Shown piece after piece: positions 1-64,000 of a stretch of 64,000 nucleotides of DNA (its first letter is position 1; every line of letters begins with the position of its first letter). The stretch is from Gonocerus acuteangulatus. Lineage: Eukaryota; Arthropoda; Insecta; Hemiptera; Coreidae. A program made the position numbers and the translations under genes. The stretch covers positions 82,774,923 through 82,838,922 of the forward strand of contig OX328124.1 in assembly GCA_946811695.1 (NCBI GenBank). Direction: 5' to 3'. The notes below the pieces were generated by a model. The model saw nothing but the letters and a program-made list of their open reading frames with translations, was not told the DNA's origin and ran no database searches.

Positions 1-162
1 TTCTCCTGGTGCCCCTATGTTAAAGTACCACCTGAAGGACTGACAAGAAGGGAAGCAGTCAATACAAGGTTTAATTACTCTTGTTCAGGTTCACCTGATG
101 CAAATTATCGCATAAATAGAAATGGTAATTACATTTCAAACAGACGTACATTTGTACCATAA
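1..162 (+). CDS. 3' terminal coding piece of an unrecognised gene
   Basis: Frame 1 is open from the first base to a TAA at 160-162, giving 53 residues ending RRTFVP. The piece is rich in Asn, Arg and Tyr, and its composition looks coding compared with the very AT-rich sequence that follows. No start is visible, so it is the last exon, or part of it, of a gene extending left of the window. I do not recognise the family and see no domain motif. Whether base 1 lies inside an exon cannot be decided from this window. Confidence 0.45.
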   Translation, partial: FSWCPYVKVPPEGLTRREAVNTRFNYSCSGSPDANYRINRNGNYISNRRTFVP

Positions 163-2343
163 GTGATTATCACATTTATTACTCGTTACTATTATTTTAA
201 TGTTTTCCTTGATCATTCACCACCCTCAATGTACTTCTTTTTCTCTTCTTCTTAAATAGTCATTAGTTCAAATTTTTTTTCTGATTTTTCAAAATGCCTT
301 CTTTTATTGCTTCCATTCTAGAAGTATTAATGTCACTGCCTCTCAAATCTCAAGTCTTCATGGGGACAATCCTGTAATAGTTATATCATTAATTTTTTTA
401 TTCTTTTTTAACTTAATTCACTTTATTATTGTAAATACTTAACAATATGAATATATTATCTATAAATTCAAATGTTCTTTAGTAATTTAATACTGGGGTA
501 CTTGAGATATTATAGAATTTTTATAAAAAATTCTCTTTTCATAAATTTAGTTTTTACTAAAAAACAAAGTACAAAATCTCTTTGGCATTTGTTGTTGCGA
601 CATTTTTTGTTGTTTTTTTTCCCTAGCCCATTTTTAATATAAGTATATACATTTTTTAATGAAAACATTATAGTTCTTAATACTAACAATTATTTTTATA
701 ATTTAGCTAAGCTATTTTAACCTTCTTTAATGAAGGTGGATAACTTTTTTCGGAACATTTTTTTTTTTTTACAGCTACTCAGAGAGGGGGGCCACGTAAG
801 TTGGGTGTTGGTATGCAATCTGGCAGGGGTATGGAGTCTCGTTTAAAAAATAGAAAATCCGTCCATTGGCCTACCCGTTAGATGCATTAACATTTTTTTA
901 ATAGTAGGTACCTTAGTCCTACAATTTAGTTACGCCAATATCACACTCCTTCCTCAAGTTTCTATTTGAAGTTCTATAATTCTCCTTACTTACCTTATGC
1001 TACCTAACTTTGGCAATTATTTTCTCTTTCCATAAATTTCACATTATTATTATTTTACAGCATGTTAAATTGTAAAAATATCATTTAGTTTTCCTTTTTT
1101 TGCACTTCCAGGCTTGGTTTTGTAAGCACCAGATTGCAAGAGTGATTAGTTTAGAATGATTTGTTTTCTACATTATACGACCATTTTACTGCTTGTGTTT
1201 TTATGGAGTCGTCAAAGTGAAAAGCTTTAATTTTCATCACAGCAGTAGTGTTTCAATTGATACTGGCAGAAATTCAACATAATTTACTCTGCTTCTGCAA
1301 TTTAGTAGGCATTTTCTATACTTTCTTGTCACTCTCAATATGTTTGTAATAGTGTTTTTGTTTTTTTTAATATAAGAAATAATCAGGTCAACTATTCAGT
1401 ATCATCAAGTCAATCTTTAACTTATAACTGCACAAATTTTTACAATAACTTATGCTTCTTAGTAGGCATTTTCTATATTTTCCTGCAATCTAAGGATATA
1501 ATAAAACTGTAATGGATCCATGTCTGTACATGGAAGATATAGAAGAAAAAATATTATTGGGGGCCTTTATCAACACAATAATACCCAAAACAATGATTGT
1601 TAAAACTTTTCTCTGTGCCTTTGTGCACACTAATCTCAGAAATGGCGTATCCGATTTAGATGTGTTTTTTAATGATAAATTGTGGTAAGCTTCACTTAAC
1701 ATTTAGTGTTTGTTTCATGTCCATCGGTTCATAAATAAAAATGTTATACCAATACAAAGAATCACATCGAACATTTGATAAACTATCTATATCTATCTAT
1801 TCCTTCTTCTATATCTTCAAACTAAAATTCTACTATTCCATGCCGATGAAGTCGCGGGCACAGATAGTCCTGAATATGTTTGAAGTTTTTTTTTTTAAAT
1901 GCAATAAATGGTCAGGGCAACGATTCAACAACATCAATTCAATCTTAAACATCAACTTACACAAACGTGTACAACAAATTATGCGCCCATAAAAAAGAAA
2001 AGGAATTTAAACCTGTATCTAAATAAATGGTGCTCATGAACTCAGCAGTTGATGCAACTTAGAATATTAATAAATTGATGTGGATTCCTCGACTTACAAA
2101 AGACAAAAACTTTCACACAATGCCATGTTAACAGATTATCCAGAGATAAATGGCTAGCTATTTTCTTTGACACAGTTGTGCCCTAACATACTTCGTTACA
2201 GTGAATACCAATAGTCTTCTATTTGATATGGATTCCCTATGACTTCAAAAGTCCAACTTGCAGTACCTGTACCATCATAACAAAGTCTCATTAAACTTAT
2301 GGGTGCCCATGACCTACTGTCATTGAATGCACATTTCAAATCG

Positions 2344-2395
<52 letters not shown>

Positions 2396-2480
2396 TATCA
2401 AGGGTGTGATTTAAAAATATTAGAATAGTAATATAAATATTTTTGTCTCTAATATTAAGAGCCTATTGCTATTTTTTTCA
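163..2480. other. AT-rich non-coding stretch
   Basis: I see no convincing gene here. Short frames at 1490-1702 and 1741-1992 lack coding composition. A poly-A run of about 50 bases lies at 2344-2393. Confidence 0.6.
2344..2393. repeat. poly-A tract
   Basis: About 50 uninterrupted A residues. It could be the tail of a retroposed sequence, but no target duplication was found beside it. Confidence 0.8.
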
Positions 2481-3170
2481 TTATATTGAACTCATTTTAC
2501 TATTAACTAAATTTAGAAACTTGCTTGAATGAAGGTGAAAGACTTTGTAGACGTTTTAGGCTCTTCTGGACGTATATGTAATAGTGATAACCCTTTTGAA
2601 AAAAAAGTTGCCAACAATTTGACAAACTTATCGGTGAAAGGAATAAATAGCCTCTAATTTGGACGGTCATTCTTGCATCTATTTTCTCCAAGTTTTCTTC
2701 TTTGTGCCAAGAGACTTCATATGACGTTTATTCTAGGTTGTTCCTAGGGCTTCCATTATTGTCTTTGCCATCTTCTTATCCTTAAATGGTAAATAAAATG
2801 TGGCAAGTCCCGGAACAATATTTCAAGCCTTTACATCATCTTGTGTAAAAGAGATGAGTTCGGCTTCTTTTGTAGGGGTTACTTCATTCAAAACTCTAAA
2901 ACCCCACTCTGTTCCTCCAATAATTTCATTCTAAATTCCTGAAGCAAAGTTATAGCCGTCAAATGGCTTAAAACGGCAAAGGGAATATTCTTTAAACTTG
3001 AATTCGCCATCGTTACACAAAATAATCCTAAACCGAATAGATCCTGCACATGTGTCCAATAGGTTATATCCGCACTAAGACTGAATCCGGTTCTCCTGCT
3101 AAAACATATTTCGTGCATAGTACCTTCAAGGGGCCAATAATCTTTAAGTGCTGGGAAAATACAAGAGTAC
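2480..3170 (-). pseudogene. coding-like remnant, unrecognised
   Basis: Read on the - strand, about 85 open residues from near 3160 to 2888 include YWTHVQDLFGLGLF and end LEEQSGVLEF. At that point another frame takes over with EVTPTKEAELISFTQDD, a stop, then FYLPFKDKKMAKTIMEAL. A third open block follows at 2691-2503. Coding-like composition passing between frames suggests an old gene copy broken by frameshifts and stops. I do not recognise the parent, and chance open frames remain possible. Confidence 0.3.
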
Positions 3171-3287
3171 AAGTTACAATGAATAATTATCTTTTTTTCT
3201 TTTTTTTTAATACTATTAGATTTTTTGTATTTTCTTTTTAAAAGTAGTAAATAATGTAATAGGACTCCACTCCTCTTAATACTAAAA

Positions 3288-3292
<5 letters not shown>

Positions 3293-3368
<76 letters not shown>
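3293..3368. repeat. (TA)n microsatellite
   Basis: About 76 bases of alternating TA, able to form a cruciform. Confidence 0.95.
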
Positions 3369-3370
<2 letters not shown>

Positions 3371-3805
3371 CAATAATATAATATAATAAAGAAAAATGTT
3401 ACACATTGAAAAATACACATTGTGGCATAAAAGTTTATAATTTGGCAGAAAGTTAAAATAAAATACACATTATGAATTTGGGAATATTATTACAATTTGA
3501 ATAATTACTGGTTTCAGAATAACATATTTTTAAGAGATTAATTTACAAATTTCATGGTCCTATAGGTCCACTTTCAATTTTGCAAAATACAGATTTGTAA
3601 TCTATGTGGCGAAATTCGACATGGTCTTTATGAATTTTTCATAATCAGCTAGAGATTGGAATTTAATTATTAGTGGAGAGATAATATTACATCAATGGAT
3701 AGTGGGAGTCAGAATAAATTGTCCGAATATTCTCAACATTAAAGGTAATAATAAGTACTATTCTTTTAGAACAACGCTTCACATTTGATGATGTGGACTC
3801 AATAG
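3369..3805. other. non-coding stretch
   Basis: AT-rich. I see no gene, RNA or repeat here. Confidence 0.5.
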
Positions 3806-4105
3806 ACAAATGACAGAAAACAGGCCTTCGAAAGGATGACTTCGTATAAAGAACATCTTCCTCAGGTGCGATTGCTTCAAATTTTTCCTCTTGATGATTT
3901 CGGACAATACGAGCATGAAAACATAGCTGTTGAAACTGCTATGTAAAATCATGAGCTCCTTGTGATCTAAAATAAGACCAAAATTTATGTGAAATGATTG
4001 TCATAAATTAATTTGGAATTTATTTTCTGTGGTCACCAAATCAAGACATTGGTCGAACACCTTTATTGAACAAATTTCTCAACTGAATGTTTTGGAATTG
4101 TAGGT
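3806..4105 (+). pseudogene. coding-like remnant with a block shared with 6700-6830
   Basis: A + strand frame runs from 3806 through ATG 3836 to TAA 3944-3946 and includes the peptide LLQIFPLDDFGQYEHE. A second block at about 4005-4105 encodes LEFIFCGHQI and is broken by TGA. That second block and the AT-rich sequence after it match 6695-6915 closely, so this is a partial duplicate of the remnant there. The parent gene is not recognised. Confidence 0.3.
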
Positions 4106-6185
4106 AGGTAATTTCCACATATTATACAGTAAAACGTGTAGTAATAAAGACTGCTAAATATCTTTTTAAATATTGTTCTTAGTAGTATTATAACTAGTAT
4201 TTAATTTGCACTTTGAGGTAAAATTAATTATTTATTTGGTAGAAACCCACCTTTACAAATTCTAAGTAGTTTCTTGTGCCAGGTTAGATCGATATTTCAA
4301 GAATTAATTTTCTTTGACAAAAAAAATATATAATTTAATATTGCTCTACTAATAATTAGCCCTGAAGTTGATGTTCCGTTAGTAAAAATATTGGTAATCC
4401 TCCTGATGTATTTTGTTTGTCAGGACCTCTGGTTGTGTTCCTAGATGGTTCAGTTTTACAACCTTGGTTAATGCTCCATTTCTGAAGGAAAACAAGTAAT
4501 GTTTAAAAGTTACTTTAGTTTATAAAAGGAAATTATGGGTAAACATTTCAGAAAAAAGGGTTCCTGAAGAGCTGAATTATATCATGATAGTAGAAACTCT
4601 CTCTGATATTTTACCTATCGGGTTCAAAACATGCTTCCAAGTCGAACATTGCGTTTATCTTTTGCCAAGTTCAATTACCACTTCCTCAATTAGTATTTGA
4701 TGAAAGAAATGTTCAAAATTTACTTTTTTTAAAATAGATAAATGTGGAGAAGACTACAGAACATATTATGCTTTAGTTTAAAGCAGGTTAGAGAAGTAAA
4801 GGCATATTTTCTTGTTTGTTCCAGGTGTAACTTGTATCCCATTTCCTTACACTCTTATATAGTATCAGAGTACAGGCTTTAATCTTCATCTGTCATCATA
4901 CTTATTACTAACTTTTACCTCCAAAGAGTTGGCACTTACCATGAGCTAATATCAACATTATTCTATTAAAAATATAAAATAAAATAGCTTATTTAAAAAA
5001 ACTATGAAATCAGCTCAAAAGAATTCAGTATTCGCTGAAACTTCAATTCACAAAAAAAAAAAAAAAAAAAATGTTGGTTACCGTGTTTAACATTCAATAA
5101 GTGTCACGTACCATAATATATATGTATATATATATATATATATATAAATCTCACATAGGTTCATTTAAAACATATGAAATCAGTTTCAAAAATGACGCCT
5201 GTTGAACACCCTTTGACAGCCGTCATTTGTAGCGGAATTGCTTCCAGGTTGCGGCTGGTGACGATTGTTGACAGGTATTTTTTACTAGTGAAAAACATAA
5301 AAATATGTAAAATTCGTGACAGAACATACTTAAAAATAAATAAAAATTTTTTACAAATAATATTTTTAACCTTTAGGTACTGAGGTGTGGGAGATTATAG
5401 GGTACAGTCCGTATGTGATTGTGAAAGACAATATATCAAACAGATTTCAGACCTGTGATGTGACCTGTGGTCCATGTTAACATAAACAAAGAAAGGGATA
5501 TAATTATTTAAAAAGGTTTTCTGTCGTAACAGAAGAAGTCGGTTGTCATTGAAAAATAGAAAATTCCAGTGGCGGGCCGGGCAGCAGGTTTGAAGAAAAC
5601 CCCTTTATAATGGCTACAAACAAGTAAGGAGTTGTTTCAATTTGGCGAGACAAGAACCCTTCAACGCCCGCCATTTGGTAGCAGGCGCTACTGTCGAACA
5701 CCCTTCGACAGCCACCATCAAGGTGTTATCAAGTTTTACTTTTTAGCAGCGCCTCCCTAACTGCTTTAATTGAAGGCAACACAGCTAGGTTATGGGACAT
5801 CACAGCAGGCACATTTTAACCAGTCTTTGCCTGCCGCATACTGACAGTGCTATAAACAGTGTAGCTAAAATTATTTTCCTATAAATAAAATAATTTTGAT
5901 GTAGTTTAAATAGAAATTTGATTACCCGTAGAGTATTCTTAAATATAATCGAATTAGATTGTACAAGATTTCAATTTCCCTGTTTATTGGCAAGTTTTCT
6001 GGATATATAATTATTCCTTAGAAAATTACTATTTTGGCACTGTTGTACTATCCACCATAATACCCTCCCATTTAATCGTTGATTCCAGTCAATCTGAATT
6101 CCAATTGATTTTATTGCATGATTTCATTATTCAGTGATGGTTCTTATAATAAAATATAGTATGTTACAAATTTTCTTTGTAGAGC
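4106..6185. other. mostly non-coding; short TA tract and a GC-richer patch
   Basis: A short TA tract lies at about 5117-5145 and a poly-A run at about 5052-5071. A GC-richer patch at 5550-5870 has a phrase around 5690 (GAACACCCTTCGACAGCC) that recurs with changes near 5197 and 7600. I see no supported gene. Confidence 0.4.
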
Positions 6186-6200
6186 ACAATTTCTGTAACT

Positions 6201-6811
6201 ATGGCTTCACCGTATGTACATTTTAGGTCAGTAGATTTGAGTCAAAAGGACCATATTTCTATTCTAGAAGATTATATTACAGAATAAATTTGAATTCCAT
6301 CAAATGGCATAATTAAAATTCTAACTCAGTGGTTAGATCAACAGACTATGGCAGAGGAAATCCTTATTTATTTAATTTAAATTTTTGCGTCCAATAATTA
6401 TTAACTAAGAATTTTAGGCCGTGTTATCTATAGGTTACCATCCTTTTCTAGCCAGGATAGGGCTGATGCCTTTTCTTTTTTGTAAGCCACTATGCCATAG
6501 TGGGAATCGAACCCACGACCCTTGGCACGGAGTGTTAAGTGCTCATGCCTTAATTCTCACGGCCACCGGGCCTCCAGGAAATCCTTAGATATTCTGGTCA
6601 AATTCTGTTCAAAGCCTTAGATATTCTGGACAAATACACGATGGGTGGACTTGCTGAAATTGCTCCCAATTACACAACCACAGGGAACGAAATGATTGAC
6701 AGAAATTATTTGGAATTTATTTTCTGCGGTCACCAAATCAATATAATGGTAGAACACATTATGCTGGAGCAGGCAACATTAGAGAAAGGATTAAACAACT
6801 TTCTCATCTGA
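6201..6811 (+). pseudogene. decayed gene of unknown family, split by a SINE
   Basis: From ATG 6201 a coding-like frame begins MASPYVHF, meets two close stops (TAA and TGA near 6285-6292), and continues in the same frame up to the SINE target duplication at 6355-6366. If the SINE (6367-6575) and one copy of its 12-bp duplication are ignored, the frame continues without a shift to TGA 6809-6811. Its blocks include FKALDILDKYTMGGLAEIAP and LEFIFCGHQI. The frame was therefore still joined when the SINE landed, or only recently broken. No family is recognised, and an unannotated intron around the stops is possible. Confidence 0.4.
6367..6575 (-). mobile_element. tRNA-derived SINE, copy 1
   Basis: The - strand reads a tRNA-like head with an intact B-box (GGTTCGATTCC inside GGGTTCGATTCCC), then a body containing CCTATCCTGGCTAGAAAAGG and GGTAACCTATAGATAAC, then an A/T-rich tail. 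It is flanked by a perfect 12-bp target duplication AGGAAATCCTTA (6355-6366 and 6576-6587). Close copies lie at 34193-34387 and 41023-41226. It is inserted in a decayed coding region. Confidence 0.85.
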
Positions 6812-6815
6812 ATTT

Positions 6816-9178
6816 TGAAACTGTAGGTTTGTAATTTCACATATTCGACACTAAAACATGTAGGCTTCAAGACTATCAAATACCTCCATAAATCATTTTC
6901 CCAGAAGTAGTCCTATAATTAATTTAGACTTTTTTTTCTGAGACACTTCAGAAAAAAAAGAAAAAATAGTTCCATGCAATATTTGGGTATGAGTGGAGAT
7001 AACAGCTTTGCATAAAGTATAGACATTGTAATTTTGATACAGTGTGTTTGGGGTTACTTCTGATTATCCATTATTAATAAAGAAATATTTTTTAAGAAAT
7101 TGGGAATGAAAAAGTCTAAAATGTCCATGTTATTTTATGGTAAAACTTTTTCGGGGACTTAGCCCCGTTTTCAATGCCCAGGGATTGGATATTATCTAAT
7201 CGAGCCTTGCTCCTAGACTACAAAGCCAATAAGGCTGGTCAAATGGATTCTATGAGCAAGCTCGGTTTGATGAGGATCGGACAAGGATGTATATGCATCA
7301 AAAATGGTGCATAGTCCACAACTATTAAAGTAACTGTGAACATTTTGGACCTTTTTGTTTCTAATTGTGGACTTAACACTGTCTTATATTTTTACATTTG
7401 ATGTATTTTTTTTTTTTTTCTGCTCCTACGAAAAGCACAAAAAGGAATGAACTACAATTTTTCTCAGTATTTGCATGTCTCTGTAAATTTTGCTTCATTT
7501 AATTTATTTATTCTTTTCGTCAAAAGCCAAAGAGTATTATATGAAAGGGACTGTTTTCAAAAGTTCTAATTATACCTTCTGAGTTTCAGGAACTTTACAC
7601 CGAACACCCCTGGGCAGCTCCTGTGATACAGAGGTGATGACGATTGGTGATAACTACAACTACACTAGTTTCAGAAGGAAGAGATGGAGCGCAGGCGATC
7701 ACTCCTGACACGACCCGCGAAGGCGAGCAAATACAAGCCAAACTTGGATATAGCCTGTAATATTTGCCAAATAATGTTAAATATTTATTTTTATCAGAAT
7801 CGGGGGAATATTTATATAAAGGTATTTTACAAATTACAAGAAGTGATCAAATGAAACTTAGAGGAGACCAAACAATTTTAGCTTTCTGTATAATAATAAC
7901 CATATATATTTTCTGAATTTAAAATATAATCAGATAAATATTGTTTCATAATTAATTGATTGATATCACTTATACACATTAAATATAATTATAGTCAATA
8001 AGAATGAATTAATCTGAATTGAACGGTCACTTCTGTTAAATCAACAACTTGGGCATGGAAGTGATGTTATGAATCATATAGGCTAAGTTCACTTTTAATA
8101 AAGACTACTGTTAAATTATTATGAGATGAATATGAAATCATTACATATTACGTTGTATGTAAGAAATGTACAATACTTATGATATTCCAAAAATGTTCAT
8201 AAAAAATTATTATGTCCATGGTATAATATAAACTTTATTGTAAATATGCATAGCTCTCAAAGTTCACATATCAAGTAATTTTTTTGGGTAATTTCCCCAC
8301 TATTGTATATGAATGTAATTAAGATATTTTCGTACAAGGAAATGTTAATGTAAATTTTCATGATACCTTTTTTCTTATAAGATTTTTTTTTCTTTTGTAT
8401 TTGAAATAAAAAAAATATTTAAATTGTTTTAATAGGTTCTTTTAAAATAGTCAAAGAATACAATTTTATATAAAAAATATTCCTTGATTTACTTTAAAAA
8501 GTTTGTATATTATTTTTGTTAAACTTTTGACTGCAAATCTACCTGTAAAAAAAGAATGTTAGCTCTTTTAGTAGATCTGTGTTTCAAACTTTCGAAATTG
8601 TAGTGATTCGTAAATAAGATTTTAGTACTGTTCCTCCATAGTCATAAATACACTATGTATTGATCAAATTGCATTTGCCATTATCTATTAATAACATAAG
8701 TACTTAGAAATAAACACAAAATTGAAAATCAATTTATAGCATTTTATCTATTGTAAATACTTATAAATATACAATATGTGAATGAATATATAAATGTGTA
8801 TTACTCATGAAGTTATGTGTATTATATAATTATACATGAATGTTTATATGTACTATCTAATTTATTCTTCTGTTTAGTTTATTTTTAAAAATGTAAATAA
8901 GTTTATACATATAATCAAATTATTAGACGAATAATTTACTATAAGTTGGACACTTAAACTTCAAAGAAAAAGAAAGAAAACGGGAAAATAAGCGCTTCAA
9001 ACAGTTTTAAATGTATTGAAATCTTTCTTTTCTTCACTCTAAACTACATAAATATATCTAAAAATGCAACCAAATATCCAACTATCCTTTATTTTGTAAT
9101 AAATAAAATTTCTCTTTGAAATTAAACTCAGTTTTTTTTGTTTATTGTTTATCTGTGTAATTGTTTTGAGTCTTGTCC
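6816..9178. other. AT-rich non-coding stretch
   Basis: It includes the 3' flank of the duplicated block (to about 6915) and a GC-richer patch at 7590-7740. No gene or RNA is supported. Confidence 0.5.
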
Positions 9179-9210
9179 AATCATTTAGAGCATCGTGGAT
9201 CTAAATGATT
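9179..9210. other. perfect hairpin
   Basis: Arms AATCATTTAGA (9179-9189) and TCTAAATGATT (9200-9210) are exact inverted repeats of 11 bp around a 10-base loop, just left of the minisatellite. Confidence 0.8.
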
Positions 9211-9228
9211 TAGAAGAGCAGCAATGTG

Positions 9229-9343
9229 ATTCTATAGGTGTGCTGCAAACAAAAGAACCAAGTAGTGCACATGTGGGGGAAGGCCTAGCTCCCCTCCAGC
9301 CATGCTCCTTCTTGTTCTTTTGTTTGCAATCACACTATAGAAC
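9229..9343. repeat. inverted repeat whose right arm is the start of the minisatellite
   Basis: Roughly 30-bp arms at 9229-9258 and 9314-9343 share GCAAACAAAAGAAC and the TTCTATAG core in inverted orientation. The right arm overlaps the first 85-bp unit. Confidence 0.65.
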
Positions 9344-11689
9344 CTAAGGCTGCATGACTATTACTATTCCTATACATTCATTGCCTAATTGAACCTTCAT
9401 TAAGGTGACTGCAATCACACTATAGAACCTAAGGCTGCATGACTATTACTATTCCTATACATTCATTGCCTAATTGAACCTTCATTAAGGTGACTGCAGT
9501 CACACTATAGAACCTAAGGCTGCTTGACTGTTACTATTCCTATACATTCATTGCCTAATTGAACCTTCATTAAGGTGACTGCAGTCACACTATAGAACCT
9601 AAGGCTGCTTGACTATTACTATTCCTATACATTCATTGCCTAATTGAACCTTCATTAAGGTGACTGCAATCACACTATAGAACCTAAGCCTGCTTGACTA
9701 TTACTATTCCTATACATTCATTGCCTAATTGAACCTTCATTAAGGTGACTGCAATCACACTATAGAACCTAAGCCTGCTTGACTATTACTATTCCTATAC
9801 ATTCATTTCCTAATTGAACCTTCATTAAGGTGACTGCAATCACACTATAGAACCTAAAGCTGCTTGACTATTACTATTCCTATACATTCATTGCCTAATT
9901 GAACCTTCATTAAGGTGACTGCAATCTCACTATAGAACCTAAGGCTGCTTGACTATTACTATTCCTATACATTCATTGCCTAATTGAACCTTCATTAAGG
10001 TGACTGCAATCACACTATAGAACCTAAGCCTGCTTGACTATTACTATTCCTATACATTCATTGCCTAATTGAACCTTCATTAAGGTGACTGCAATCACAC
10101 TATAGAACCTAAGGCTGCTTGACTATTACTATTCCTATACATTCATTGCCTAATTGAACCTTCATTAAGGTGACTGCAATCACACTATAGAACCTAAAGC
10201 TGCTTGACTATTACTATTCCTATACATTCATTGCCTAATTGAACCTTCATTAAGGTGACTGCAATCTCACTATAGAACCTAAGGCTGCTTGACTATTACT
10301 ATTCCTATACATTCATTGCCTAATTGAACCTTCATTAAGGTGACTGCAATCACACTATAGAACCTAAGGCTGCTTGACTATTACTATTCCTATACATTCA
10401 TTGCCTAATTGAACCTTCATTAAGGTGACTGCAATCTCACTATAGAACCTAAGCCTGCTTGACTATTACTATAAAACCTAAGGCTGCTTGACTATTACTA
10501 GTCACACTATAGAACCTAAGGCTGCTTGGCTATTACTATTCCTATACATTCATTGCCTAATTGAACCTTCATTAAGGTGACTGCAGTCACACTATAGAAC
10601 CTAAGGCTGCTTGACTATTACTATTCCTATACATTCATTGCCTAATTGAACCTTCATTAAGGTGACTGCAATCACACTATAGAACCTAAGGCTGCTTGAC
10701 TATTACTATTCCTATACATTCATTGCCTAATTGAACCTTCATTAAGGTGACTGCAGTCACACTATAGAACCTAAGGCTGCTTGACTATTACTATTCCTAT
10801 ACATTCATTGCCTAATTGAACCTTCATTAAGGTGACTGCAGTCACACCATAGAACCTAAAGCTGCTTGACTATTACTATTCCTATACATTCATTGCCTAA
10901 TTGAACCTTCATTAAGGTGACTGCAGTCACACTATAGAACCTAAGGCTGCTTGACTATTACTATTCCTATACATTCATTGCCTAATTGAACCTTCATTAA
11001 GGTGACTGCAGTCACACCATAGAACCTAAAGCTGCTTGACTATTACTATTCCTATACATTCATTGCCTAATTGAACCTTCATTAAGGTGACTGCAGTCAC
11101 ACTATAGAACCTAAGGCTGCTTGACTATTACTATTCCTATACATTCATTGCCTAATTGAACCTTCATTAAGGTGACTGCAATCACACTATAGAACCTAAG
11201 GCTGCTTGACTATTACTATTCCTATACATTCATTGCCTAATTGAACCTTCATTAAGGTGACTGCAATCACACTATAGAACCTAAGGCTGCTTGACTATTA
11301 CTATTCCTATACATTCATTGCCTAATTGAACCTTCATTAAGGTGACTGCAGTCATACTATAGAACCTAAGGCTGCTTGACTATTACTATTCCTATACATT
11401 CATTGCCTAATTGAACCTTCATTAAGGTGACTGCAATCACACTATAGAACCTAAGGCTGCTTGACTATTACTATTCCTATACATTCATTGCCTAATTGAA
11501 CCTTCATTAAGGTGACTGCAATCACACTATAGAACCTAAGGCTGCTTGACTATTACTATTCCTATACATTCATTGCCTAATTGAACCTTCATTAAGGTGA
11601 CTGCAGTCACACTATAGAACCTAAGGCTGCTTGACTATTACTATTCCTATACATTCATTGCCTAATTGAACCTTCATTAAGGTGACTGC
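9327..11689. repeat. 85-bp minisatellite, about 28 units
   Basis: Unit starts at 9327, 9412 and 9497 are spaced exactly 85 bp, and the array continues to about 11689 with one scrambled, shortened patch near 10460-10510. Each unit contains ACTATAGAACCTAAG, TATTCCTATACATTCATTG and CCTTCATTAAGG. Units differ at a few diagnostic positions: CAGTCAC, CAATCAC or CAATCTC, and AAGGC, AAGCC or AAAGC. Where the junction reads TGACTGCAGTCA it is a perfect 12-bp palindrome. Alternating pairs of variants recur, which suggests amplification in multi-unit blocks. No coding capacity is seen. Confidence 0.97.
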
Positions 11690-12023
11690 AATTACAATTG
11701 CATGTATTTCCAACTGGGTATGCGATGCAAGAGTTCTAGACATTTATGCAGTACACCCATATATACCTGTTCCAGCTCTTTCATTTTTAACCCTCCAACA
11801 CTCCTTTGGTTACGATAATGTTAAACTCTCATCCCTTCTTCTGCCTGCAAATGAGTCTTTTTCCTTAGCAAAAGCCGACCACAGACTAGCAGATACACTG
11901 CAGAATAGACAGGCAGAACTGATCGAATTTTTATCAGGCTTCAGTTCGCCTGAGAGGCTAGTTATTTCTGCCACAGACTATCAGGTGTACCTGACAGATA
12001 CACCTGTCAGGTGTACTTTATAG
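11682..12023 (+). other. open frame of uncertain status
   Basis: A 113-residue + strand frame starts inside the last minisatellite unit and ends TDTPVRCTL. I recognise no domain. It lies between the minisatellite and a LINE fragment, so it may be decayed transposon sequence or chance. Near its end, CCTGACAG and CTGTCAGG form an 8-bp hairpin around ATACAC. Confidence 0.2.
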
Positions 12024-12399
12024 TTTGTGGCTGGCCAAATATTTTTTTTCAATTTAGTTAATCTGTCAATGCCTCTTCTTACAATTGTTTTTAACCATCT
12101 ACACAACTTTCAATGATAAGTGAATTTATTTAGTTTTTCCTAATATTTAGAATTTCATTTCATCACTTCATTTACTTATGGTTAATCTAAAAATAGAGAA
12201 TCAATCGACCAAACATTTTTTATACCACATTTAACTTTTTATTTTTTTCTCTGCCTGTATCCGAGTCTGTTTGAAATCCCCCATAGCCTGCCATATTTTT
12301 TTCCCCCGCCCTCCCAAAAAATTTATTTTTTACCATGTAAATTGGTTCCGAATATAAAGCTCTATCAAACCGGCGCTTTTATTCCCGTATGCGATCATC

Positions 12400-12955
12400 T
12401 CTGACCTCATTATTGGAATAGATTTGCATTACAAAAGAAACCAACAAGTTATTTTCTGCTGGATTCCTAGCCACAATGGTATAAAAGGCAGCAGTAAAGC
12501 GGATTTCGCAGCAAAACAAGCCATTAAAGAAGAAATTCCATTCTCCCACATCCTACCGTCAGATGCTGTACCCCATCTAAAATATCTGATACTATGAAAA
12601 TGGCAATATGAATGGTTTCAAAGCAGAGATAATAAGCTAAGGGAGATTAAATACACAGTCTCGGCATGGAAAACTTCATCTCAAGACACAAGGCGAGGTG
12701 GTTCTGTCGAGAATAAGAATTGGACACACCAATCTTACCCACCATTACTTATTTAAAAGAGAGTCCAGGCCTGAATGCTCTGTTTGTGGAGAAAAAATTT
12801 CTATTAAACATATATACCACCTGTAGAGCCTACGAAGCCACTCGAAACGAAATGGGGATTCATGGTCCTCTCTGTGATATACTTGGAGACGACCATGAGT
12901 TAACCCAGCGAGCGTTAGATTTCTTAAGAGCTACAGATCTCTATTATAAAATATA
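12400..12955 (+). mobile_element. 3' fragment of a non-LTR retrotransposon (RNase H and C-terminal region)
   Basis: The + strand reads VIFCWIPSHNGIKG and KADFAAKQAI, the usual C-terminal block of LINE RNase H. After an in-frame stop and frameshifts come RIGHTNLTHHYL and a cysteine block CSVCGEK with IKHIYTTC, as in I/R1/Jockey-type ORF2 C-termini. The frame 12720-12956 is the end of this segment in a shifted frame. The endonuclease and reverse transcriptase are missing, so this is a truncated, decayed copy. Confidence 0.7.
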
Positions 12956-13154
12956 ATTACTTTAATTACGGATAAAAAAATAATGTAATTTGGACACATG
13001 TAATGTTTTTGTTTAACTCTGGATTTCTATATCTATGTATTTGTATTTGTGTGTTCATTCATGAGCATTTGTGAAAATATATATGTTTTATAATTACAGT
13101 TATTATCTTTTTGTTTAAATTGTATAGAAATACGTGTGTGTAAGTGTAAAAATA

Positions 13155-13169
13155 TGTGGGGCGTGTATA

Positions 13170-13233
<64 letters not shown>

Positions 13234-13258
13234 TGTGTGTGTGTGTCTATGTATGTAA
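13155..13258. repeat. (GT)n microsatellite
   Basis: A long GT/TG run with few interruptions. The Cys/Val- and His/Thr-repeat frames here are artefacts of the dinucleotide repeat. Confidence 0.95.
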
Positions 13259-13322
13259 TGTATGTGTTTGTGTGTGTATATATGTGTATATGCATGTGTG
13301 TTTGTATATGTATGTATATGTA

Positions 13323-13326
<4 letters not shown>

Positions 13327-13378
<52 letters not shown>
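13327..13378. repeat. (TA)n microsatellite
   Basis: About 50 bases of TA repeat following TATG-rich sequence. Confidence 0.9.
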
Positions 13379-13386
<8 letters not shown>

Positions 13387-13616
13387 GATATAATGCATAT
13401 GTTCGTATGTGTGAGTGTATGTACACACTGATTGCTGCCTTGAATTTACATTTTGTTAATTATTACATTCCAATAAAATATAGGCAACAATGACCCGCGT
13501 GGTTGAATTGCCTTAAAAAAAAAATAAATAATAAAAAAACCGGCGCTTGATGGCGGGAGCGGGAGCGGTTGAGGAAAATGAGCGTTCACATCGCGGGCTA
13601 TGGGTATTAAAAAAGG

Positions 13617-14826
13617 CTTATAGTCCAGGCAACGAACAGTGAATAGATGAAAATTTTTGGAACAAAATTTTTGACTTCGTAACGTTGTTTGGGCTGGATA
13701 GGAGATGAACATATCAAAAGTCCTCACCCGTAGCCTTTGTGCCGGAGGGAGGGGGGTTTAGAGGGTCCCATTTTTCGGGTTTTGACTTATATCTCGGAAA
13801 CCCTGCGTCCTAGCAACATGACTATTCTATAATAAATGAAAGCTGATTAAATTTCCTACAAGTTCTATTCAATAAAGTTTTTCGAGATATCTTTAGTTTT
13901 CGAAATATCCGCACATGAAAATCTGTCATTTTGGGAAAAAACACACTTTTTCCTATTCTCGACCGAATATCTCTTCAACGATGAACCCAAAAAATAAATT
14001 TCAACTATTGGGTTGTAGAGCATTCCATTCGCTTCAATAATATATACTTTACTATTTGTTATATATATACTTTACTATTTTATGTATTTTCTTGCAAACG
14101 TTATATACGCACTCGCATGGTCTTAGCAAAACCATTGCCAATATAATGGACAAGATCATATCTAATTGAATGTGACTTAACTGGTCAGTAGACCCAAAAT
14201 TATATATTTTGTGCTATTTATACGTCCAGTACTCACTATATTTACATAATGGAGTATATTTTGGACAATACATTGACTGGAAATGGTGAGAAATTCAAAG
14301 GTTTATTGGTCGACAGTTGTCGCCAGATATCATGATGAATACTAAAACTGTTTTCACGTTCGAAGGAAAATACATAAAATAGTAAAGTTATATAAATTCT
14401 TGAAGGGAATGTAATCCTCTACAGCCCTATAAACGGCATTTATTTTTTGGGTTCATCGTTGAAGGGATATCTGGTCAAAAAGAGGAAAAGGTGTGTTTTC
14501 CCCCAAAATGACAGACATTCAAGAGCGGATATTTCGAAAATTAAAGATATATCGAAAAACTTTATTGAGTTGAACATGTAGCATATTTAATCAGCTTTCA
14601 TTTGTTATAGAATGTCGCTAGGACGAAGGGTTTCCGAGATATAAGTGATAACCCGAAAAATGGGACCTTCTAAACCCCTCCCCCCTCCCGGCACAAAGGC
14701 TACGGGCGAGGACTTTTGATATGTTCACTTCCTAACTAGCCGAAACAAAGTACCGAAGTCCAAAATTGTGTTCCAAAAATTTCCACCTATAGCTGTTTTA
14801 AGCATTCGTTGCCTGGACTGATAGGA
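13617..14826. mobile_element. foldback element with about 480-bp inverted arms
   Basis: The left arm (about 13617-14097) and right arm (about 14347-14826) are imperfect inverted copies. Shared blocks include CCAGGCAACGAA at the outer ends, CATATCAAAAGTCCTC, GTAGCCTTTGTGCCGG, ATCTCGGAAACCCT and CGATGAACCCAAAAAATAAAT. About 250 bases lie between the arms. No transposase frame is present, so it is non-autonomous. The arms differ at many sites, suggesting an old insertion. The class cannot be assigned from the sequence alone. Confidence 0.8.
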
Positions 14827-15030
14827 TCACTCGCTGTATGCAGCGTCACAGTCTCAGTTCGCCGTTCGAGTATTTTCAGCGCCACAGTATCTGCTTCTGT
14901 ATGACTTAATTAATTTACAAATTACATTAAAATAATCAAGGAATCTATCAATTTAAGTAAATTAAATAAACGTCATAAAATAAATTGATCAACCTTTCAT
15001 TTTCGAACTATTTTTTTATAAATTTATTTA

Positions 15031-15192
15031 TTAGCGCGGTTCCTCCCTCCCCCATAGGGAGGAACCCCGCTTATAAGGTTGATACAATGAAACGATCCGG
15101 AAGTGCCGACTAGAAAATTTTGCGTTTCAGAACCCCTAGAAACCGAAAATAACGGTGGTTCAAATTTGTATATATATATATATATATGTATA

Positions 15193-15263
<71 letters not shown>

Positions 15264-16604
15264 CTGTTCGCTCTCTAAATAGAAGACGAATGGTCCGATT
15301 TTGATGAAATTTGGTACAAAAATCTGTCGTCCAATTTGAAAGGTCAAGTTCGTTAACCAGCAAAATCCGCCCACTGGAAGATGGCGTTTGGGGCGAAATT
15401 CGCGCAGAAAAAATCGTAACGCTTACGTTTTTGAGTTCATAAGCTTGTAAGTACTCGTTTTATAGGACTCTTGGGCTAGGAAAACGAATGAAACCATTTT
15501 CAAGGCGATAGCTTTAACCGTTGTTGAGAAAATTGGAAAAATAGTTTTTGAATACCGTTTTTGGTTTGGGTACTTAGAATAACGGGATTCAGTTGAAACA
15601 TTATCTGCATGTTCTACTTTCATTAAAACTAGTATGTTGAAAGTTATGTTACGTTTGGAGTTAAGGAAGGGTTAGAATAAAATATTTTATGAACAGACAT
15701 GAAAAGTTTTGGAAACTTCGTATACTTTCATTAATATCTCGAACACGGTTGGGAAATCGTGGTAAGTGGATTGAAACTATTTGAAAGCTTACTAAATTCT
15801 CTACAAAAATGATTCTAAAACTATTTTTGATTAGGTTATGTCAATCGGAGAAATAAGTGCTTAAAACTTCAAATACGTCTGTTTTGTTCTTATGAACGGG
15901 GTTTTGTCGTTCTTTTTGTAATTTTTGTCTCTTTCCCTTGGTTTTTTATTGCTTTTTATTTTTGTAATTTCTTATGTTGTATTTGTAAGGAAAATGTATG
16001 TGTGGGTAAAACAGGATAGGTAAAATGAGACCAATTTTCTGTTGTCAGAAATAATAAAAAGTTTTGGGAACTTCGTATAATTTCTTAATATCTCGAAAAC
16101 GGTTGAAAATCTTGGGAAGCGAAAGGTTACCATTCGAAAGCTTACTAAATGGTCTACAAGAAAGGTTTTAAAGAAAGTTTTGAATAAGCGATGTCAATCG
16201 GAGAAATAAGTGCTTAAAACTTTTAAGTAATTGATTTCGCTTATTCGAACTATTCTTTTTGTCTGTTTTATTCCTTGTTATTTTTAAATTGCTTACAGTC
16301 AGATAATGTATTTGACAATAAAACAGATTAAGTAAAATAAGAAGATCAATTTATTGTTAGAAATGTAGCGTTTAAAGAGAGAGATCCCAAGGCTTTCCAA
16401 ATGCCTCTGAGCGGAGGCCTTTCTGCCCGACTTATGGTATAGCTGACCCATACAGGTATGATTGTAAATCAACAAAGACCTTTCAAGACTGGTTTGTTTG
16501 AGATTTCTTTTGGATAGCTGTTTCGCTATTGATCTAAACAAAGTAATAACTTTTTCTATTCTATGCCTTCATAAATACTAGAGATAAGAACGGAACCGCG
16601 CTAA
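15031..16604 (+). mobile_element. family A repeat, copy 1 (about 1.6 kb)
   Basis: It starts TTAGCGCGGTTCC and contains its exact inverse GGAACCGCGCTAA at 16592-16604. Inside come a conserved leader (GGAAGTGCCGACTAGAAAATT), a (TA)n tract at 15167-15259, then TTTGTCTGTTCGCTCTCTAA and GTCCGATTTTGATGAAATTT. Copy 2 at 59654 matches over its whole length, including the position of the TA tract. Similarity to copy 2 continues past 16604 for about 30 bases, so the true 3' boundary may lie further right. No protein is encoded. Confidence 0.75.
15167..15259. repeat. (TA)n inside family A
   Basis: A long TA tract at the same internal position as in the copy at 59788-59876, so it belongs to the element rather than to the host locus. 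Confidence 0.9.
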
Positions 16605-16704
16605 GATGACGCAGTTCCTGCGAATCGGACTTTTTTTTTATATACTGGCGCATCTGCATCTAGGCCATTAGCTAATTGAAGAGTCTTCTATGCATTGGAA
16701 AAAG

Positions 16705-16724
16705 CTAGGACCCCCCCCCCCCCC
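16705..16724. repeat. poly-C tract
   Basis: About 16 consecutive C residues, unusual in this AT-rich sequence, roughly 275 bp upstream of the OGDH-like start codon. Confidence 0.8.
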
Positions 16725-16995
16725 AAGCGATACTAGGTTTCGAGATATTGAGCCTCAAAGATTCACTTTTTAACATGGGAGACAGAGGCATGATAACTTA
16801 AATCAAAACCTACATCGAATCAGACACACTAACATATTATGCTCCAATCCTATGGTGGTGTTAATGACCTCCAAAGTAAACACGAATAAAACAGCTGAGC
16901 ATAATTGGTATGAAAGAACATTATTTCAATAGTCATGTTGATTAAATTTGGTGATATCGCATAATACTGTTTCTATTGAATGTTACTATAGTATA

Positions 16996-17232
16996 ATGAT
17001 GATAAGGCAAATAAAAAAACAAATAATTTCAACTGTGCGGTCAAAAGCTACCGCTTCGAGCGTTCTTCAGGAAAAAATATCTCAATACCTGGAAAATCCT
17101 GAAAATGTAACATTCGCCTGGAGAAATTTTTTTGAGTGGAATCCTCAAGTAATTGACGACCTGTCTGTCAAAAAACAATTAGAGGAAAAACTTGAGGAAA
17201 AATCAAAAGAATATTCTGGATACAGAGAGGAC
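16996..17232 (+). CDS. OGDH-like exon 1
   Basis: 79 codons, ending in phase 0 at AGGAC/GTAAGT. Two adjacent ATGs (16996 and 16999) begin a presequence-like stretch. An upstream in-frame ATG at 16948 would add residues including an acidic one and is less likely. The E1 N-terminal motif lies at about residues 25-45, followed by a Lys/Glu-rich helix. In OGDH this region contacts the E2/E3 partners. Confidence 0.8.
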
Positions 17233-17568
17233 GTAAGTATAAAAAAAATAGCTTCTTTCCTATAACTTCTTTCCTAGTTAAATCCGACGTTTTTTTTTAT
17301 CGTATTCGTGTTTAGTGCATCAAAATACGTTATTGTGTAAAGTTTGAAAGAAATCGGTTTGGAGGGCTGGAAACTGCATTTTTACCAAAAAATAACTTAC
17401 TCGCTAAAACTGCATCACCTTCAAGCGTTTCCGTATAATGCTTATTCCTGGTTTGATTATTCAGATAGCCTTACGTTATAATTATAAAACCTAAGAAAAT
17501 CAATCAATCAATATTTATTTGAACCACCAATACATATAGTATTATTTACAAATGGTTAAGGGAGAATA

Positions 17569-17615
<47 letters not shown>

Positions 17616-20600
17616 TATTACGTGTATATGTTACCTCTCTGGAGGTAATCGATTTTTGAGGGTGAGGTAATTGCATAATAATAAATAAAAAAATCTGTTT
17701 AATTAATGACAATATAATTAATAAAAGGACATGCTTCTTGCATACTACGGATAATAATAAATAAAATATAAACAAATCTTTTACATGCACAAACGCACCG
17801 ATATAAATAATTAGTTTTTTTTTTGCTCATTCTTTTATCAATAAAATGAAAAATAAATAGAAATTAAAAAGGTGCTACTCTGCATGCTTTTATAAAAAAA
17901 TATAATAAATATGAGCATGTTTCATGCATCCCTAATTGCACTAATATACTTATGCTTAACAACTAACATATGTTCCTAACTAAATAATATATAGTATGGT
18001 CTGGCATCAGTGAATCCCACTAAAAACTTTCGACACTATTTCACAACAGCACATGGTGTCCTATCGTCCCTTAGCCGGCATTACCTCTCATGCTTTTCAT
18101 TACCAGCAAATTTTATATTTTCGCGGGTTCCCGCTGAGATATGCATAGAGGCAAGTGAGGCGTAGTGTGACCTTGACGGCGTTGTTGGATCTCACCTCGC
18201 TGTTACAGTGCTCCCCCCAACAACGGCGTCAAGGAACTTAACATTTGGCCTCCTAACTCGTCCGTATCGACTGATGGTAGATGATGGATCCTGTTTCTGG
18301 ATGCGTTCTGAGGTTTGCGTTGGCATTTCCTTCTCTGTGATTGGGGTCTTCTTAGAGATGTCTGTGTCTTCCTCAGGTGCTCCTAAAAGGTAGGCAGGTT
18401 TCACTCGGTCTAACGACACCGTGAGTTCGCGATTTGGAAGTTTTATAGTTGCCAGCTTCTCAGTTCGGCTTATAACAAGATAGGGTCCAGAATACGGAGG
18501 AACAAGGGACGTCCTTATCTTGTCTTCACGCAAGAACACATGGCTGCAAGTACTCAAGGCTTGTGGGACGAAGATGCTTTTATTCTTCTTCCTGAATTCG
18601 GTTGGACTCAGTTGGTTTAATGCCACTTTTAAGTCATCGAGGAAGTTGTGGAGATTAGTGCCAACTTTAGAAGGAACGAAGAAGTCTCCTGGTAGGCGGA
18701 TGGTCTGGCCATAGACTGCCTCCGCAGTACTATAGTCTGTATCCTCTCGAATAGTACCCCTTAAACCTAACAATACCGTAGGAAGAATCCGTGTCCATTT
18801 CTTGATATTTAAATGCGACATAAGAGCTGATTTCAGGGTCCTATGCCATCGTTCCACGATTCCATTGGCCTGAGGGTGGTAAGGAGTGGTCCGGATTTTC
18901 TGTGTTCCCAACAGATTTGCCAGCCTCATGAACAAATCGCTCTCAAATTGTCGTCCTTGGTCAGTCGTGATTTTCATTGGAACACCAAATCCGCAGATCC
19001 AGCCCTCGTAGAATGCGATTGCAATCTCCTCGGCTGTGATATTCTCGATTGGGATTGCCTCCGTCCACCTGGTAAATCGGTCAATCATCGTAAGACAATA
19101 TTTCATGTTATCTGCCGGAGGAAGTGGGCCTATGATGTCGATGTGGACGTGTTCAAATCTACCTGCTTCCGGAAAACATCCTGTTGGTGTCACTGTGTGC
19201 CTTGTAACTTTGGCCTTTTGACATGCAACGCAACAACGCGACCAATCTCCAACGTCCTTGTTCAAGCTGGGCCAGAAATACTTCTGCGCGATCATTTTCC
19301 TTGATGCGGTCGTTCCTGGATGACTTAGCCCATGGAGTAGGTCGAACGTAGATTTACGAATCGATTTGGGCAGGTATATGCGGACTCGATCGGAAGAGGT
19401 TTCGCACAGAACAGGTTTGGTAGCCCCTGGTATATTAAGAAGTTTGAGAGTGATGTTCGGACGATTTCTTAATGCTTCTACCTCAGGATCATTACGCTGT
19501 AGGTCTACTAAATGGTCAAGATCTTCAGTGATATTTATCTCCTATACTCTAGAAAGAGCATCGGCAACAGAGTTGTCTGGCCCCTCTACGTGTCTAATAT
19601 CCGTAGTGAATTCACTGACGAAATTCAGCCACCGTAATCTAATCGGAGATGCTGAAGTCGCCTTCTGATGCATCGAGTAGACGATTGGTTTGTGGTCGGT
19701 AAGGATATGAAACTGCCTTCCTTCTATAATTGGGCGGAAGTACCGTACTGCTGAGTAAATGGCAAGCAGTTCTCGATCGTAAGTCGAGTAGGACTGTTGT
19801 GCTTCATTTAGGGCCTTCGAAAAAAATCCGAGGGGTAGCCATTCTCCCGCTTCTCTCTGCTGGAGAACTGCACCCATACATTGATTAGATGCGTCACAAG
19901 CAAGAGAAAGTTCTGCAGATGGCTTAGGATGGGCTAATTGGGCAGCATTTTTGAGAAGTGATTTGCATTTCTCAAATGCTTTGTCGCTGTCTGCGGTCCA
20001 GGCAACCGGTGTGCGATCATTTTTCTTCGCTCCATGAAGATATTTGTTTAATGATTTCATGGCTTCGGCTGCTTGTGGAATACAAGGTCTGTAAAAATTG
20101 ATGATACCCAAAAAACGTCGGAGTGCTCGAATATCCGGTGGTTTCGGGTATTCCATGATTGATGTGACCTTCTCCTCTTTGGGTAGGACTCCTTTCGGGC
20201 TTACCTAATATCCTAGGAACTTGAGGCTGCTGACGCCGAACTCGCATTTTTCCGGGTTTAAGGTCAATCCATTGTCCTCGAGTCGTTTGAAGACTTCCTT
20301 CAAGTGATTCTCGTGTTCTGCCTGGCTGTTTGAGGCAATCAACATGTCATCGATTAGGACGAACACATATGGCAAGTCTCGAAATAGGTTGTCCATGAAG
20401 CGTTGAAATGTTTGCGCTGCGTTCCGAAGCCCAAAGCACATCTTCATGAACTCGAACAGCCCAAAAGGTGTTGTAACGGCCGTTTTGGGTATATCCTGCT
20501 GACGTATGGGAATGTGATAATAGGCACGGACTAGATCTAACCTTGTGAATATCTGGGTGCCGTAAAGGTTGTTCCTGAAATCCATCAAGTGTGGAACTCC

Positions 20601-23600
20601 ATATCTGTCGGGTACAGTTTGAGAGTTCAACTGTCTGTAATCACCGCATGGTCGTACTCCTCCATCAGGCTTGTCGACAACGTGGAGCGCACTTGACCAT
20701 TGGCTCTTAGAGGGTCTACATATTCCAAGTTCCACCATACGGTGAAATTCTTCCTTCACCTGCTGATATTGATCCACTTGAATTCTCGTCTGAGTCCTAA
20801 GTCGAGTTTGAGTTCTTGTTCGCCGAAAGTTCTAATTTTTGTCCCGTTCGCTGCGAACAATGTGTACGCTAGAGGGTCTTTCATTGGAAGAAACTCCTGG
20901 GATATCCACGGGTTGGACAACTTCCTGAATCTTATCAGCAATCTCGGCTAATTTCTCTAAATCAGGTTGCCCGGTGCTTATCAGGATAGCTTGCATGTTT
21001 TGTGGTAGAGATCGAAGCCAAAGAGTTTTCAAAACACCAGTAGGAACTGATTCACCAGCTAGCCGTTTCATCTGTCGTAAAAATCTGGTAGGCTTGTCGT
21101 CTCCTAGTTGTTTACCTTCTAACAACTCCTGGATTTTCCTCGTCTCCGAATCAGAGTAGACACTGACAAGTCTGTCTTTGAGGTCCTCATAAGGTCTCTC
21201 ACCTGGCCTCTTGACAATATCAGCAGCCTGGAGTAAAATTTCGCTGTCTATCCTCGGAACGACGGTGTGGAATCTGGTGACACTATTAGTGATACCGGCT
21301 CTAGTAAATACCCACTCGACCTGACAAAACCAAAGTTCTGGGTCTTTCTTGATAAATGGTGGGATTTTGTCGGATGCCGTAAATGCAGAGCAAAAGTCAA
21401 CTTTATCAGTTTTAGTAAGAACAATCTCATCCTGATCTTCCATCTTTATAATTTTAACCAAAAAATAAGAAACCAAAAAATTTTATCTTATATATGCACG
21501 TAATTATTTTAAAAATTATATTTAGTGACTAGGATATCTAAAGAAAATATATTAATAGAATATAAACATTAGTGCATACAAATTAGGGTATGAAAAATAT
21601 GACGTCACAACCATGCAATTTGCCAACCTCTCAAGATCACGTCGAGGTCACCACTGTTACCTCTCTGGAGGTAATCGATTTTTGAGGGTGAGGTAATTGC
21701 ATAATAATAAATAAAAAAATCTGTTTAATTAATGACAATATAATTAATAAAAGGGCATGCTTCTTGCATACTACGGATAATAATAATTTTAAATAAAATA
21801 TAAACAAATCTTTTACATGCACAAACGCACCGATATAAATAATTAGTTTTTTTTGCTCATTCTTTTATCAATAAAATGAAAAATAAATAGAAATTAAAAA
21901 GGTGCTACTCTGCATGCTTTTATAAAAAAATATAATAAATATGAGCATGTTTCATGCATCCCTAATTGCACTAATATACTTATGCTTAACAACTAACATA
22001 TGTTCCTTAGGCTATTACTTGCGCAAGTAAATAATATATAGTATGGTCTGGCATCAGTGAATCCCACTAAAAACTTTCGACACTATTTCACACTAGCACA
22101 TGGTGTCCTCTCGTCCCTTAGCCGGCATTACCTCTCATGCTTTTCATTACCCGCAAATTTTATATTTTCGCGGGTTCCCGCTGAGATATGCATAGAGGCA
22201 AGTGAGGCGTAGTGTGACATTGACGGCGTTGTTGGATCTCACCTCGCTGTTACATATATATACATTACCAAAAAAAATTTAACAAAAAAAAATTAACAAA
22301 AAAAAAATTAACAAAAAAAAAAGATAAACTAACAAAATAAAAATAGAACATGAACAATAGGTAAACAGAACATGATAGGTAAACAGAACATGAGGTGAAC
22401 AGAACATGAATTATAAAATAACAAATTATTGCAAATGAAAGAAGTCTTGAAAACATCTTGGCTTCAGTCGTGTTGCAATCCTCTCTCCTAGCTGAAAGTA
22501 GCCGGCTCCTTCTATTGTTGAGAGTTTTCCGTAGTGCCTTTGGGTGAGTTTTTCAATGTGCTCTGCGGAGTGGACAACCCCGAGCTCAGTCTTTCATAAG
22601 AAACACACAAATCCACAGAGTGCATTTAAAATCATTCGAAGAATTTTATTTTGAAATGTCTGAAGTCTTCGTTCGTTTGTGTTACTGGTACTGTACCAAA
22701 CTGGGCATGCGTAAGTCAGTAATGGAAGTAATAGAGTTTTGTATAATAGAACTGCGCATTTGTGTCTGAGTGGTGTTTTCTTCTTCGCCAAGGTAGCGCA
22801 CACTTTGGTCCCTAGGAGTCCAAGGAACTCGAACCTGTCCAATCCGCAAGCAAGGAGAAGTCCTGTCATCGAAGTGCCTCAGTGCGGATATCTTTGCTTC
22901 AGTCTTCGATGGATTGAGACGGAGTTTCCACCTTTCGAACCACGAGGTAATGCTGTCCATTGATGACTGAAGGTTTGCGATGGTTTCTGGAACATCATCT
23001 CCTTGACTCATGACTAGCGTATCATCAGCAAACAGAGCGACCGTGGCAGTTTGAGGCTCGGGGATGTCGTGACAACACAAGCTAAATAGTAAAGGGCTCA
23101 GTACTGCTCCTTGTGGCACACCAGCAGAGACGCTTATTTTTCGACTGAAGCTGTTTTTCACTCGTACTTGTAATGTTCTTTCGTCAAGGAACGAAGAAAT
23201 AATGTTCGCCAGATAGCATGGTGACCAAGTTTTTTTGAGTTTATACAGAAGGCCCTTGTGCCACACTGTGTCGAATGCTGACTTGAGATCTAAGAAAGAT
23301 GGCAGTTGCTTGTTATCAATTATGTTTGGGTTTGAGGGTTGGGGAATTATTCGATGCCTATAATGACCTTTAATAGAATTCTATTAATTTCTGCGAGTTG
23401 GATTGACTAGGGTTTTGATATCTTCTTGAGCGAGCGTAGCGAGCGGAAACGCATAGCACGTAAGCCCACAAGTCGTCCTAGACATTCTTCTAATTCCCCT
23501 AGACATCGTCAGACGCGATGTTCGTGGATATAAATTCCCAATCGCACCGCCGGTAGTTACTCCTACAAGCTACAAATCCTGTATTTCATACTTTGCCTAA

Positions 23601-24412
23601 AGCACAGTAGGCAATCTATAGAATGCCTAAGGAAAGTATGAAATAAGCTTTATTTCATACATTGCCGGCTGGATTTAGGCATTCTATAGAATGCCTGATT
23701 ATATACTTTGCCGGTAACATATATATAGATAGAGAGAGAGAGATTTCGTGTAAGCGCGAAGTTTAGCCGAATACTGCAAGATTGTTTTGACTACGAAAAT
23801 TCTCTCTCCCCATGAGCTATTGAAGTAGATTACGAGAAAAGACTGCCAGTTCGAGGAACTGTTTACGTCTTATGAAGTGATGATGTTTTAAATCCATTCT
23901 CATTATTGGAGCCAGAATCTTAATCAGTTGTTTTTGTTAAACAGTTTTACTTTTTTTTGGGGGGGGGGAGGGGATTAAGATTGATTGTAAATACTTCTAA
24001 ACTCTAACATCCTCATTCAAATCCTAAGGTGATTTACTACATTTCAGCGATAGGCTCATTGAAAAGCATCTGTACTCTATCATGGATGTTAGCACATAAA
24101 AAATAACGATCATAATAACGATAACAATTTTCAGATCTTATCAGAACTTTATGTATACGACCAAATCCAAATGTACAGAGTAGTTACTAATTACCAATCG
24201 CGCGGACATTTATCTGCAAGTATAGACCCATTGAACGTGAACCGCCCCAAGTATGTTGCAGGCAGCGATCATTGTCCTGCGGGTGATATTGATTCAATCA
24301 GGGAAATACCACTAAACAAAGAAAGGAAGATAATACTTCCGGACGATTCTTTTTATGGTAAGTCAAAGAAATACGTAATGTACACACACACATTCATTTA
24401 TATTTATATTTA

Positions 24413-24471
<59 letters not shown>

Positions 24472-27400
24472 TGGTACTTACGTATTAGCGTCAAAGCAGG
24501 TTAAAGAGCCGGGTCTCAGAGAACTGGATCTACACCATGTCAGAGATCAGGAGTCTAATCAGATTTCGCCAATATGGCGACGGGATTATCAACGATTTAG
24601 GTTAACTAGAGTTTTGATATAACCTTTAGCTAGCGAAAACGCGTAGCACTTATATTAATAGCATAATTGCTATGCGTTTCCGCTCGCTACGCTCGCTCAA
24701 GATTATATCTAAACTCTAGTCAATCCAACTCGTTGATAATATAGATCAAGGATGGTTTTTCGCTGGATAATGGACTGATAAATAATTTGGCATCGCTTCG
24801 AAAAAGTAGCTTTCATCCTAGCTATTCTGATGTCGCTAACTCGCACAGAAACTGAAATCGCGTAACAAAAAAAAAACAACAACAAGTGCGTGGGTAAATA
24901 AAGCAAAAATGAATTGCGTTATAAAGACAAAGGGAACAAGATGGTTACTATAAACACAATAGATGATATCTCTGATAGTGATTGACCAATAGAAATGCGT
25001 TATCCATGATCCAGATCTCTGAACGAGACCCGCCTCTTTAACCTGCTTTGACGCTAATACGTAAGTACCTATATCTTTATTGCATTTAATACAAAAATAT
25101 TTACAGCAAGAGCTGGCCGTCATAACAACACAAATTGCTCTTAGTTGCTAACTATTACCTCTTTAGAGGAGTATCAGGTAAAAAATAAAATAAGCCGGTT
25201 AAAAAAATAAATGTCTATATAATAAAAAAAATAAAACACTTGGCAATTGAAAAATAATAATAATGACCTTCTGATAATAAATTAAATAATAAATAACGGT
25301 CCACTGCCAGATAATTTAAAGAAAGTCCAAAAAAAGTCACACAGAAAATCAGCACCACGTTGTCGCACTTTTTATACACACAAAACTTAAATTTGGCTAG
25401 GTAATTTTCGGGTTACCTCAAAACCGCGGTAAGAAATTTAAATATTCATAAATTATTGTGGCACCGGCAACACTGACTAACCCTACGTAACCTTCCCATT
25501 GTTGACAGTCAGGTTACGGTGTTGTCAGTCAGTTTACTTTCGTGGTGCTACATCACTTCCCCCCAATGGCAGCGTCACAGAAGCGGACAGGAAGTCTGAT
25601 GAGGCGTCCACGTCGTGACATCTTCACTGAAGAAGGCTTGTCAGCTTCTGTGGCGGTGGTATTGTCACAAGGTTCTGCTTGAGGTGTTGGTATAGGTGGT
25701 TGGGTTGGTGTTGTGGTGGTAGTGCTGGTGAGGTCTTGCAGGACGTGGGCTGGTTTCAGTCGGTCTATTGTGACGGTCTTCTGCCCTGTGCCAAGACCGA
25801 TGACAAAAGTCTTATCTCCTCTCTGGAGAACAGGATGCGGTCCAGTGTATGGCGGTGTGAGGGGCTTCCTGATGGCGTCGTCCCGCAGGAAAACATGTGA
25901 GCAGGTCTTTAAGTCCTTGGGAACAAAGGCTTGTGCTTGACTCACCCTGTGTGGGGAGGGCTGCAGGCGCTTGAAGTTCTCACGAAGTTTGAAAAGGAAG
26001 CCCTGCGGCTCTTCGGGATGAGTGGTTGACTCTAATAGCTCTCCGGGTAGTCGTAAGGGCTGCCCATACGTCAACTCGGCAGCACTTGTGGAGTTGTCCT
26101 CCCTTAGTGCTGCTCTCAAGCCTAGGAGGACTGTGGGTAGCAGTTCTGTCCAAGAGTTTGAGTCGATAAGGTGAGGGCAGTCTTCAGGGTCCTGTGCCAT
26201 CTCTCCACAACACCGTTGGACTGTGGGTGGTATGCTGTAGTTCTACAGCGACGCGAACCAAGAAAATTTAGGAGCCTGTTGAATAGTTTGCTTTCAAACT
26301 GGCGCCCTTGGTCAGTTGTGATCCGTGCAGGGACCCCGAATCTACAGATCCATGTCCTGTAGAAAGCTAAAGCAACTGTTGTTGCGGAGATGTCCTCGAG
26401 GGGTTCTGCTTCGGGCCAGCGTGAATACCTATCCGCCATGGCAAGGCAATAGCGCTTTCCATCCGATGGCGGCAAGGGTCCGACTATATCCACGTGGACA
26501 TGCTCGAATCTGCCGGCTGGAGCGAAGGTACCTGGAGGTGTTACGGTGTGCCGGTGTATCTTTGAGCGCTGGCAGGCGACGCAGCTCCTAGTCCAGATCG
26601 CAAGGTCCGCTTGCATACTTGGCCAGAAATACCTTTGCGACACCAGTCGGCGAGTCCCACGAACGCCAGGGTGGCTGAGGCTATGAAGCTTTTTAAAAAC
26701 TTCCTGACGGAGTGTTGGTGGTACATACGGTCGGGCTTTAGCTGTAGATACGCCACATAAAAGTGGCTTGTCGAAATGCGGGTGCTCGATCAGCTTCAAC
26801 TGCAGATTCGGGTTCTGAAGAAGCTCTGGAATCGACGGGTCTTCCTGCTGAGCCTGGATGATGCTCCCCATATCGTCAGGACTGTCTATTGCCTCCAACC
26901 GTGAAAGTGTATCCGCTACCTTGTTTTCAGCCCCAGAGACATGACGAATGTCGCTAGTGAACTGGCTAATGAAGTTCGTGTAGCGAATTCTCATGGGTGT
27001 TGCAGTCTCGGGCTTCTGGTATAGGGCATACACGAGCGGCTTGTGGTCCGTCAGTATGCTGAACATGCGACCTTCGATGCATGGCCTGAAGTGCTTGACG
27101 GCGCTGTAGATGGCAGTGAGCTCGCGGTCGTAGGCAGAGTATCGCTGCTGTGCTGATGTTAGGGCCCTCGAGAAGAAACCAAGAGGTCGCCAGTGGTCTC
27201 CCTCACGCTGTTGGAGGACAGCCCCAACCGCGGAGTTAGATGCATCGCAAGCTAGGGTCAATTCGGCGTCTGAAGAGGGGTGTGCTAACGTTACAGCATC
27301 CTTAATGTCTCGTTGGCATCGGGCGAAGGCTTCCTCTGCTTCCGGGGTCCATGGGACGGGGGTGCTGTCGTTCTTCTTGCTGTTGCCGATTAGGGCATGA

Positions 27401-30400
27401 AGAATGCGCAGCACATCTGCTGCTTTAGGGAGGCATCTTCGATAAAAGTTTACCATCCCTAAAAATCGTCGGAGATGACCCTTGGTGATAGGACGAGGGA
27501 ATTCAGCGATTTGGTCCACCTTGCTCGGAAGAGGTTTAATGCCTTGGGAGTTTACAAGGAAGCCTAAAAACTCGACTTCGGACTTGCAAAACTCCGACTT
27601 GATCGGGTTGATGGTTAATCCATGCTGATTTAGCCGTCTGAAAACTTCTTCCAGGTGTGTGCGATGCTCTTCCTCTGTGGTTGACGCTACCAGTATGTCG
27701 TCGAGGTAGACAAAAACATACGGCAGAGCGAGGATGCTGTCCATTAGGCGCTGGAATGTTTGCGCAGCATTTCTTAGTCCGAAGCACATCACCAAGAATT
27801 CGAAGAGACCGAAAGGGGTGATCACTGCAGTTTTTGGGATGTCTTCTTCCGCCACCGGCACTTGGTAGTAAGCACGGTTGAGGTCGATCTTACTGAAGAT
27901 TGTCTTTCCAAAAAGATTGGTGTTGAGGGCTTGTATGTTGGGTACACTGTACCTGTCAGGCAAAGTCTGGGCATTGAGTCGGTGGTAGTCCCCACAGAAA
28001 CGCAACGTGCCGTCTTTCTTAGAAACGATGTGGAGAGAGCTTGCCCAAGGACTGCTGGATGGTCTGCAGATACCCTCATCGACCATCTTCAGGAATTCTT
28101 CCCTGGCAGCGTTGTAACGGTCAGGTGGAAGACGTCTAGCTTTCGATGTTACCGGTGGTCCCTTTGTCTCAATGAAGTGCTTGATGGGATGCTTCGGCTC
28201 CTGCGGTACAGCAGATGGGCGTGTGATGGACGGGTATTTCCGTAAGAGCTCGTAATACCACTCACCGCAAGGTACTGCGAATAAGGAAGGTGTGGTGTTA
28301 TGTTTGAGGCTGCCTCTGGAAGTTAGACCGGTCTGCGAGTCCACTAGCCGTCGTCCCTTAAGGTCGACTAAGATGTGATGGTGGAAGAGGAAGTCCGCTC
28401 CGATGATCGGGTTGCTGACGTCGGCCAAGATGAAGGACCAACGAAGTAGGCGTCGAAGTCCGACGTTGAGGGTCTTCGTGACTTCCCCGTAAGTCTTTAT
28501 TGTGGTGCCGTTGGCTGCAAAAAGGGTGAAGTTGGCGGGGTGGTTTCGCTCTCGTCGCCGTGCTGGGAAGACGGATACGGCTGCACCGGTGTCAACCAAA
28601 TATCTTTCCCCAGAATCCTTGTCTGTGACGAATAAACGGCGGTGATTGATATCAGCGACGGCGTCCGCCTTCTCAGTCGCTGAGATTAGTTTCCCTTCTG
28701 CGACGTACTCTTCCAGCTGCACGGTTGTCGGCATTTACGGGCGTTTTCTTTGAAGCGATGGTGGTAGTAGCACAAAGTTCTACCTTTGCTTCTCTAGCGG
28801 CTGCGCTCCCGGCCTCGTGATCTGCTTCCTCGATCGCGAGCTATTTGGTTTTTCAGCTCGCTGATCTCCAGGGTCAACTTCTGCATCATCTCCTCGAGCT
28901 GGGAAACGGAGGTAGAGGAATGTGTGTGTGGTTGTGTGGACTGAGAGGTCACCTGGCTAACACTGGGCTCGTAGATCTCGGCGATTCGGTCGGCGATCTC
29001 GGCTAGCTTGTCTACGGACTGCTCTGTTGTCACCGCTAGTGTAGCCTGCATTCGTTCTGGCAGGGCCTTAAGCCACATGGTACGCAGCAATTCTGTGGAA
29101 ACTGAAGCTCCTGCGAGCCTTTTCAATTCGTTCAAAAACTGGGAAGGGCGCTCTCCCTCTGCGAGACGCTTATCTTCTAAAAGCCGTCTTATGCGGAGGT
29201 TTTCCGACTCGGCGTACGTCGAAATTAGTCGACACTTGAGTGCTTCGTAAGGATCTGCGGGAGGATTTTTAACCAAGTCCGAAACCTGTCTCAACACTTC
29301 GAACTCCAAGTTGGCCACCACCATTTGAAATTTTATTCGCGAACTCAAAATTTTGGAGGTCGCAAATACGGCGTCGGCCTGGCAAAACCATAATTCTGGG
29401 TCTGCTCTCCAGAATGGGGGAATTCTGATATTAGCCCCAGGCCCAGTTGCACTAACCTGAGTTTCCTCTGTCTGCATTTCTTCTTTCATGTCGTCTTCAC
29501 TGATCACGTCGGGGTCACCACTTTAGAGGAGTATCAGGTAAAAAATAAAATAAGCCGGTTAAAAAAATAAATGTCTATATAATAAAAAAAATAAAACACT
29601 TGGCAATTGAAAAATAATAATAATTAACTTCTGATAATAAATTAAATAATAAATAACGGTCCACTGCCAGATAATTTAAAGAAAGTCCAAATAAGTCACA
29701 CAGAAAATCAGCACCACGTTGTCGCACTTTTTATACACACAAAACTTAAATTTGGCTAGGTAATTTTCGGGTTACCTCAAAACCGCGGTAAGAAATTTAA
29801 ATATTCATAAATTATTGTGGCACCGGCAACACTGACTAACCCTACGTAACCTTCCCATTGTTGACAGTCAGGTTACGGTGTTGTCAGTCAGTTTACTTTC
29901 GTGGTGCTACACCTCTTTGGGGGTAATTGTAACGTCATTCGGGGTTTGGTTATATAAAACACGTGCTCATCTTAATAATATTTACTTATAATAATAATTA
30001 AACACAACATATATACATCTGGCATGCCACAAATAAATCCTCGTAACAATAGCATAATAAAATATTAATTATACGCTAACCTAGGAATTACTTTGTACAT
30101 ACTAAAATCCATCTTATTCTACATATATATACAACAATTAATACTAGGCTACTTGCGGATATCCATCACTACACGTCATTCCACCTAGGTACTGATAAGT
30201 TTTTATAACATAACACATACGGAGCAACTATTCACAAAAACCAAGTAAGCGTCGTATATTCGGAAACTGGCTAATCTCCTAGGCAGGAACCTTCCAAGCT
30301 ATATTCTCCCTGAGCCTACCATAGAGGTAGGATCTCTAGGCGCAGTTATTAGCCTATGACGAACCGCCACACTAACAAATAGAAAATTAAAAACAAAAGG

Positions 30401-31355
30401 TCCGAAACACATTAGCTGCGTCAGCTTAGCGTATTTTCATTATATTCTTTTACTTCGTGTCATTTGGAAAGCCTGGAATAGATAGAGCTAATATTTTGTG
30501 AAAATTTAAAAATCTACAACACTAAAATATTGAAGAAAATTAATATTTTAGGCGCCATCATGCACAGAAAACTTACAGTAGCGTAAATTACTAACTTCTC
30601 ATTGTACGTATCTCGTTTTTACCGGCAAATTCGTTTTACTGTTAATAGCAATTACAATAACAACAAGCAGTAAAAACTGGGAAATACAAAGTACATTCAA
30701 AGAAACGAAACTAAGTCTTTTTAATCACTTATTTCTCCGACTCAGACCGTGCCATTTAAAAGTTACTTAATAATCGTTTTTGTAGCTAATTTATCAGACT
30801 TTCGAATGGTTACCATTCACTTACCACGATTCCCAAGCCGTTTCCAATATATTTAAGAGAATTTATTATAATCCCGAATCATGTCTGCCCACGTCTAAAA
30901 ATAAAATATGTTTTTCTAATACTTCCTTAACTCCAAACATATCCATCATTTAAATATCTTAGTTTGGACGAATTAAACAATTACACGCGCCCTTTGATTG
31001 GGATAACAGGCTAGTCAAACAACCACAAAGTTTCCATGTTGAGCCAATGCCAGAGGCCCTACTATTGACGGTCCCTCCACTGGATCTCATCATTCGCATA
31101 TTCTGCTGCTGCTATGGCCAGCGAGTACGGTCAACTGTCAAATTTTTTGACCTTTTGACCAAATTTTGAAATTTGACTATTTTGACCTAGCCTAGAAGAT
31201 TTCCCGTATCAAGACCTACCTGTGTGCCAAGTTTGGTCAAAATCGGTCAAACGGTGTAGATTTGTATAAGGAACAAACAGACAGACACGTGATTTTTATA
31301 TATATATAGATATATATCGAATGTATATGTATGTATGTGTATGCATATATGTATG

Positions 31356-31412
<57 letters not shown>

Positions 31413-31421
31413 TAGAATTCT

Positions 31422-31486
<65 letters not shown>

Positions 31487-34400
31487 TGTTAAAACGTGGT
31501 TGCATTATACTAAGTAAAAATGACTTATTTCATAAGTTTATGGCTCAATCATATTTTAGGAGGATCTAGTACAGTAATGTCCCTACGAGACGTGCTGATA
31601 AGGTTAAACGAGTCATATTGCAACAGCATTGGGATCGAGTACTTGAACAATACCTCACTTGAAATCCGCCAATGGATCAAGAGGAAATTCGAAGACCCAG
31701 CATTGATTAAGTCGATGTCTTCAGCACCTTTGAAGCAAGTCATACTCCGTCGGCTGATAAGAGCTCATTGTTTTGAAGAGTTCGTTAACTCCAAGTGGCC
31801 ATCTGAGAAGCAGCATGGAGCTATTGGCTGTGAGATCCTGATTCCTGCCTTACAAACACTTATTGATTATGGTTCCTCTCAAGGAGCCCAGTCTTTTGTT
31901 TTAGGTATGATTAATATTTCATTATGAAATAGAGCTTTAATGCAGCTAATTGTCCTTTTACCGCTTGTTCATTTCTACATGTTTTAAATCCCGCTTTGGA
32001 CATTACTTGCCATGTGTCTTAGCACCCAGCATCTCCATTTTTCACGCAATGCATTCAGCATCGAAAAATTCAGACTCAACAGACAAGTATACGAACCTGG
32101 ATCTGTAAAAATCTTCGAGCTACAATAACAGCTTCGTTTCTTAATCGAACATTAGATGAGATTAGACGTTTATAGTTATGAGTAGTCAGCCGTGTACAAT
32201 CGACAGACCAAAAAAAAAAAAAAACTGTTACTCATATAAAATAAGAGGAAACATTAATTTAGGCAAACGAAGCATTTATTTTTGTCTAGCAGGTCAAAAA
32301 ATATACTATTTAAATGTTTTATCTCTATTATATTATCAAGGACTTTCTCCTGTTTTTAGCGCGCTTCTTCCCTCCTTCCATGGGGAGGAAAACCGCTTAT
32401 GAGGTTTGACCTCATGAAGCAATCCGGAAGTGCCGACTAGAAAATTGGGTACAAATATCCTTCGTCTAATTTGAAAGATCAAGTCCGTTAAAGCTGCAGA
32501 ATCCGTTTACCGGAACACAGTTTATGGGGCTAAATTTGCACGAAAAAATTGTAGCGCTTACGTTTTCGCGTTGATATGATTGCAGGCACTCTTTTTATAG
32601 GTTTTCTCAGGTAAAAAAAAAAAACGAATGAAACCATTTTTAAAGCTATATCTGTAATCGTTTACGAGAAACTTTTACACAACTAGTTTTCCTAATTGAA
32701 TATACGATTTGGGTATTCTGAAACGATTGATTAAGTTGAAAATTGTTCCAGACGTTTGACTTGTTTTTCACATGCTGCTTAATCCTCCTTTTAATTAACT
32801 GTAACGACTCTCCAATGTATACCTTATTATAATATGAGTAATTAATTTTGTAAACATTATATCTAGAATCCTTTTATCTTTTATTCTAAAAGACATTGAT
32901 TTTATTTTATTTTGTCTATAGGAATGACTACAACAAGAGCAAGGCTGAACGTACTAGCGAATGTTTTCAGGAAGCCATTGCAGCAAATATTTGTACCATT
33001 TCACAGGGATCTCCACATTGATGATAAATACGTTCTTGGTAACAACGTGAAGAAAGTAACTTCCAACCAAGCACTGCCGACGGAGTTTGCAGTCCTGGCA
33101 AGCACTTCGAATTTTGTAGAAGCAGTTGACCCACTTGTATCAGGCAAAACCCGGGCGGAGCAGATGTACACGGCCGATGAGGATGGAAAACGGGTAAAGC
33201 CCCGCTTTCATTACTACAAATCTGCCGTTCGACATGACGCACGACATGTGCCGGGCACAAATCGCAGAATGGATCTATTAGCAACAAGTCGCGGCACAGG
33301 TGCCTGGGACACAAATGTGCCAGACGACCGCGGCAAAACATCTGTCCTCGACTTGTGCCAAGGGTAATGGAAACAGTCCGCAACTTGTGCCGGGAACATG
33401 CGCATGCGAAAAAGACCGTTTACACATACAACCCTGTCTAATGTCCACAGAACCTAACCTCAAAAGTGTCTTCCCTATAGGAAAAAATGAAATACACTAA
33501 GATAACTTAAAAATGTGTAATGGTTAAAAGATGTGTTTAAAATATTTGGCCTTTATATTTAATAAATAGTAAAGGTAGATAAAGCCTAAAACCTTTAAGT
33601 ATATTAGAAGAACTTGAATACCTGATAATTATTACTAACCCTGTATAGATTAAACATAATGAAAGATTAAATAGTATAGAAGTTAACGAATGCTATAATC
33701 AACAAAATAACTAACATTTTGCAAAATGAGAATCAATTGATTGATAGGTCATTATATTCATATTTAAAAAATACGAACAATCATTCTCCAATGGTAGGCA
33801 AAGGTCCAATAAGGGACAAGAAAGATGAATTACTGTCAATTTCCTTAAGACATGTTCTGTGTGATAAATCGTAGATCTATTATTAACAGATGAATAACAA
33901 TAAGCAATCTTAAATTCTTTCAATACGGAGTTGAATAGTCATGTCCTTGACTTTGTGAAGACCTTCATTACATCTTTCAGAAAAAGACAAGTACATTCAA
34001 TCCAGTCGCATAAAAAGAAAATAATAAAAAAGAAATAAAACATGGCCAATTCTTCGGTTCTTTTTGGATATAGTATGATTTATCAGCATCATTGTATGAT
34101 TTAGTGTAGAGTTATAACATACTATTGCATAAATCCCATGATGTTTCTATATAGAAATGATATAACTGGAATTATATTCATATTTAATATTATTTATTTA
34201 AATTTTAACGTCCATTATCATTACCTAAGAATTTTGGGACGGGTTATCTATAGGTTACCACCCTTTTCTAGCCAGGATATGGCTGGTGCTTTTTCTTTTT
34301 TTTCTAAAGAAAAGCCGCCACCACATAGTGGGAATCGAACCCACGACCTTTGGCATGGAGTGTTAAGAGCTCACGCCTTAACACTTTTTTAATATTAACA

Positions 34401-37400
34401 TTTTGCAAAAAATAGAGTGTACATTGTAAAATTCAATAATCTTTCTATATAAAATTGAAAACCCCAGGCACATTTTTAAAAATCAATTTTTTAAAATCAC
34501 AAATATTTTATGTAGTAATATTCTATTATATTTAATTAGGCAATATCAATAATACCTGTAATATAAGGTAACTATAGTTGAACAATCAGTGTCCTAGTAA
34601 ATCAGAGTCAGGCTTATAACAGCAGGCTTGCAAATTCTGAGGCTCCTCTAGATTACTACATTTCTCAGAGTCAAATTTGCACCTCAATTTACAATGCTTA
34701 CTCCTAAGTTGTAAAATAAAGTTTAATTTCGGTCTGCATGCTCCATTTTCGATGGACATAGAAATTAAAGATATAGCCATTTTAATCACACAAAATTCAT
34801 TCTAAATCCGATTTCAAGGTCCTAGAAAGACATTGTTTAATAAATATCAACTTCCAATATTCGTAACTTCAGAGATGAATTAGAGGTTTAAAATAACATT
34901 TTATCAAAACCCATTTAAAATAAAAGTTTCCTATATAAATAGATATTCATTCATGCAAATCAGAGATTTTCTTGAATTACAGGTTTGGCCAATTATTATT
35001 CATGGAGATGAAGTAATAAATGGCCAAGGAATTGTGCTGGAAACTTTTCGAATGTCAGGACAACAAGGATACACTACAAAAGGAACTATCCATATTGTTC
35101 TAACTGATCAAGTAAGTTTTTCGGATGTTTCAAGTTGAAAGTTTAATTTTCCTTGAACAGTAATGGAATAATATCCCTTACCCATAAAGACACAAGGTCT
35201 GACCTGTTCCGGCTAAAATATAATGGCCTACACATAAAGAGCACACCCCCATTGTAAGTTCCTGTTCCTAAATTCAAACGTAAACACACATGCAAAAGTC
35301 CAGATGCAGGCTGGACATGTTAAAGTACCACTAACAAGGGACGCACTGATGTTTATGGCTTTAGCAGTCAACATACCATAAAAATAAATGTAAAAGTATC
35401 ATTCCACAAACAGAAATCCTCTGTTTGAATGATAAACATGTTATTCATTTCAGATTTGTGGTAATAATAGACAGAAACCCTAGGTGGTATTCATGTACCG
35501 TCATCTGGGATGAGTTCGGACAGGTAGTACCAGTTTGGACAATAATTCATGGAGCAGGAAATCTCCAGTGCAGTGATTTCCTTCACCCTGCATTATTTTT
35601 CGAACTTGTACCGCCGCTTTAAACTCACCTCAGACGACGGTACTGTTTAACAACTAACATTCGGGCACTAGAATCCTTGCAGAACCTGTACCCCTTTCTC
35701 AATTTTAGAAATTTGAATTTTATTAATTACTTGTACTTAAATACATATATATTTCATAGACTAATCCAAATAATTTGGATTTATTTTCATCTGAAAATTT
35801 AATTACAGGTGAATTTACCATCTAAAAAGTCAGATTACCATGGATCAAATGATATTTATTGCACAAATGTTGCTCATTCAGTAATGGCACCAGTATTCCA
35901 TGTTAACTCTCAAAATCCTGAAGCTGTAGTTTATTGTATGAAAGTAGCAGCAGAATACAGGGCAAAATTCAAATCGTAAGAATTTTTTATAATTATGGTT
36001 TCAGAAATTTTACGTTGTCATTAAATATTTACATATTTTTTTTTTTTTTTTTTAGTGATGTAATAGTAGATCTAATATGTTACCAAAGATATCTTCCAAA
36101 TGAAAAACAAATGCCAAAAGACATAAAAGACAAAATTGACAAAGAACCATCAATTTTGGAGAAGTACTCCCAGAAGCTAGTCAGCGAAGGCGTAAGTTTT
36201 ATTGTTATTACCATTGTGAAATGGGTCAAGAAACAATGAGTCTTGACAGTACTTGCAGATGGTGTCATTAAATTGATATCACAAGCGGGTTTTGGGCCTA
36301 AAGAGAGGAAGGAAACACACTAAAAGAATATAATTTCTTAAAGAAATTAAATGAATTACAGAAATATTGTAATTTCTCATTACATTATAAGATGGCAACC
36401 CTAATTATTGCTTTGGGCTTTTTAATCCTTTAATAGCAGACCCAATTAGCGGCGCCCAACTCATGTGGCCAAGGTAATGCTCCATCTACTCATGCCTTTT
36501 GGCCCTCCTTACAAGATGACAACTAACTAGTTTGTCTTGTTGTCAACATTGAGCTAACTGCATTAGTCGCCCAGTCATACAATCATGTTGTCAACATGGC
36601 CTTTGTTCAAATATCATAAAAACCACTACTTCATCGCCATATCTTCCAATCTCCTTGTTTGTGTAAGGGAAATCTGTGCTATTACCCTATATATACATGA
36701 CAAAATTGGTTTAAGTGAGAGCAAATTAGACAGCTCGGTGGAACTTAAGTTTAAAAATTTTTAAATATACAGAAATGATAGGAACCGAAATGGTGGAGGA
36801 GTTGCAATAATGATAAATAAGAATATTAAACATTACTCATTAAACATACCAAAAACCAAAAATATCGAAGCCATGGCCTTACAGATGATTATTAATGGTG
36901 AAAAAAACTACAGTTATATCTGGATATTTACCCCCAAATAAGATACTCTACGAATCAGACTTAAAAATCCTCTTTAGTTTAGGTTCTAAAATACTATTAA
37001 TGTGAGACTTAAATTGTAAACATGTAGCTTGGAACTGCTACTCTCAAAACAAAAACGGCAAAATTCTTTTAGACTTTATTATTGACAACAATATCAAAAT
37101 TCTAGCCCCCCAAGAGCCAACACATATTCCAAAAGACCCTAGGAAAAAACCCAGTGTAATAGACTTTGTCTTGACAAAAAATGTAACAAGCATCTCACAA
37201 GTAATATCTGATCCTAGCTTAAGTTCGGATCATAATGCAATAATATATTATTTAAGTAAAAAATATAGTGTAAATTGCTATAAAAGTTCTCTGGACCATA
37301 AACATACTGATTGGTGCATATATAAAAAATATATTACAGATTCCATGTACCCACCTAGCGCTCCAAGTAACCCGCATGAATTAGAACAAAACGTTTTAAA

Positions 37401-40400
37401 ATTTACCAGTCTGATCAAAGAAGCAATTACTAAATCCACTCCTATACGCTATAGTAATGATAAAGTAAATTCATTTAAAAATAACAGAATTGTAGATATA
37501 ATTACAAAACTGAAAACTAAGTTTAGACGATTATTCCAAAGAACTAGAAACCCACTGTATCAATCAATACATTCAACAATAGCCAGTTTTCTCAACAATT
37601 ATCTCCAACAGATCAGAAATAAAACCTGGAGCAAATTCCTATCTAAATTAAAGCCAAACAAAAACCTTTGGAATGTCCATAAAAACTTTACGAAAAAAGT
37701 CTGTAAAATCCCCCCTCTACATCAAGATCAAATAATCGCGTATGAGGATAGCGATAAAGCGAATATACTGGCTCAACACTATATTAATATAGATTTTAAT
37801 ATAGATATTAATATAGATTTTATTAATAATATATATTAATATAGATTAATCACTATATTAATATAGATTTTATTAATATAGGATTTTAATATAGTGTTGA
37901 GCCAGTATATTAGCGATAAAGCGAATATACTGGCTCAACACTATATTAAAATCCATTTTCAAAATATAGGGCTAGGTATAAGGAATCACACAAACAGAAT
38001 TAATAAATTTTCGGACAAATACATAAACGACAATTGTAATACAGCTATCACTCCCATAAATGAATTAACTAACATTTATGAAGTGAGAAAAATCATAAAA
38101 TCTTTGAAAAAGAAATCTCCCGGCAAAGATAATATACCCGTGGTATTCATAAAACAAATAACCCATAAAGCAATAGTGGAACTAGTTAATATAATTAATA
38201 AAGTCCTGCAACTTAAATACTTCCCTAACTCTTGGAAAGACTCTAAAATAATTCCCATAGCAAAACCTGGTAAAGATAATAAATTAGTTCAAAATTATCG
38301 GCCCATAAGTTTATTAAATATACTAAGCAAAATTACAGAAAAAATAAAATTAAAAAGATTAGACAAGTTCATCTTAAGAAACAACATATTAAGAAATGAC
38401 CAATTTGGATTCCGAAGTAAACACTCGACGACAGCTCAATTATGCCGACTAGTAGATCACATAACTGGAGAATTTAACAATAAAAAACACACTGGTCTGA
38501 TAACAATAGATGCTGAAAAAGCATTTGATACAGTTTGGCATCAAGGCCTAATATTTAAACTAAATCAATATAGGGTTCCAACTCATTTAATTCTTCTAAT
38601 TCACTCCTTTATCACTGGTAGATCTTTTACAGTTCAGATAAATAATACCGAATCTGTAGCTAAATTCCCCGCGGCCGGATTACCTCAAGGTTCAGTACTC
38701 TCACCGATACTCTATAATATCTATATAAACGATCTGCCCAACACCAAGAATGTACATACCTATCTATATGCCGATGACCTAGCATTCTCTTCATCCTCTT
38801 ACAGGATAGACACAATAAGAAACAGGCTTACCGAGGCTCTCACCAAAATCTCAAAGCTCTATTTGAAAAGGAAAATAAAAATTAATTTAGACAAAACTGA
38901 GTTCATAATTTTTACTAAGAGACGGCCGCGAGATTGTTCACCCATTAGAATGCCAAACGGTACTGAACTATCATGCAGAGATAGTGTAAAGTATTTAGGA
39001 TTACATCTGGATAGAGGATTAACATTCACCGATCATGTAAACAATACTTGTAACAAATCAATAAAGGCAATGTTTATTATGTATCCATACTTCAATAGAC
39101 AATCCACACTTTCAAACCAGAACAAAACTCTAATTTACAAACTATGCATTCGACCAATACTCACCTATGCTTGTCCAGTCTGGAGCTACACTTCGAATTA
39201 CAATTATAAAAAAATTCAAATAATTCAAAATAAATGCCTCCGAATAATAACTAACCAACCGATTTATACAAAAATTAATAAACTTCATTCGCTAGCTAAT
39301 ATTATAAGCTTAAAAACCTTTATTCGTAACCTGGCCAAAAAGTTCTTTTTTTATAGATGCAAATTAAATAAAAATAATTTAATTAAGAATTTAGGAAATT
39401 ATAATAAAAATTCATTAAAAAGATATGTCCATAAAAGGCTGAAACACATATTCTTGAAATATTTATAACTTGTAATCTGTAAGTTTAACTGTGTATCATA
39501 TTTTATTTTATTTTATTTTGTATGTAACATATTTTCCATCTCGCAGCATATTTTTTATGTATTGTACTAGAGTTAACATATCTTTTGGTGTTATTCTTTA
39601 TATTAATTATGCATAGGTTTTATTTCATTTTGTTTTTCCTATATTGCAAAATTGTGAGCTAAATATTGTTACAACATAGAATAATACTTAACATTGATTG
39701 TTGTATTCTTTTAAATAAATAAATAAAAATTTGAAAAAAAAAAAAAAAAAAAAAAAAAATGACAAAATCCAAAATGTATCCAGTTTTGCATTCAAAAAAT
39801 TGTATCGCAAAAAAGCTGCATTTTGAAGGGATGATTTTTTTTTTTTTTTAAAGTTTACCCTTGAATAATAAAAGGCTTTCAACTATAGATAAATTTCCAA
39901 TTTTTCCAAGCGGCTCTTATGAGCAGAATTCCGGAATCTCTAAAGGACGACAAGGCACTGTCTCAGGTACATAGTAAATGTGCCGTCCAGTAAGAGACAG
40001 CCTTTTTTTCTAGTGAATGGTGGGAGAGGTGAAGGCCTAAGACATCCAGTTGAAAAAAAGATAACAGAAACACTAGGACCCACTCCCAGAGAGCAGATAG
40101 CATTCTGAAGGTCATATGAAATGAAGAGATTTCAGAAAATGTAGCCTCTGTAGACTGATGTAGCCTTGGAGGGAGTATTTCTCAGCTCAAAAATGCTCGA
40201 GCATAGCCTGCGGAGATGTTAATCCAGCCCGGGTATTTTCTGGCCTAGCTTTCAGGTGATTAAAGAGCAGATAGTCAAAAAATATAAGCACACTATACTG
40301 AATGTGATCATTTATTGATCATCACTGTTTAGATATCAGGAAGCCCTCTAAAGGTAAGGCAGTAAATTTATTGTTGTAATCTTCCCAAAGAATCACCATC

Positions 40401-43400
40401 TGGGCATGAACCATGTAGAGCATACCAAGTAAATGATATAAAAAGCTGCAGTGAGTTTTAACTCTGTCTTGATTCCAACCTGACTTAGTGATTCCACAAA
40501 GAGAAGTCCTTAATAATACCAAAATTATTGGTTTTTTTCTCTATGTATTTACTGGACCGTTAAGAATTTTCTAAGATATCTTTTAATTTACTAAATTTTT
40601 ATACTCTAGTTTTAAGTAAATTTTTTAATGAACGATTTGATTATAGCCAAAATATATTTTTAAAAATACTGAAACATAATAATAAGTTTGTACTGCTTTC
40701 AGCTAAGTTCATGGTATGAAATTGACCACACTATAGAGAAATACAACAATCTTTTGGAGTACAGCTATTCTAAAGCACAAAAATCTCAGTTTAAAGTAAA
40801 TGAATGGCTTGATTCGCCCTGGAAGAGATTTTTTGAGGTATATTTCCCTTCTTTGGTATTAATAGTTAAATTAATTTGATTCGATTTTGAAATAAATTCT
40901 CATTAAACCAAATATATCACTTAATCATGGAATGAAAGAAAAACCAACAATGAAAGTAATAAAAATTTTTTGCTTTCCAAAATATTTCATATCTGAATTA
41001 TGTACTATGTATTATGAAATATTTGGAGGCTGAAATATATGAGCGTTAAGGCTTGAGCGCTCTGTACCAAAGGGCCATTGGTTGGATTCCCACTAGGGGT
41101 GTTGACTTTTCTTTAGAAAAAAGAAAAGGCATCAGCCCTATCCTGGCTAGAAAAGGGTGGTAACCTATAGATAACCCGTCCTAAAATTCATAGTTAATAA
41201 TAAATGAGTGTTAAAATTTAATAATTATTATGAAATATACACTATGTATTTCCCTAAGCACCATTTAACAACCTAATACTGTTTCATCTAATAAGAAAAC
41301 ATATTTCTTTTTTGCCAAGTTTTGATTGTTGGCATTTTCCTATTTTTTCAGAAAAAGCTTCAGTTAGTAGAGCCAAATACATCTGTTATTCCATCTGTAT
41401 ACAAAGCAACTCTCGAAAATTTGTTGAACTATCAAACTGACATCAATATTCATCCATCTATTTTAGAGAAAGTAGGCAAAAACTTAAAACTTGCTAAGGA
41501 AAACAAGATAAATTGGGCGATGGCAGAAAATTTGGCCATAGCCTTCATGTTACAGGTACGTTATTTTTTGATAGCATTGATTGAATGGAATATAAATGGA
41601 AAATTTATTTAAATAAATATGTTTTATATTATAAGATGGATACATTTTTCTCGTCCTTTTGACATATTTTCAGGATTACATAAAAAAATAATAAAACATT
41701 ACATCCTTCACCTAGGAGAACCATCTGCAGGCAGGGCCATGTTTAGACTGAGAAGATCAATCTGAATTTTGGTTACACTTGGAGTAGAGAAAATAGTATA
41801 AACAAAAATATTTTATAACATACATGGTTGTGTGTATATATATTGTTAAATATCTGAAAAACAGTTGAGATAATATGGTAATTGGCGTTCCAAATCACAG
41901 CAGGATGCATTATGTAGAAACACGCTAAAAAGATGAAATATCTTTGAGTCAGATTTCTAGCACTTTCCAGAGTAATGTAGCTATTGAGGTTGCACTCATG
42001 AAGGAATTATTGTAAAATTTCTTCTAATGCCGGCATTTAATTGGCCGGATGGTGGTGGTACATCATTTTACTGGTAAAACTCTTAGAAGGCATACATGCT
42101 TCCTTTTAGAGGCAGCAACTTGTATTTCTACTAAGAAAATAAATGTTTCTACTAAGGCATCTGTGGCTGGAATGCCTGATTTTCCATCTAGTTTTTGATA
42201 TTGTAATAATATATGCATAAATAGGTGATATATATAGTTAGTAATTAAATATTTTTATTTTGGTTAAACTGTCTACATATTTTTATTCCTATCATATGCA
42301 CTTGTAAATAACATACCAGGAAGGATTTACATATTCTGAATTTATTTTATAATTCGGTACCTAAATCACATAAATACACAATAATAAAATTGGTACATAT
42401 TATTATATTCTCTAATAATAAGGTTTTTCAAATAAATAAGTGACAGCTTCTAACTGAATTCTCTTATCAGGCATTTTCTCTAATCTGACTGTGCCCCGGT
42501 CCCGGCGACAACGGATTAGGGAGAGTCTACTGTAATAACACCATAATATATATAATTCGACTATTTTTTTAGGAAGGTATAAACGTCCGGCTGACAGGAG
42601 ACAGGAGTGAGGAAGGTGCATCCATAGAAAGGAACCATTTATGGTATGCTATTGATAGTGATCAGAACCGAATCCCGCTCAGAGCAATGTATAAAGCTCA
42701 AGGGTACTACACAGTATGCAACAGCTTGTCCTGCGAGGTATATTTTTATCATTGAATTTAATAATGTTAATGTCAACTAATCTCGTTTAGTATATTAGGC
42801 CGCTCCATAATCAGTGCTTAATATACAAATATTTTAGTAACTTATACCAAATAAAGTGCATATCCCTTTTAGCAACTGGTAAAAATACAAATGTCTCGAG
42901 TAAAACATAGACTTTACCACAATATTTTAAATCTATACATTTCAAAATTGTTGAAATAAAAAAGAACAAAACAATCATGTCTGTAGTGCATAATACGTTT
43001 ATATTGGACCAAATGAAATTGTTTTGTTTTTTTTGTGTTGATATATAAAGATGTTTTTTATATCTCAAAGAATATATTTTTTATTTATATGCATTACAGA
43101 ATCTTAAAGGCATTTAAAATTTCCTAGTTTGCCAACTTGGGTTTTGAAATCGGGTTTTCACAAACAAGCCCAAAGTCACTTGTCATTTGGGAAAGTGGAG
43201 AAGAGGATCGAACAAGTTCAGCACAATACATGATAGATGTCTTCTTGGCTGCCGGGGAAGGACGGTGGTTCAGACAAACAGGAATAGTATGTCTGATTCC
43301 ACATGGAATGGAAGGTACATTATGATTCCTTACATGGGCGTATATAAGGGGGGGCTGAGGGGGCTGCAGCCCCCTCAGCCCTCAAAATTTTGATTTGATC

Positions 43401-45114
43401 GGTAAAAATTTCATAAAACCCTTAAAAATAAATTAAATAAGATCATTTAGTTCATAAAACATATTCTATTTTGAATGTAATAGCGTTTAAGTTGGCTAAA
43501 ACTCTTCCAAGATCTAAATTGTTAGTATTCCATACACCTAAAATGGTCTCAGCCCCCCCCCCAAATTTTCCCAGCCCCCTCCAAAATTATCTAGGCGCAC
43601 GGTAGTGCACCAGGCCAAGTTCCGGCCTAAGCATACTGTGTGTATATTACAGGCGGTCTTATATAACTTTCAACCAGGTAAAGATAAAGTTATGAAATTT
43701 TACACAGGTATTATACTACTAGATGTGAGTAAAACTGGAAATTTTCATAATTCTACATCGAATAGTTTCTGAGATATAAGCGATCGAAAATCGGGATTTA
43801 TAGGACTCACTCACTCACTGACTCATCAAAATTATTAGGCACTTCCCATGATGCTAGAGACTTGAAATTTTGCATGAAGATAGATATGAAGACGTTATTA
43901 AAGGAAAAAATCTAAAAATGGCAAAAAGTTGTGTTTGACTCAGCTTCCGGGGCGGGGGCGTGCCAGTTTTGAACTTCCTTCGGAAACCCATCATTCCGTG
44001 CGAAATCCATGATGTGGGGTATCAAATGAATTGTCTCAGTATGAAGAACCTATATTTGATGTTTTAAGAAACAATTAGACGCATATAGGCTCGGTAAAAA
44101 TCTTATACCAGCTATGTATGTTTGTTCCTCTTACAAATCCGTACCGTTTGACCGATTTTGACCAAACTTGGGACACAGATGGGTCTTGATACGGGTAGAA
44201 TCATAGGCTAGGTTAAATTGTCTATCAGCTGTCTGTCTGTCTGTTCGTTCCTTATACAAATACACACCGTTTGACCGATTTTGACAATATTTGTCACACA
44301 TGTCGGTCTTTATCCGGGTAGTGTCATAGACTAGTCAAAATCTTCTATCAGCTGTCTGTCTGCATGTTTGTTCCTTACACAAATTCACACCATTTGACCG
44401 ATTTTGACCAAACTTGGCACACAGGTAGGCCTTGGTCCGGGGAATGCACTAGGCTAGGTAAAAAAGGTCTTTTAGCTGTCTGTATGTATGTTTGTTCCTT
44501 ATACAAATTCACACCGTTTGGCCTATTTTGACCAAACTTGGCACGAAGGTAGTTCTTGATACGGGAGTGTCATATTACCTATGACGTTTTCTACTTTTTG
44601 CTCCATCGAAATGCCATCATTCCTTCTGAAACCCATCATGTGTGGTATCAAATGAATTGTCTTGGTAAGGAGAACCTATATTTTATGTTTTAAGAAAACA
44701 TTTCGACGCATCTTAACAAAAACAGTTGTGACTTCTTTCTTAAATGTAGTAAATAAAGTCATAGGGGTTCACTGCATAATATACTTCAAAGCAGATACTA
44801 AGTTTTTCAAATTCGAGCCATCTAAATTACAAAGTTTAGGATCACAAACACAAAATGTATCGAAGGGAGCGTTTCTTTGTGGGGACAGGAACTTGGCCTC
44901 TATTTCACATTTATGTTTTTTTGGGGATTTTCTATATACGCCCATGATTCCTTACTTTAAACTATAACTTATACTCATAAAGCCATACAGAAAAAACAAA
45001 TGGAGTTTCCCTTTCACTTATATTAAAAGAATAAAAAATACAAACAAAATAAACACAAACAAACTTTATGTTAATTAATAAAACTTGTGTTATAACTTGT
45101 GCTGTAGATGCGCC

Positions 45115-45159
<45 letters not shown>

Positions 45160-47748
45160 TGGATGTTTGTTAACCAGCAAAATTGCTAATAATAATAACT
45201 CAGAGTGTATTGTGCTCAACTAAGGAAGAAGTGGTATAACTATAAATAACCAAAAACGGTCCATCAGAAATGGGAGTTTATGGAAAAACCAAATTATTAA
45301 TTTGACAATACCGTCCGTTATTTTTACTTCCTTAGAAAGCATAAGCCTGTTTATGTCAAATGAAAACTCAGTAGATATGATGTCCAACTAATGAAAACAC
45401 ATATTGATAACATAAGCAAAATTAGTCCATTATGAGTCCAAATAATAGGACTCCAGAACCATTTTTTTATTATTTTTTTTTTTTTCAAATAATTTCAACT
45501 GCTGTCTATAACAAATATAAAGAAGCAAAACTATTTATACTTATATTCATATACCAAATTCATATTGGTTAGTTTAATCACATTCCTCAGTTATATTTGG
45601 CATGAACTAACCGCCTTGCTGAGATATGTGTTTAGTTATGCAGCTTCTGCATGACCGATTTTTTTGATTTATATGTAATAAACCCCTGAAAATAATTTTG
45701 GCTAAATAAATATTTGGTACAAGTTTCATTAGTACCTATGTTTGTAAAACAAAAAGTTGGAAGGGTTGACAAAGGTAATTTCAACCTTTTAGCTTCAAGC
45801 AAAAGTTTTGTTCTTGTTTTTTTTTTTTTTTTTTCCTTTTTTTGAAAGATGAAAGCACAATGGAACACAGCTACAATAACTACTACTGTATAGAGAACTG
45901 AAAATTGAGAGAGTGGAGGGGATGAATCACTGGCACATGTCATGTTATTACATGGCTGGACTACTAGAATGGCAAGGAAGAACTGAGATGAGTGAGAGAG
46001 AGAGACTGGTGGGGGTAAGTCACTGGTCACTGGTGAGTCCGTAAACATTTTGTTGAATAGCTGTTTTCTCTTTTATAACTGAATAGTATTTATACCAGGG
46101 GAACAAATTAGCTATCGTATAAGTGGATGTTGCATTTAACTGAATATCGCAAAAGTGAATAATTCATTACACAGGATTAAATGGATTTTCGTAGGGGAAC
46201 AAAAAATTCTTTCTATAACTGAATGTTTCGTATAAGTGAGATTCCATTGTACATTCCTTGAAAACTTGAGATGTAATATAATCACTTTCACTTTAAGAAA
46301 AGAAAAGTAGATAAATGCAATATCAAATGCCCCATCTATAGTTACAGTAACTATTAACTACCTAGAGATAGGCGTAGACTTTAAATAAATAGTTAAAGCT
46401 ATAAATAAGTAATTTATTTTCCCTATGTATATAGTTCATATAAACCCACTTAATAGGCAGAGGCGAAGGAGCGTCAACAGGCCGACCCGAGCGCTTTCTT
46501 CAAATGTGCAATGATGATTACACGGCACCAATCACCAACATGGTTATGCAGCTTACCCAATGTAATTGGATTATAGCAAATGTGACCACTCCAGCCAATT
46601 ATTTTCATGTACTTCGCAGACAGATGAAAGTGAATTTTAGGAAACCCCTGATTCTTTTTACTCTTAAAAAACTTTACAAGAACCCAGACATTTATTCATC
46701 AAGAGAAGAATTTTTGTATAAAAAGAAGTACGTATTTCTAAGTTTCTGATATAGCTATCTTCCAGAAGGATAGAAAATGTTATATTTCTTCACCTCCATT
46801 CTGGCATTCTCTTACTCAACTTTCTATAATGTACCACAATTGAACGATACCATTCTCCCTTTTCTGTCCCTTGCTAGTGGTAGTTTTTTTTTGTTTTGTT
46901 TTTTCGTTTTTAACGGCGCATCAACTATTTAGCGCCAGTAGTACTTAGTATACTAAATGTTGCTATTTTTAGGCCCACGAATCTAATATTAGACTTGATC
47001 TCTATATAACTAGGTCATATTATCCCTACCATGTCAAACTATCGAATATGCAAATTGGAGCAAACTAGGAAATTAATATATTCTATCCATTGACAAAGTA
47101 ATGTATTGAAAAATGGTCTTATTCGATACTCTATTTAACGAATTAAAGGGGTTGCAACAATTTGCAGCCAGCCGTATTGCCCACAATCCAAGAGCAAAGT
47201 GTTGAATCTGAAAAACGAGATTTCTCATATTCGATAGTTTGACATGGTAGGGAAAATATTTACCCCGTTGTACTAGCTGGTCTCACACGCCATAATGTAT
47301 AAGCTAATCACTTTCAAATGTGATTCTAGCACAGACTGTGTACAAGGGTTATGTTTTAGTTCCTGAATTTGAGCAGAAGGCTCTAAACGAATTTATTTTT
47401 TATGTATTTATTCTTTATTTTGCTAATTTACATAGTACAGTAAAAGAGTCTTTCAATCTATCTAATAACACTATACATACTGATGTGAGGGATAGCAAAG
47501 TAGTACACCGCTTGATTCATGTACTGGAGGTCCTGAGTTAGAGATTCAGTCCTTAATATTCTATCAGGGGTCAGGCTTTGTGTATCATACCATTTCCAGG
47601 CCTGCCTAGCCTTTAATGGGTACCTGCAAGGGGGAAGATCAGGCAGCCAAGGCATAGTGATGTCTAAACTATCTCAGTAGTCTGCTATAAGGCCAAGAAT
47701 TAGACACCTGAAACGTAGCAGCCCCTTTGGACATTCTCACCTCTTATG

Positions 47749-47794
<46 letters not shown>

Positions 47795-48355
47795 CTTTTT
47801 TTTTTATCGAACTGGACTAAACTGTACTAATAATTTCATCATTCGTTAGAGGTAAAATTGATTATACTGTTATTTATTAATAAAATTCATGTTTTTGGAA
47901 GGTTTCAAGTATATTTAGAAGATAAATCCTTCGGCCCGGAAACTACTCAGCCAAAAGAGAAAGTTTTGAAAGTATTACTATGCACTGGAAGGGTCTATTA
48001 CGACTTGCTTAAGGCAAGAAAAGCAGCCGGTGCTGAAGATAAAATAGCTATTTGCAGAATTGAGCAAATCAGTCCTTTCCCATATGAAATGCTATCTAAA
48101 GACTTAGTTAACTATGATAATGCTACGTTTCATTGGGTACAGGAGGAACACAGAAATCAAGGATGGTGGTCATATGTAAAGCCCCGATTTTCTAATGTAA
48201 TGCAAATGATTAAAAAAAGAGAATCTGATTTCGCCAGAGAAGTTAATTATATTGGAAGGCAAACCTCTCCTACCACAGCAACTTCTGACGCTCTTGAACA
48301 TAAAGCACAAAAAAGCCTTTTTCTAAATGAAGCAGTCACACTTAAACCTTCATAA
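16996..48355 (+). CDS. 2-oxoglutarate dehydrogenase E1-like protein, catalytically altered paralogue (13 exons)
   Basis: The 13 exons listed below give 2925 coding bases (974 residues), close to the roughly 1020 of animal OGDH. All 12 introns are GT-AG with matching phases. The N-terminus ([20 protein letters not shown]) is basic with no acidic residue, like a mitochondrial presequence. Then come the E1 N-terminal motif ([15 protein letters not shown]), [11 protein letters not shown], the alpha/beta core ([29 protein letters not shown]), [17 protein letters not shown] and the C-terminal [10 protein letters not shown] block. Family active-site motifs are altered: HRGR to TRAR, KYHLG to KYVLG, GFTTDP to [17 protein letters not shown] to [16 protein letters not shown] to IERNH and QFGDFHN to GEEDRTS. 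In OGDH these hold thiamine diphosphate and substrate. I infer an inactive but structurally kept E1, possibly a partner or decoy subunit. A decaying pseudogene is the alternative, but no stop or frameshift is seen. Confidence 0.88.
17571..17619. repeat. (TA)n microsatellite, Gypsy target site
   Basis: A TA tract adjoining the left end of the Gypsy element at 17629. The element's 4-bp target duplication is TATA. Confidence 0.9.
17629..18207 (-). repeat. 3' LTR of the deleted Gypsy element
   Basis: 579 bp, beginning TGTTACCTCTCTGG and ending CGCTGTTACA on the + strand. It has a 19-base deletion relative to the other LTR. Confidence 0.92.
18192..20777 (-). pseudogene. Gypsy pol: RT, RNase H and integrase, two in-frame stops
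   Basis: A single - strand frame with TAG at 20207-20205 and at 19544-19542. RT lies at about 20777-20205, but the catalytic motif reads VLIDD where the neighbouring element has VYLDD. RNase H lies at about 20156-19542 ([26 protein letters not shown]). The integrase has the HHCC region and the D, D and E positions ([28 protein letters not shown]). The 5' end is joined to the protease remnant by a deletion that shifts frame. It is not expected to be active. Confidence 0.9.
20756..20941 (-). pseudogene. protease remnant of the deleted Gypsy element
   Basis: The - strand reads [17 protein letters not shown] and LGLRREFKW, matching about residues 70-100 of the neighbouring element's pol. The aspartate motif DTGA upstream is missing. 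Both flanks are deletion joints, so gag, this piece and pol lie in three different frames. Confidence 0.8.
20832..21476 (-). pseudogene. gag of the deleted Gypsy element, 3' truncated
   Basis: About 214 residues similar along their length to the Gag at 29507-28794: [15 protein letters not shown], a central [15 protein letters not shown] block and [22 protein letters not shown]. The C-terminal zinc knuckle is lost because a deletion joins Gag to the protease remnant. The start could be the ATG at about 21443 (MEDQDE) rather than the outermost one. Confidence 0.85.
21655..22254 (-). repeat. 5' LTR of the deleted Gypsy element
   Basis: 600 bp, nearly identical to 17629-18207. Transcription of the element would run leftward from here. 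Confidence 0.92.
22260..23325 (-). mobile_element. 5'-truncated Jockey-type LINE fragment
   Basis: The - strand carries RT motifs [33 protein letters not shown] and [10 protein letters not shown] (23266-22682). In a shifted frame (22869-22594) follows the thumb block [13 protein letters not shown] deletion or frameshift separates them near 22800. The 3' end carries repeated GTTAA plus T-run units (22265-22325). Endonuclease and ORF1 are absent. Confidence 0.85.
23590..23715. repeat. palindrome-rich repeat
   Basis: Two related palindromes lie here. The one at 23677-23696 (AGGCATTCTATAGAATGCCT) is a perfect 20-bp palindrome, and the one near 23609-23628 has one mismatch. TATTTCATACTTTGCC and its inverse flank them. 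It may be the end region of a small transposon. Confidence 0.6.
24135..24357 (+). CDS. OGDH-like exon 2
   Basis: Acceptor TTTTCAG, donor ATG/GTAAGT, ending in phase 1. It encodes a [20 protein letters not shown] block, matching the family's AYQxRGHHxAxLDPL, then a diverged linker to FYG. The conserved RGH is kept. Confidence 0.88.
24418..24469. repeat. (TA)n microsatellite
   Basis: TA tract about 60 bases after the exon 2 donor and directly left of the TIR element at 24473. Confidence 0.9.
24473..25069. mobile_element. TIR element of about 600 bp with a nested palindrome
   Basis: Terminal inverted repeats of about 60 bp begin GGTACTTACGTATTAGCG (24473) and end with the inverse CGCTAATACGTAAGTACC (25069). 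Both arms contain GCAGGTTAAAGAG and a GGTCTC/GATC block. No transposase is present. A second palindromic element (24605-24717) sits inside. Confidence 0.75.
24605..24717. mobile_element. palindromic MITE-like element
   Basis: Arms starting CTAGAGTTTTGATATAA and ending in the inverse of CTAGAGTTTAGATATAA, around a centre with AACGCGTAGCA and TGCTATGCGTTTCC. The GAGCGAGCGTAGCGAGCGG block occurs here on the - strand and at about 23430-23450 on the + strand, so the sequence is dispersed. Confidence 0.6.
25162..25552 (-). repeat. 3' LTR
   Basis: 391 bp. On the - strand it starts TGTAGCACCACG and is preceded by the polypurine tract GGGGGGAAGTGA. Confidence 0.92.
25553..26200 (-). pseudogene. integrase C-terminus, in a shifted frame
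   Basis: 215 codons of open frame starting inside the integrase catalytic region. [34 protein letters not shown] and a Thr/Pro-rich tail align with the C-terminal half of the pol at 18192. The break from the upstream pol frame lies near 26160-26170. It belongs to the same ancestral pol and is not a separate gene. Confidence 0.88.
26122..28734 (-). pseudogene. Gypsy pol: protease, RT, RNase H and integrase N-terminal part
   Basis: 870 codons. The protease active site DTGA lies at about residues 48-51 and the RT motif YLDD at 343-346. RNase H follows ([26 protein letters not shown]). The integrase has its HHCC zinc region, then the catalytic D, D and E in [19 protein letters not shown] and NGVVERWHR. 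The frame is lost just after the catalytic Glu and resumes in the frame of 26200-25553. Gag lies upstream in another frame, consistent with expression of pol by ribosomal frameshifting. Confidence 0.92.
28719..28772 (-). other. CHCC zinc knuckle of Gag
   Basis: On the - strand, in the Gag frame but after a TAG, the peptide [18 protein letters not shown] carries a C-x2-H-...-C-x3-C pattern. CsRn1-clade Gags are known for CHCC instead of CCHC knuckles. It overlaps the start of the pol frame. Confidence 0.75.
28794..29507 (-). CDS. Gypsy gag, ending in a stop before the zinc knuckle
   Basis: 237 codons from ATG 29507. The core holds [20 protein letters not shown], the [16 protein letters not shown] block and [18 protein letters not shown], typical of this clade's short Gag. 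An Arg/Ser-rich tail (RSRGRERSR) ends at TAG 28796-28794. The same frame continues beyond the stop into the CHCC knuckle, so the stop is either an inactivating mutation or a readthrough point. Confidence 0.88.
   Translation of the reverse strand: MISEDDMKEEMQTEETQVSATGPGANIRIPPFWRADPELWFCQADAVFATSKILSSRIKFQMVVANLEFEVLRQVSDLVKNPPADPYEALKCRLISTYAESENLRIRRLLEDKRLAEGERPSQFLNELKRLAGASVSTELLRTMWLKALPERMQATLAVTTEQSVDKLAEIADRIAEIYEPSVSQVTSQSTQPHTHSSTSVSQLEEMMQKLTLEISELKNQIARDRGSRSRGRERSR
29503..29521 (-). promoter_or_regulatory. tRNA-Trp primer binding site
   Basis: GATCACGTCGGGGTCACCA on the + strand equals the 3' end of tRNA-Trp with CCA. On the - strand it follows the 5' LTR after one spacer base, where reverse transcription would start. 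Confidence 0.85.
29522..29911 (-). repeat. 5' LTR
   Basis: 390 bp, almost identical to 25162-25552, which indicates a fairly recent insertion. Confidence 0.92.
30400..31010 (-). mobile_element. decayed family A copy
   Basis: The - strand contains blocks recognisable from 15600-16250: the tract before AAATATTTTATTTTTAGACG, the CGGTTTGGGAATCGTGG stretch and GAGTCGGAGAAATAAGTG. It is much diverged, and its ends are not defined. Confidence 0.4.
31170..31300 (-). repeat. dispersed repeat block shared with 44109-44580
   Basis: The - strand reads TTGTTCCTTATACAAATCTACACCGTTTGACCGATTTTGACCAAACTTGGCACACAGG in pieces, matching the about 120-bp units inside the element at 43334-44945. Confidence 0.65.
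31358..31484. repeat. two (TA)n tracts
   Basis: TA tracts at 31358-31406 and 31423-31484 end about 75 bases before the exon 3 acceptor. Confidence 0.9.
31560..31904 (+). CDS. OGDH-like exon 3
   Basis: Acceptor ATTTTAG, donor TTTTAG/GTATGA, entering in phase 1 and leaving in phase 1. It encodes [22 protein letters not shown], a block with [12 protein letters not shown], the [27 protein letters not shown] region in shorter form, [17 protein letters not shown] and SFVLG. These match the OGDH core, including the conserved GCEVLIPAL segment. Confidence 0.92.
31905..32921 (+). other. OGDH-like intron 3 with a partial family A copy
   Basis: Family A sequence starts TTAGCGCGCTTC at 32356 and continues to about 32745 without the TA tract. 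The rest is AT-rich. Confidence 0.6.
32922..33193 (+). CDS. OGDH-like exon 4, altered ThDP and substrate motifs
   Basis: Acceptor GTCTATAG, donor CGG/GTAAAG, ending in phase 0. It reads [19 protein letters not shown] where the family has [14 protein letters not shown], so the active-site His (His260 in E. coli E1o) is replaced and one residue is inserted. DDKYVLG stands for DVKYHLG, losing the second active-site His (His298). [18 protein letters not shown] is well kept. An open frame continues into the intron to 33367 but does not resemble the family. Confidence 0.88.
33194..34982 (+). other. OGDH-like intron 4 with a SINE
   Basis: AT-rich apart from a GC-richer first 200 bases. It holds the SINE at 34193-34387. 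Confidence 0.6.
34193..34387 (-). mobile_element. tRNA-derived SINE, copy 2
   Basis: Same family as 6367-6575, with B-box GGGTTCGATTCCC on the - strand. It is flanked by the 10-bp duplication TTTAATATTA (34183-34192 and 34388-34397). Confidence 0.8.
34983..35111 (+). CDS. OGDH-like exon 5
   Basis: 43 codons in phase 0, acceptor ATTACAG, donor CAA/GTAAGT. It encodes [19 protein letters not shown] and ends IVLTDQ. The Asp of HGD, a metal ligand in E1, is kept. The family's NNQ becomes TDQ, so the second metal ligand is Asp instead of Asn. Confidence 0.9.
35112..35808 (+). other. OGDH-like intron 5
   Basis: About 700 AT-rich bases. I see nothing recognisable in it. Confidence 0.6.
35809..35975 (+). 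CDS. OGDH-like exon 6
   Basis: Acceptor TTACAG, donor AATC/GTAAGA, ending in phase 2. [12 protein letters not shown] replaces the family's GFTTDPRMARSS. Then [20 protein letters not shown] closely matches [20 protein letters not shown]. Confidence 0.9.
36056..36191 (+). CDS. OGDH-like exon 7
   Basis: Acceptor TTTTTAG after a long T run, donor GGC/GTAAGT, ending in phase 0. [20 protein letters not shown] stands where OGDH has [20 protein letters not shown], so the RNGHNE active-site loop is replaced. [11 protein letters not shown] is kept. Confidence 0.9.
37171..37839 (+). pseudogene. LINE ORF2: endonuclease end and linker
   Basis: 222 codons from inside the endonuclease ([13 protein letters not shown] near the start) to the stop created by the AT-rich inverted duplication at 37790-37910. 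The same frame upstream carries the rest of the endonuclease, broken by a few mutations. Confidence 0.85.
37790..37950. repeat. local inverted plus direct duplication inside the LINE ORF
   Basis: The phrase AATATACTGGCTCAACACTATA occurs forward near 37764, inverted near 37887-37908, and forward again near 37924. The inverted and last copies form a hairpin of about 23 bp. Between them are iterated ATTAATATAGATTTT units. It splits the LINE frame. Confidence 0.85.
37894..39468 (+). CDS. LINE ORF2: reverse transcriptase and C-terminus
   Basis: 524 codons, open to the stop at 39468. Motifs in order: [69 protein letters not shown] and the catalytic YADD at 38767-38778. Then come KYLGLHLD and the thumb block [14 protein letters not shown]. 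The RT domain itself looks undamaged. The real ORF began upstream and is broken at 37790-37910. Confidence 0.92.
   Translation: MLSQYISDKANILAQHYIKIHFQNIGLGIRNHTNRINKFSDKYINDNCNTAITPINELTNIYEVRKIIKSLKKKSPGKDNIPVVFIKQITHKAIVELVNIINKVLQLKYFPNSWKDSKIIPIAKPGKDNKLVQNYRPISLLNILSKITEKIKLKRLDKFILRNNILRNDQFGFRSKHSTTAQLCRLVDHITGEFNNKKHTGLITIDAEKAFDTVWHQGLIFKLNQYRVPTHLILLIHSFITGRSFTVQINNTESVAKFPAAGLPQGSVLSPILYNIYINDLPNTKNVHTYLYADDLAFSSSSYRIDTIRNRLTEALTKISKLYLKRKIKINLDKTEFIIFTKRRPRDCSPIRMPNGTELSCRDSVKYLGLHLDRGLTFTDHVNNTCNKSIKAMFIMYPYFNRQSTLSNQNKTLIYKLCIRPILTYACPVWSYTSNYNYKKIQIIQNKCLRIITNQPIYTKINKLHSLANIISLKTFIRNLAKKFFFYRCKLNKNNLIKNLGNYNKNSLKRYVHKRLKHIFLKYL
40703..40837 (+). CDS. OGDH-like exon 8
   Basis: 45 codons, acceptor CTTTCAG, donor GAG/GTATAT, phase 0. 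It ends [14 protein letters not shown], matching the family's IKHWLDSPWPGFF. Confidence 0.9.
41023..41226 (+). mobile_element. tRNA-derived SINE, copy 3
   Basis: Sense orientation in intron 8, with a diverged B-box (GGTTGGATTCC) and the body GCATCAGCCCTATCCTGGC. Flanked by the 12-bp duplication ATTATGAAATAT (41011-41022 and 41227-41238). Confidence 0.85.
41352..41555 (+). CDS. OGDH-like exon 9
   Basis: 68 codons, acceptor TTTTTCAG, donor CAG/GTACGT, phase 0. It encodes a diverged middle segment ending [18 protein letters not shown], which aligns with the family's TVDWALAEYMAFGSLL. The Glu of AMAEN aligns with the Glu of ALAEY. Confidence 0.88.
41556..42572 (+). other. OGDH-like intron 9
   Basis: About 1 kb, AT-rich. 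I see no recognisable element. Confidence 0.5.
42573..42737 (+). CDS. OGDH-like exon 10, altered His motif
   Basis: 55 codons, acceptor TTTTTAG, donor GAG/GTATAT, phase 0. [11 protein letters not shown] matches [23 protein letters not shown] replaces the family's ERGTFSHRHHVL, removing the histidines. YYTVCNSLS is kept. Confidence 0.9.
43128..43314 (+). CDS. OGDH-like exon 11
   Basis: Acceptor TTCCTAG, donor GAAG/GTACAT, ending in phase 1. [20 protein letters not shown] is followed by [10 protein letters not shown] where the family has AQFGDFHNTAQ, losing the GDF-N signature. [17 protein letters not shown] is close to the family. The donor lies 20 bp from the TIR element at 43334. Confidence 0.9.
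43334..44945. mobile_element. 1.6-kb TIR element with 10-bp target duplication
   Basis: Ends are ATGGGCGTATATA and its inverse TATATACGCCCAT. Both flanks carry GATTCCTTAC (43324-43333 and 44946-44955). Near the left end is GGGGGCTGCAGCCCCCT, a strong GC palindrome. Four about 120-bp tandem units start at 44109, 44226, 44349 and 44473. No transposase is seen. TSDs of 8-10 bp are usual for Mutator-like elements, so that class is a guess. Confidence 0.78.
44109..44580. repeat. four tandem units of about 120 bp
   Basis: Each unit carries AGCTGTCTGTCTG, TTGTTCCTTATACAAATTC, CACCGTTTGACCGATTTTGA and CTTGGCACACAGGTAGG with differences. The same phrase occurs singly at 31170-31300. Confidence 0.85.
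44956..46456 (+). other. rest of OGDH-like intron 11
   Basis: It holds a poly-A tract of about 40 bases at 45118-45157 and T-rich runs near 45475 and 45820. No gene is supported; the open frame at 45632-46048 shows no family likeness. Confidence 0.5.
46457..46727 (+). CDS. OGDH-like exon 12
   Basis: The acceptor is the AG of TTAATAG, chosen over the nearby GGCAG because only it keeps the frame. The donor is AAGAA/GTACGT, ending in phase 2. [13 protein letters not shown] and [20 protein letters not shown] match the family's [13 protein letters not shown] and NFFHVLRRQILLPFRKPLII. Confidence 0.9.
46728..47901 (+). other. OGDH-like intron 12
   Basis: It contains a poly-T tract of about 45 bases at 47752-47795 and AT-rich sequence. 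No gene is seen. Confidence 0.5.
47902..48355 (+). CDS. OGDH-like exon 13 and stop
   Basis: Acceptor GGAAG/GTTTC. It encodes [33 protein letters not shown] and [19 protein letters not shown], all closely matching the C-terminal domain of OGDH, then a diverged tail to TAA 48353-48355. Confidence 0.92.
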
Positions 48356-48406
48356 TAACTTTTATATAAGAAGAAATATATAAACTCCTAATTTTATTTT
48401 ATTTTA

Positions 48407-48412
48407 AATAAA
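48407..48412 (+). terminator. polyadenylation signal of the OGDH-like gene
   Basis: AATAAA 52 bases after the stop codon. Confidence 0.6.
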
Positions 48413-48772
48413 ACTAAAAATATAATTTGTATGGCTTCATTACTGACAATTAATAATTTCTTATCAGCAAAATTTTTCTGGGAGGTGACAAAAAGTGTCA
48501 ACAAAATTTGTAAAAGTCATTTGTATAAATAGGCTTCAAGCTACATTTTTTATGTGTATATTGGCAAGGTGGGTCCAATTAAAGCATTATGAATTTTTTT
48601 ATCATTTACAATTTTTGAAAAAAAAGTGGCAACAATAGAATTTTTGTTTTAGATACTCCAAAATGACATATTAAGTCAAATTTTTTGGGGTCTTTGTATA
48701 TTTTCTAAAATATCTTGAAAACAATTGTAACAGTAACACAAACAGTTTTGTGTTTAACTGCTATTCACATGG

Positions 48773-48870
48773 GTGACCAACCACGTGCTGTTGGCATTAT
48801 AAAAGGGCGGCAACCTATAGATAGCCCGGCGTTAATAGCCCAAATGTTTATACGCCGTTAAACCTTAAAA
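48773..48870 (+). mobile_element. 5'-truncated SINE fragment
   Basis: Matches the 3' half of the SINE (AAAAGGGCGGCAACCTATAG, then ATAGCCC and TTAAACCTT), followed by an A-rich tail to 48899. Confidence 0.6.
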
Positions 48871-49119
48871 AAAAAAAATAAAAAAAAAAAAAAAAAAAAT
48901 GCTATTTACTTAATTGCCTCAAAATAGAAAAAAAGAGAATATGGTCTCATGAACTAAACATACTCCAGCAATTTCTTTTAAATCTAAACTCATTCGCATG
49001 GTTTTGTTCTCATCAGGGCACCAAAGTATGTGCACAATAATATATATATATATAAAGTGAATTAGAGTACATCTTACTTTTTTACTCATAAAATATATTC
49101 ATATGATTGACACAAATAA

Positions 49120-49125
49120 TTTATT
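49120..49125 (-). terminator. PEX10: polyadenylation signal of PEX10
   Basis: AATAAA on the - strand, about 115 bases after the PEX10 stop. Confidence 0.5.
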
Positions 49126-49239
49126 TTAGCTTTGTATGTGTCCTTGAATTTATGAACCACTAATTTACATTAAATTATCACAGACCTCGATATCACATGT
49201 TTTAACTATTGAATAATTTTATGTAAAATTAAATAACAG

Positions 49240-49602
49240 TTACAAATAATTCATGAGAGGAATAAGTCTACCCTGAACAATGGGCTCCCTACATATGGGG
49301 CATTTCTCTTGATTTTGCACCCAATCATTAATACAATACCAACAAAATATATGACCGCACATTGTTGCTGTTGGATTTTTTAATGAACTAAGACACATTG
49401 TACAATTCCTTGATGATCTACTCCCGTAAGTAGTAACTGGTTCAACAAGATCGCCACTTGATTGTAAAACACTACAGTCACTTTTCCAAAAATCATGCAA
49501 TGTTTGGATACTAAATAATATAAAATTAGCCAATGTGATTCCACCAAGAATTCGAAATCCAAACAATGACTTTCTATCTCGAAGCCAATAACGAATTATA
49601 AC
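49240..49602 (-). CDS. PEX10: PEX10 exon 4 with the RING finger
   Basis: 121 codons including the stop, acceptor TTTTTCAG, phase 0. It holds a membrane-type segment and the complete RING near the C-terminus, ending IPLMNYL. Confidence 0.93.
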   Translation of the reverse strand, partial: VIIRYWLRDRKSLFGFRILGGITLANFILFSIQTLHDFWKSDCSVLQSSGDLVEPVTTYGSRSSRNCTMCLSSLKNPTATMCGHIFCWYCINDWVQNQEKCPICREPIVQGRLIPLMNYL

Positions 49603-50666
49603 CTGAAAAAGATAAAGTAATTAATTACCAAGAAATTATATTGTTAAAAAAAATTCTTTTTATATCATCAGTTAATGTTTGCATGAAAATTTGTACTTAC
49701 ATAGTGTATATTTGTCAGTCTTTTAGACAAGTGATAGGTGTCCCAATTACAATAAAATATTGCTTTATGTAATAATTCAACTGATGGGAGAAAAGCTTTA
49801 ACTAGAGTAATCCACTTCAATAATTGGCTCTTTGCCTCAGGACGCATTTCTTCGCTTTTCCTGATGTTCTTTTCAAGTTCTAAGAGAAAAATGTCGGCTA
49901 AACGTTGACCAAAGCAATGGAAAATGATCATTGTTAAGCGATTCTGAAATTTAATGTATATTGGGCTAAATATAACTGCTTCCATTATAGAAATTATCTT
50001 ATTTTTAATAATAGTTTATGTATTGGAATAAAAATATATAAATATTAAAATGGATAACTAACAATGCGGGGTGGTATCGATTTGAATGTCCCATCCATTT
50101 GCAATATTCCTGTATATTCTTCACCTAAAGTCTGAAGACTACAGAGAGTTGTATTGCCATAATAGATTAGCTGGCCTAAATTCTGAATAAGTGATTTATG
50201 TTGTATAAGGCGCCTTGGTCCTGTTAAAGAGTTTTAATAAGCAGTTTATAAAAGGATATTTAATTGAAAAACGGAAACAGTAAATCCTGTCCAAATCTCT
50301 TCTAACCTAATCTACATTTTCAAATATTATGTCAATTGTTAGAGCACCAGATAAATCTTTCTCAGCTTAGTAAAAATAAAGAATATTCATCCTTTTAAGT
50401 TTTTGATAAGGTCTTTCTAGAAGAATTGTTATGCTTGGTCAGTTTATTTACAAAACGACCGCAAGTGATCTATTGGCTCAAATTAATAACATTTTGCTTC
50501 ACTTAAAAACTTGAGGGGACAAGATTTACCATTGGAGAACCTTATTATAGTTACCTGCAAACCTAAGGACTACTTCTTCACACATTTTTTGTAATTTATT
50601 AACAACAAAATCATCCTTCTGGGAAGCCCTTAAAATTTCCGCAGGGCCAGCTTTTAGAAACACCAT
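49240..50666 (-). CDS. PEX10: PEX10, peroxisome biogenesis RING E3 ubiquitin ligase (4 exons)
   Basis: Four exons (50666-50555, 50220-50063, 49943-49701, 49602-49240) join in phase to 291 residues, a little under the roughly 326 of human PEX10. PEX10, PEX2 and PEX12 form the peroxisomal membrane ligase that recycles the import receptor PEX5. The N-terminal part holds the family's QTLGEEYTGILQ block. The middle has hydrophobic segments, the HLSKRLTNIHY block and a further membrane-type stretch (GGITLANFILFSIQ). The C-terminus is a C3HC4 RING: CTMC, CGHIFCWYC, CPICREP. All zinc ligands are present, so a working protein is expected. Its 3' end faces the OGDH-like gene. Confidence 0.93.
49701..49943 (-). 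CDS. PEX10: PEX10 exon 3
   Basis: 81 codons, acceptor AAATTTCAG before AATCGC, donor TAT/GTAAGT, phase 0. The longer open frame to 49985 starts inside the intron and is not the start of the protein. It ends with the HLSKRLTNIHY block. Confidence 0.88.
50063..50220 (-). CDS. PEX10: PEX10 exon 2
   Basis: Acceptor TTTAACAG, donor CGCATT/GTTAGT, entering in phase 1 and ending in phase 0. It encodes LGQLIYYGNTTLCSLQTLG, which matches the conserved YFGLTTLAGYQTLGEEY region. Confidence 0.88.
50555..50666 (-). CDS. PEX10: PEX10 exon 1
   Basis: ATG at 50666-50664, donor TTGCAG/GTAACT, ending in phase 1. It encodes AGPAEILRASQKDDF, like the human SPPEVIRAAQKDEYY. Confidence 0.85.
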
Positions 50667-51116
50667 ATTTGCAAATACAATAACACTTTCAGGAAAATTT
50701 AGGGACTGTTGTATTTAGCCAATACAATTACAAAAAAAGTTCCTATTTTTATAAATACGATGGCTTTTCATAGTATCTTGAATTAAGAGAATACTTGAGA
50801 GCTGCCACCGAGAATTATCTAGAGAAATATTGACAAGAGAGGTTAACAGCTCATGTTTACGGGGAAGGTTACGCTGTAGCCTTTGCCAAGGAGGAGCTTG
50901 GTTCAAGATCGGCGAGAAAGAAACGTAGGTAACGCTTGAAAATCATCTGTTGTTCTGGACGTATCAAGCTGCAGACCTATTTGCCTTTAAATATACCTGT
51001 GAATAACTGGCGACGTATTCTTAAGGAACACAAATGGTGACATTGGGACCTTTAGACCCATGCGTCTTCTTATTTCTTTCTTCTTAGACCCATGCGACTC
51101 TTCCTTATCTTAATCT
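50667..51116. other. PEX10: upstream region of PEX10
   Basis: Presumed promoter and 5' flank. I see no clear TATA box or other gene. Confidence 0.4.
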
Positions 51117-51240
51117 TGGAGGCCCGCTGGCGTGATTAGATTCTCACTAGGGGAGATGGCCCTTCTTTCAAAAAAAGATAAATCATCCCGAAAACATTTG
51201 TCTAGTATAAGTGGACATTAATGTTTAAATAAATAAATAT
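51117..51240 (+). mobile_element. diverged SINE copy
   Basis: It reads GAGGCCCGCTGGCGTGATTAG, a degenerate B-box region (AGATTCTCACTAGGGG), then a shortened body and AAATAAATAAATA. It is older than copies 1-3. Confidence 0.5.
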
Positions 51241-51459
51241 TCTAATTCCAAAGAAATAAATTAATGTAATTAGTTCGAAAAAGTAGCAAATAACACAATC
51301 AAATCAAATATAAATTTATATAATGTTCATTTATTTATTTAAATTTTAACATCTACTTATGCATAACACATACAATTTTTGCAAATGGATATTATTGAAA
51401 CTAGCTTGATACACTGGCAGCGAATTGTTGCAGTATTTTTCCCTCTCTTTGAGATTTGG

Positions 51460-51664
51460 TGATCAAATTCCACCTTGTTCTCTGATTTTTAGTATGTCTA
51501 CATTATTATCCTCGTTTGCTGTTCCTCCTGGAGCATTTGGACCGGACATATTCTTAATTAGCGTCCGTAGTTTTAGACGAATATTGTACACTCTACTTTT
51601 CAGTTTGGGAAGAATAAGATCCCTTCCTAAAGTTTTTAAAAATTGGAAAAGTTGAATTTATTTG
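51460..51664 (-). other. possible small exon, unrecognised
   Basis: The - strand is open for about 65 codons (FQFLKTLGRDLILPKLKSRV, then an internal ATG beginning MSGPNAPGGTANEDNN) up to TGA. An acceptor-like CTTTAG lies before GRDLIL and a donor-like CAAG/GTGGAA before the stop. The composition looks more coding than its surroundings. No family is recognised. Confidence 0.25.
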
Positions 51665-54298
51665 CTATTAGGCTGGCAATTGTATATTAAAATGATTTAC
51701 TTTACAAATATTTACGAAGACATAATACAATAGCATGATCCAAGTCCATGTTCTTCTCTCATTTGAATAATCTTCGAACTTTTGATCTAAGGGTTCAACT
51801 CCATCTCTAGCTGTAACTCAATATTTCGATTTTTATTTATTTATTATATTTTTTTTTTTTTTTTCAATCTAGCGTTAAAATATTTGTCTAAAGGCGAAAG
51901 CTCTTCTCTAAGACCAAATGTGGACAACTTAAGATACTCCTTGTGAGCAGCTTACTACACGTCGGAAATCTAATTGAAAATAGGTAGGTCAAGGCATTAC
52001 TCCAGGACTTCCGCCTAGAACCGGACTCGCAACCCTCTCTGCTTACTGACCTTCACAAGTGTGACAGTCTCTTCAATATTATCACTATGTTATATCTAAC
52101 TGAGTATTTACTTCGAAAATAAGCTCTCCTCTTCTATCCCCAACTTGAAAAGCTGTGCGGAAACAGTACAAATTAACTTCATGATTATAGTTTAATTTTA
52201 TAAAAGTTTGTTTAAATGACCGACATCAAGGAACAGAACAATCTTCTCGGGTTCGAGTAATTTATACTTGCAATGAATCTGAGATAACCACAATACGTCG
52301 CTATGAATACACACAATTCACGTTTGAAGACAAGAAAAGGATAAAAAAAAAAAAATCCAGAGCAGCAATTTCGCCGTCTTAGCATGTTTTCGTGTAATGT
52401 TTTTCACTGGAGTAATTTCGAAATTTAGTTAGGAAACATTTAATATTTTGCTTTCAAACGTTTTACTATTCTTGTAGCAACTTTAATTTATACACCCCTC
52501 TTACTGTTAAGGAAATTTAAAAACCTGCCTGAAAGCACCACCTGTCTCTCTCTCGCACACTCTTTGTTTCTCGATTTCCGGTAGTTCTAAAGGAAAGCGT
52601 ATTACGAACTCAACATATAATTTTAAAAAACCTAGCCTCTAACAAATTTTTGGTGGCTAGTAGATTTTTGGTAACTATTAGATCTCACAAGTTTGTTAAT
52701 AACATACTTTTTTGTTTTAATACTTCCACTTTAAAAAAATACTAAATTTGACACAACTTGGTTTAAATAAATGTGGAACATTTGAAAATTGTTTTTGACT
52801 CTTCCTTGATTTCTGTTTACTACTTTATTTCTATTAATTTGATTTAAGACTTTGTTTCATCAAAAGAGGGGAAACAAGTCCGACCCGCAGGAACAGCTAA
52901 TATTTTGTGAACGATGTTAGGATCTATTCTAATCTTGAAGAAAAGCGATATTTTAGATGCCACAATACACGTAAAACTGGGAGTAGCCAACTCAATGCGG
53001 GAATGACAAGCCAGGATTTCCCAACCTGTTTCGAGATATTTTAAGAAAATCACAAAACTGCTCATATAATTTAATAAAATATATTTTTTTCTATTACTCC
53101 CTAAACTACTAACGTAATCCAAATGTGTATATGGTTGTCATTAATCCTCCATTTTGGGGTAACTTTCAAATATTTTAGAACATTCTAGTTTTTTTTTTTT
53201 TTTTTCCACTTTTCTCAAAAATGGGTATAGATATGATCTTGAAAGTTGTTTCATTTCATTCCCCACGCCAAATTAACTACAAAAAGTGTATCTGAGAGCT
53301 TATAAAAGCCAAGCAAGTAAAAAAAACTTCTAGTCATCACTTCCGATTTGCGTCCTCGGGTCGATGTCATAAGCGGGTTTAATTCCTATCGAGGAAGAAG
53401 GAAACAAGCTAATTGTCTACTTAGCGCCATTAAAAAAAAGAATTTCGTTTATAGCCTGCTGCTCAAATTCAGGAACATAAATATGTTTTCGGTCCACCCG
53501 ACAAACCTGTGTAATGTCTTCTTTTTCGTGACACTTTTTTGTAACGTTTTTTTTTCAGTTTAGTCATCGCTAGAGCATATTTATGCTAAAATGTTGAAAA
53601 CCCTTCGCTTATTTATCATTATTATTATTTTGTTGCCCCAAGATTCGCAGCAATCAGAAGACTGTAGTAGGTTATTATGATCTATGATTCACATCTGCAG
53701 ATCACTGCTCTGATAGCCTGCAATGAATCCAGGAAAAATCCTAAAGAATAATTACAAAACCACCACTTTCGCAACACATAGATAGTTTTATGCAGAGTTA
53801 ATATGTTTGTTTGAAAGGGCCACGGCAACCTTATACGTAAATCTTAATTGACACTGAAGTGTCCTGAATTTTCATTAGTCATACTTCATTCTGCCTTGTT
53901 TTCAATCATTGGACGAAGTATTCAACCTACCGCACCTTGTGACACCAGATCTGAAGGAGAGCCGTTGATATCGAATCATTAACCTTTCCCAATAGCTGAA
54001 GGAAGGTCACTTGAAATGAGCCTCATCATTAAAACTAATCTTTCAACAAGTTGAATAATCTCACTATTAAAATAAAAAGCACAAGAGATCAGAAGATGAA
54101 AAATTTGCGTTTAGAAACTAAAATGCAGGCGGTCCGTACATACTACTTACAACGGAATGCCCAAGAGAACATTTAGTCCAGGGCGCATATGTAAAATAAA
54201 AAAATAGCTGTACTTAAATGTTAAAGGGCACGATGATTTTTGCGAGAGTATCTTCGAAACAACACAAATAACAATAATTGATGCATGCGGAAATCTAA
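51665..54298. other. intergenic stretch without a supported gene
   Basis: AT-rich with T runs near 51850 and 53190. Positions 52860-53130 vaguely resemble decayed antisense family A sequence. Nothing else is recognised. Confidence 0.45.
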
Positions 54299-54306
54299 AA
54301 ATATAT

Positions 54307-54381
<75 letters not shown>

Positions 54382-54463
54382 CGTGATGGGGGAATAATAC
54401 ATACCAAGTTTCGTGGCGGAAAAACAAAAACTCTGGCGTGTATCGTGTTAACGGACACATATA

Positions 54464-54512
<49 letters not shown>
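54299..54512. repeat. two (TA)n tracts
   Basis: TA tracts at about 54299-54376 and 54467-54512. The Ile/Tyr-repeat frames here are artefacts. Confidence 0.9.
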
Positions 54513-54514
<2 letters not shown>

Positions 54515-54980
54515 TTTAAAAGGGGTCATTTTAGGTGTCTACTAGGTAGGATCGATAAAGATTCGAAGACATTTTTCAAAAATTCCGTCATGAGTGCAAC
54601 TTTAATAGCTACTTTCCTTCGGAGGAAAGTGCTAAAACATGTTTTTTTCTGCAAAGTTTCGGATTCTATAAAACTTTGTTCGAAAAATACTGTGTAAAAT
54701 ATAATTTTATACCTCGAAATCACACACCTTAATTAAGTCACTAATTTGAAAATAAAAGTATACAATTTTAACAAGAGTACAAAGTGGAGTTACATAGCAA
54801 TGTATATTGAATGAAAACAATTACAAATTTAGAAATTGTACCCACACTGGACACCGTGTTATAGATTTGACCACAAAATTTAATCAAACTATTCTATCCA
54901 AGACATTGAAAGCAACAAGAATCTATTCTTTTTTTTTTTTCAGTCTTAAATCTGAATTCTTCCTTGTAATAAAAAAAAAA

Positions 54981-54990
54981 ATATATAAAA
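54981..54990 (+). promoter_or_regulatory. possible TATA box of the serine protease gene
   Basis: ATATATAAAA lies 183 bases before the ATG at 55173. Its position suggests transcription starting near 55010-55020, but TA-rich sequence is common here. Confidence 0.3.
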
Positions 54991-55172
54991 CGTAATGACG
55001 AGAGCTAATGAGAGCTCACGTTATAATGATAGGAAGAAAGGAGGTACACCAATCCAGGACCTATGACCTTGGGGATTCACCGAAGCTCTTCATGACATCA
55101 TTATAGGAGAAGCGAATTACTGAGCCGACCTTGTGAGCGGAGCGGCCTGCTGAGAAAGGGTCAGTCGTCGAG

Positions 55173-55280
55173 ATGTTGCGGCTGTGTGGATACCTGGTCC
55201 TCGTTGGGCTCATACAATTCGTTCTCTGTTCACAGCAGCATTCTAGGGTCAAGAGGATTGTAGGAGGCTCACCTGCCGAG
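55173..55280 (+). CDS. first exon of a secreted trypsin-like serine protease
   Basis: 36 codons from ATG 55173 to the donor GAG/GTACAA, phase 0. MLRLCGYLVLVGLIQFVLCS is a typical signal peptide with a long hydrophobic core. A short propeptide follows, then the activation site KR/IVGGSPAE. IVGG is the mature N-terminus of S1 proteases, freed by tryptic cleavage. The catalytic His, Asp and Ser exons are not in the next 8.7 kb, so either intron 1 is long or the exon is orphaned. Substrate cannot be inferred. Confidence 0.75.
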
Positions 55281-56668
55281 GTACAATCTTACTAATTTAT
55301 TACTGGATTATAAATCTTTTAACACTTTATAAATAGAGTTTGTTTAAAAAATTTGAAAATTTATATTGATCTCTTTTTGCTGGGGATCAGGCAGAATATG
55401 TATACACTCTCACTGACTTCAAAGAAGAAACCCGGTCTGTTTACCTTCTTTACCTACATGAAGCACTTCTACAGTTTTATAGGTCTGAGAATTGTTCAGA
55501 ATTTATAGATAATTAATAAAATCAAAACATCCGACACTGAAGGGAGCAAACAATTTTTGATATTTTACTTATAAGGGGGCTAATGAGAGTAGAGATTTTG
55601 CAACAAACAGAATAAAAACATTGTTAGAGCCATCTAAGTTACAATATTACAATATACATCATGACAACATCACAAAATATGATGACTGATGTATAACATT
55701 GAACTCCTTCCACCCGTATGTAAAATTTCAAAGTATTTTATTGCTTCCGCGCTGGGATTTATTGGATTGTAATTTGGATTTCACATATTCTCTGGAAAGT
55801 CGTAAAACTTTAAAATGGTATGTGACTTGGTACAGTAGGGTGGGGTAGCATTCTAAGTAGGTACTGGACTCACCGGGGTCTCTTTAAATGAGAATTTCTC
55901 GACTCAAATTACTTTTGTCTTCACAACTTTGGTCGATATTTTGTTTTCATTTAAATTCAATCGTATAATTCTTGGATACTTTAAATTATTTTCAACATTT
56001 CAAATGTGTACCATTTGCCTCCGATGAGCTTATAACTGACAACATTTCGTAGTGCATTCAGATTTGGTATCTTTGATATATGATACGAAAAGATAACATG
56101 AAATGTGTTGATTTTATGTAAAGACGAAATCTTTATGTAATTTATATAGTTTATTTATGCTTTAAGGCTCTTAATGATAATGTATATGAAATCTACATTT
56201 TCCACGGTAGGAGTGTACCTACAAGTCTCCTTTTACGAGAGAAAAATTACAAAGTATTTCAATTCAATCATTAAGCTTTAACAAGTACATGAGATTTCAA
56301 ATTACATGAGCTACGTGAATAGTGTATTACTTTTCTGGCAAGAAAAGGTGCTTAAAAAATCTTTTAGATACTTCAGCTTTTCCTTGGGTAACCCTTCTCG
56401 TCGCATAAAAATTAAAAAAATATATATATAAAATACTACATAATCTCGTCATTACCTATAAATAAAGAAATGTCGAATACAAATGATTTTATTACTCTGA
56501 GATATGTTTTACACAAAAGTGAGAACGTATAAATAGAATAATTGGTGAAGAATTATATAATTTAATGTGCATCATAATCTAATTTAGCGTGTATAGTCGG
56601 GGAAAGCCATCGGAAATTATTACTGTGTTAAGAATATATAGGACTGGGTTTCCCAAATGTCATACCTA
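55281..56668 (+). other. downstream of the protease exon, no gene seen
   Basis: AT-rich presumed intron. No His, Asp or Ser box of a serine protease is visible. Confidence 0.5.
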
Positions 56669-56820
56669 AAGCGGCGGTCATACTAGGCTGCTTAGCAGCC
56701 GCCACTAACCAGCCGCTAGCTAGTAGCGCCAGCAGCCAGCGGATAAGCCGCGGCCACACTAGGCTGCCTACCAACCGCTACTAACCAGCCGCTAGCTAGT
56801 AGCGCCAGCAGCCAGCGGAT
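56669..56820. repeat. 76-bp GC-rich tandem duplication
   Basis: Two units start at 56669 and 56745, and a third start (AAGCC) at 56821 runs into the TA tract. Each contains AACCAGCCGCTAGCTAGTAG and CAGCAGCCAGCGGAT. They stand out as GC-rich. Confidence 0.9.
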
Positions 56821-56823
56821 AAG

Positions 56824-56825
<2 letters not shown>

Positions 56826-56881
<56 letters not shown>
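56826..56881. repeat. (TA)n tract left of the foldback
   Basis: About 56 bases of TA. Confidence 0.9.
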
Positions 56882-56886
<5 letters not shown>

Positions 56887-56986
56887 TATTCTTATAGATG
56901 ACCCAAAATATCAAAATTCTTTTTTATCCTAGGAGGCATGGGGTCATTAAAGCAGTCTTCCTATATTACACCACTTTATTTATTGG

Positions 56987-57031
56987 GCCCGACATGTTTC
57001 GTGCATCTTTTCTTCGCACCTCTTCAGGGGC
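56987..57031 (-). ncRNA. hammerhead ribozyme-like motif, left arm
   Basis: The - strand repeats the 45-base motif described for 57831-57875 without change in its core. Confidence 0.5.
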
Positions 57032-57202
57032 ACTTCTACAACGAAATATAATTTTTTGAACATCCACACAAACCTTTTGTCTACTATATTAAAACTACCA
57101 ATACGATCTTTGAACCGTTCCACAAAATGCATTAAAACATTATCATGCTCCATTAAATGTTACCCCTACCCTAAATATTGCAATAATTATAGCTAAATTA
57201 CA

Positions 57203-57242
<40 letters not shown>

Positions 57243-57419
57243 TTTTTATAAAAGGTGTTGAGTCCTACCTTGCAAGGAAGTCCTCCCGTTACCAACTACT
57301 CCCTCTGGAGTCCGGCTTAATACTAACCTTGTAAGTGGATTGCCAAAATGGCCCTGTCGTTATCTGTCCTTCGTTGTTGTCCTAGTTAAATCTACTCGTC
57401 AAATATATGTATATATATA

Positions 57420-57470
<51 letters not shown>

Positions 57471-57830
57471 TTTTGGGTAGACAAATTTTTGGGGTACAGA
57501 TACAACGAAGGACAGATAACGACAGGGCCATTTTGGCAATCTACTTACAAGGTTAGTATTAAGCAGGACTCCAGAGGGAGTACTTGGTAACGGGAGAACT
57601 TCCTTGCAAGGTAGGACTCAACACCTTTTATAAAAAAAAAAAAAAAAAAAAAAAAAATATGTAATTTAGCTATAATTATTACAATATTTAGGGTAGGGGT
57701 AACATTTAATGGAGCATGATAATGTTTTAATGCATTTTGTGGAACAGTTCAAAGGTCGTATTGATAGTTTTAATATAGTAGAAAAAAGGTTTGTGTGGAT
57801 GTTCAAAAAATTATATTTTGTTGTAGAAGT

Positions 57831-57875
57831 GCCCCTGAAGAGGTGCGAAGAAAAGATGCACGAAACATGTCGGGC
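57831..57875 (+). ncRNA. hammerhead ribozyme-like motif, right arm
   Basis: In order: helix I strand GCCC (57831-57834), core CTGAAGA (57835-57841), an extra G, helix II GTGC...GCAC, core GAAA (57862-57865), a very short helix III AC-AT-GT, the cleavage-type triplet GTC, then GGGC pairing with helix I. This is the order of a type I hammerhead with minimal stem III, as in Penelope-like elements. The extra G after the CTGANGA core could weaken or abolish cleavage. Confidence 0.5.
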
Positions 57876-57942
57876 CCAATAAATAAAGTGGTGTAATAAA
57901 GGAAGACTGCTTTAATGACCCCATGCCTCCTAGGATAAAAAA

Positions 57943-57945
<3 letters not shown>

Positions 57946-57993
<48 letters not shown>

Positions 57994-58003
57994 AAATGGG
58001 TAT

Positions 58004-58088
<85 letters not shown>

Positions 58089-58097
58089 GAGAGAGAT
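57946..58097. repeat. (TA)n and (GA)n tracts right of the foldback
   Basis: TA tracts at 57946-57991 and 58008-58053, then a GA tract at 58053-58097. Confidence 0.9.
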
Positions 58098-59242
58098 TAG
58101 TTCATTGCAGATAAAAAATATAGCCATTTATGGACTTCTGAAAATAATTGTACATTTGGGTGGTTCCTTTTTAAAAGTTTAAAAATCTATGATGAATATA
58201 TCGCTAGCCCTTAATACCAGTAAAAAATAAATAATTTGTCAATAGTAAGAAAAACACAGGGAAAATGCAAATGTATTTTTTAAATGCATTTGTTTCCCCG
58301 CAAAATATCCATTATTGAAACGGAGTTCCCTAAAAAACGAATATTTGGAAGGAACTTTGATGTATTTATTTTTAAAGCGTACAAAATTATATTTTACCCA
58401 TTTCTTATAGGTAAAATTTCAGGCCATTTTTAGGCAAATTATACTTTATAACCCAAATAACTATACACAATTACAAACTGTTAATTTTTGACGCCTGAGA
58501 GCATGTTATTTGCCAATTATTGCTGACTGATATGTCTAATATTTCCGTTAACACTACGTAGGCAAGTCTATATCGATGGTAACAGGGAATAAATTGGTAA
58601 GTTCGAAATATCATCTTTCTATTTGAGCTCTTTGACAGAGAATTAACAGAGAAACACATTTTTCTTACGAAGTGCAAAGAAAGTGATATTTTTATTAGTT
58701 TCAAACGATCAAGGCTGTGAGGTAGTGACGTTTTTAGACTAACATAGAGTACATAGTTATATCCATAGTAGATAATCATGTAGCACTTAAGTAATTTTGC
58801 CCATTTTCCGAATTACCTATTTATTCTCTGTGATCATCGATATAGAAATATAGAACTTCTGCCTAATTAGGGAAACTGGATAACCTTCTTATAAAAATAT
58901 CTTATACCCCCAAATTCTGAATTTACATGTATTAACTTCTGACTTTTTTTCTTTCTTGGCGATGGTTATTAACTAGCTATTAACCAAAGCATGGAATGCA
59001 AATATTTTGATCGTTTTTCCCGATAATGATTAAAAGAAAGATTTTTACCCTCCACTGGAATAATACCTGTGAGGTTTAAGAGACGAGAGGGAGAGAAAAG
59101 TCTGTAATTTCAATAATTATTCGTCAATTGATCCCACAGTTGTTTCCTTCAATTGTTCATGTTTCAACACTCAGATTCAATTCAGATATTGCAACATAAA
59201 TAACATTCGCATAAATACGCATTATTTCCAAAGCCCGGATTT
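58098..59242. other. AT-rich stretch without a supported gene
   Basis: I see nothing recognisable here. The - strand frame 58471-58779 has no family likeness. Confidence 0.5.
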
Positions 59243-59377
59243 TTAGCGCGGTTCCCCCATCCTTCCATGGGGACCTCATGACGCAATAGGGACCTTATAC
59301 GGTTGACCTCATGATGCAATACGGAAGTGCCAACTAGAAAATTTTACGTATCAGAACCCCTAGAGAACGAACATTTG

Positions 59378-59429
<52 letters not shown>

Positions 59430-59653
59430 CGTACTGTAGCTGCCTGGAAAATGGCCTGATTTTGATGAAAATTGTTACAAAACTCTTTCGTCTAAATTAA
59501 AAACTAAAATTCTCCACAAAAAATGTTCTGAGGAAATTTTCGATGGATTAAATTATGAGAAATAAGCCTGTAAAACTTACGGTAGATGGCTTACTTCCGT
59601 ACGGAAGTAGATTGTTTCTCTTTTTTAAATGGTTCTTTTTGCCTGTTGCCCTT
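59243..59653 (+). mobile_element. family A, partial copy
   Basis: Starts TTAGCGCGGTTCC and continues through the GGAAGTGCC-ACTAGAAAATT leader. A (TG)n tract (59393-59427) takes the place of the TA tract. It ends where the next copy begins. Confidence 0.75.
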
Positions 59654-59814
59654 TTAGCGCGGTTCCTCCCTCCCCCATAGGGAGGAACCCCGCTTATAAG
59701 GTTGATACAATAAAACAATCCGGAAGTGCCGACTAGAAAATTTTGCGTTTCAGAACCCCTAGAAACCGAAAATAACGGTGGTTCAAATTTGTATATATAT
59801 ATATATGTATATAT

Positions 59815-59880
<66 letters not shown>

Positions 59881-61396
59881 CTGTTCGCTCTCTAAATAGA
59901 AGACGAATGGTCCGATTTTGATGAAATTTGGTACAAAAATCTGTCGTCCAATTTGAAAGGTCAAGTTCGTTAACCAGCAAAATCCGCCCACTGGAAGATG
60001 GCGTTTGGGGCGAAATTCGCGCAGAAAAAATCGTAACGCTTACGTTTTTGAGTTCATAAGCTTGTAAGTACTCGTTTTATATGATTCCTGGGCTAGGAAA
60101 ACGAATGAAACCATTTTCAAGGCGATAGCTTTAACCGTTTTCGAGAAAATTGGAAAAATATTTTTTGAATACCATTTTTGGTTTGGGTACTTAGAATCAT
60201 GGGATTCAGTTGAAACATTGTCTGCATGTTCTACGTTCATCAAAACTAATATGTTGAAATTTTGGTTACGTTTGGAGTTATGGAAGGGTTAGAATAAAAT
60301 ATTTTATTAACAGACATAAAAAGTTTTAGTAACTTTGTTTACTTTCCTTAATATCTCGAAAAAGGTTGAGAATCTTGGTAATCGGAAGAATACCATTAGA
60401 AAGCTTATTAAATGCTCTAAAAAAAAAGGTTCTAATAAAAGTTTTGATTAGGCGATGTCAATCGGAGAAATAAGAGCTTAAAACTTTAAAGTAATTGATT
60501 TCGCTTATTCGAACTGTACTTTTTGTCTGTTTTTTATTCCTTGTTATTTTTTAATTGCTTATTGTTGTATAATGTATTTGAAAATAAAACAGGTTAAGAA
60601 AAATAAGAAAAACAATTTAATGTTAGAGATATGGACTTCCAAGATATATAGCTTTTCAACTGCCTAGCGTCCTTCCTAGGGAGGGTTCTTTGTCTTTGAT
60701 TTTGGTACTTAGAATTATGGGATACAGTTGAAACATTTTCTGCATGTTCGAGTTTCATCAACACTAATATGTTGAAATTTTTGTTACGTTTAGAGTAAAG
60801 GAAGGGTTAGAATAAAATATTTTATTAACAGACAAAAAAAGTTTTTATAACTTTGTATAATTTCGTTAGTATCTCGAAAACCGTTGACAATCTTGTGAAG
60901 CGGAAGATTACCATTCGGAAGCTTACTAAATGCTCTACAAAGAAGGTTCTGAAGAAACTTTTAATTAGGCGATGTCAATCGGAGAAAGAAGTGCTTAAAG
61001 CTTTAAATTAATTGATTTAGTTTATTCCAATGGTTCTTTTTGTCTGTTTTATTTCTTGTTATTTTTTAATTGCTTATAGTTGGATAATGTATTTGACAAT
61101 AAAACTGGTTAAGTAAAATAACAAAAACAATTTATTGTTAGAAATATAGATTTCCAAGATTCCAAGACCTTGTCACTAGCGGGTCTGTTTCTACTGTAGC
61201 GGACCCTTCCAGGTAAGATTGTAAATCATGACCTTTCAAGACTTTACTACTCACAAGAATGGCGTTAGTGACCTTAAGGGTTGACACGCCATTATAATAA
61301 TTAATTTAAAAAAAAAGACTGGTGGAACCAAAATAATAACTGCTTCTATTTTAATCTTTCCAAATTAGACTAGGGATATGAACGGAACGGCGCTAA
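59654..61396 (+). mobile_element. family A repeat, copy 2
   Basis: TTAGCGCGGTTCC at its start, GGAACGGCGCTAA at 61384-61396, and a TA tract at 59788-59876. It matches copy 1 closely through the first 600 bases and contains an internal duplication of the segment around GGTTAGAATAAAATATTTTAT. Not coding. Confidence 0.78.
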
Positions 61397-62097
61397 GATG
61401 ATGCAGTCCTGCGAGACGGACTTTTTTTTATTGCTTGTAATTTTTTTAATTGAATATAAGACGAATAATGTATTTAGCAATAAAACAGGTTACGTAAAAT
61501 TATAAACAATACATATCTCGTTATTAGAAATAGATCTTTCCGTGCGGAATGCCGTGTGAATACTTTTGTCTATGTTTACCTCAGTTTTTAATTAGTTGTT
61601 CTTTTTTCTCTGTTTGCCTTAGTTTTTAATTAGTTAATGTTATTTTAAGTGCATTTTTTTTCTTATAACATGAGAAGAATGTATTTTGAATTGACTTATA
61701 GAGCCATTCTAGATGGACAAGGGAGCCCAAGACCTGTGTGGATGCTAGTAGGGTTTATTGCACTCTATAAGTCAAGAGAGGTGACAGCTATCTTACCGAG
61801 GTTGTATTAAGACATGAAAAGTTTTGGTATCTTCGTATTTTAAATTGTATTTAACAGTAATATGAGTATTTTAGTACTTTGAATTGAATTTAACACTAAA
61901 ATGAATATTTTAGTAAAGACATTTAAGTAAATTAGAATCGTATTTGTAATAGCGTCTTCCCAGAGAGAATGTTGTTAGGACGCCGGAAGGAGTAATTTCC
62001 GCTTAGGATGCTGTTTCCTGTGTTTTGCCGACAATCTCGCTTTTCTTTGAGATTTCATTGGAATAGGTGTTTCACGATTAATCTAAACAAAGTGATA

Positions 62098-63039
62098 CAG
62101 TGGAACATGGATAATTCGAACTTCGAAATCGTCTTTAATTCGAATATTTCCCTCGGTCCGTAGAATTTACGGCATAAACAATGTAAAAAAATCGTGGTTA
62201 ATTCGAATAAAATTTTGGATAATTCGAATTTTTTACGAGTCTGTGCCTTCAATGGGAATTGGACAGAGAGGCGGTCGATCTTAAATCTTGTGAAAATATT
62301 CTCCCCTCGGGTAAGGAGGATAGTAAGATACGGATGTAGGGGTTCCTGGACAAGAAGCGCGGCGGTCTCATAGTCTAGTTCTTGGACTAGACTTGTTCTG
62401 AAAAGTGGTGGGTCGCGCTTCCTCCCTTCCAGGGGTTGTTATAGTTCCATCCTGTCGTTTTATCCTAGAATTCCCTCCCATCTTCATGTCTTATTCAGTT
62501 ATTTTTTTTCATTTCATTATAAGGGCTTCGCAACTAAGGCTATGAGGACGTCTTATTCAGTTATAAGTCAGTCCTAGATCTGTTGTATTATTCGTGTATT
62601 AATTTTTGGTGTACTGTGCAGTTCTGTGAGTTGTTGATTTTTGATGTCGAAGCCTAGAGGTTATAAAACTTTAACGTTGTCAGAGAAAATAGCTGCGATT
62701 CATGAAAATGAAAAAGGAATAAAGAAAACATGTGAAACTGCCAAGGATTTAACTGAAAAATAAATAAAAAATTCTTGCCCATGAAAATGACTTTTTTTCA
62801 AAACGATCGACTTTTATTTTCACTTTTTTGATCAATTATTTATTACTTATTTAAGTAATCATCAATTCATGAAATGTTTGTTTTTCTTTAAATAAAATGT
62901 ATTTTCTTTAAATTGAAAAAATTTGGTAATATGAAGTTCGATTTTTTAGCCCTTTATTTTCGAAAACTTTTGTAATTCGAATTTTGGATAATTCGAACTT
63001 TTTTTATGTCTAGGGGTTCGAATTATCCAAGTTCAACTG
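62098..63039 (+). mobile_element. pogo/Tigger-type DNA transposon, internally deleted
   Basis: Terminal inverted repeats begin CAGTGGAACATGGATAATTC and end with the inverse of CAGTTGAACTTGGATAATTC. The target duplication is TA on each side (62096-62097 and 63040-63041). Internal copies of GGATAATTCGAA lie near both ends. Only the start of a transposase gene remains. Confidence 0.85.
62644..62763 (+). pseudogene. truncated pogo-type transposase N-terminus
   Basis: 39 residues from MSKPRGYKTLTLSEKIAAI to a stop. It resembles the first helices of the CENP-B/psq-type DNA-binding domain that opens Tigger transposases. The DDE catalytic domain is missing. Confidence 0.65.
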
Positions 63040-63099
63040 TAACTGTTTCTATTCTTTGTCTTCAAAATTACACTAGGGATATGAACGGAACCGCGCTAA

Positions 63100-63640
63100 G
63101 ATGACTAATAAAAACATTTCTTTCATCAGTAGAATTGTTTACTTGAAAAAAGGAAACTAGCATCACAAGCATAGAGTTTATCGCTGACCTATTGCCTTCA
63201 AACTCATATTTTGAGGTCTTCCAAACCTGATAAAGTGATAAAAGCTAGATGTGATTTTCCTATTTATAAGAGGAAGGCTAGAATTTTAAGGTCAATGATT
63301 ATATCATTATATCAATATGAGTTTCCAAAATGTTAACCCTAGAATGTAAAATTGGGTAACTATAGGCTAGTTATTCTCTAAGCACCCAGTTGGAAACGTT
63401 TTGATTGATAAAGGTAAATAAATTCTCTTAATTATTAGAAGGTACGATTTGGTTTGCATATTGGTAAGTAGAAGAGATTAAGCTCAGAGGTTCAATATCT
63501 TCAATTTTCAATGCTCTTTCACTTATAGTACTTTCCAAAGAATGTACCTATTGAGGTTGCACTCATGAATGAATTTTTGAAAAATATCCTTCGATCCTAC
63601 CAACTTGATACCGATAATGACCCGCGTTAAAATGTATTTA
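63100..63640. other. no gene seen
   Basis: AT-rich. A phrase near 63545 (ATTGAGGTTGCACTCATGAA) also occurs near 41983, so part of this is repetitive. Confidence 0.5.
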
Positions 63641-63641
<1 letters not shown>

Positions 63642-63684
<43 letters not shown>

Positions 63685-63713
63685 TTCGGTATATATATAT
63701 ATATATATATATG
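63642..63713. repeat. (TA)n tracts
   Basis: Two TA tracts separated by GAAATTTCGG. Confidence 0.9.
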
Positions 63714-63818
63714 GTCATATCTATGACCGTTGTCAAGGAAAGATCTGGCCTTGGATATGGTTTCATTAGATTCCCCACGTTAGCTTTACGATTTGTTTCG
63801 CATGAATTTCGCCCAAAA

Positions 63819-64000
63819 ACGGGTGTATATAGGGGGGCTGCAGCCCCCCTCCCCCCCTCCGAAATTTTGATTTGATGGAAAAAATGTGTCATAAAACCCT
63901 TAAAAATAAATTAAATAAGATCACTTAGCTCATAAAAAACATTTTATTTTAGGTGTAATAGCGTTTTAGTTGCCTAAAACTATTACATGTTGTAAATTTT
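63819..64000 (+). mobile_element. left end of a second copy of the 43334 element
   Basis: GGGTGTATATAGGGGGGCTG followed by CAGCCCCCC, then AATTTTGATTTGAT, CATAAAACCCTTAAAAATAA and the rest match 43336-43510. The copy is cut by the end of the window. Confidence 0.75.

What the first reader, a model, noticed from the sequence alone, without database searches (positions are those of the whole stretch)
16996..48355. Full-length OGDH paralogue with an open 13-exon frame but a dismantled active site
Thirteen exons with GT-AG borders and matching phases give 974 residues that align with animal 2-oxoglutarate dehydrogenase E1 from end to end. Yet almost every active-site motif I can align is changed: HRGR to TRAR, KYHLG to KYVLG, GFTTDP to NLPSKK, RNGHNE to RYLPNE, SHRHH to IERNH and QFGDFHN to GEEDRTS. 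Random decay would also have hit the frame, splice sites and scaffold. Losing mainly catalytic residues while keeping the rest suggests selection for a non-catalytic role.
Basis: partly seen in the sequence, partly recalled or inferred. Interest (0 to 1): 0.88.

Follow-up and report, generated by a model that had tools for sequence, protein, structure and literature searches.

The report
Conserved dead OGDH in true bugs
Several true bugs carry an open, intact copy of a central energy enzyme that has lost key residues of its active site, so it likely works as a non-catalytic mitochondrial protein.

Summary
Confirmed and extended. The 13-exon gene (16996-48355, +) is open, GT-AG throughout, and reads as 974 residues homologous to OGDH E1 end to end. 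With the stink bug Halyomorpha halys relative as guide, all 11 junctions that it covers are recovered. All four catalytic histidines are replaced, 11 of 14 named active-site residues in all; the Mg/ThDP aspartate and the catalytic glutamate remain. It is not simply decaying: H. halys (73% identical), Nezara viridula (fragment) and the assassin bug Rhynocoris fuscipes (46%) share the losses and form one clade (100/100). Simulated neutral decay to 73% identity leaves 11-30 stops; none is seen. The same genome holds two tandem OGDH genes with intact motifs wherever readable, and two further dead OGDH-like genes. The three dead genes share six intron positions not found in the live genes (one of them unreadable in one live gene). 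So this looks like an old family of pseudo-OGDHs in Heteroptera. Its job is not shown: I favour a dead subunit acting on the OGDH complex; a structural protein of sperm mitochondria is the main rival. dN/dS and expression could not be tested.

The parts
16996..17232 (+). exon 1: start codon, basic presequence-like N terminus, and the remnant of the E2/E3-binding segment (LENPENVTFAWRNFF)
   Evidence: exon 1/2 junction also recovered with Nezara P0121
24135..24357 (+). exon 2
31560..31904 (+). exon 3
32922..33193 (+). exon 4: HRGR to TRAR, KYHLG to KYVLG, NPSHLEA to STSNFVEA (two catalytic His and the cofactor-wedge stretch changed)
34983..35111 (+). exon 5: HGDAAF to HGDEVI (Mg/ThDP Asp kept), NNQ to TDQ
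35809..35975 (+). exon 6: GFTTDP to NLPSKK
36056..36191 (+). exon 7: RRNGHNE to QRYLPNE (third catalytic His lost)
40703..40837 (+). exon 8
   Evidence: donor differs with the Rhodnius guide
41352..41555 (+). exon 9
42573..42737 (+). exon 10: GTFSHRHHV to GASIERNHL; ends with the catalytic Glu (kept)
43128..43314 (+). exon 11: AQFGDFHN to SGEEDRTS
46457..46727 (+). exon 12: GMGPEHSS to GRGEGAST (fourth catalytic His lost)
47902..48355 (+). exon 13: most of the C-terminal domain (PF16870) and the stop codon
48407..48412 (+). AATAAA, polyadenylation-signal-like hexamer downstream of the stop
   Evidence: motif match only

Best explanation
The 13-exon gene model at 16996-48355 reads as a full-length 2-oxoglutarate dehydrogenase E1 homologue in which all four catalytic histidines are replaced while the frame, the splice sites and most other near-invariant residues are kept, and it is predicted to be a mitochondrial pseudoenzyme that likely acts as a dead subunit on the 2-oxoglutarate dehydrogenase complex. 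Shown: the gene, its losses, shared losses in records of three other bug species, two OGDH genes with intact motifs (where readable) and two more dead ones in the same genome, and an intron set common to the dead genes. Inferred: loss of activity, import into mitochondria, purifying selection, and the mechanism. Mechanism proposed: E1o works as a dimer whose active sites are formed by both subunits, and its N-terminal segment docks on E2o and E3. A protein that keeps the fold, the C-terminal part and a diverged docking segment but cannot run the reaction could pair with live E1 or occupy docking places on E2 and so tune or localise the complex, as dead paralogues do in other enzymes (prozyme, PDHX/E3BP). 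Expression in the male germ line is my guess from insect precedents.
Against: No expression, binding or activity data. The Pfam model of the docking segment (PF16078) is not matched at E 0.001. Dimer-interface residues were not tested. The Mg/ThDP Asp and the catalytic Glu are kept, so cofactor binding is not excluded. Of the 43 sites lost in all three, only 15 carry the same new residue in stink bugs and assassin bug (35%, below the 46% overall identity), so the former active site as a whole is not under special new constraint. The structure model rests on an alignment of 48 rows, 45 of them ordinary OGDH-type rows, and would look like OGDH almost regardless. Two other dead copies, one of them very divergent (23-25% identity to every other row), fit fast structural evolution at least as well as a precise regulatory fit.
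Confidence: 0.45

Rival explanations
1. Structural protein of sperm mitochondrial derivatives: the dead OGDHs would be bulk building blocks of the crystalline inclusions of bug sperm, as the inactive leucyl-aminopeptidase paralogues (S-Laps) are in Drosophila sperm.
For: Recombinant S-Lap1 and S-Lap6 are inactive and S-Laps are constituents of the paracrystalline material needed for fertility (PMC6388916, passages). H. halys sperm have two or three crystalline inclusions in the mitochondrial derivatives (PMC11276701, passages). CG33791, which I recall as a Drosophila OGDH paralogue, is among the 20 most abundant Drosophila sperm proteins (PMC9494239, passages). Of 28 non-canonical carbohydrate-enzyme paralogues in Drosophila 18 are known or predicted to be inactive, and almost all non-canonical ones are testis-restricted (PMC11836677, passages). 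Family of three fast-evolving dead copies in one genome, beside an apparently intronless E2o copy, which I recall as a common sign of germ-line genes.
Against: No testis expression or sperm proteome data for any bug were found or available. The two crystallomitins of the bug Notonecta are quoted at 52 and 55 kDa, against about 110 kDa expected here (my arithmetic). Bb8 and others, but no OGDH, are named as further components in flies in the passages seen.
Confidence: 0.3
2. Altered enzyme: a ThDP protein with a changed active site and a different substrate or chemistry.
For: Mg/ThDP Asp and catalytic Glu are kept in the window, H. halys and R. fuscipes; Asn is kept in H. halys, N. viridula and R. 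fuscipes. Some new motifs, such as EDRTS, are the same in stink bugs and assassin bug.
Against: All four catalytic His and most named loop residues are gone; the C1 gene has lost the Asp and the Glu as well and its modelled frame is still open.
Confidence: 0.1
3. Pseudogene or recent relic that happens to be open.
For: Fast evolution and loss of 43 of 160 near-invariant residues in all three proteins.
Against: Open in the window and in relatives at 73% and 46% identity; simulated neutral decay leaves 11-30 stops.
Confidence: 0.04
4. Misread live OGDH: wrong exons or assembly errors make the motifs look lost.
Against: Motif changes are shared by independent records of other species, and two separate OGDH genes with intact motifs where readable are present on another contig.
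Confidence: 0.01

Closest known systems
2-oxoglutarate dehydrogenase E1 (OGDH, E1o)
   Same: Full-length homology, about 38% identity to insect OGDHs, domain order E1_dh, Transket_pyr, OxoGdeHyase_C
   Different: All four catalytic His and most named cofactor-site residues replaced; largely different intron set
DHTKD1 (2-oxoadipate dehydrogenase E1)
   Different: Sequence clearly nearer OGDH (675 vs 370 bits); no separate DHTKD1 was seen in this genome
PDHX/E3BP (inactive E2-like subunit of the pyruvate dehydrogenase complex)
   Same: A dead paralogue kept in a 2-oxoacid dehydrogenase system (recalled; fungal E3BP papers seen in a search listing only)
   Different: E2-like, not E1-like; its role in holding E3 is established, here none is
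Drosophila sperm leucyl-aminopeptidases (S-Laps)
   Same: Family of mitochondrial enzyme paralogues with lost activity and conserved changes (PMC6388916, passages)
   Different: Other enzyme; expression and location known there, unknown here
Trypanosome prozyme / dead deoxyhypusine synthase paralogue
   Same: Dead paralogue of a metabolic enzyme (PMC5201418, PMC3663545, search listing with the start of the abstracts)
   Different: Shown to activate its live partner; untested here

Membership tests
Active OGDH E1 | E1_dh, Transket_pyr and OxoGdeHyase_C domains in order over the whole length | tested here: met
   84.3, 70.2 and 146.3 bits, all over the curated cut-offs
Active OGDH E1 | Four catalytic histidines (OdhA His543, His583, His747, His1017; mapped by motif) | tested here: not met
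   window T, V, P, A; H. halys T, I, P, T; R. fuscipes P, K, D, C; N. viridula T, V, the other two not covered
Active OGDH E1 | Mg/ThDP ligands Asp and Asn | tested here: inconclusive
   Asp kept in window, H. halys, N. viridula and R. fuscipes; Asn is Asp in the window, Asn in the other three
Active OGDH E1 | Catalytic Glu that activates the cofactor | tested here: met
   kept in window, H. halys, R. fuscipes; not covered in the N. viridula fragment
Active OGDH E1 | N-terminal E2/E3-docking segment (PF16078) | tested here: inconclusive
   no PF16078 match at E 0.001, but the LENP..V...W..F pattern is visible
Active OGDH E1 | 2-oxoglutarate decarboxylation | not testable with these tools
   needs protein
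Pseudoenzyme | Fold-level homology to an enzyme with key catalytic residues missing | tested here: met
   the fold comparison is of the H. halys relative
Pseudoenzyme | Kept by selection (open and conserved in relatives) | tested here: met
   open in the window and in the H. halys and R. fuscipes records, shared losses, no stops against 11-30 in simulation; dN/dS itself not testable
Pseudoenzyme | Measured lack of activity | not testable with these tools
   needs protein
Processed or decayed pseudogene | Stops, frameshifts or intron loss | tested here: not met
   13 exons, 12 GT-AG introns, no stop
DHTKD1 | Closer to DHTKD1 than to OGDH | tested here: not met
   675 vs 370 bits; C1 gene 469 vs 321; C5b gene 201 vs 116
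S-Lap-like sperm structural protein | Testis expression and presence in paracrystalline material | not testable with these tools
   no expression or proteome data held

The most novel reading that the evidence does not exclude
True bugs turned a TCA-cycle enzyme into a building material: an old family of dead OGDH E1 proteins, three in this genome, forms the crystalline inclusions of the sperm mitochondrial derivatives, a second and independent case of what S-Laps do in flies.
Probability: 0.25. Interest if true: 0.85.

Novelty: new variant of a known kind. Interest (0 to 1): 0.68.

Why it matters
Dead paralogues of metabolic enzymes are known, but my paper searches on this point listed none for the E1 of the 2-oxoglutarate dehydrogenase complex. 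If the family is functional, it gives a natural test of which parts of E1 matter for assembly as opposed to catalysis, and a candidate for a component of bug sperm crystals. The H. halys member is named 2-oxoglutarate dehydrogenase-like in public records, so pathway reconstructions may count it as an enzyme.

Tried and rejected
Pseudogene, recent relic and misreading were considered and rejected. DHTKD1 origin was rejected by scores. Placement of the dead clade: held together with all 13 insect rows it is not rejected (AU p=0.478), held with the three live Heteroptera rows it is weakly rejected (p=0.0385); the branches are long, so the age of the duplication beyond the stink bug/assassin bug split stays open. 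The clade that also holds the C1 and C5b genes has only 92/96 and very long branches; the shared introns are the better evidence. The idea that the former active site is under special new constraint was not borne out (15 of 43 lost sites share the same new residue, below mean identity). The first residues of the C1 and C5b genes were not found. C1 was modelled with three guides: one or two middle exons differ, and the intron at DQ|V shifts with the window guide. C5b was open with the window and Rhynocoris guides but had one stop in a poorly aligned middle exon with the Rhodnius guide. The C9A gene lacks residues about 188-357 of the guide because a run of N (C9 60937999-60942998) lies there; the spurious exon with a stop that my program put in its place was masked for the trees, but not for the intron map. 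The 12 control rows also helped to define the invariant columns, so their high scores are partly built in. The alignment of the wedge residue (Leu377) is ambiguous by one inserted residue. Widening the neighbourhood of named residues to 6 weakens the enrichment (24 of 62 against 19 of 98, p=0.010). The literature searches on this gene gave nothing relevant. The two protein searches that found relatives score only candidates sharing short words and list 120 rows each, so absence from other insects is not shown. The genome searches score only the best candidates, so five genes is a lower bound. The fold comparison re-ranks Foldseek matches; families not listed there are not excluded.

Full report
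The gene. A spliced alignment of the window against an OGDH guide gives 13 exons on the plus strand between 16996 and 48355, all 12 introns GT-AG, 2925 nt, 974 residues, no stop. The model does not hang on the guide, which was first a human sequence from memory: with the H. halys relative 11 of 11 donors and 11 of 11 acceptors are the same, with Nezara 5 of 5, with Rhynocoris 11 of 12, with Rhodnius OGDH 10 of 11 donors and 11 of 11 acceptors. The H. halys guide scores 2960 on the window and 19 on the reversed sequence; the Rhodnius guide 1418 and, on the reverse complement, 111. Pfam finds E1_dh, Transket_pyr and OxoGdeHyase_C over their cut-offs, and the nearest solved structures are human OGDH E1 chains (675 bits) ahead of DHTKD1 (370). 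CDS base composition differs by codon position (GC 0.469, 0.351, 0.357 at positions 1 to 3; introns 0.37) and an AATAAA lies about 50 nt past the stop.

Whose gene. The best database relatives are Halyomorpha halys P0001 (844 aa, named 2-oxoglutarate dehydrogenase-like, 72-73% identical), Rhynocoris fuscipes P0002 (948 aa, 45.6%) and, from a profile search, a Nezara viridula fragment P0121 (475 aa); the other listed hits are 42% identical or less. The genome is 1.106 Gb in 135 contigs and the window is C5:82774923-82838922.

What is lost and kept. In an alignment with 151 other E1o rows (150 database proteins, all those held then except the three dead ones, plus the human guide) 166 columns are at least 98% invariant; 160 are covered by the window, H. 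halys and R. fuscipes. Kept in all three: 93; lost in all three: 43; mixed: 24. The window keeps 111 of 160; the first 12 ordinary rows keep 162-166 of 166, though they helped to define the columns. [quoted passage not shown] PMC10415282, passages) and cofactor and substrate residues of DHTKD1 (PMC7340257, passages). Eleven of the 14 are changed in the window. All four His are lost in window, H. halys and R. fuscipes; two of the four are covered in N. viridula and lost too. Asp411, Glu722 and Tyr349 (human numbering) are kept in the window; Asn444 is Asp in the window and Asn in the other three. Of named residues in the invariant set 9 of 13 are lost in all three, of the others 34 of 147 (p=0.001); within two residues of a named one 20 of 39 against 23 of 121 (p=0.0002); within six, 24 of 62 against 19 of 98 (p=0.010). 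In the C-terminal stretch (human 820-979) 24 of 25 are kept. Against a simple story: many scaffold residues are lost too, and only 15 of the 43 lost sites carry the same new residue in all three proteins.

Not a decaying copy. The dead proteins form one clade with 100/100 support among 30 rows, 100/99 and 100/100 in later trees that include Nezara. They evolve fast: window to R. fuscipes 45.6%, while the OGDHs of Rhodnius and the planthopper Lycorma are 84.0% identical. Mutating the last 844 codons of the window CDS without selection until 73% identity is reached leaves 11-30 stops (mean 18.9 of 60 simulations; all the divergence is put on one copy, where in nature two lineages share it); no stop is seen in the window and the H. 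halys record is open. dN/dS could not be computed because only proteins of the relatives are held.

The rest of the family in this genome. Searching the whole genome with Rhodnius OGDH, the H. halys dead protein and the PF16870 profile finds the same five genes; the grouping of hits into genes is mine. On C9 two OGDH genes lie in tandem: C9A (60923387-60968466, minus), with three of the four catalytic His readable and intact and residues about 188-357, with the fourth, inside a run of N; and C9B (60980780-61010451, minus), 17 exons, 1028 residues, no stop, all four catalytic His intact. On C1 (about 167552286-167598106, minus) and on C5 (about 31208352-31228651, minus) lie two more OGDH-like genes; the modelled parts run to 821-929 residues (C1, no stop with any guide) and 762-781 (C5b, no stop with two guides, one stop with the third). 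C1 reads RRLAR, KFNLG, HMARGL (Asp gone), SRAMVN, EGDKTS and has Gln for the catalytic Glu; C5b is 23-25% identical to every other row. Both are nearer OGDH than DHTKD1. No separate DHTKD1 was seen at this sensitivity.

Intron positions. Six introns have the same place and phase in the window gene, C1 and C5b (in C5b one lies one alignment column off; in C1 one shifts with the guide used). None of the six is in C9B and none in C9A, where however one of the six places falls in the run of N. One intron is common to all five genes; one is shared by C1 and both C9 genes. This speaks for one origin of the three dead genes from an old copy. The protein tree agrees but with long branches (dead clade 92/96). 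An AU test does not reject the dead clade joining all insect rows (p=0.478) and weakly rejects its joining the three live Heteroptera rows (p=0.0385) (C1 and C5b left out of that tree).

Judgement. The kind (pseudoenzyme) is known; a conserved family of dead OGDH E1 genes in Heteroptera did not turn up in the paper searches that I aimed at it.

Noticed in passing
G000:C9:60980780-61010451: A second OGDH gene in tandem with the canonical one, open over 17 modelled exons with all four catalytic His intact.
   Followed up: partly
G000:C1:167552286-167598106 and G000:C5:31208352-31228651: Two further dead OGDH-like genes; C1 has lost even the cofactor Asp and the catalytic Glu.
   Followed up: partly
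G000:C18:37286162-37286845 and G000:C31:101679121-101684184: E2o (DLST) seems present twice, once in a single-exon open reading of 496 codons and once with introns (the latter by eye); the C9:77087148 single-exon E2 is nearest the branched-chain E2, and a fourth E2 gene on C6 was not identified.
   Followed up: partly
whole genome G000: No DHTKD1 gene was seen with PF16870 or with OGDH queries; loss in this bug or limited sensitivity.
   Followed up: no
window 49240-50015, minus: Two adjacent minus-strand readings with a RING finger and a weak Pex2/Pex12 N-terminal match, probably a peroxin such as Pex10 (the name is recalled).
   Followed up: partly
window 26122-28734, minus, and 18192-21482, minus: Retroelement pol reading (RT, RNase H, integrase) in intron 2 of the gene, and further readings that look alike by eye in intron 1; described only.
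   Followed up: no
window 37882-39468, plus, and 22682-23380, minus: Reverse transcriptase readings of LINE-like look in introns.
   Followed up: no
window 11670-12023, plus: Open reading of 117 aa without a Pfam match.
   Followed up: no
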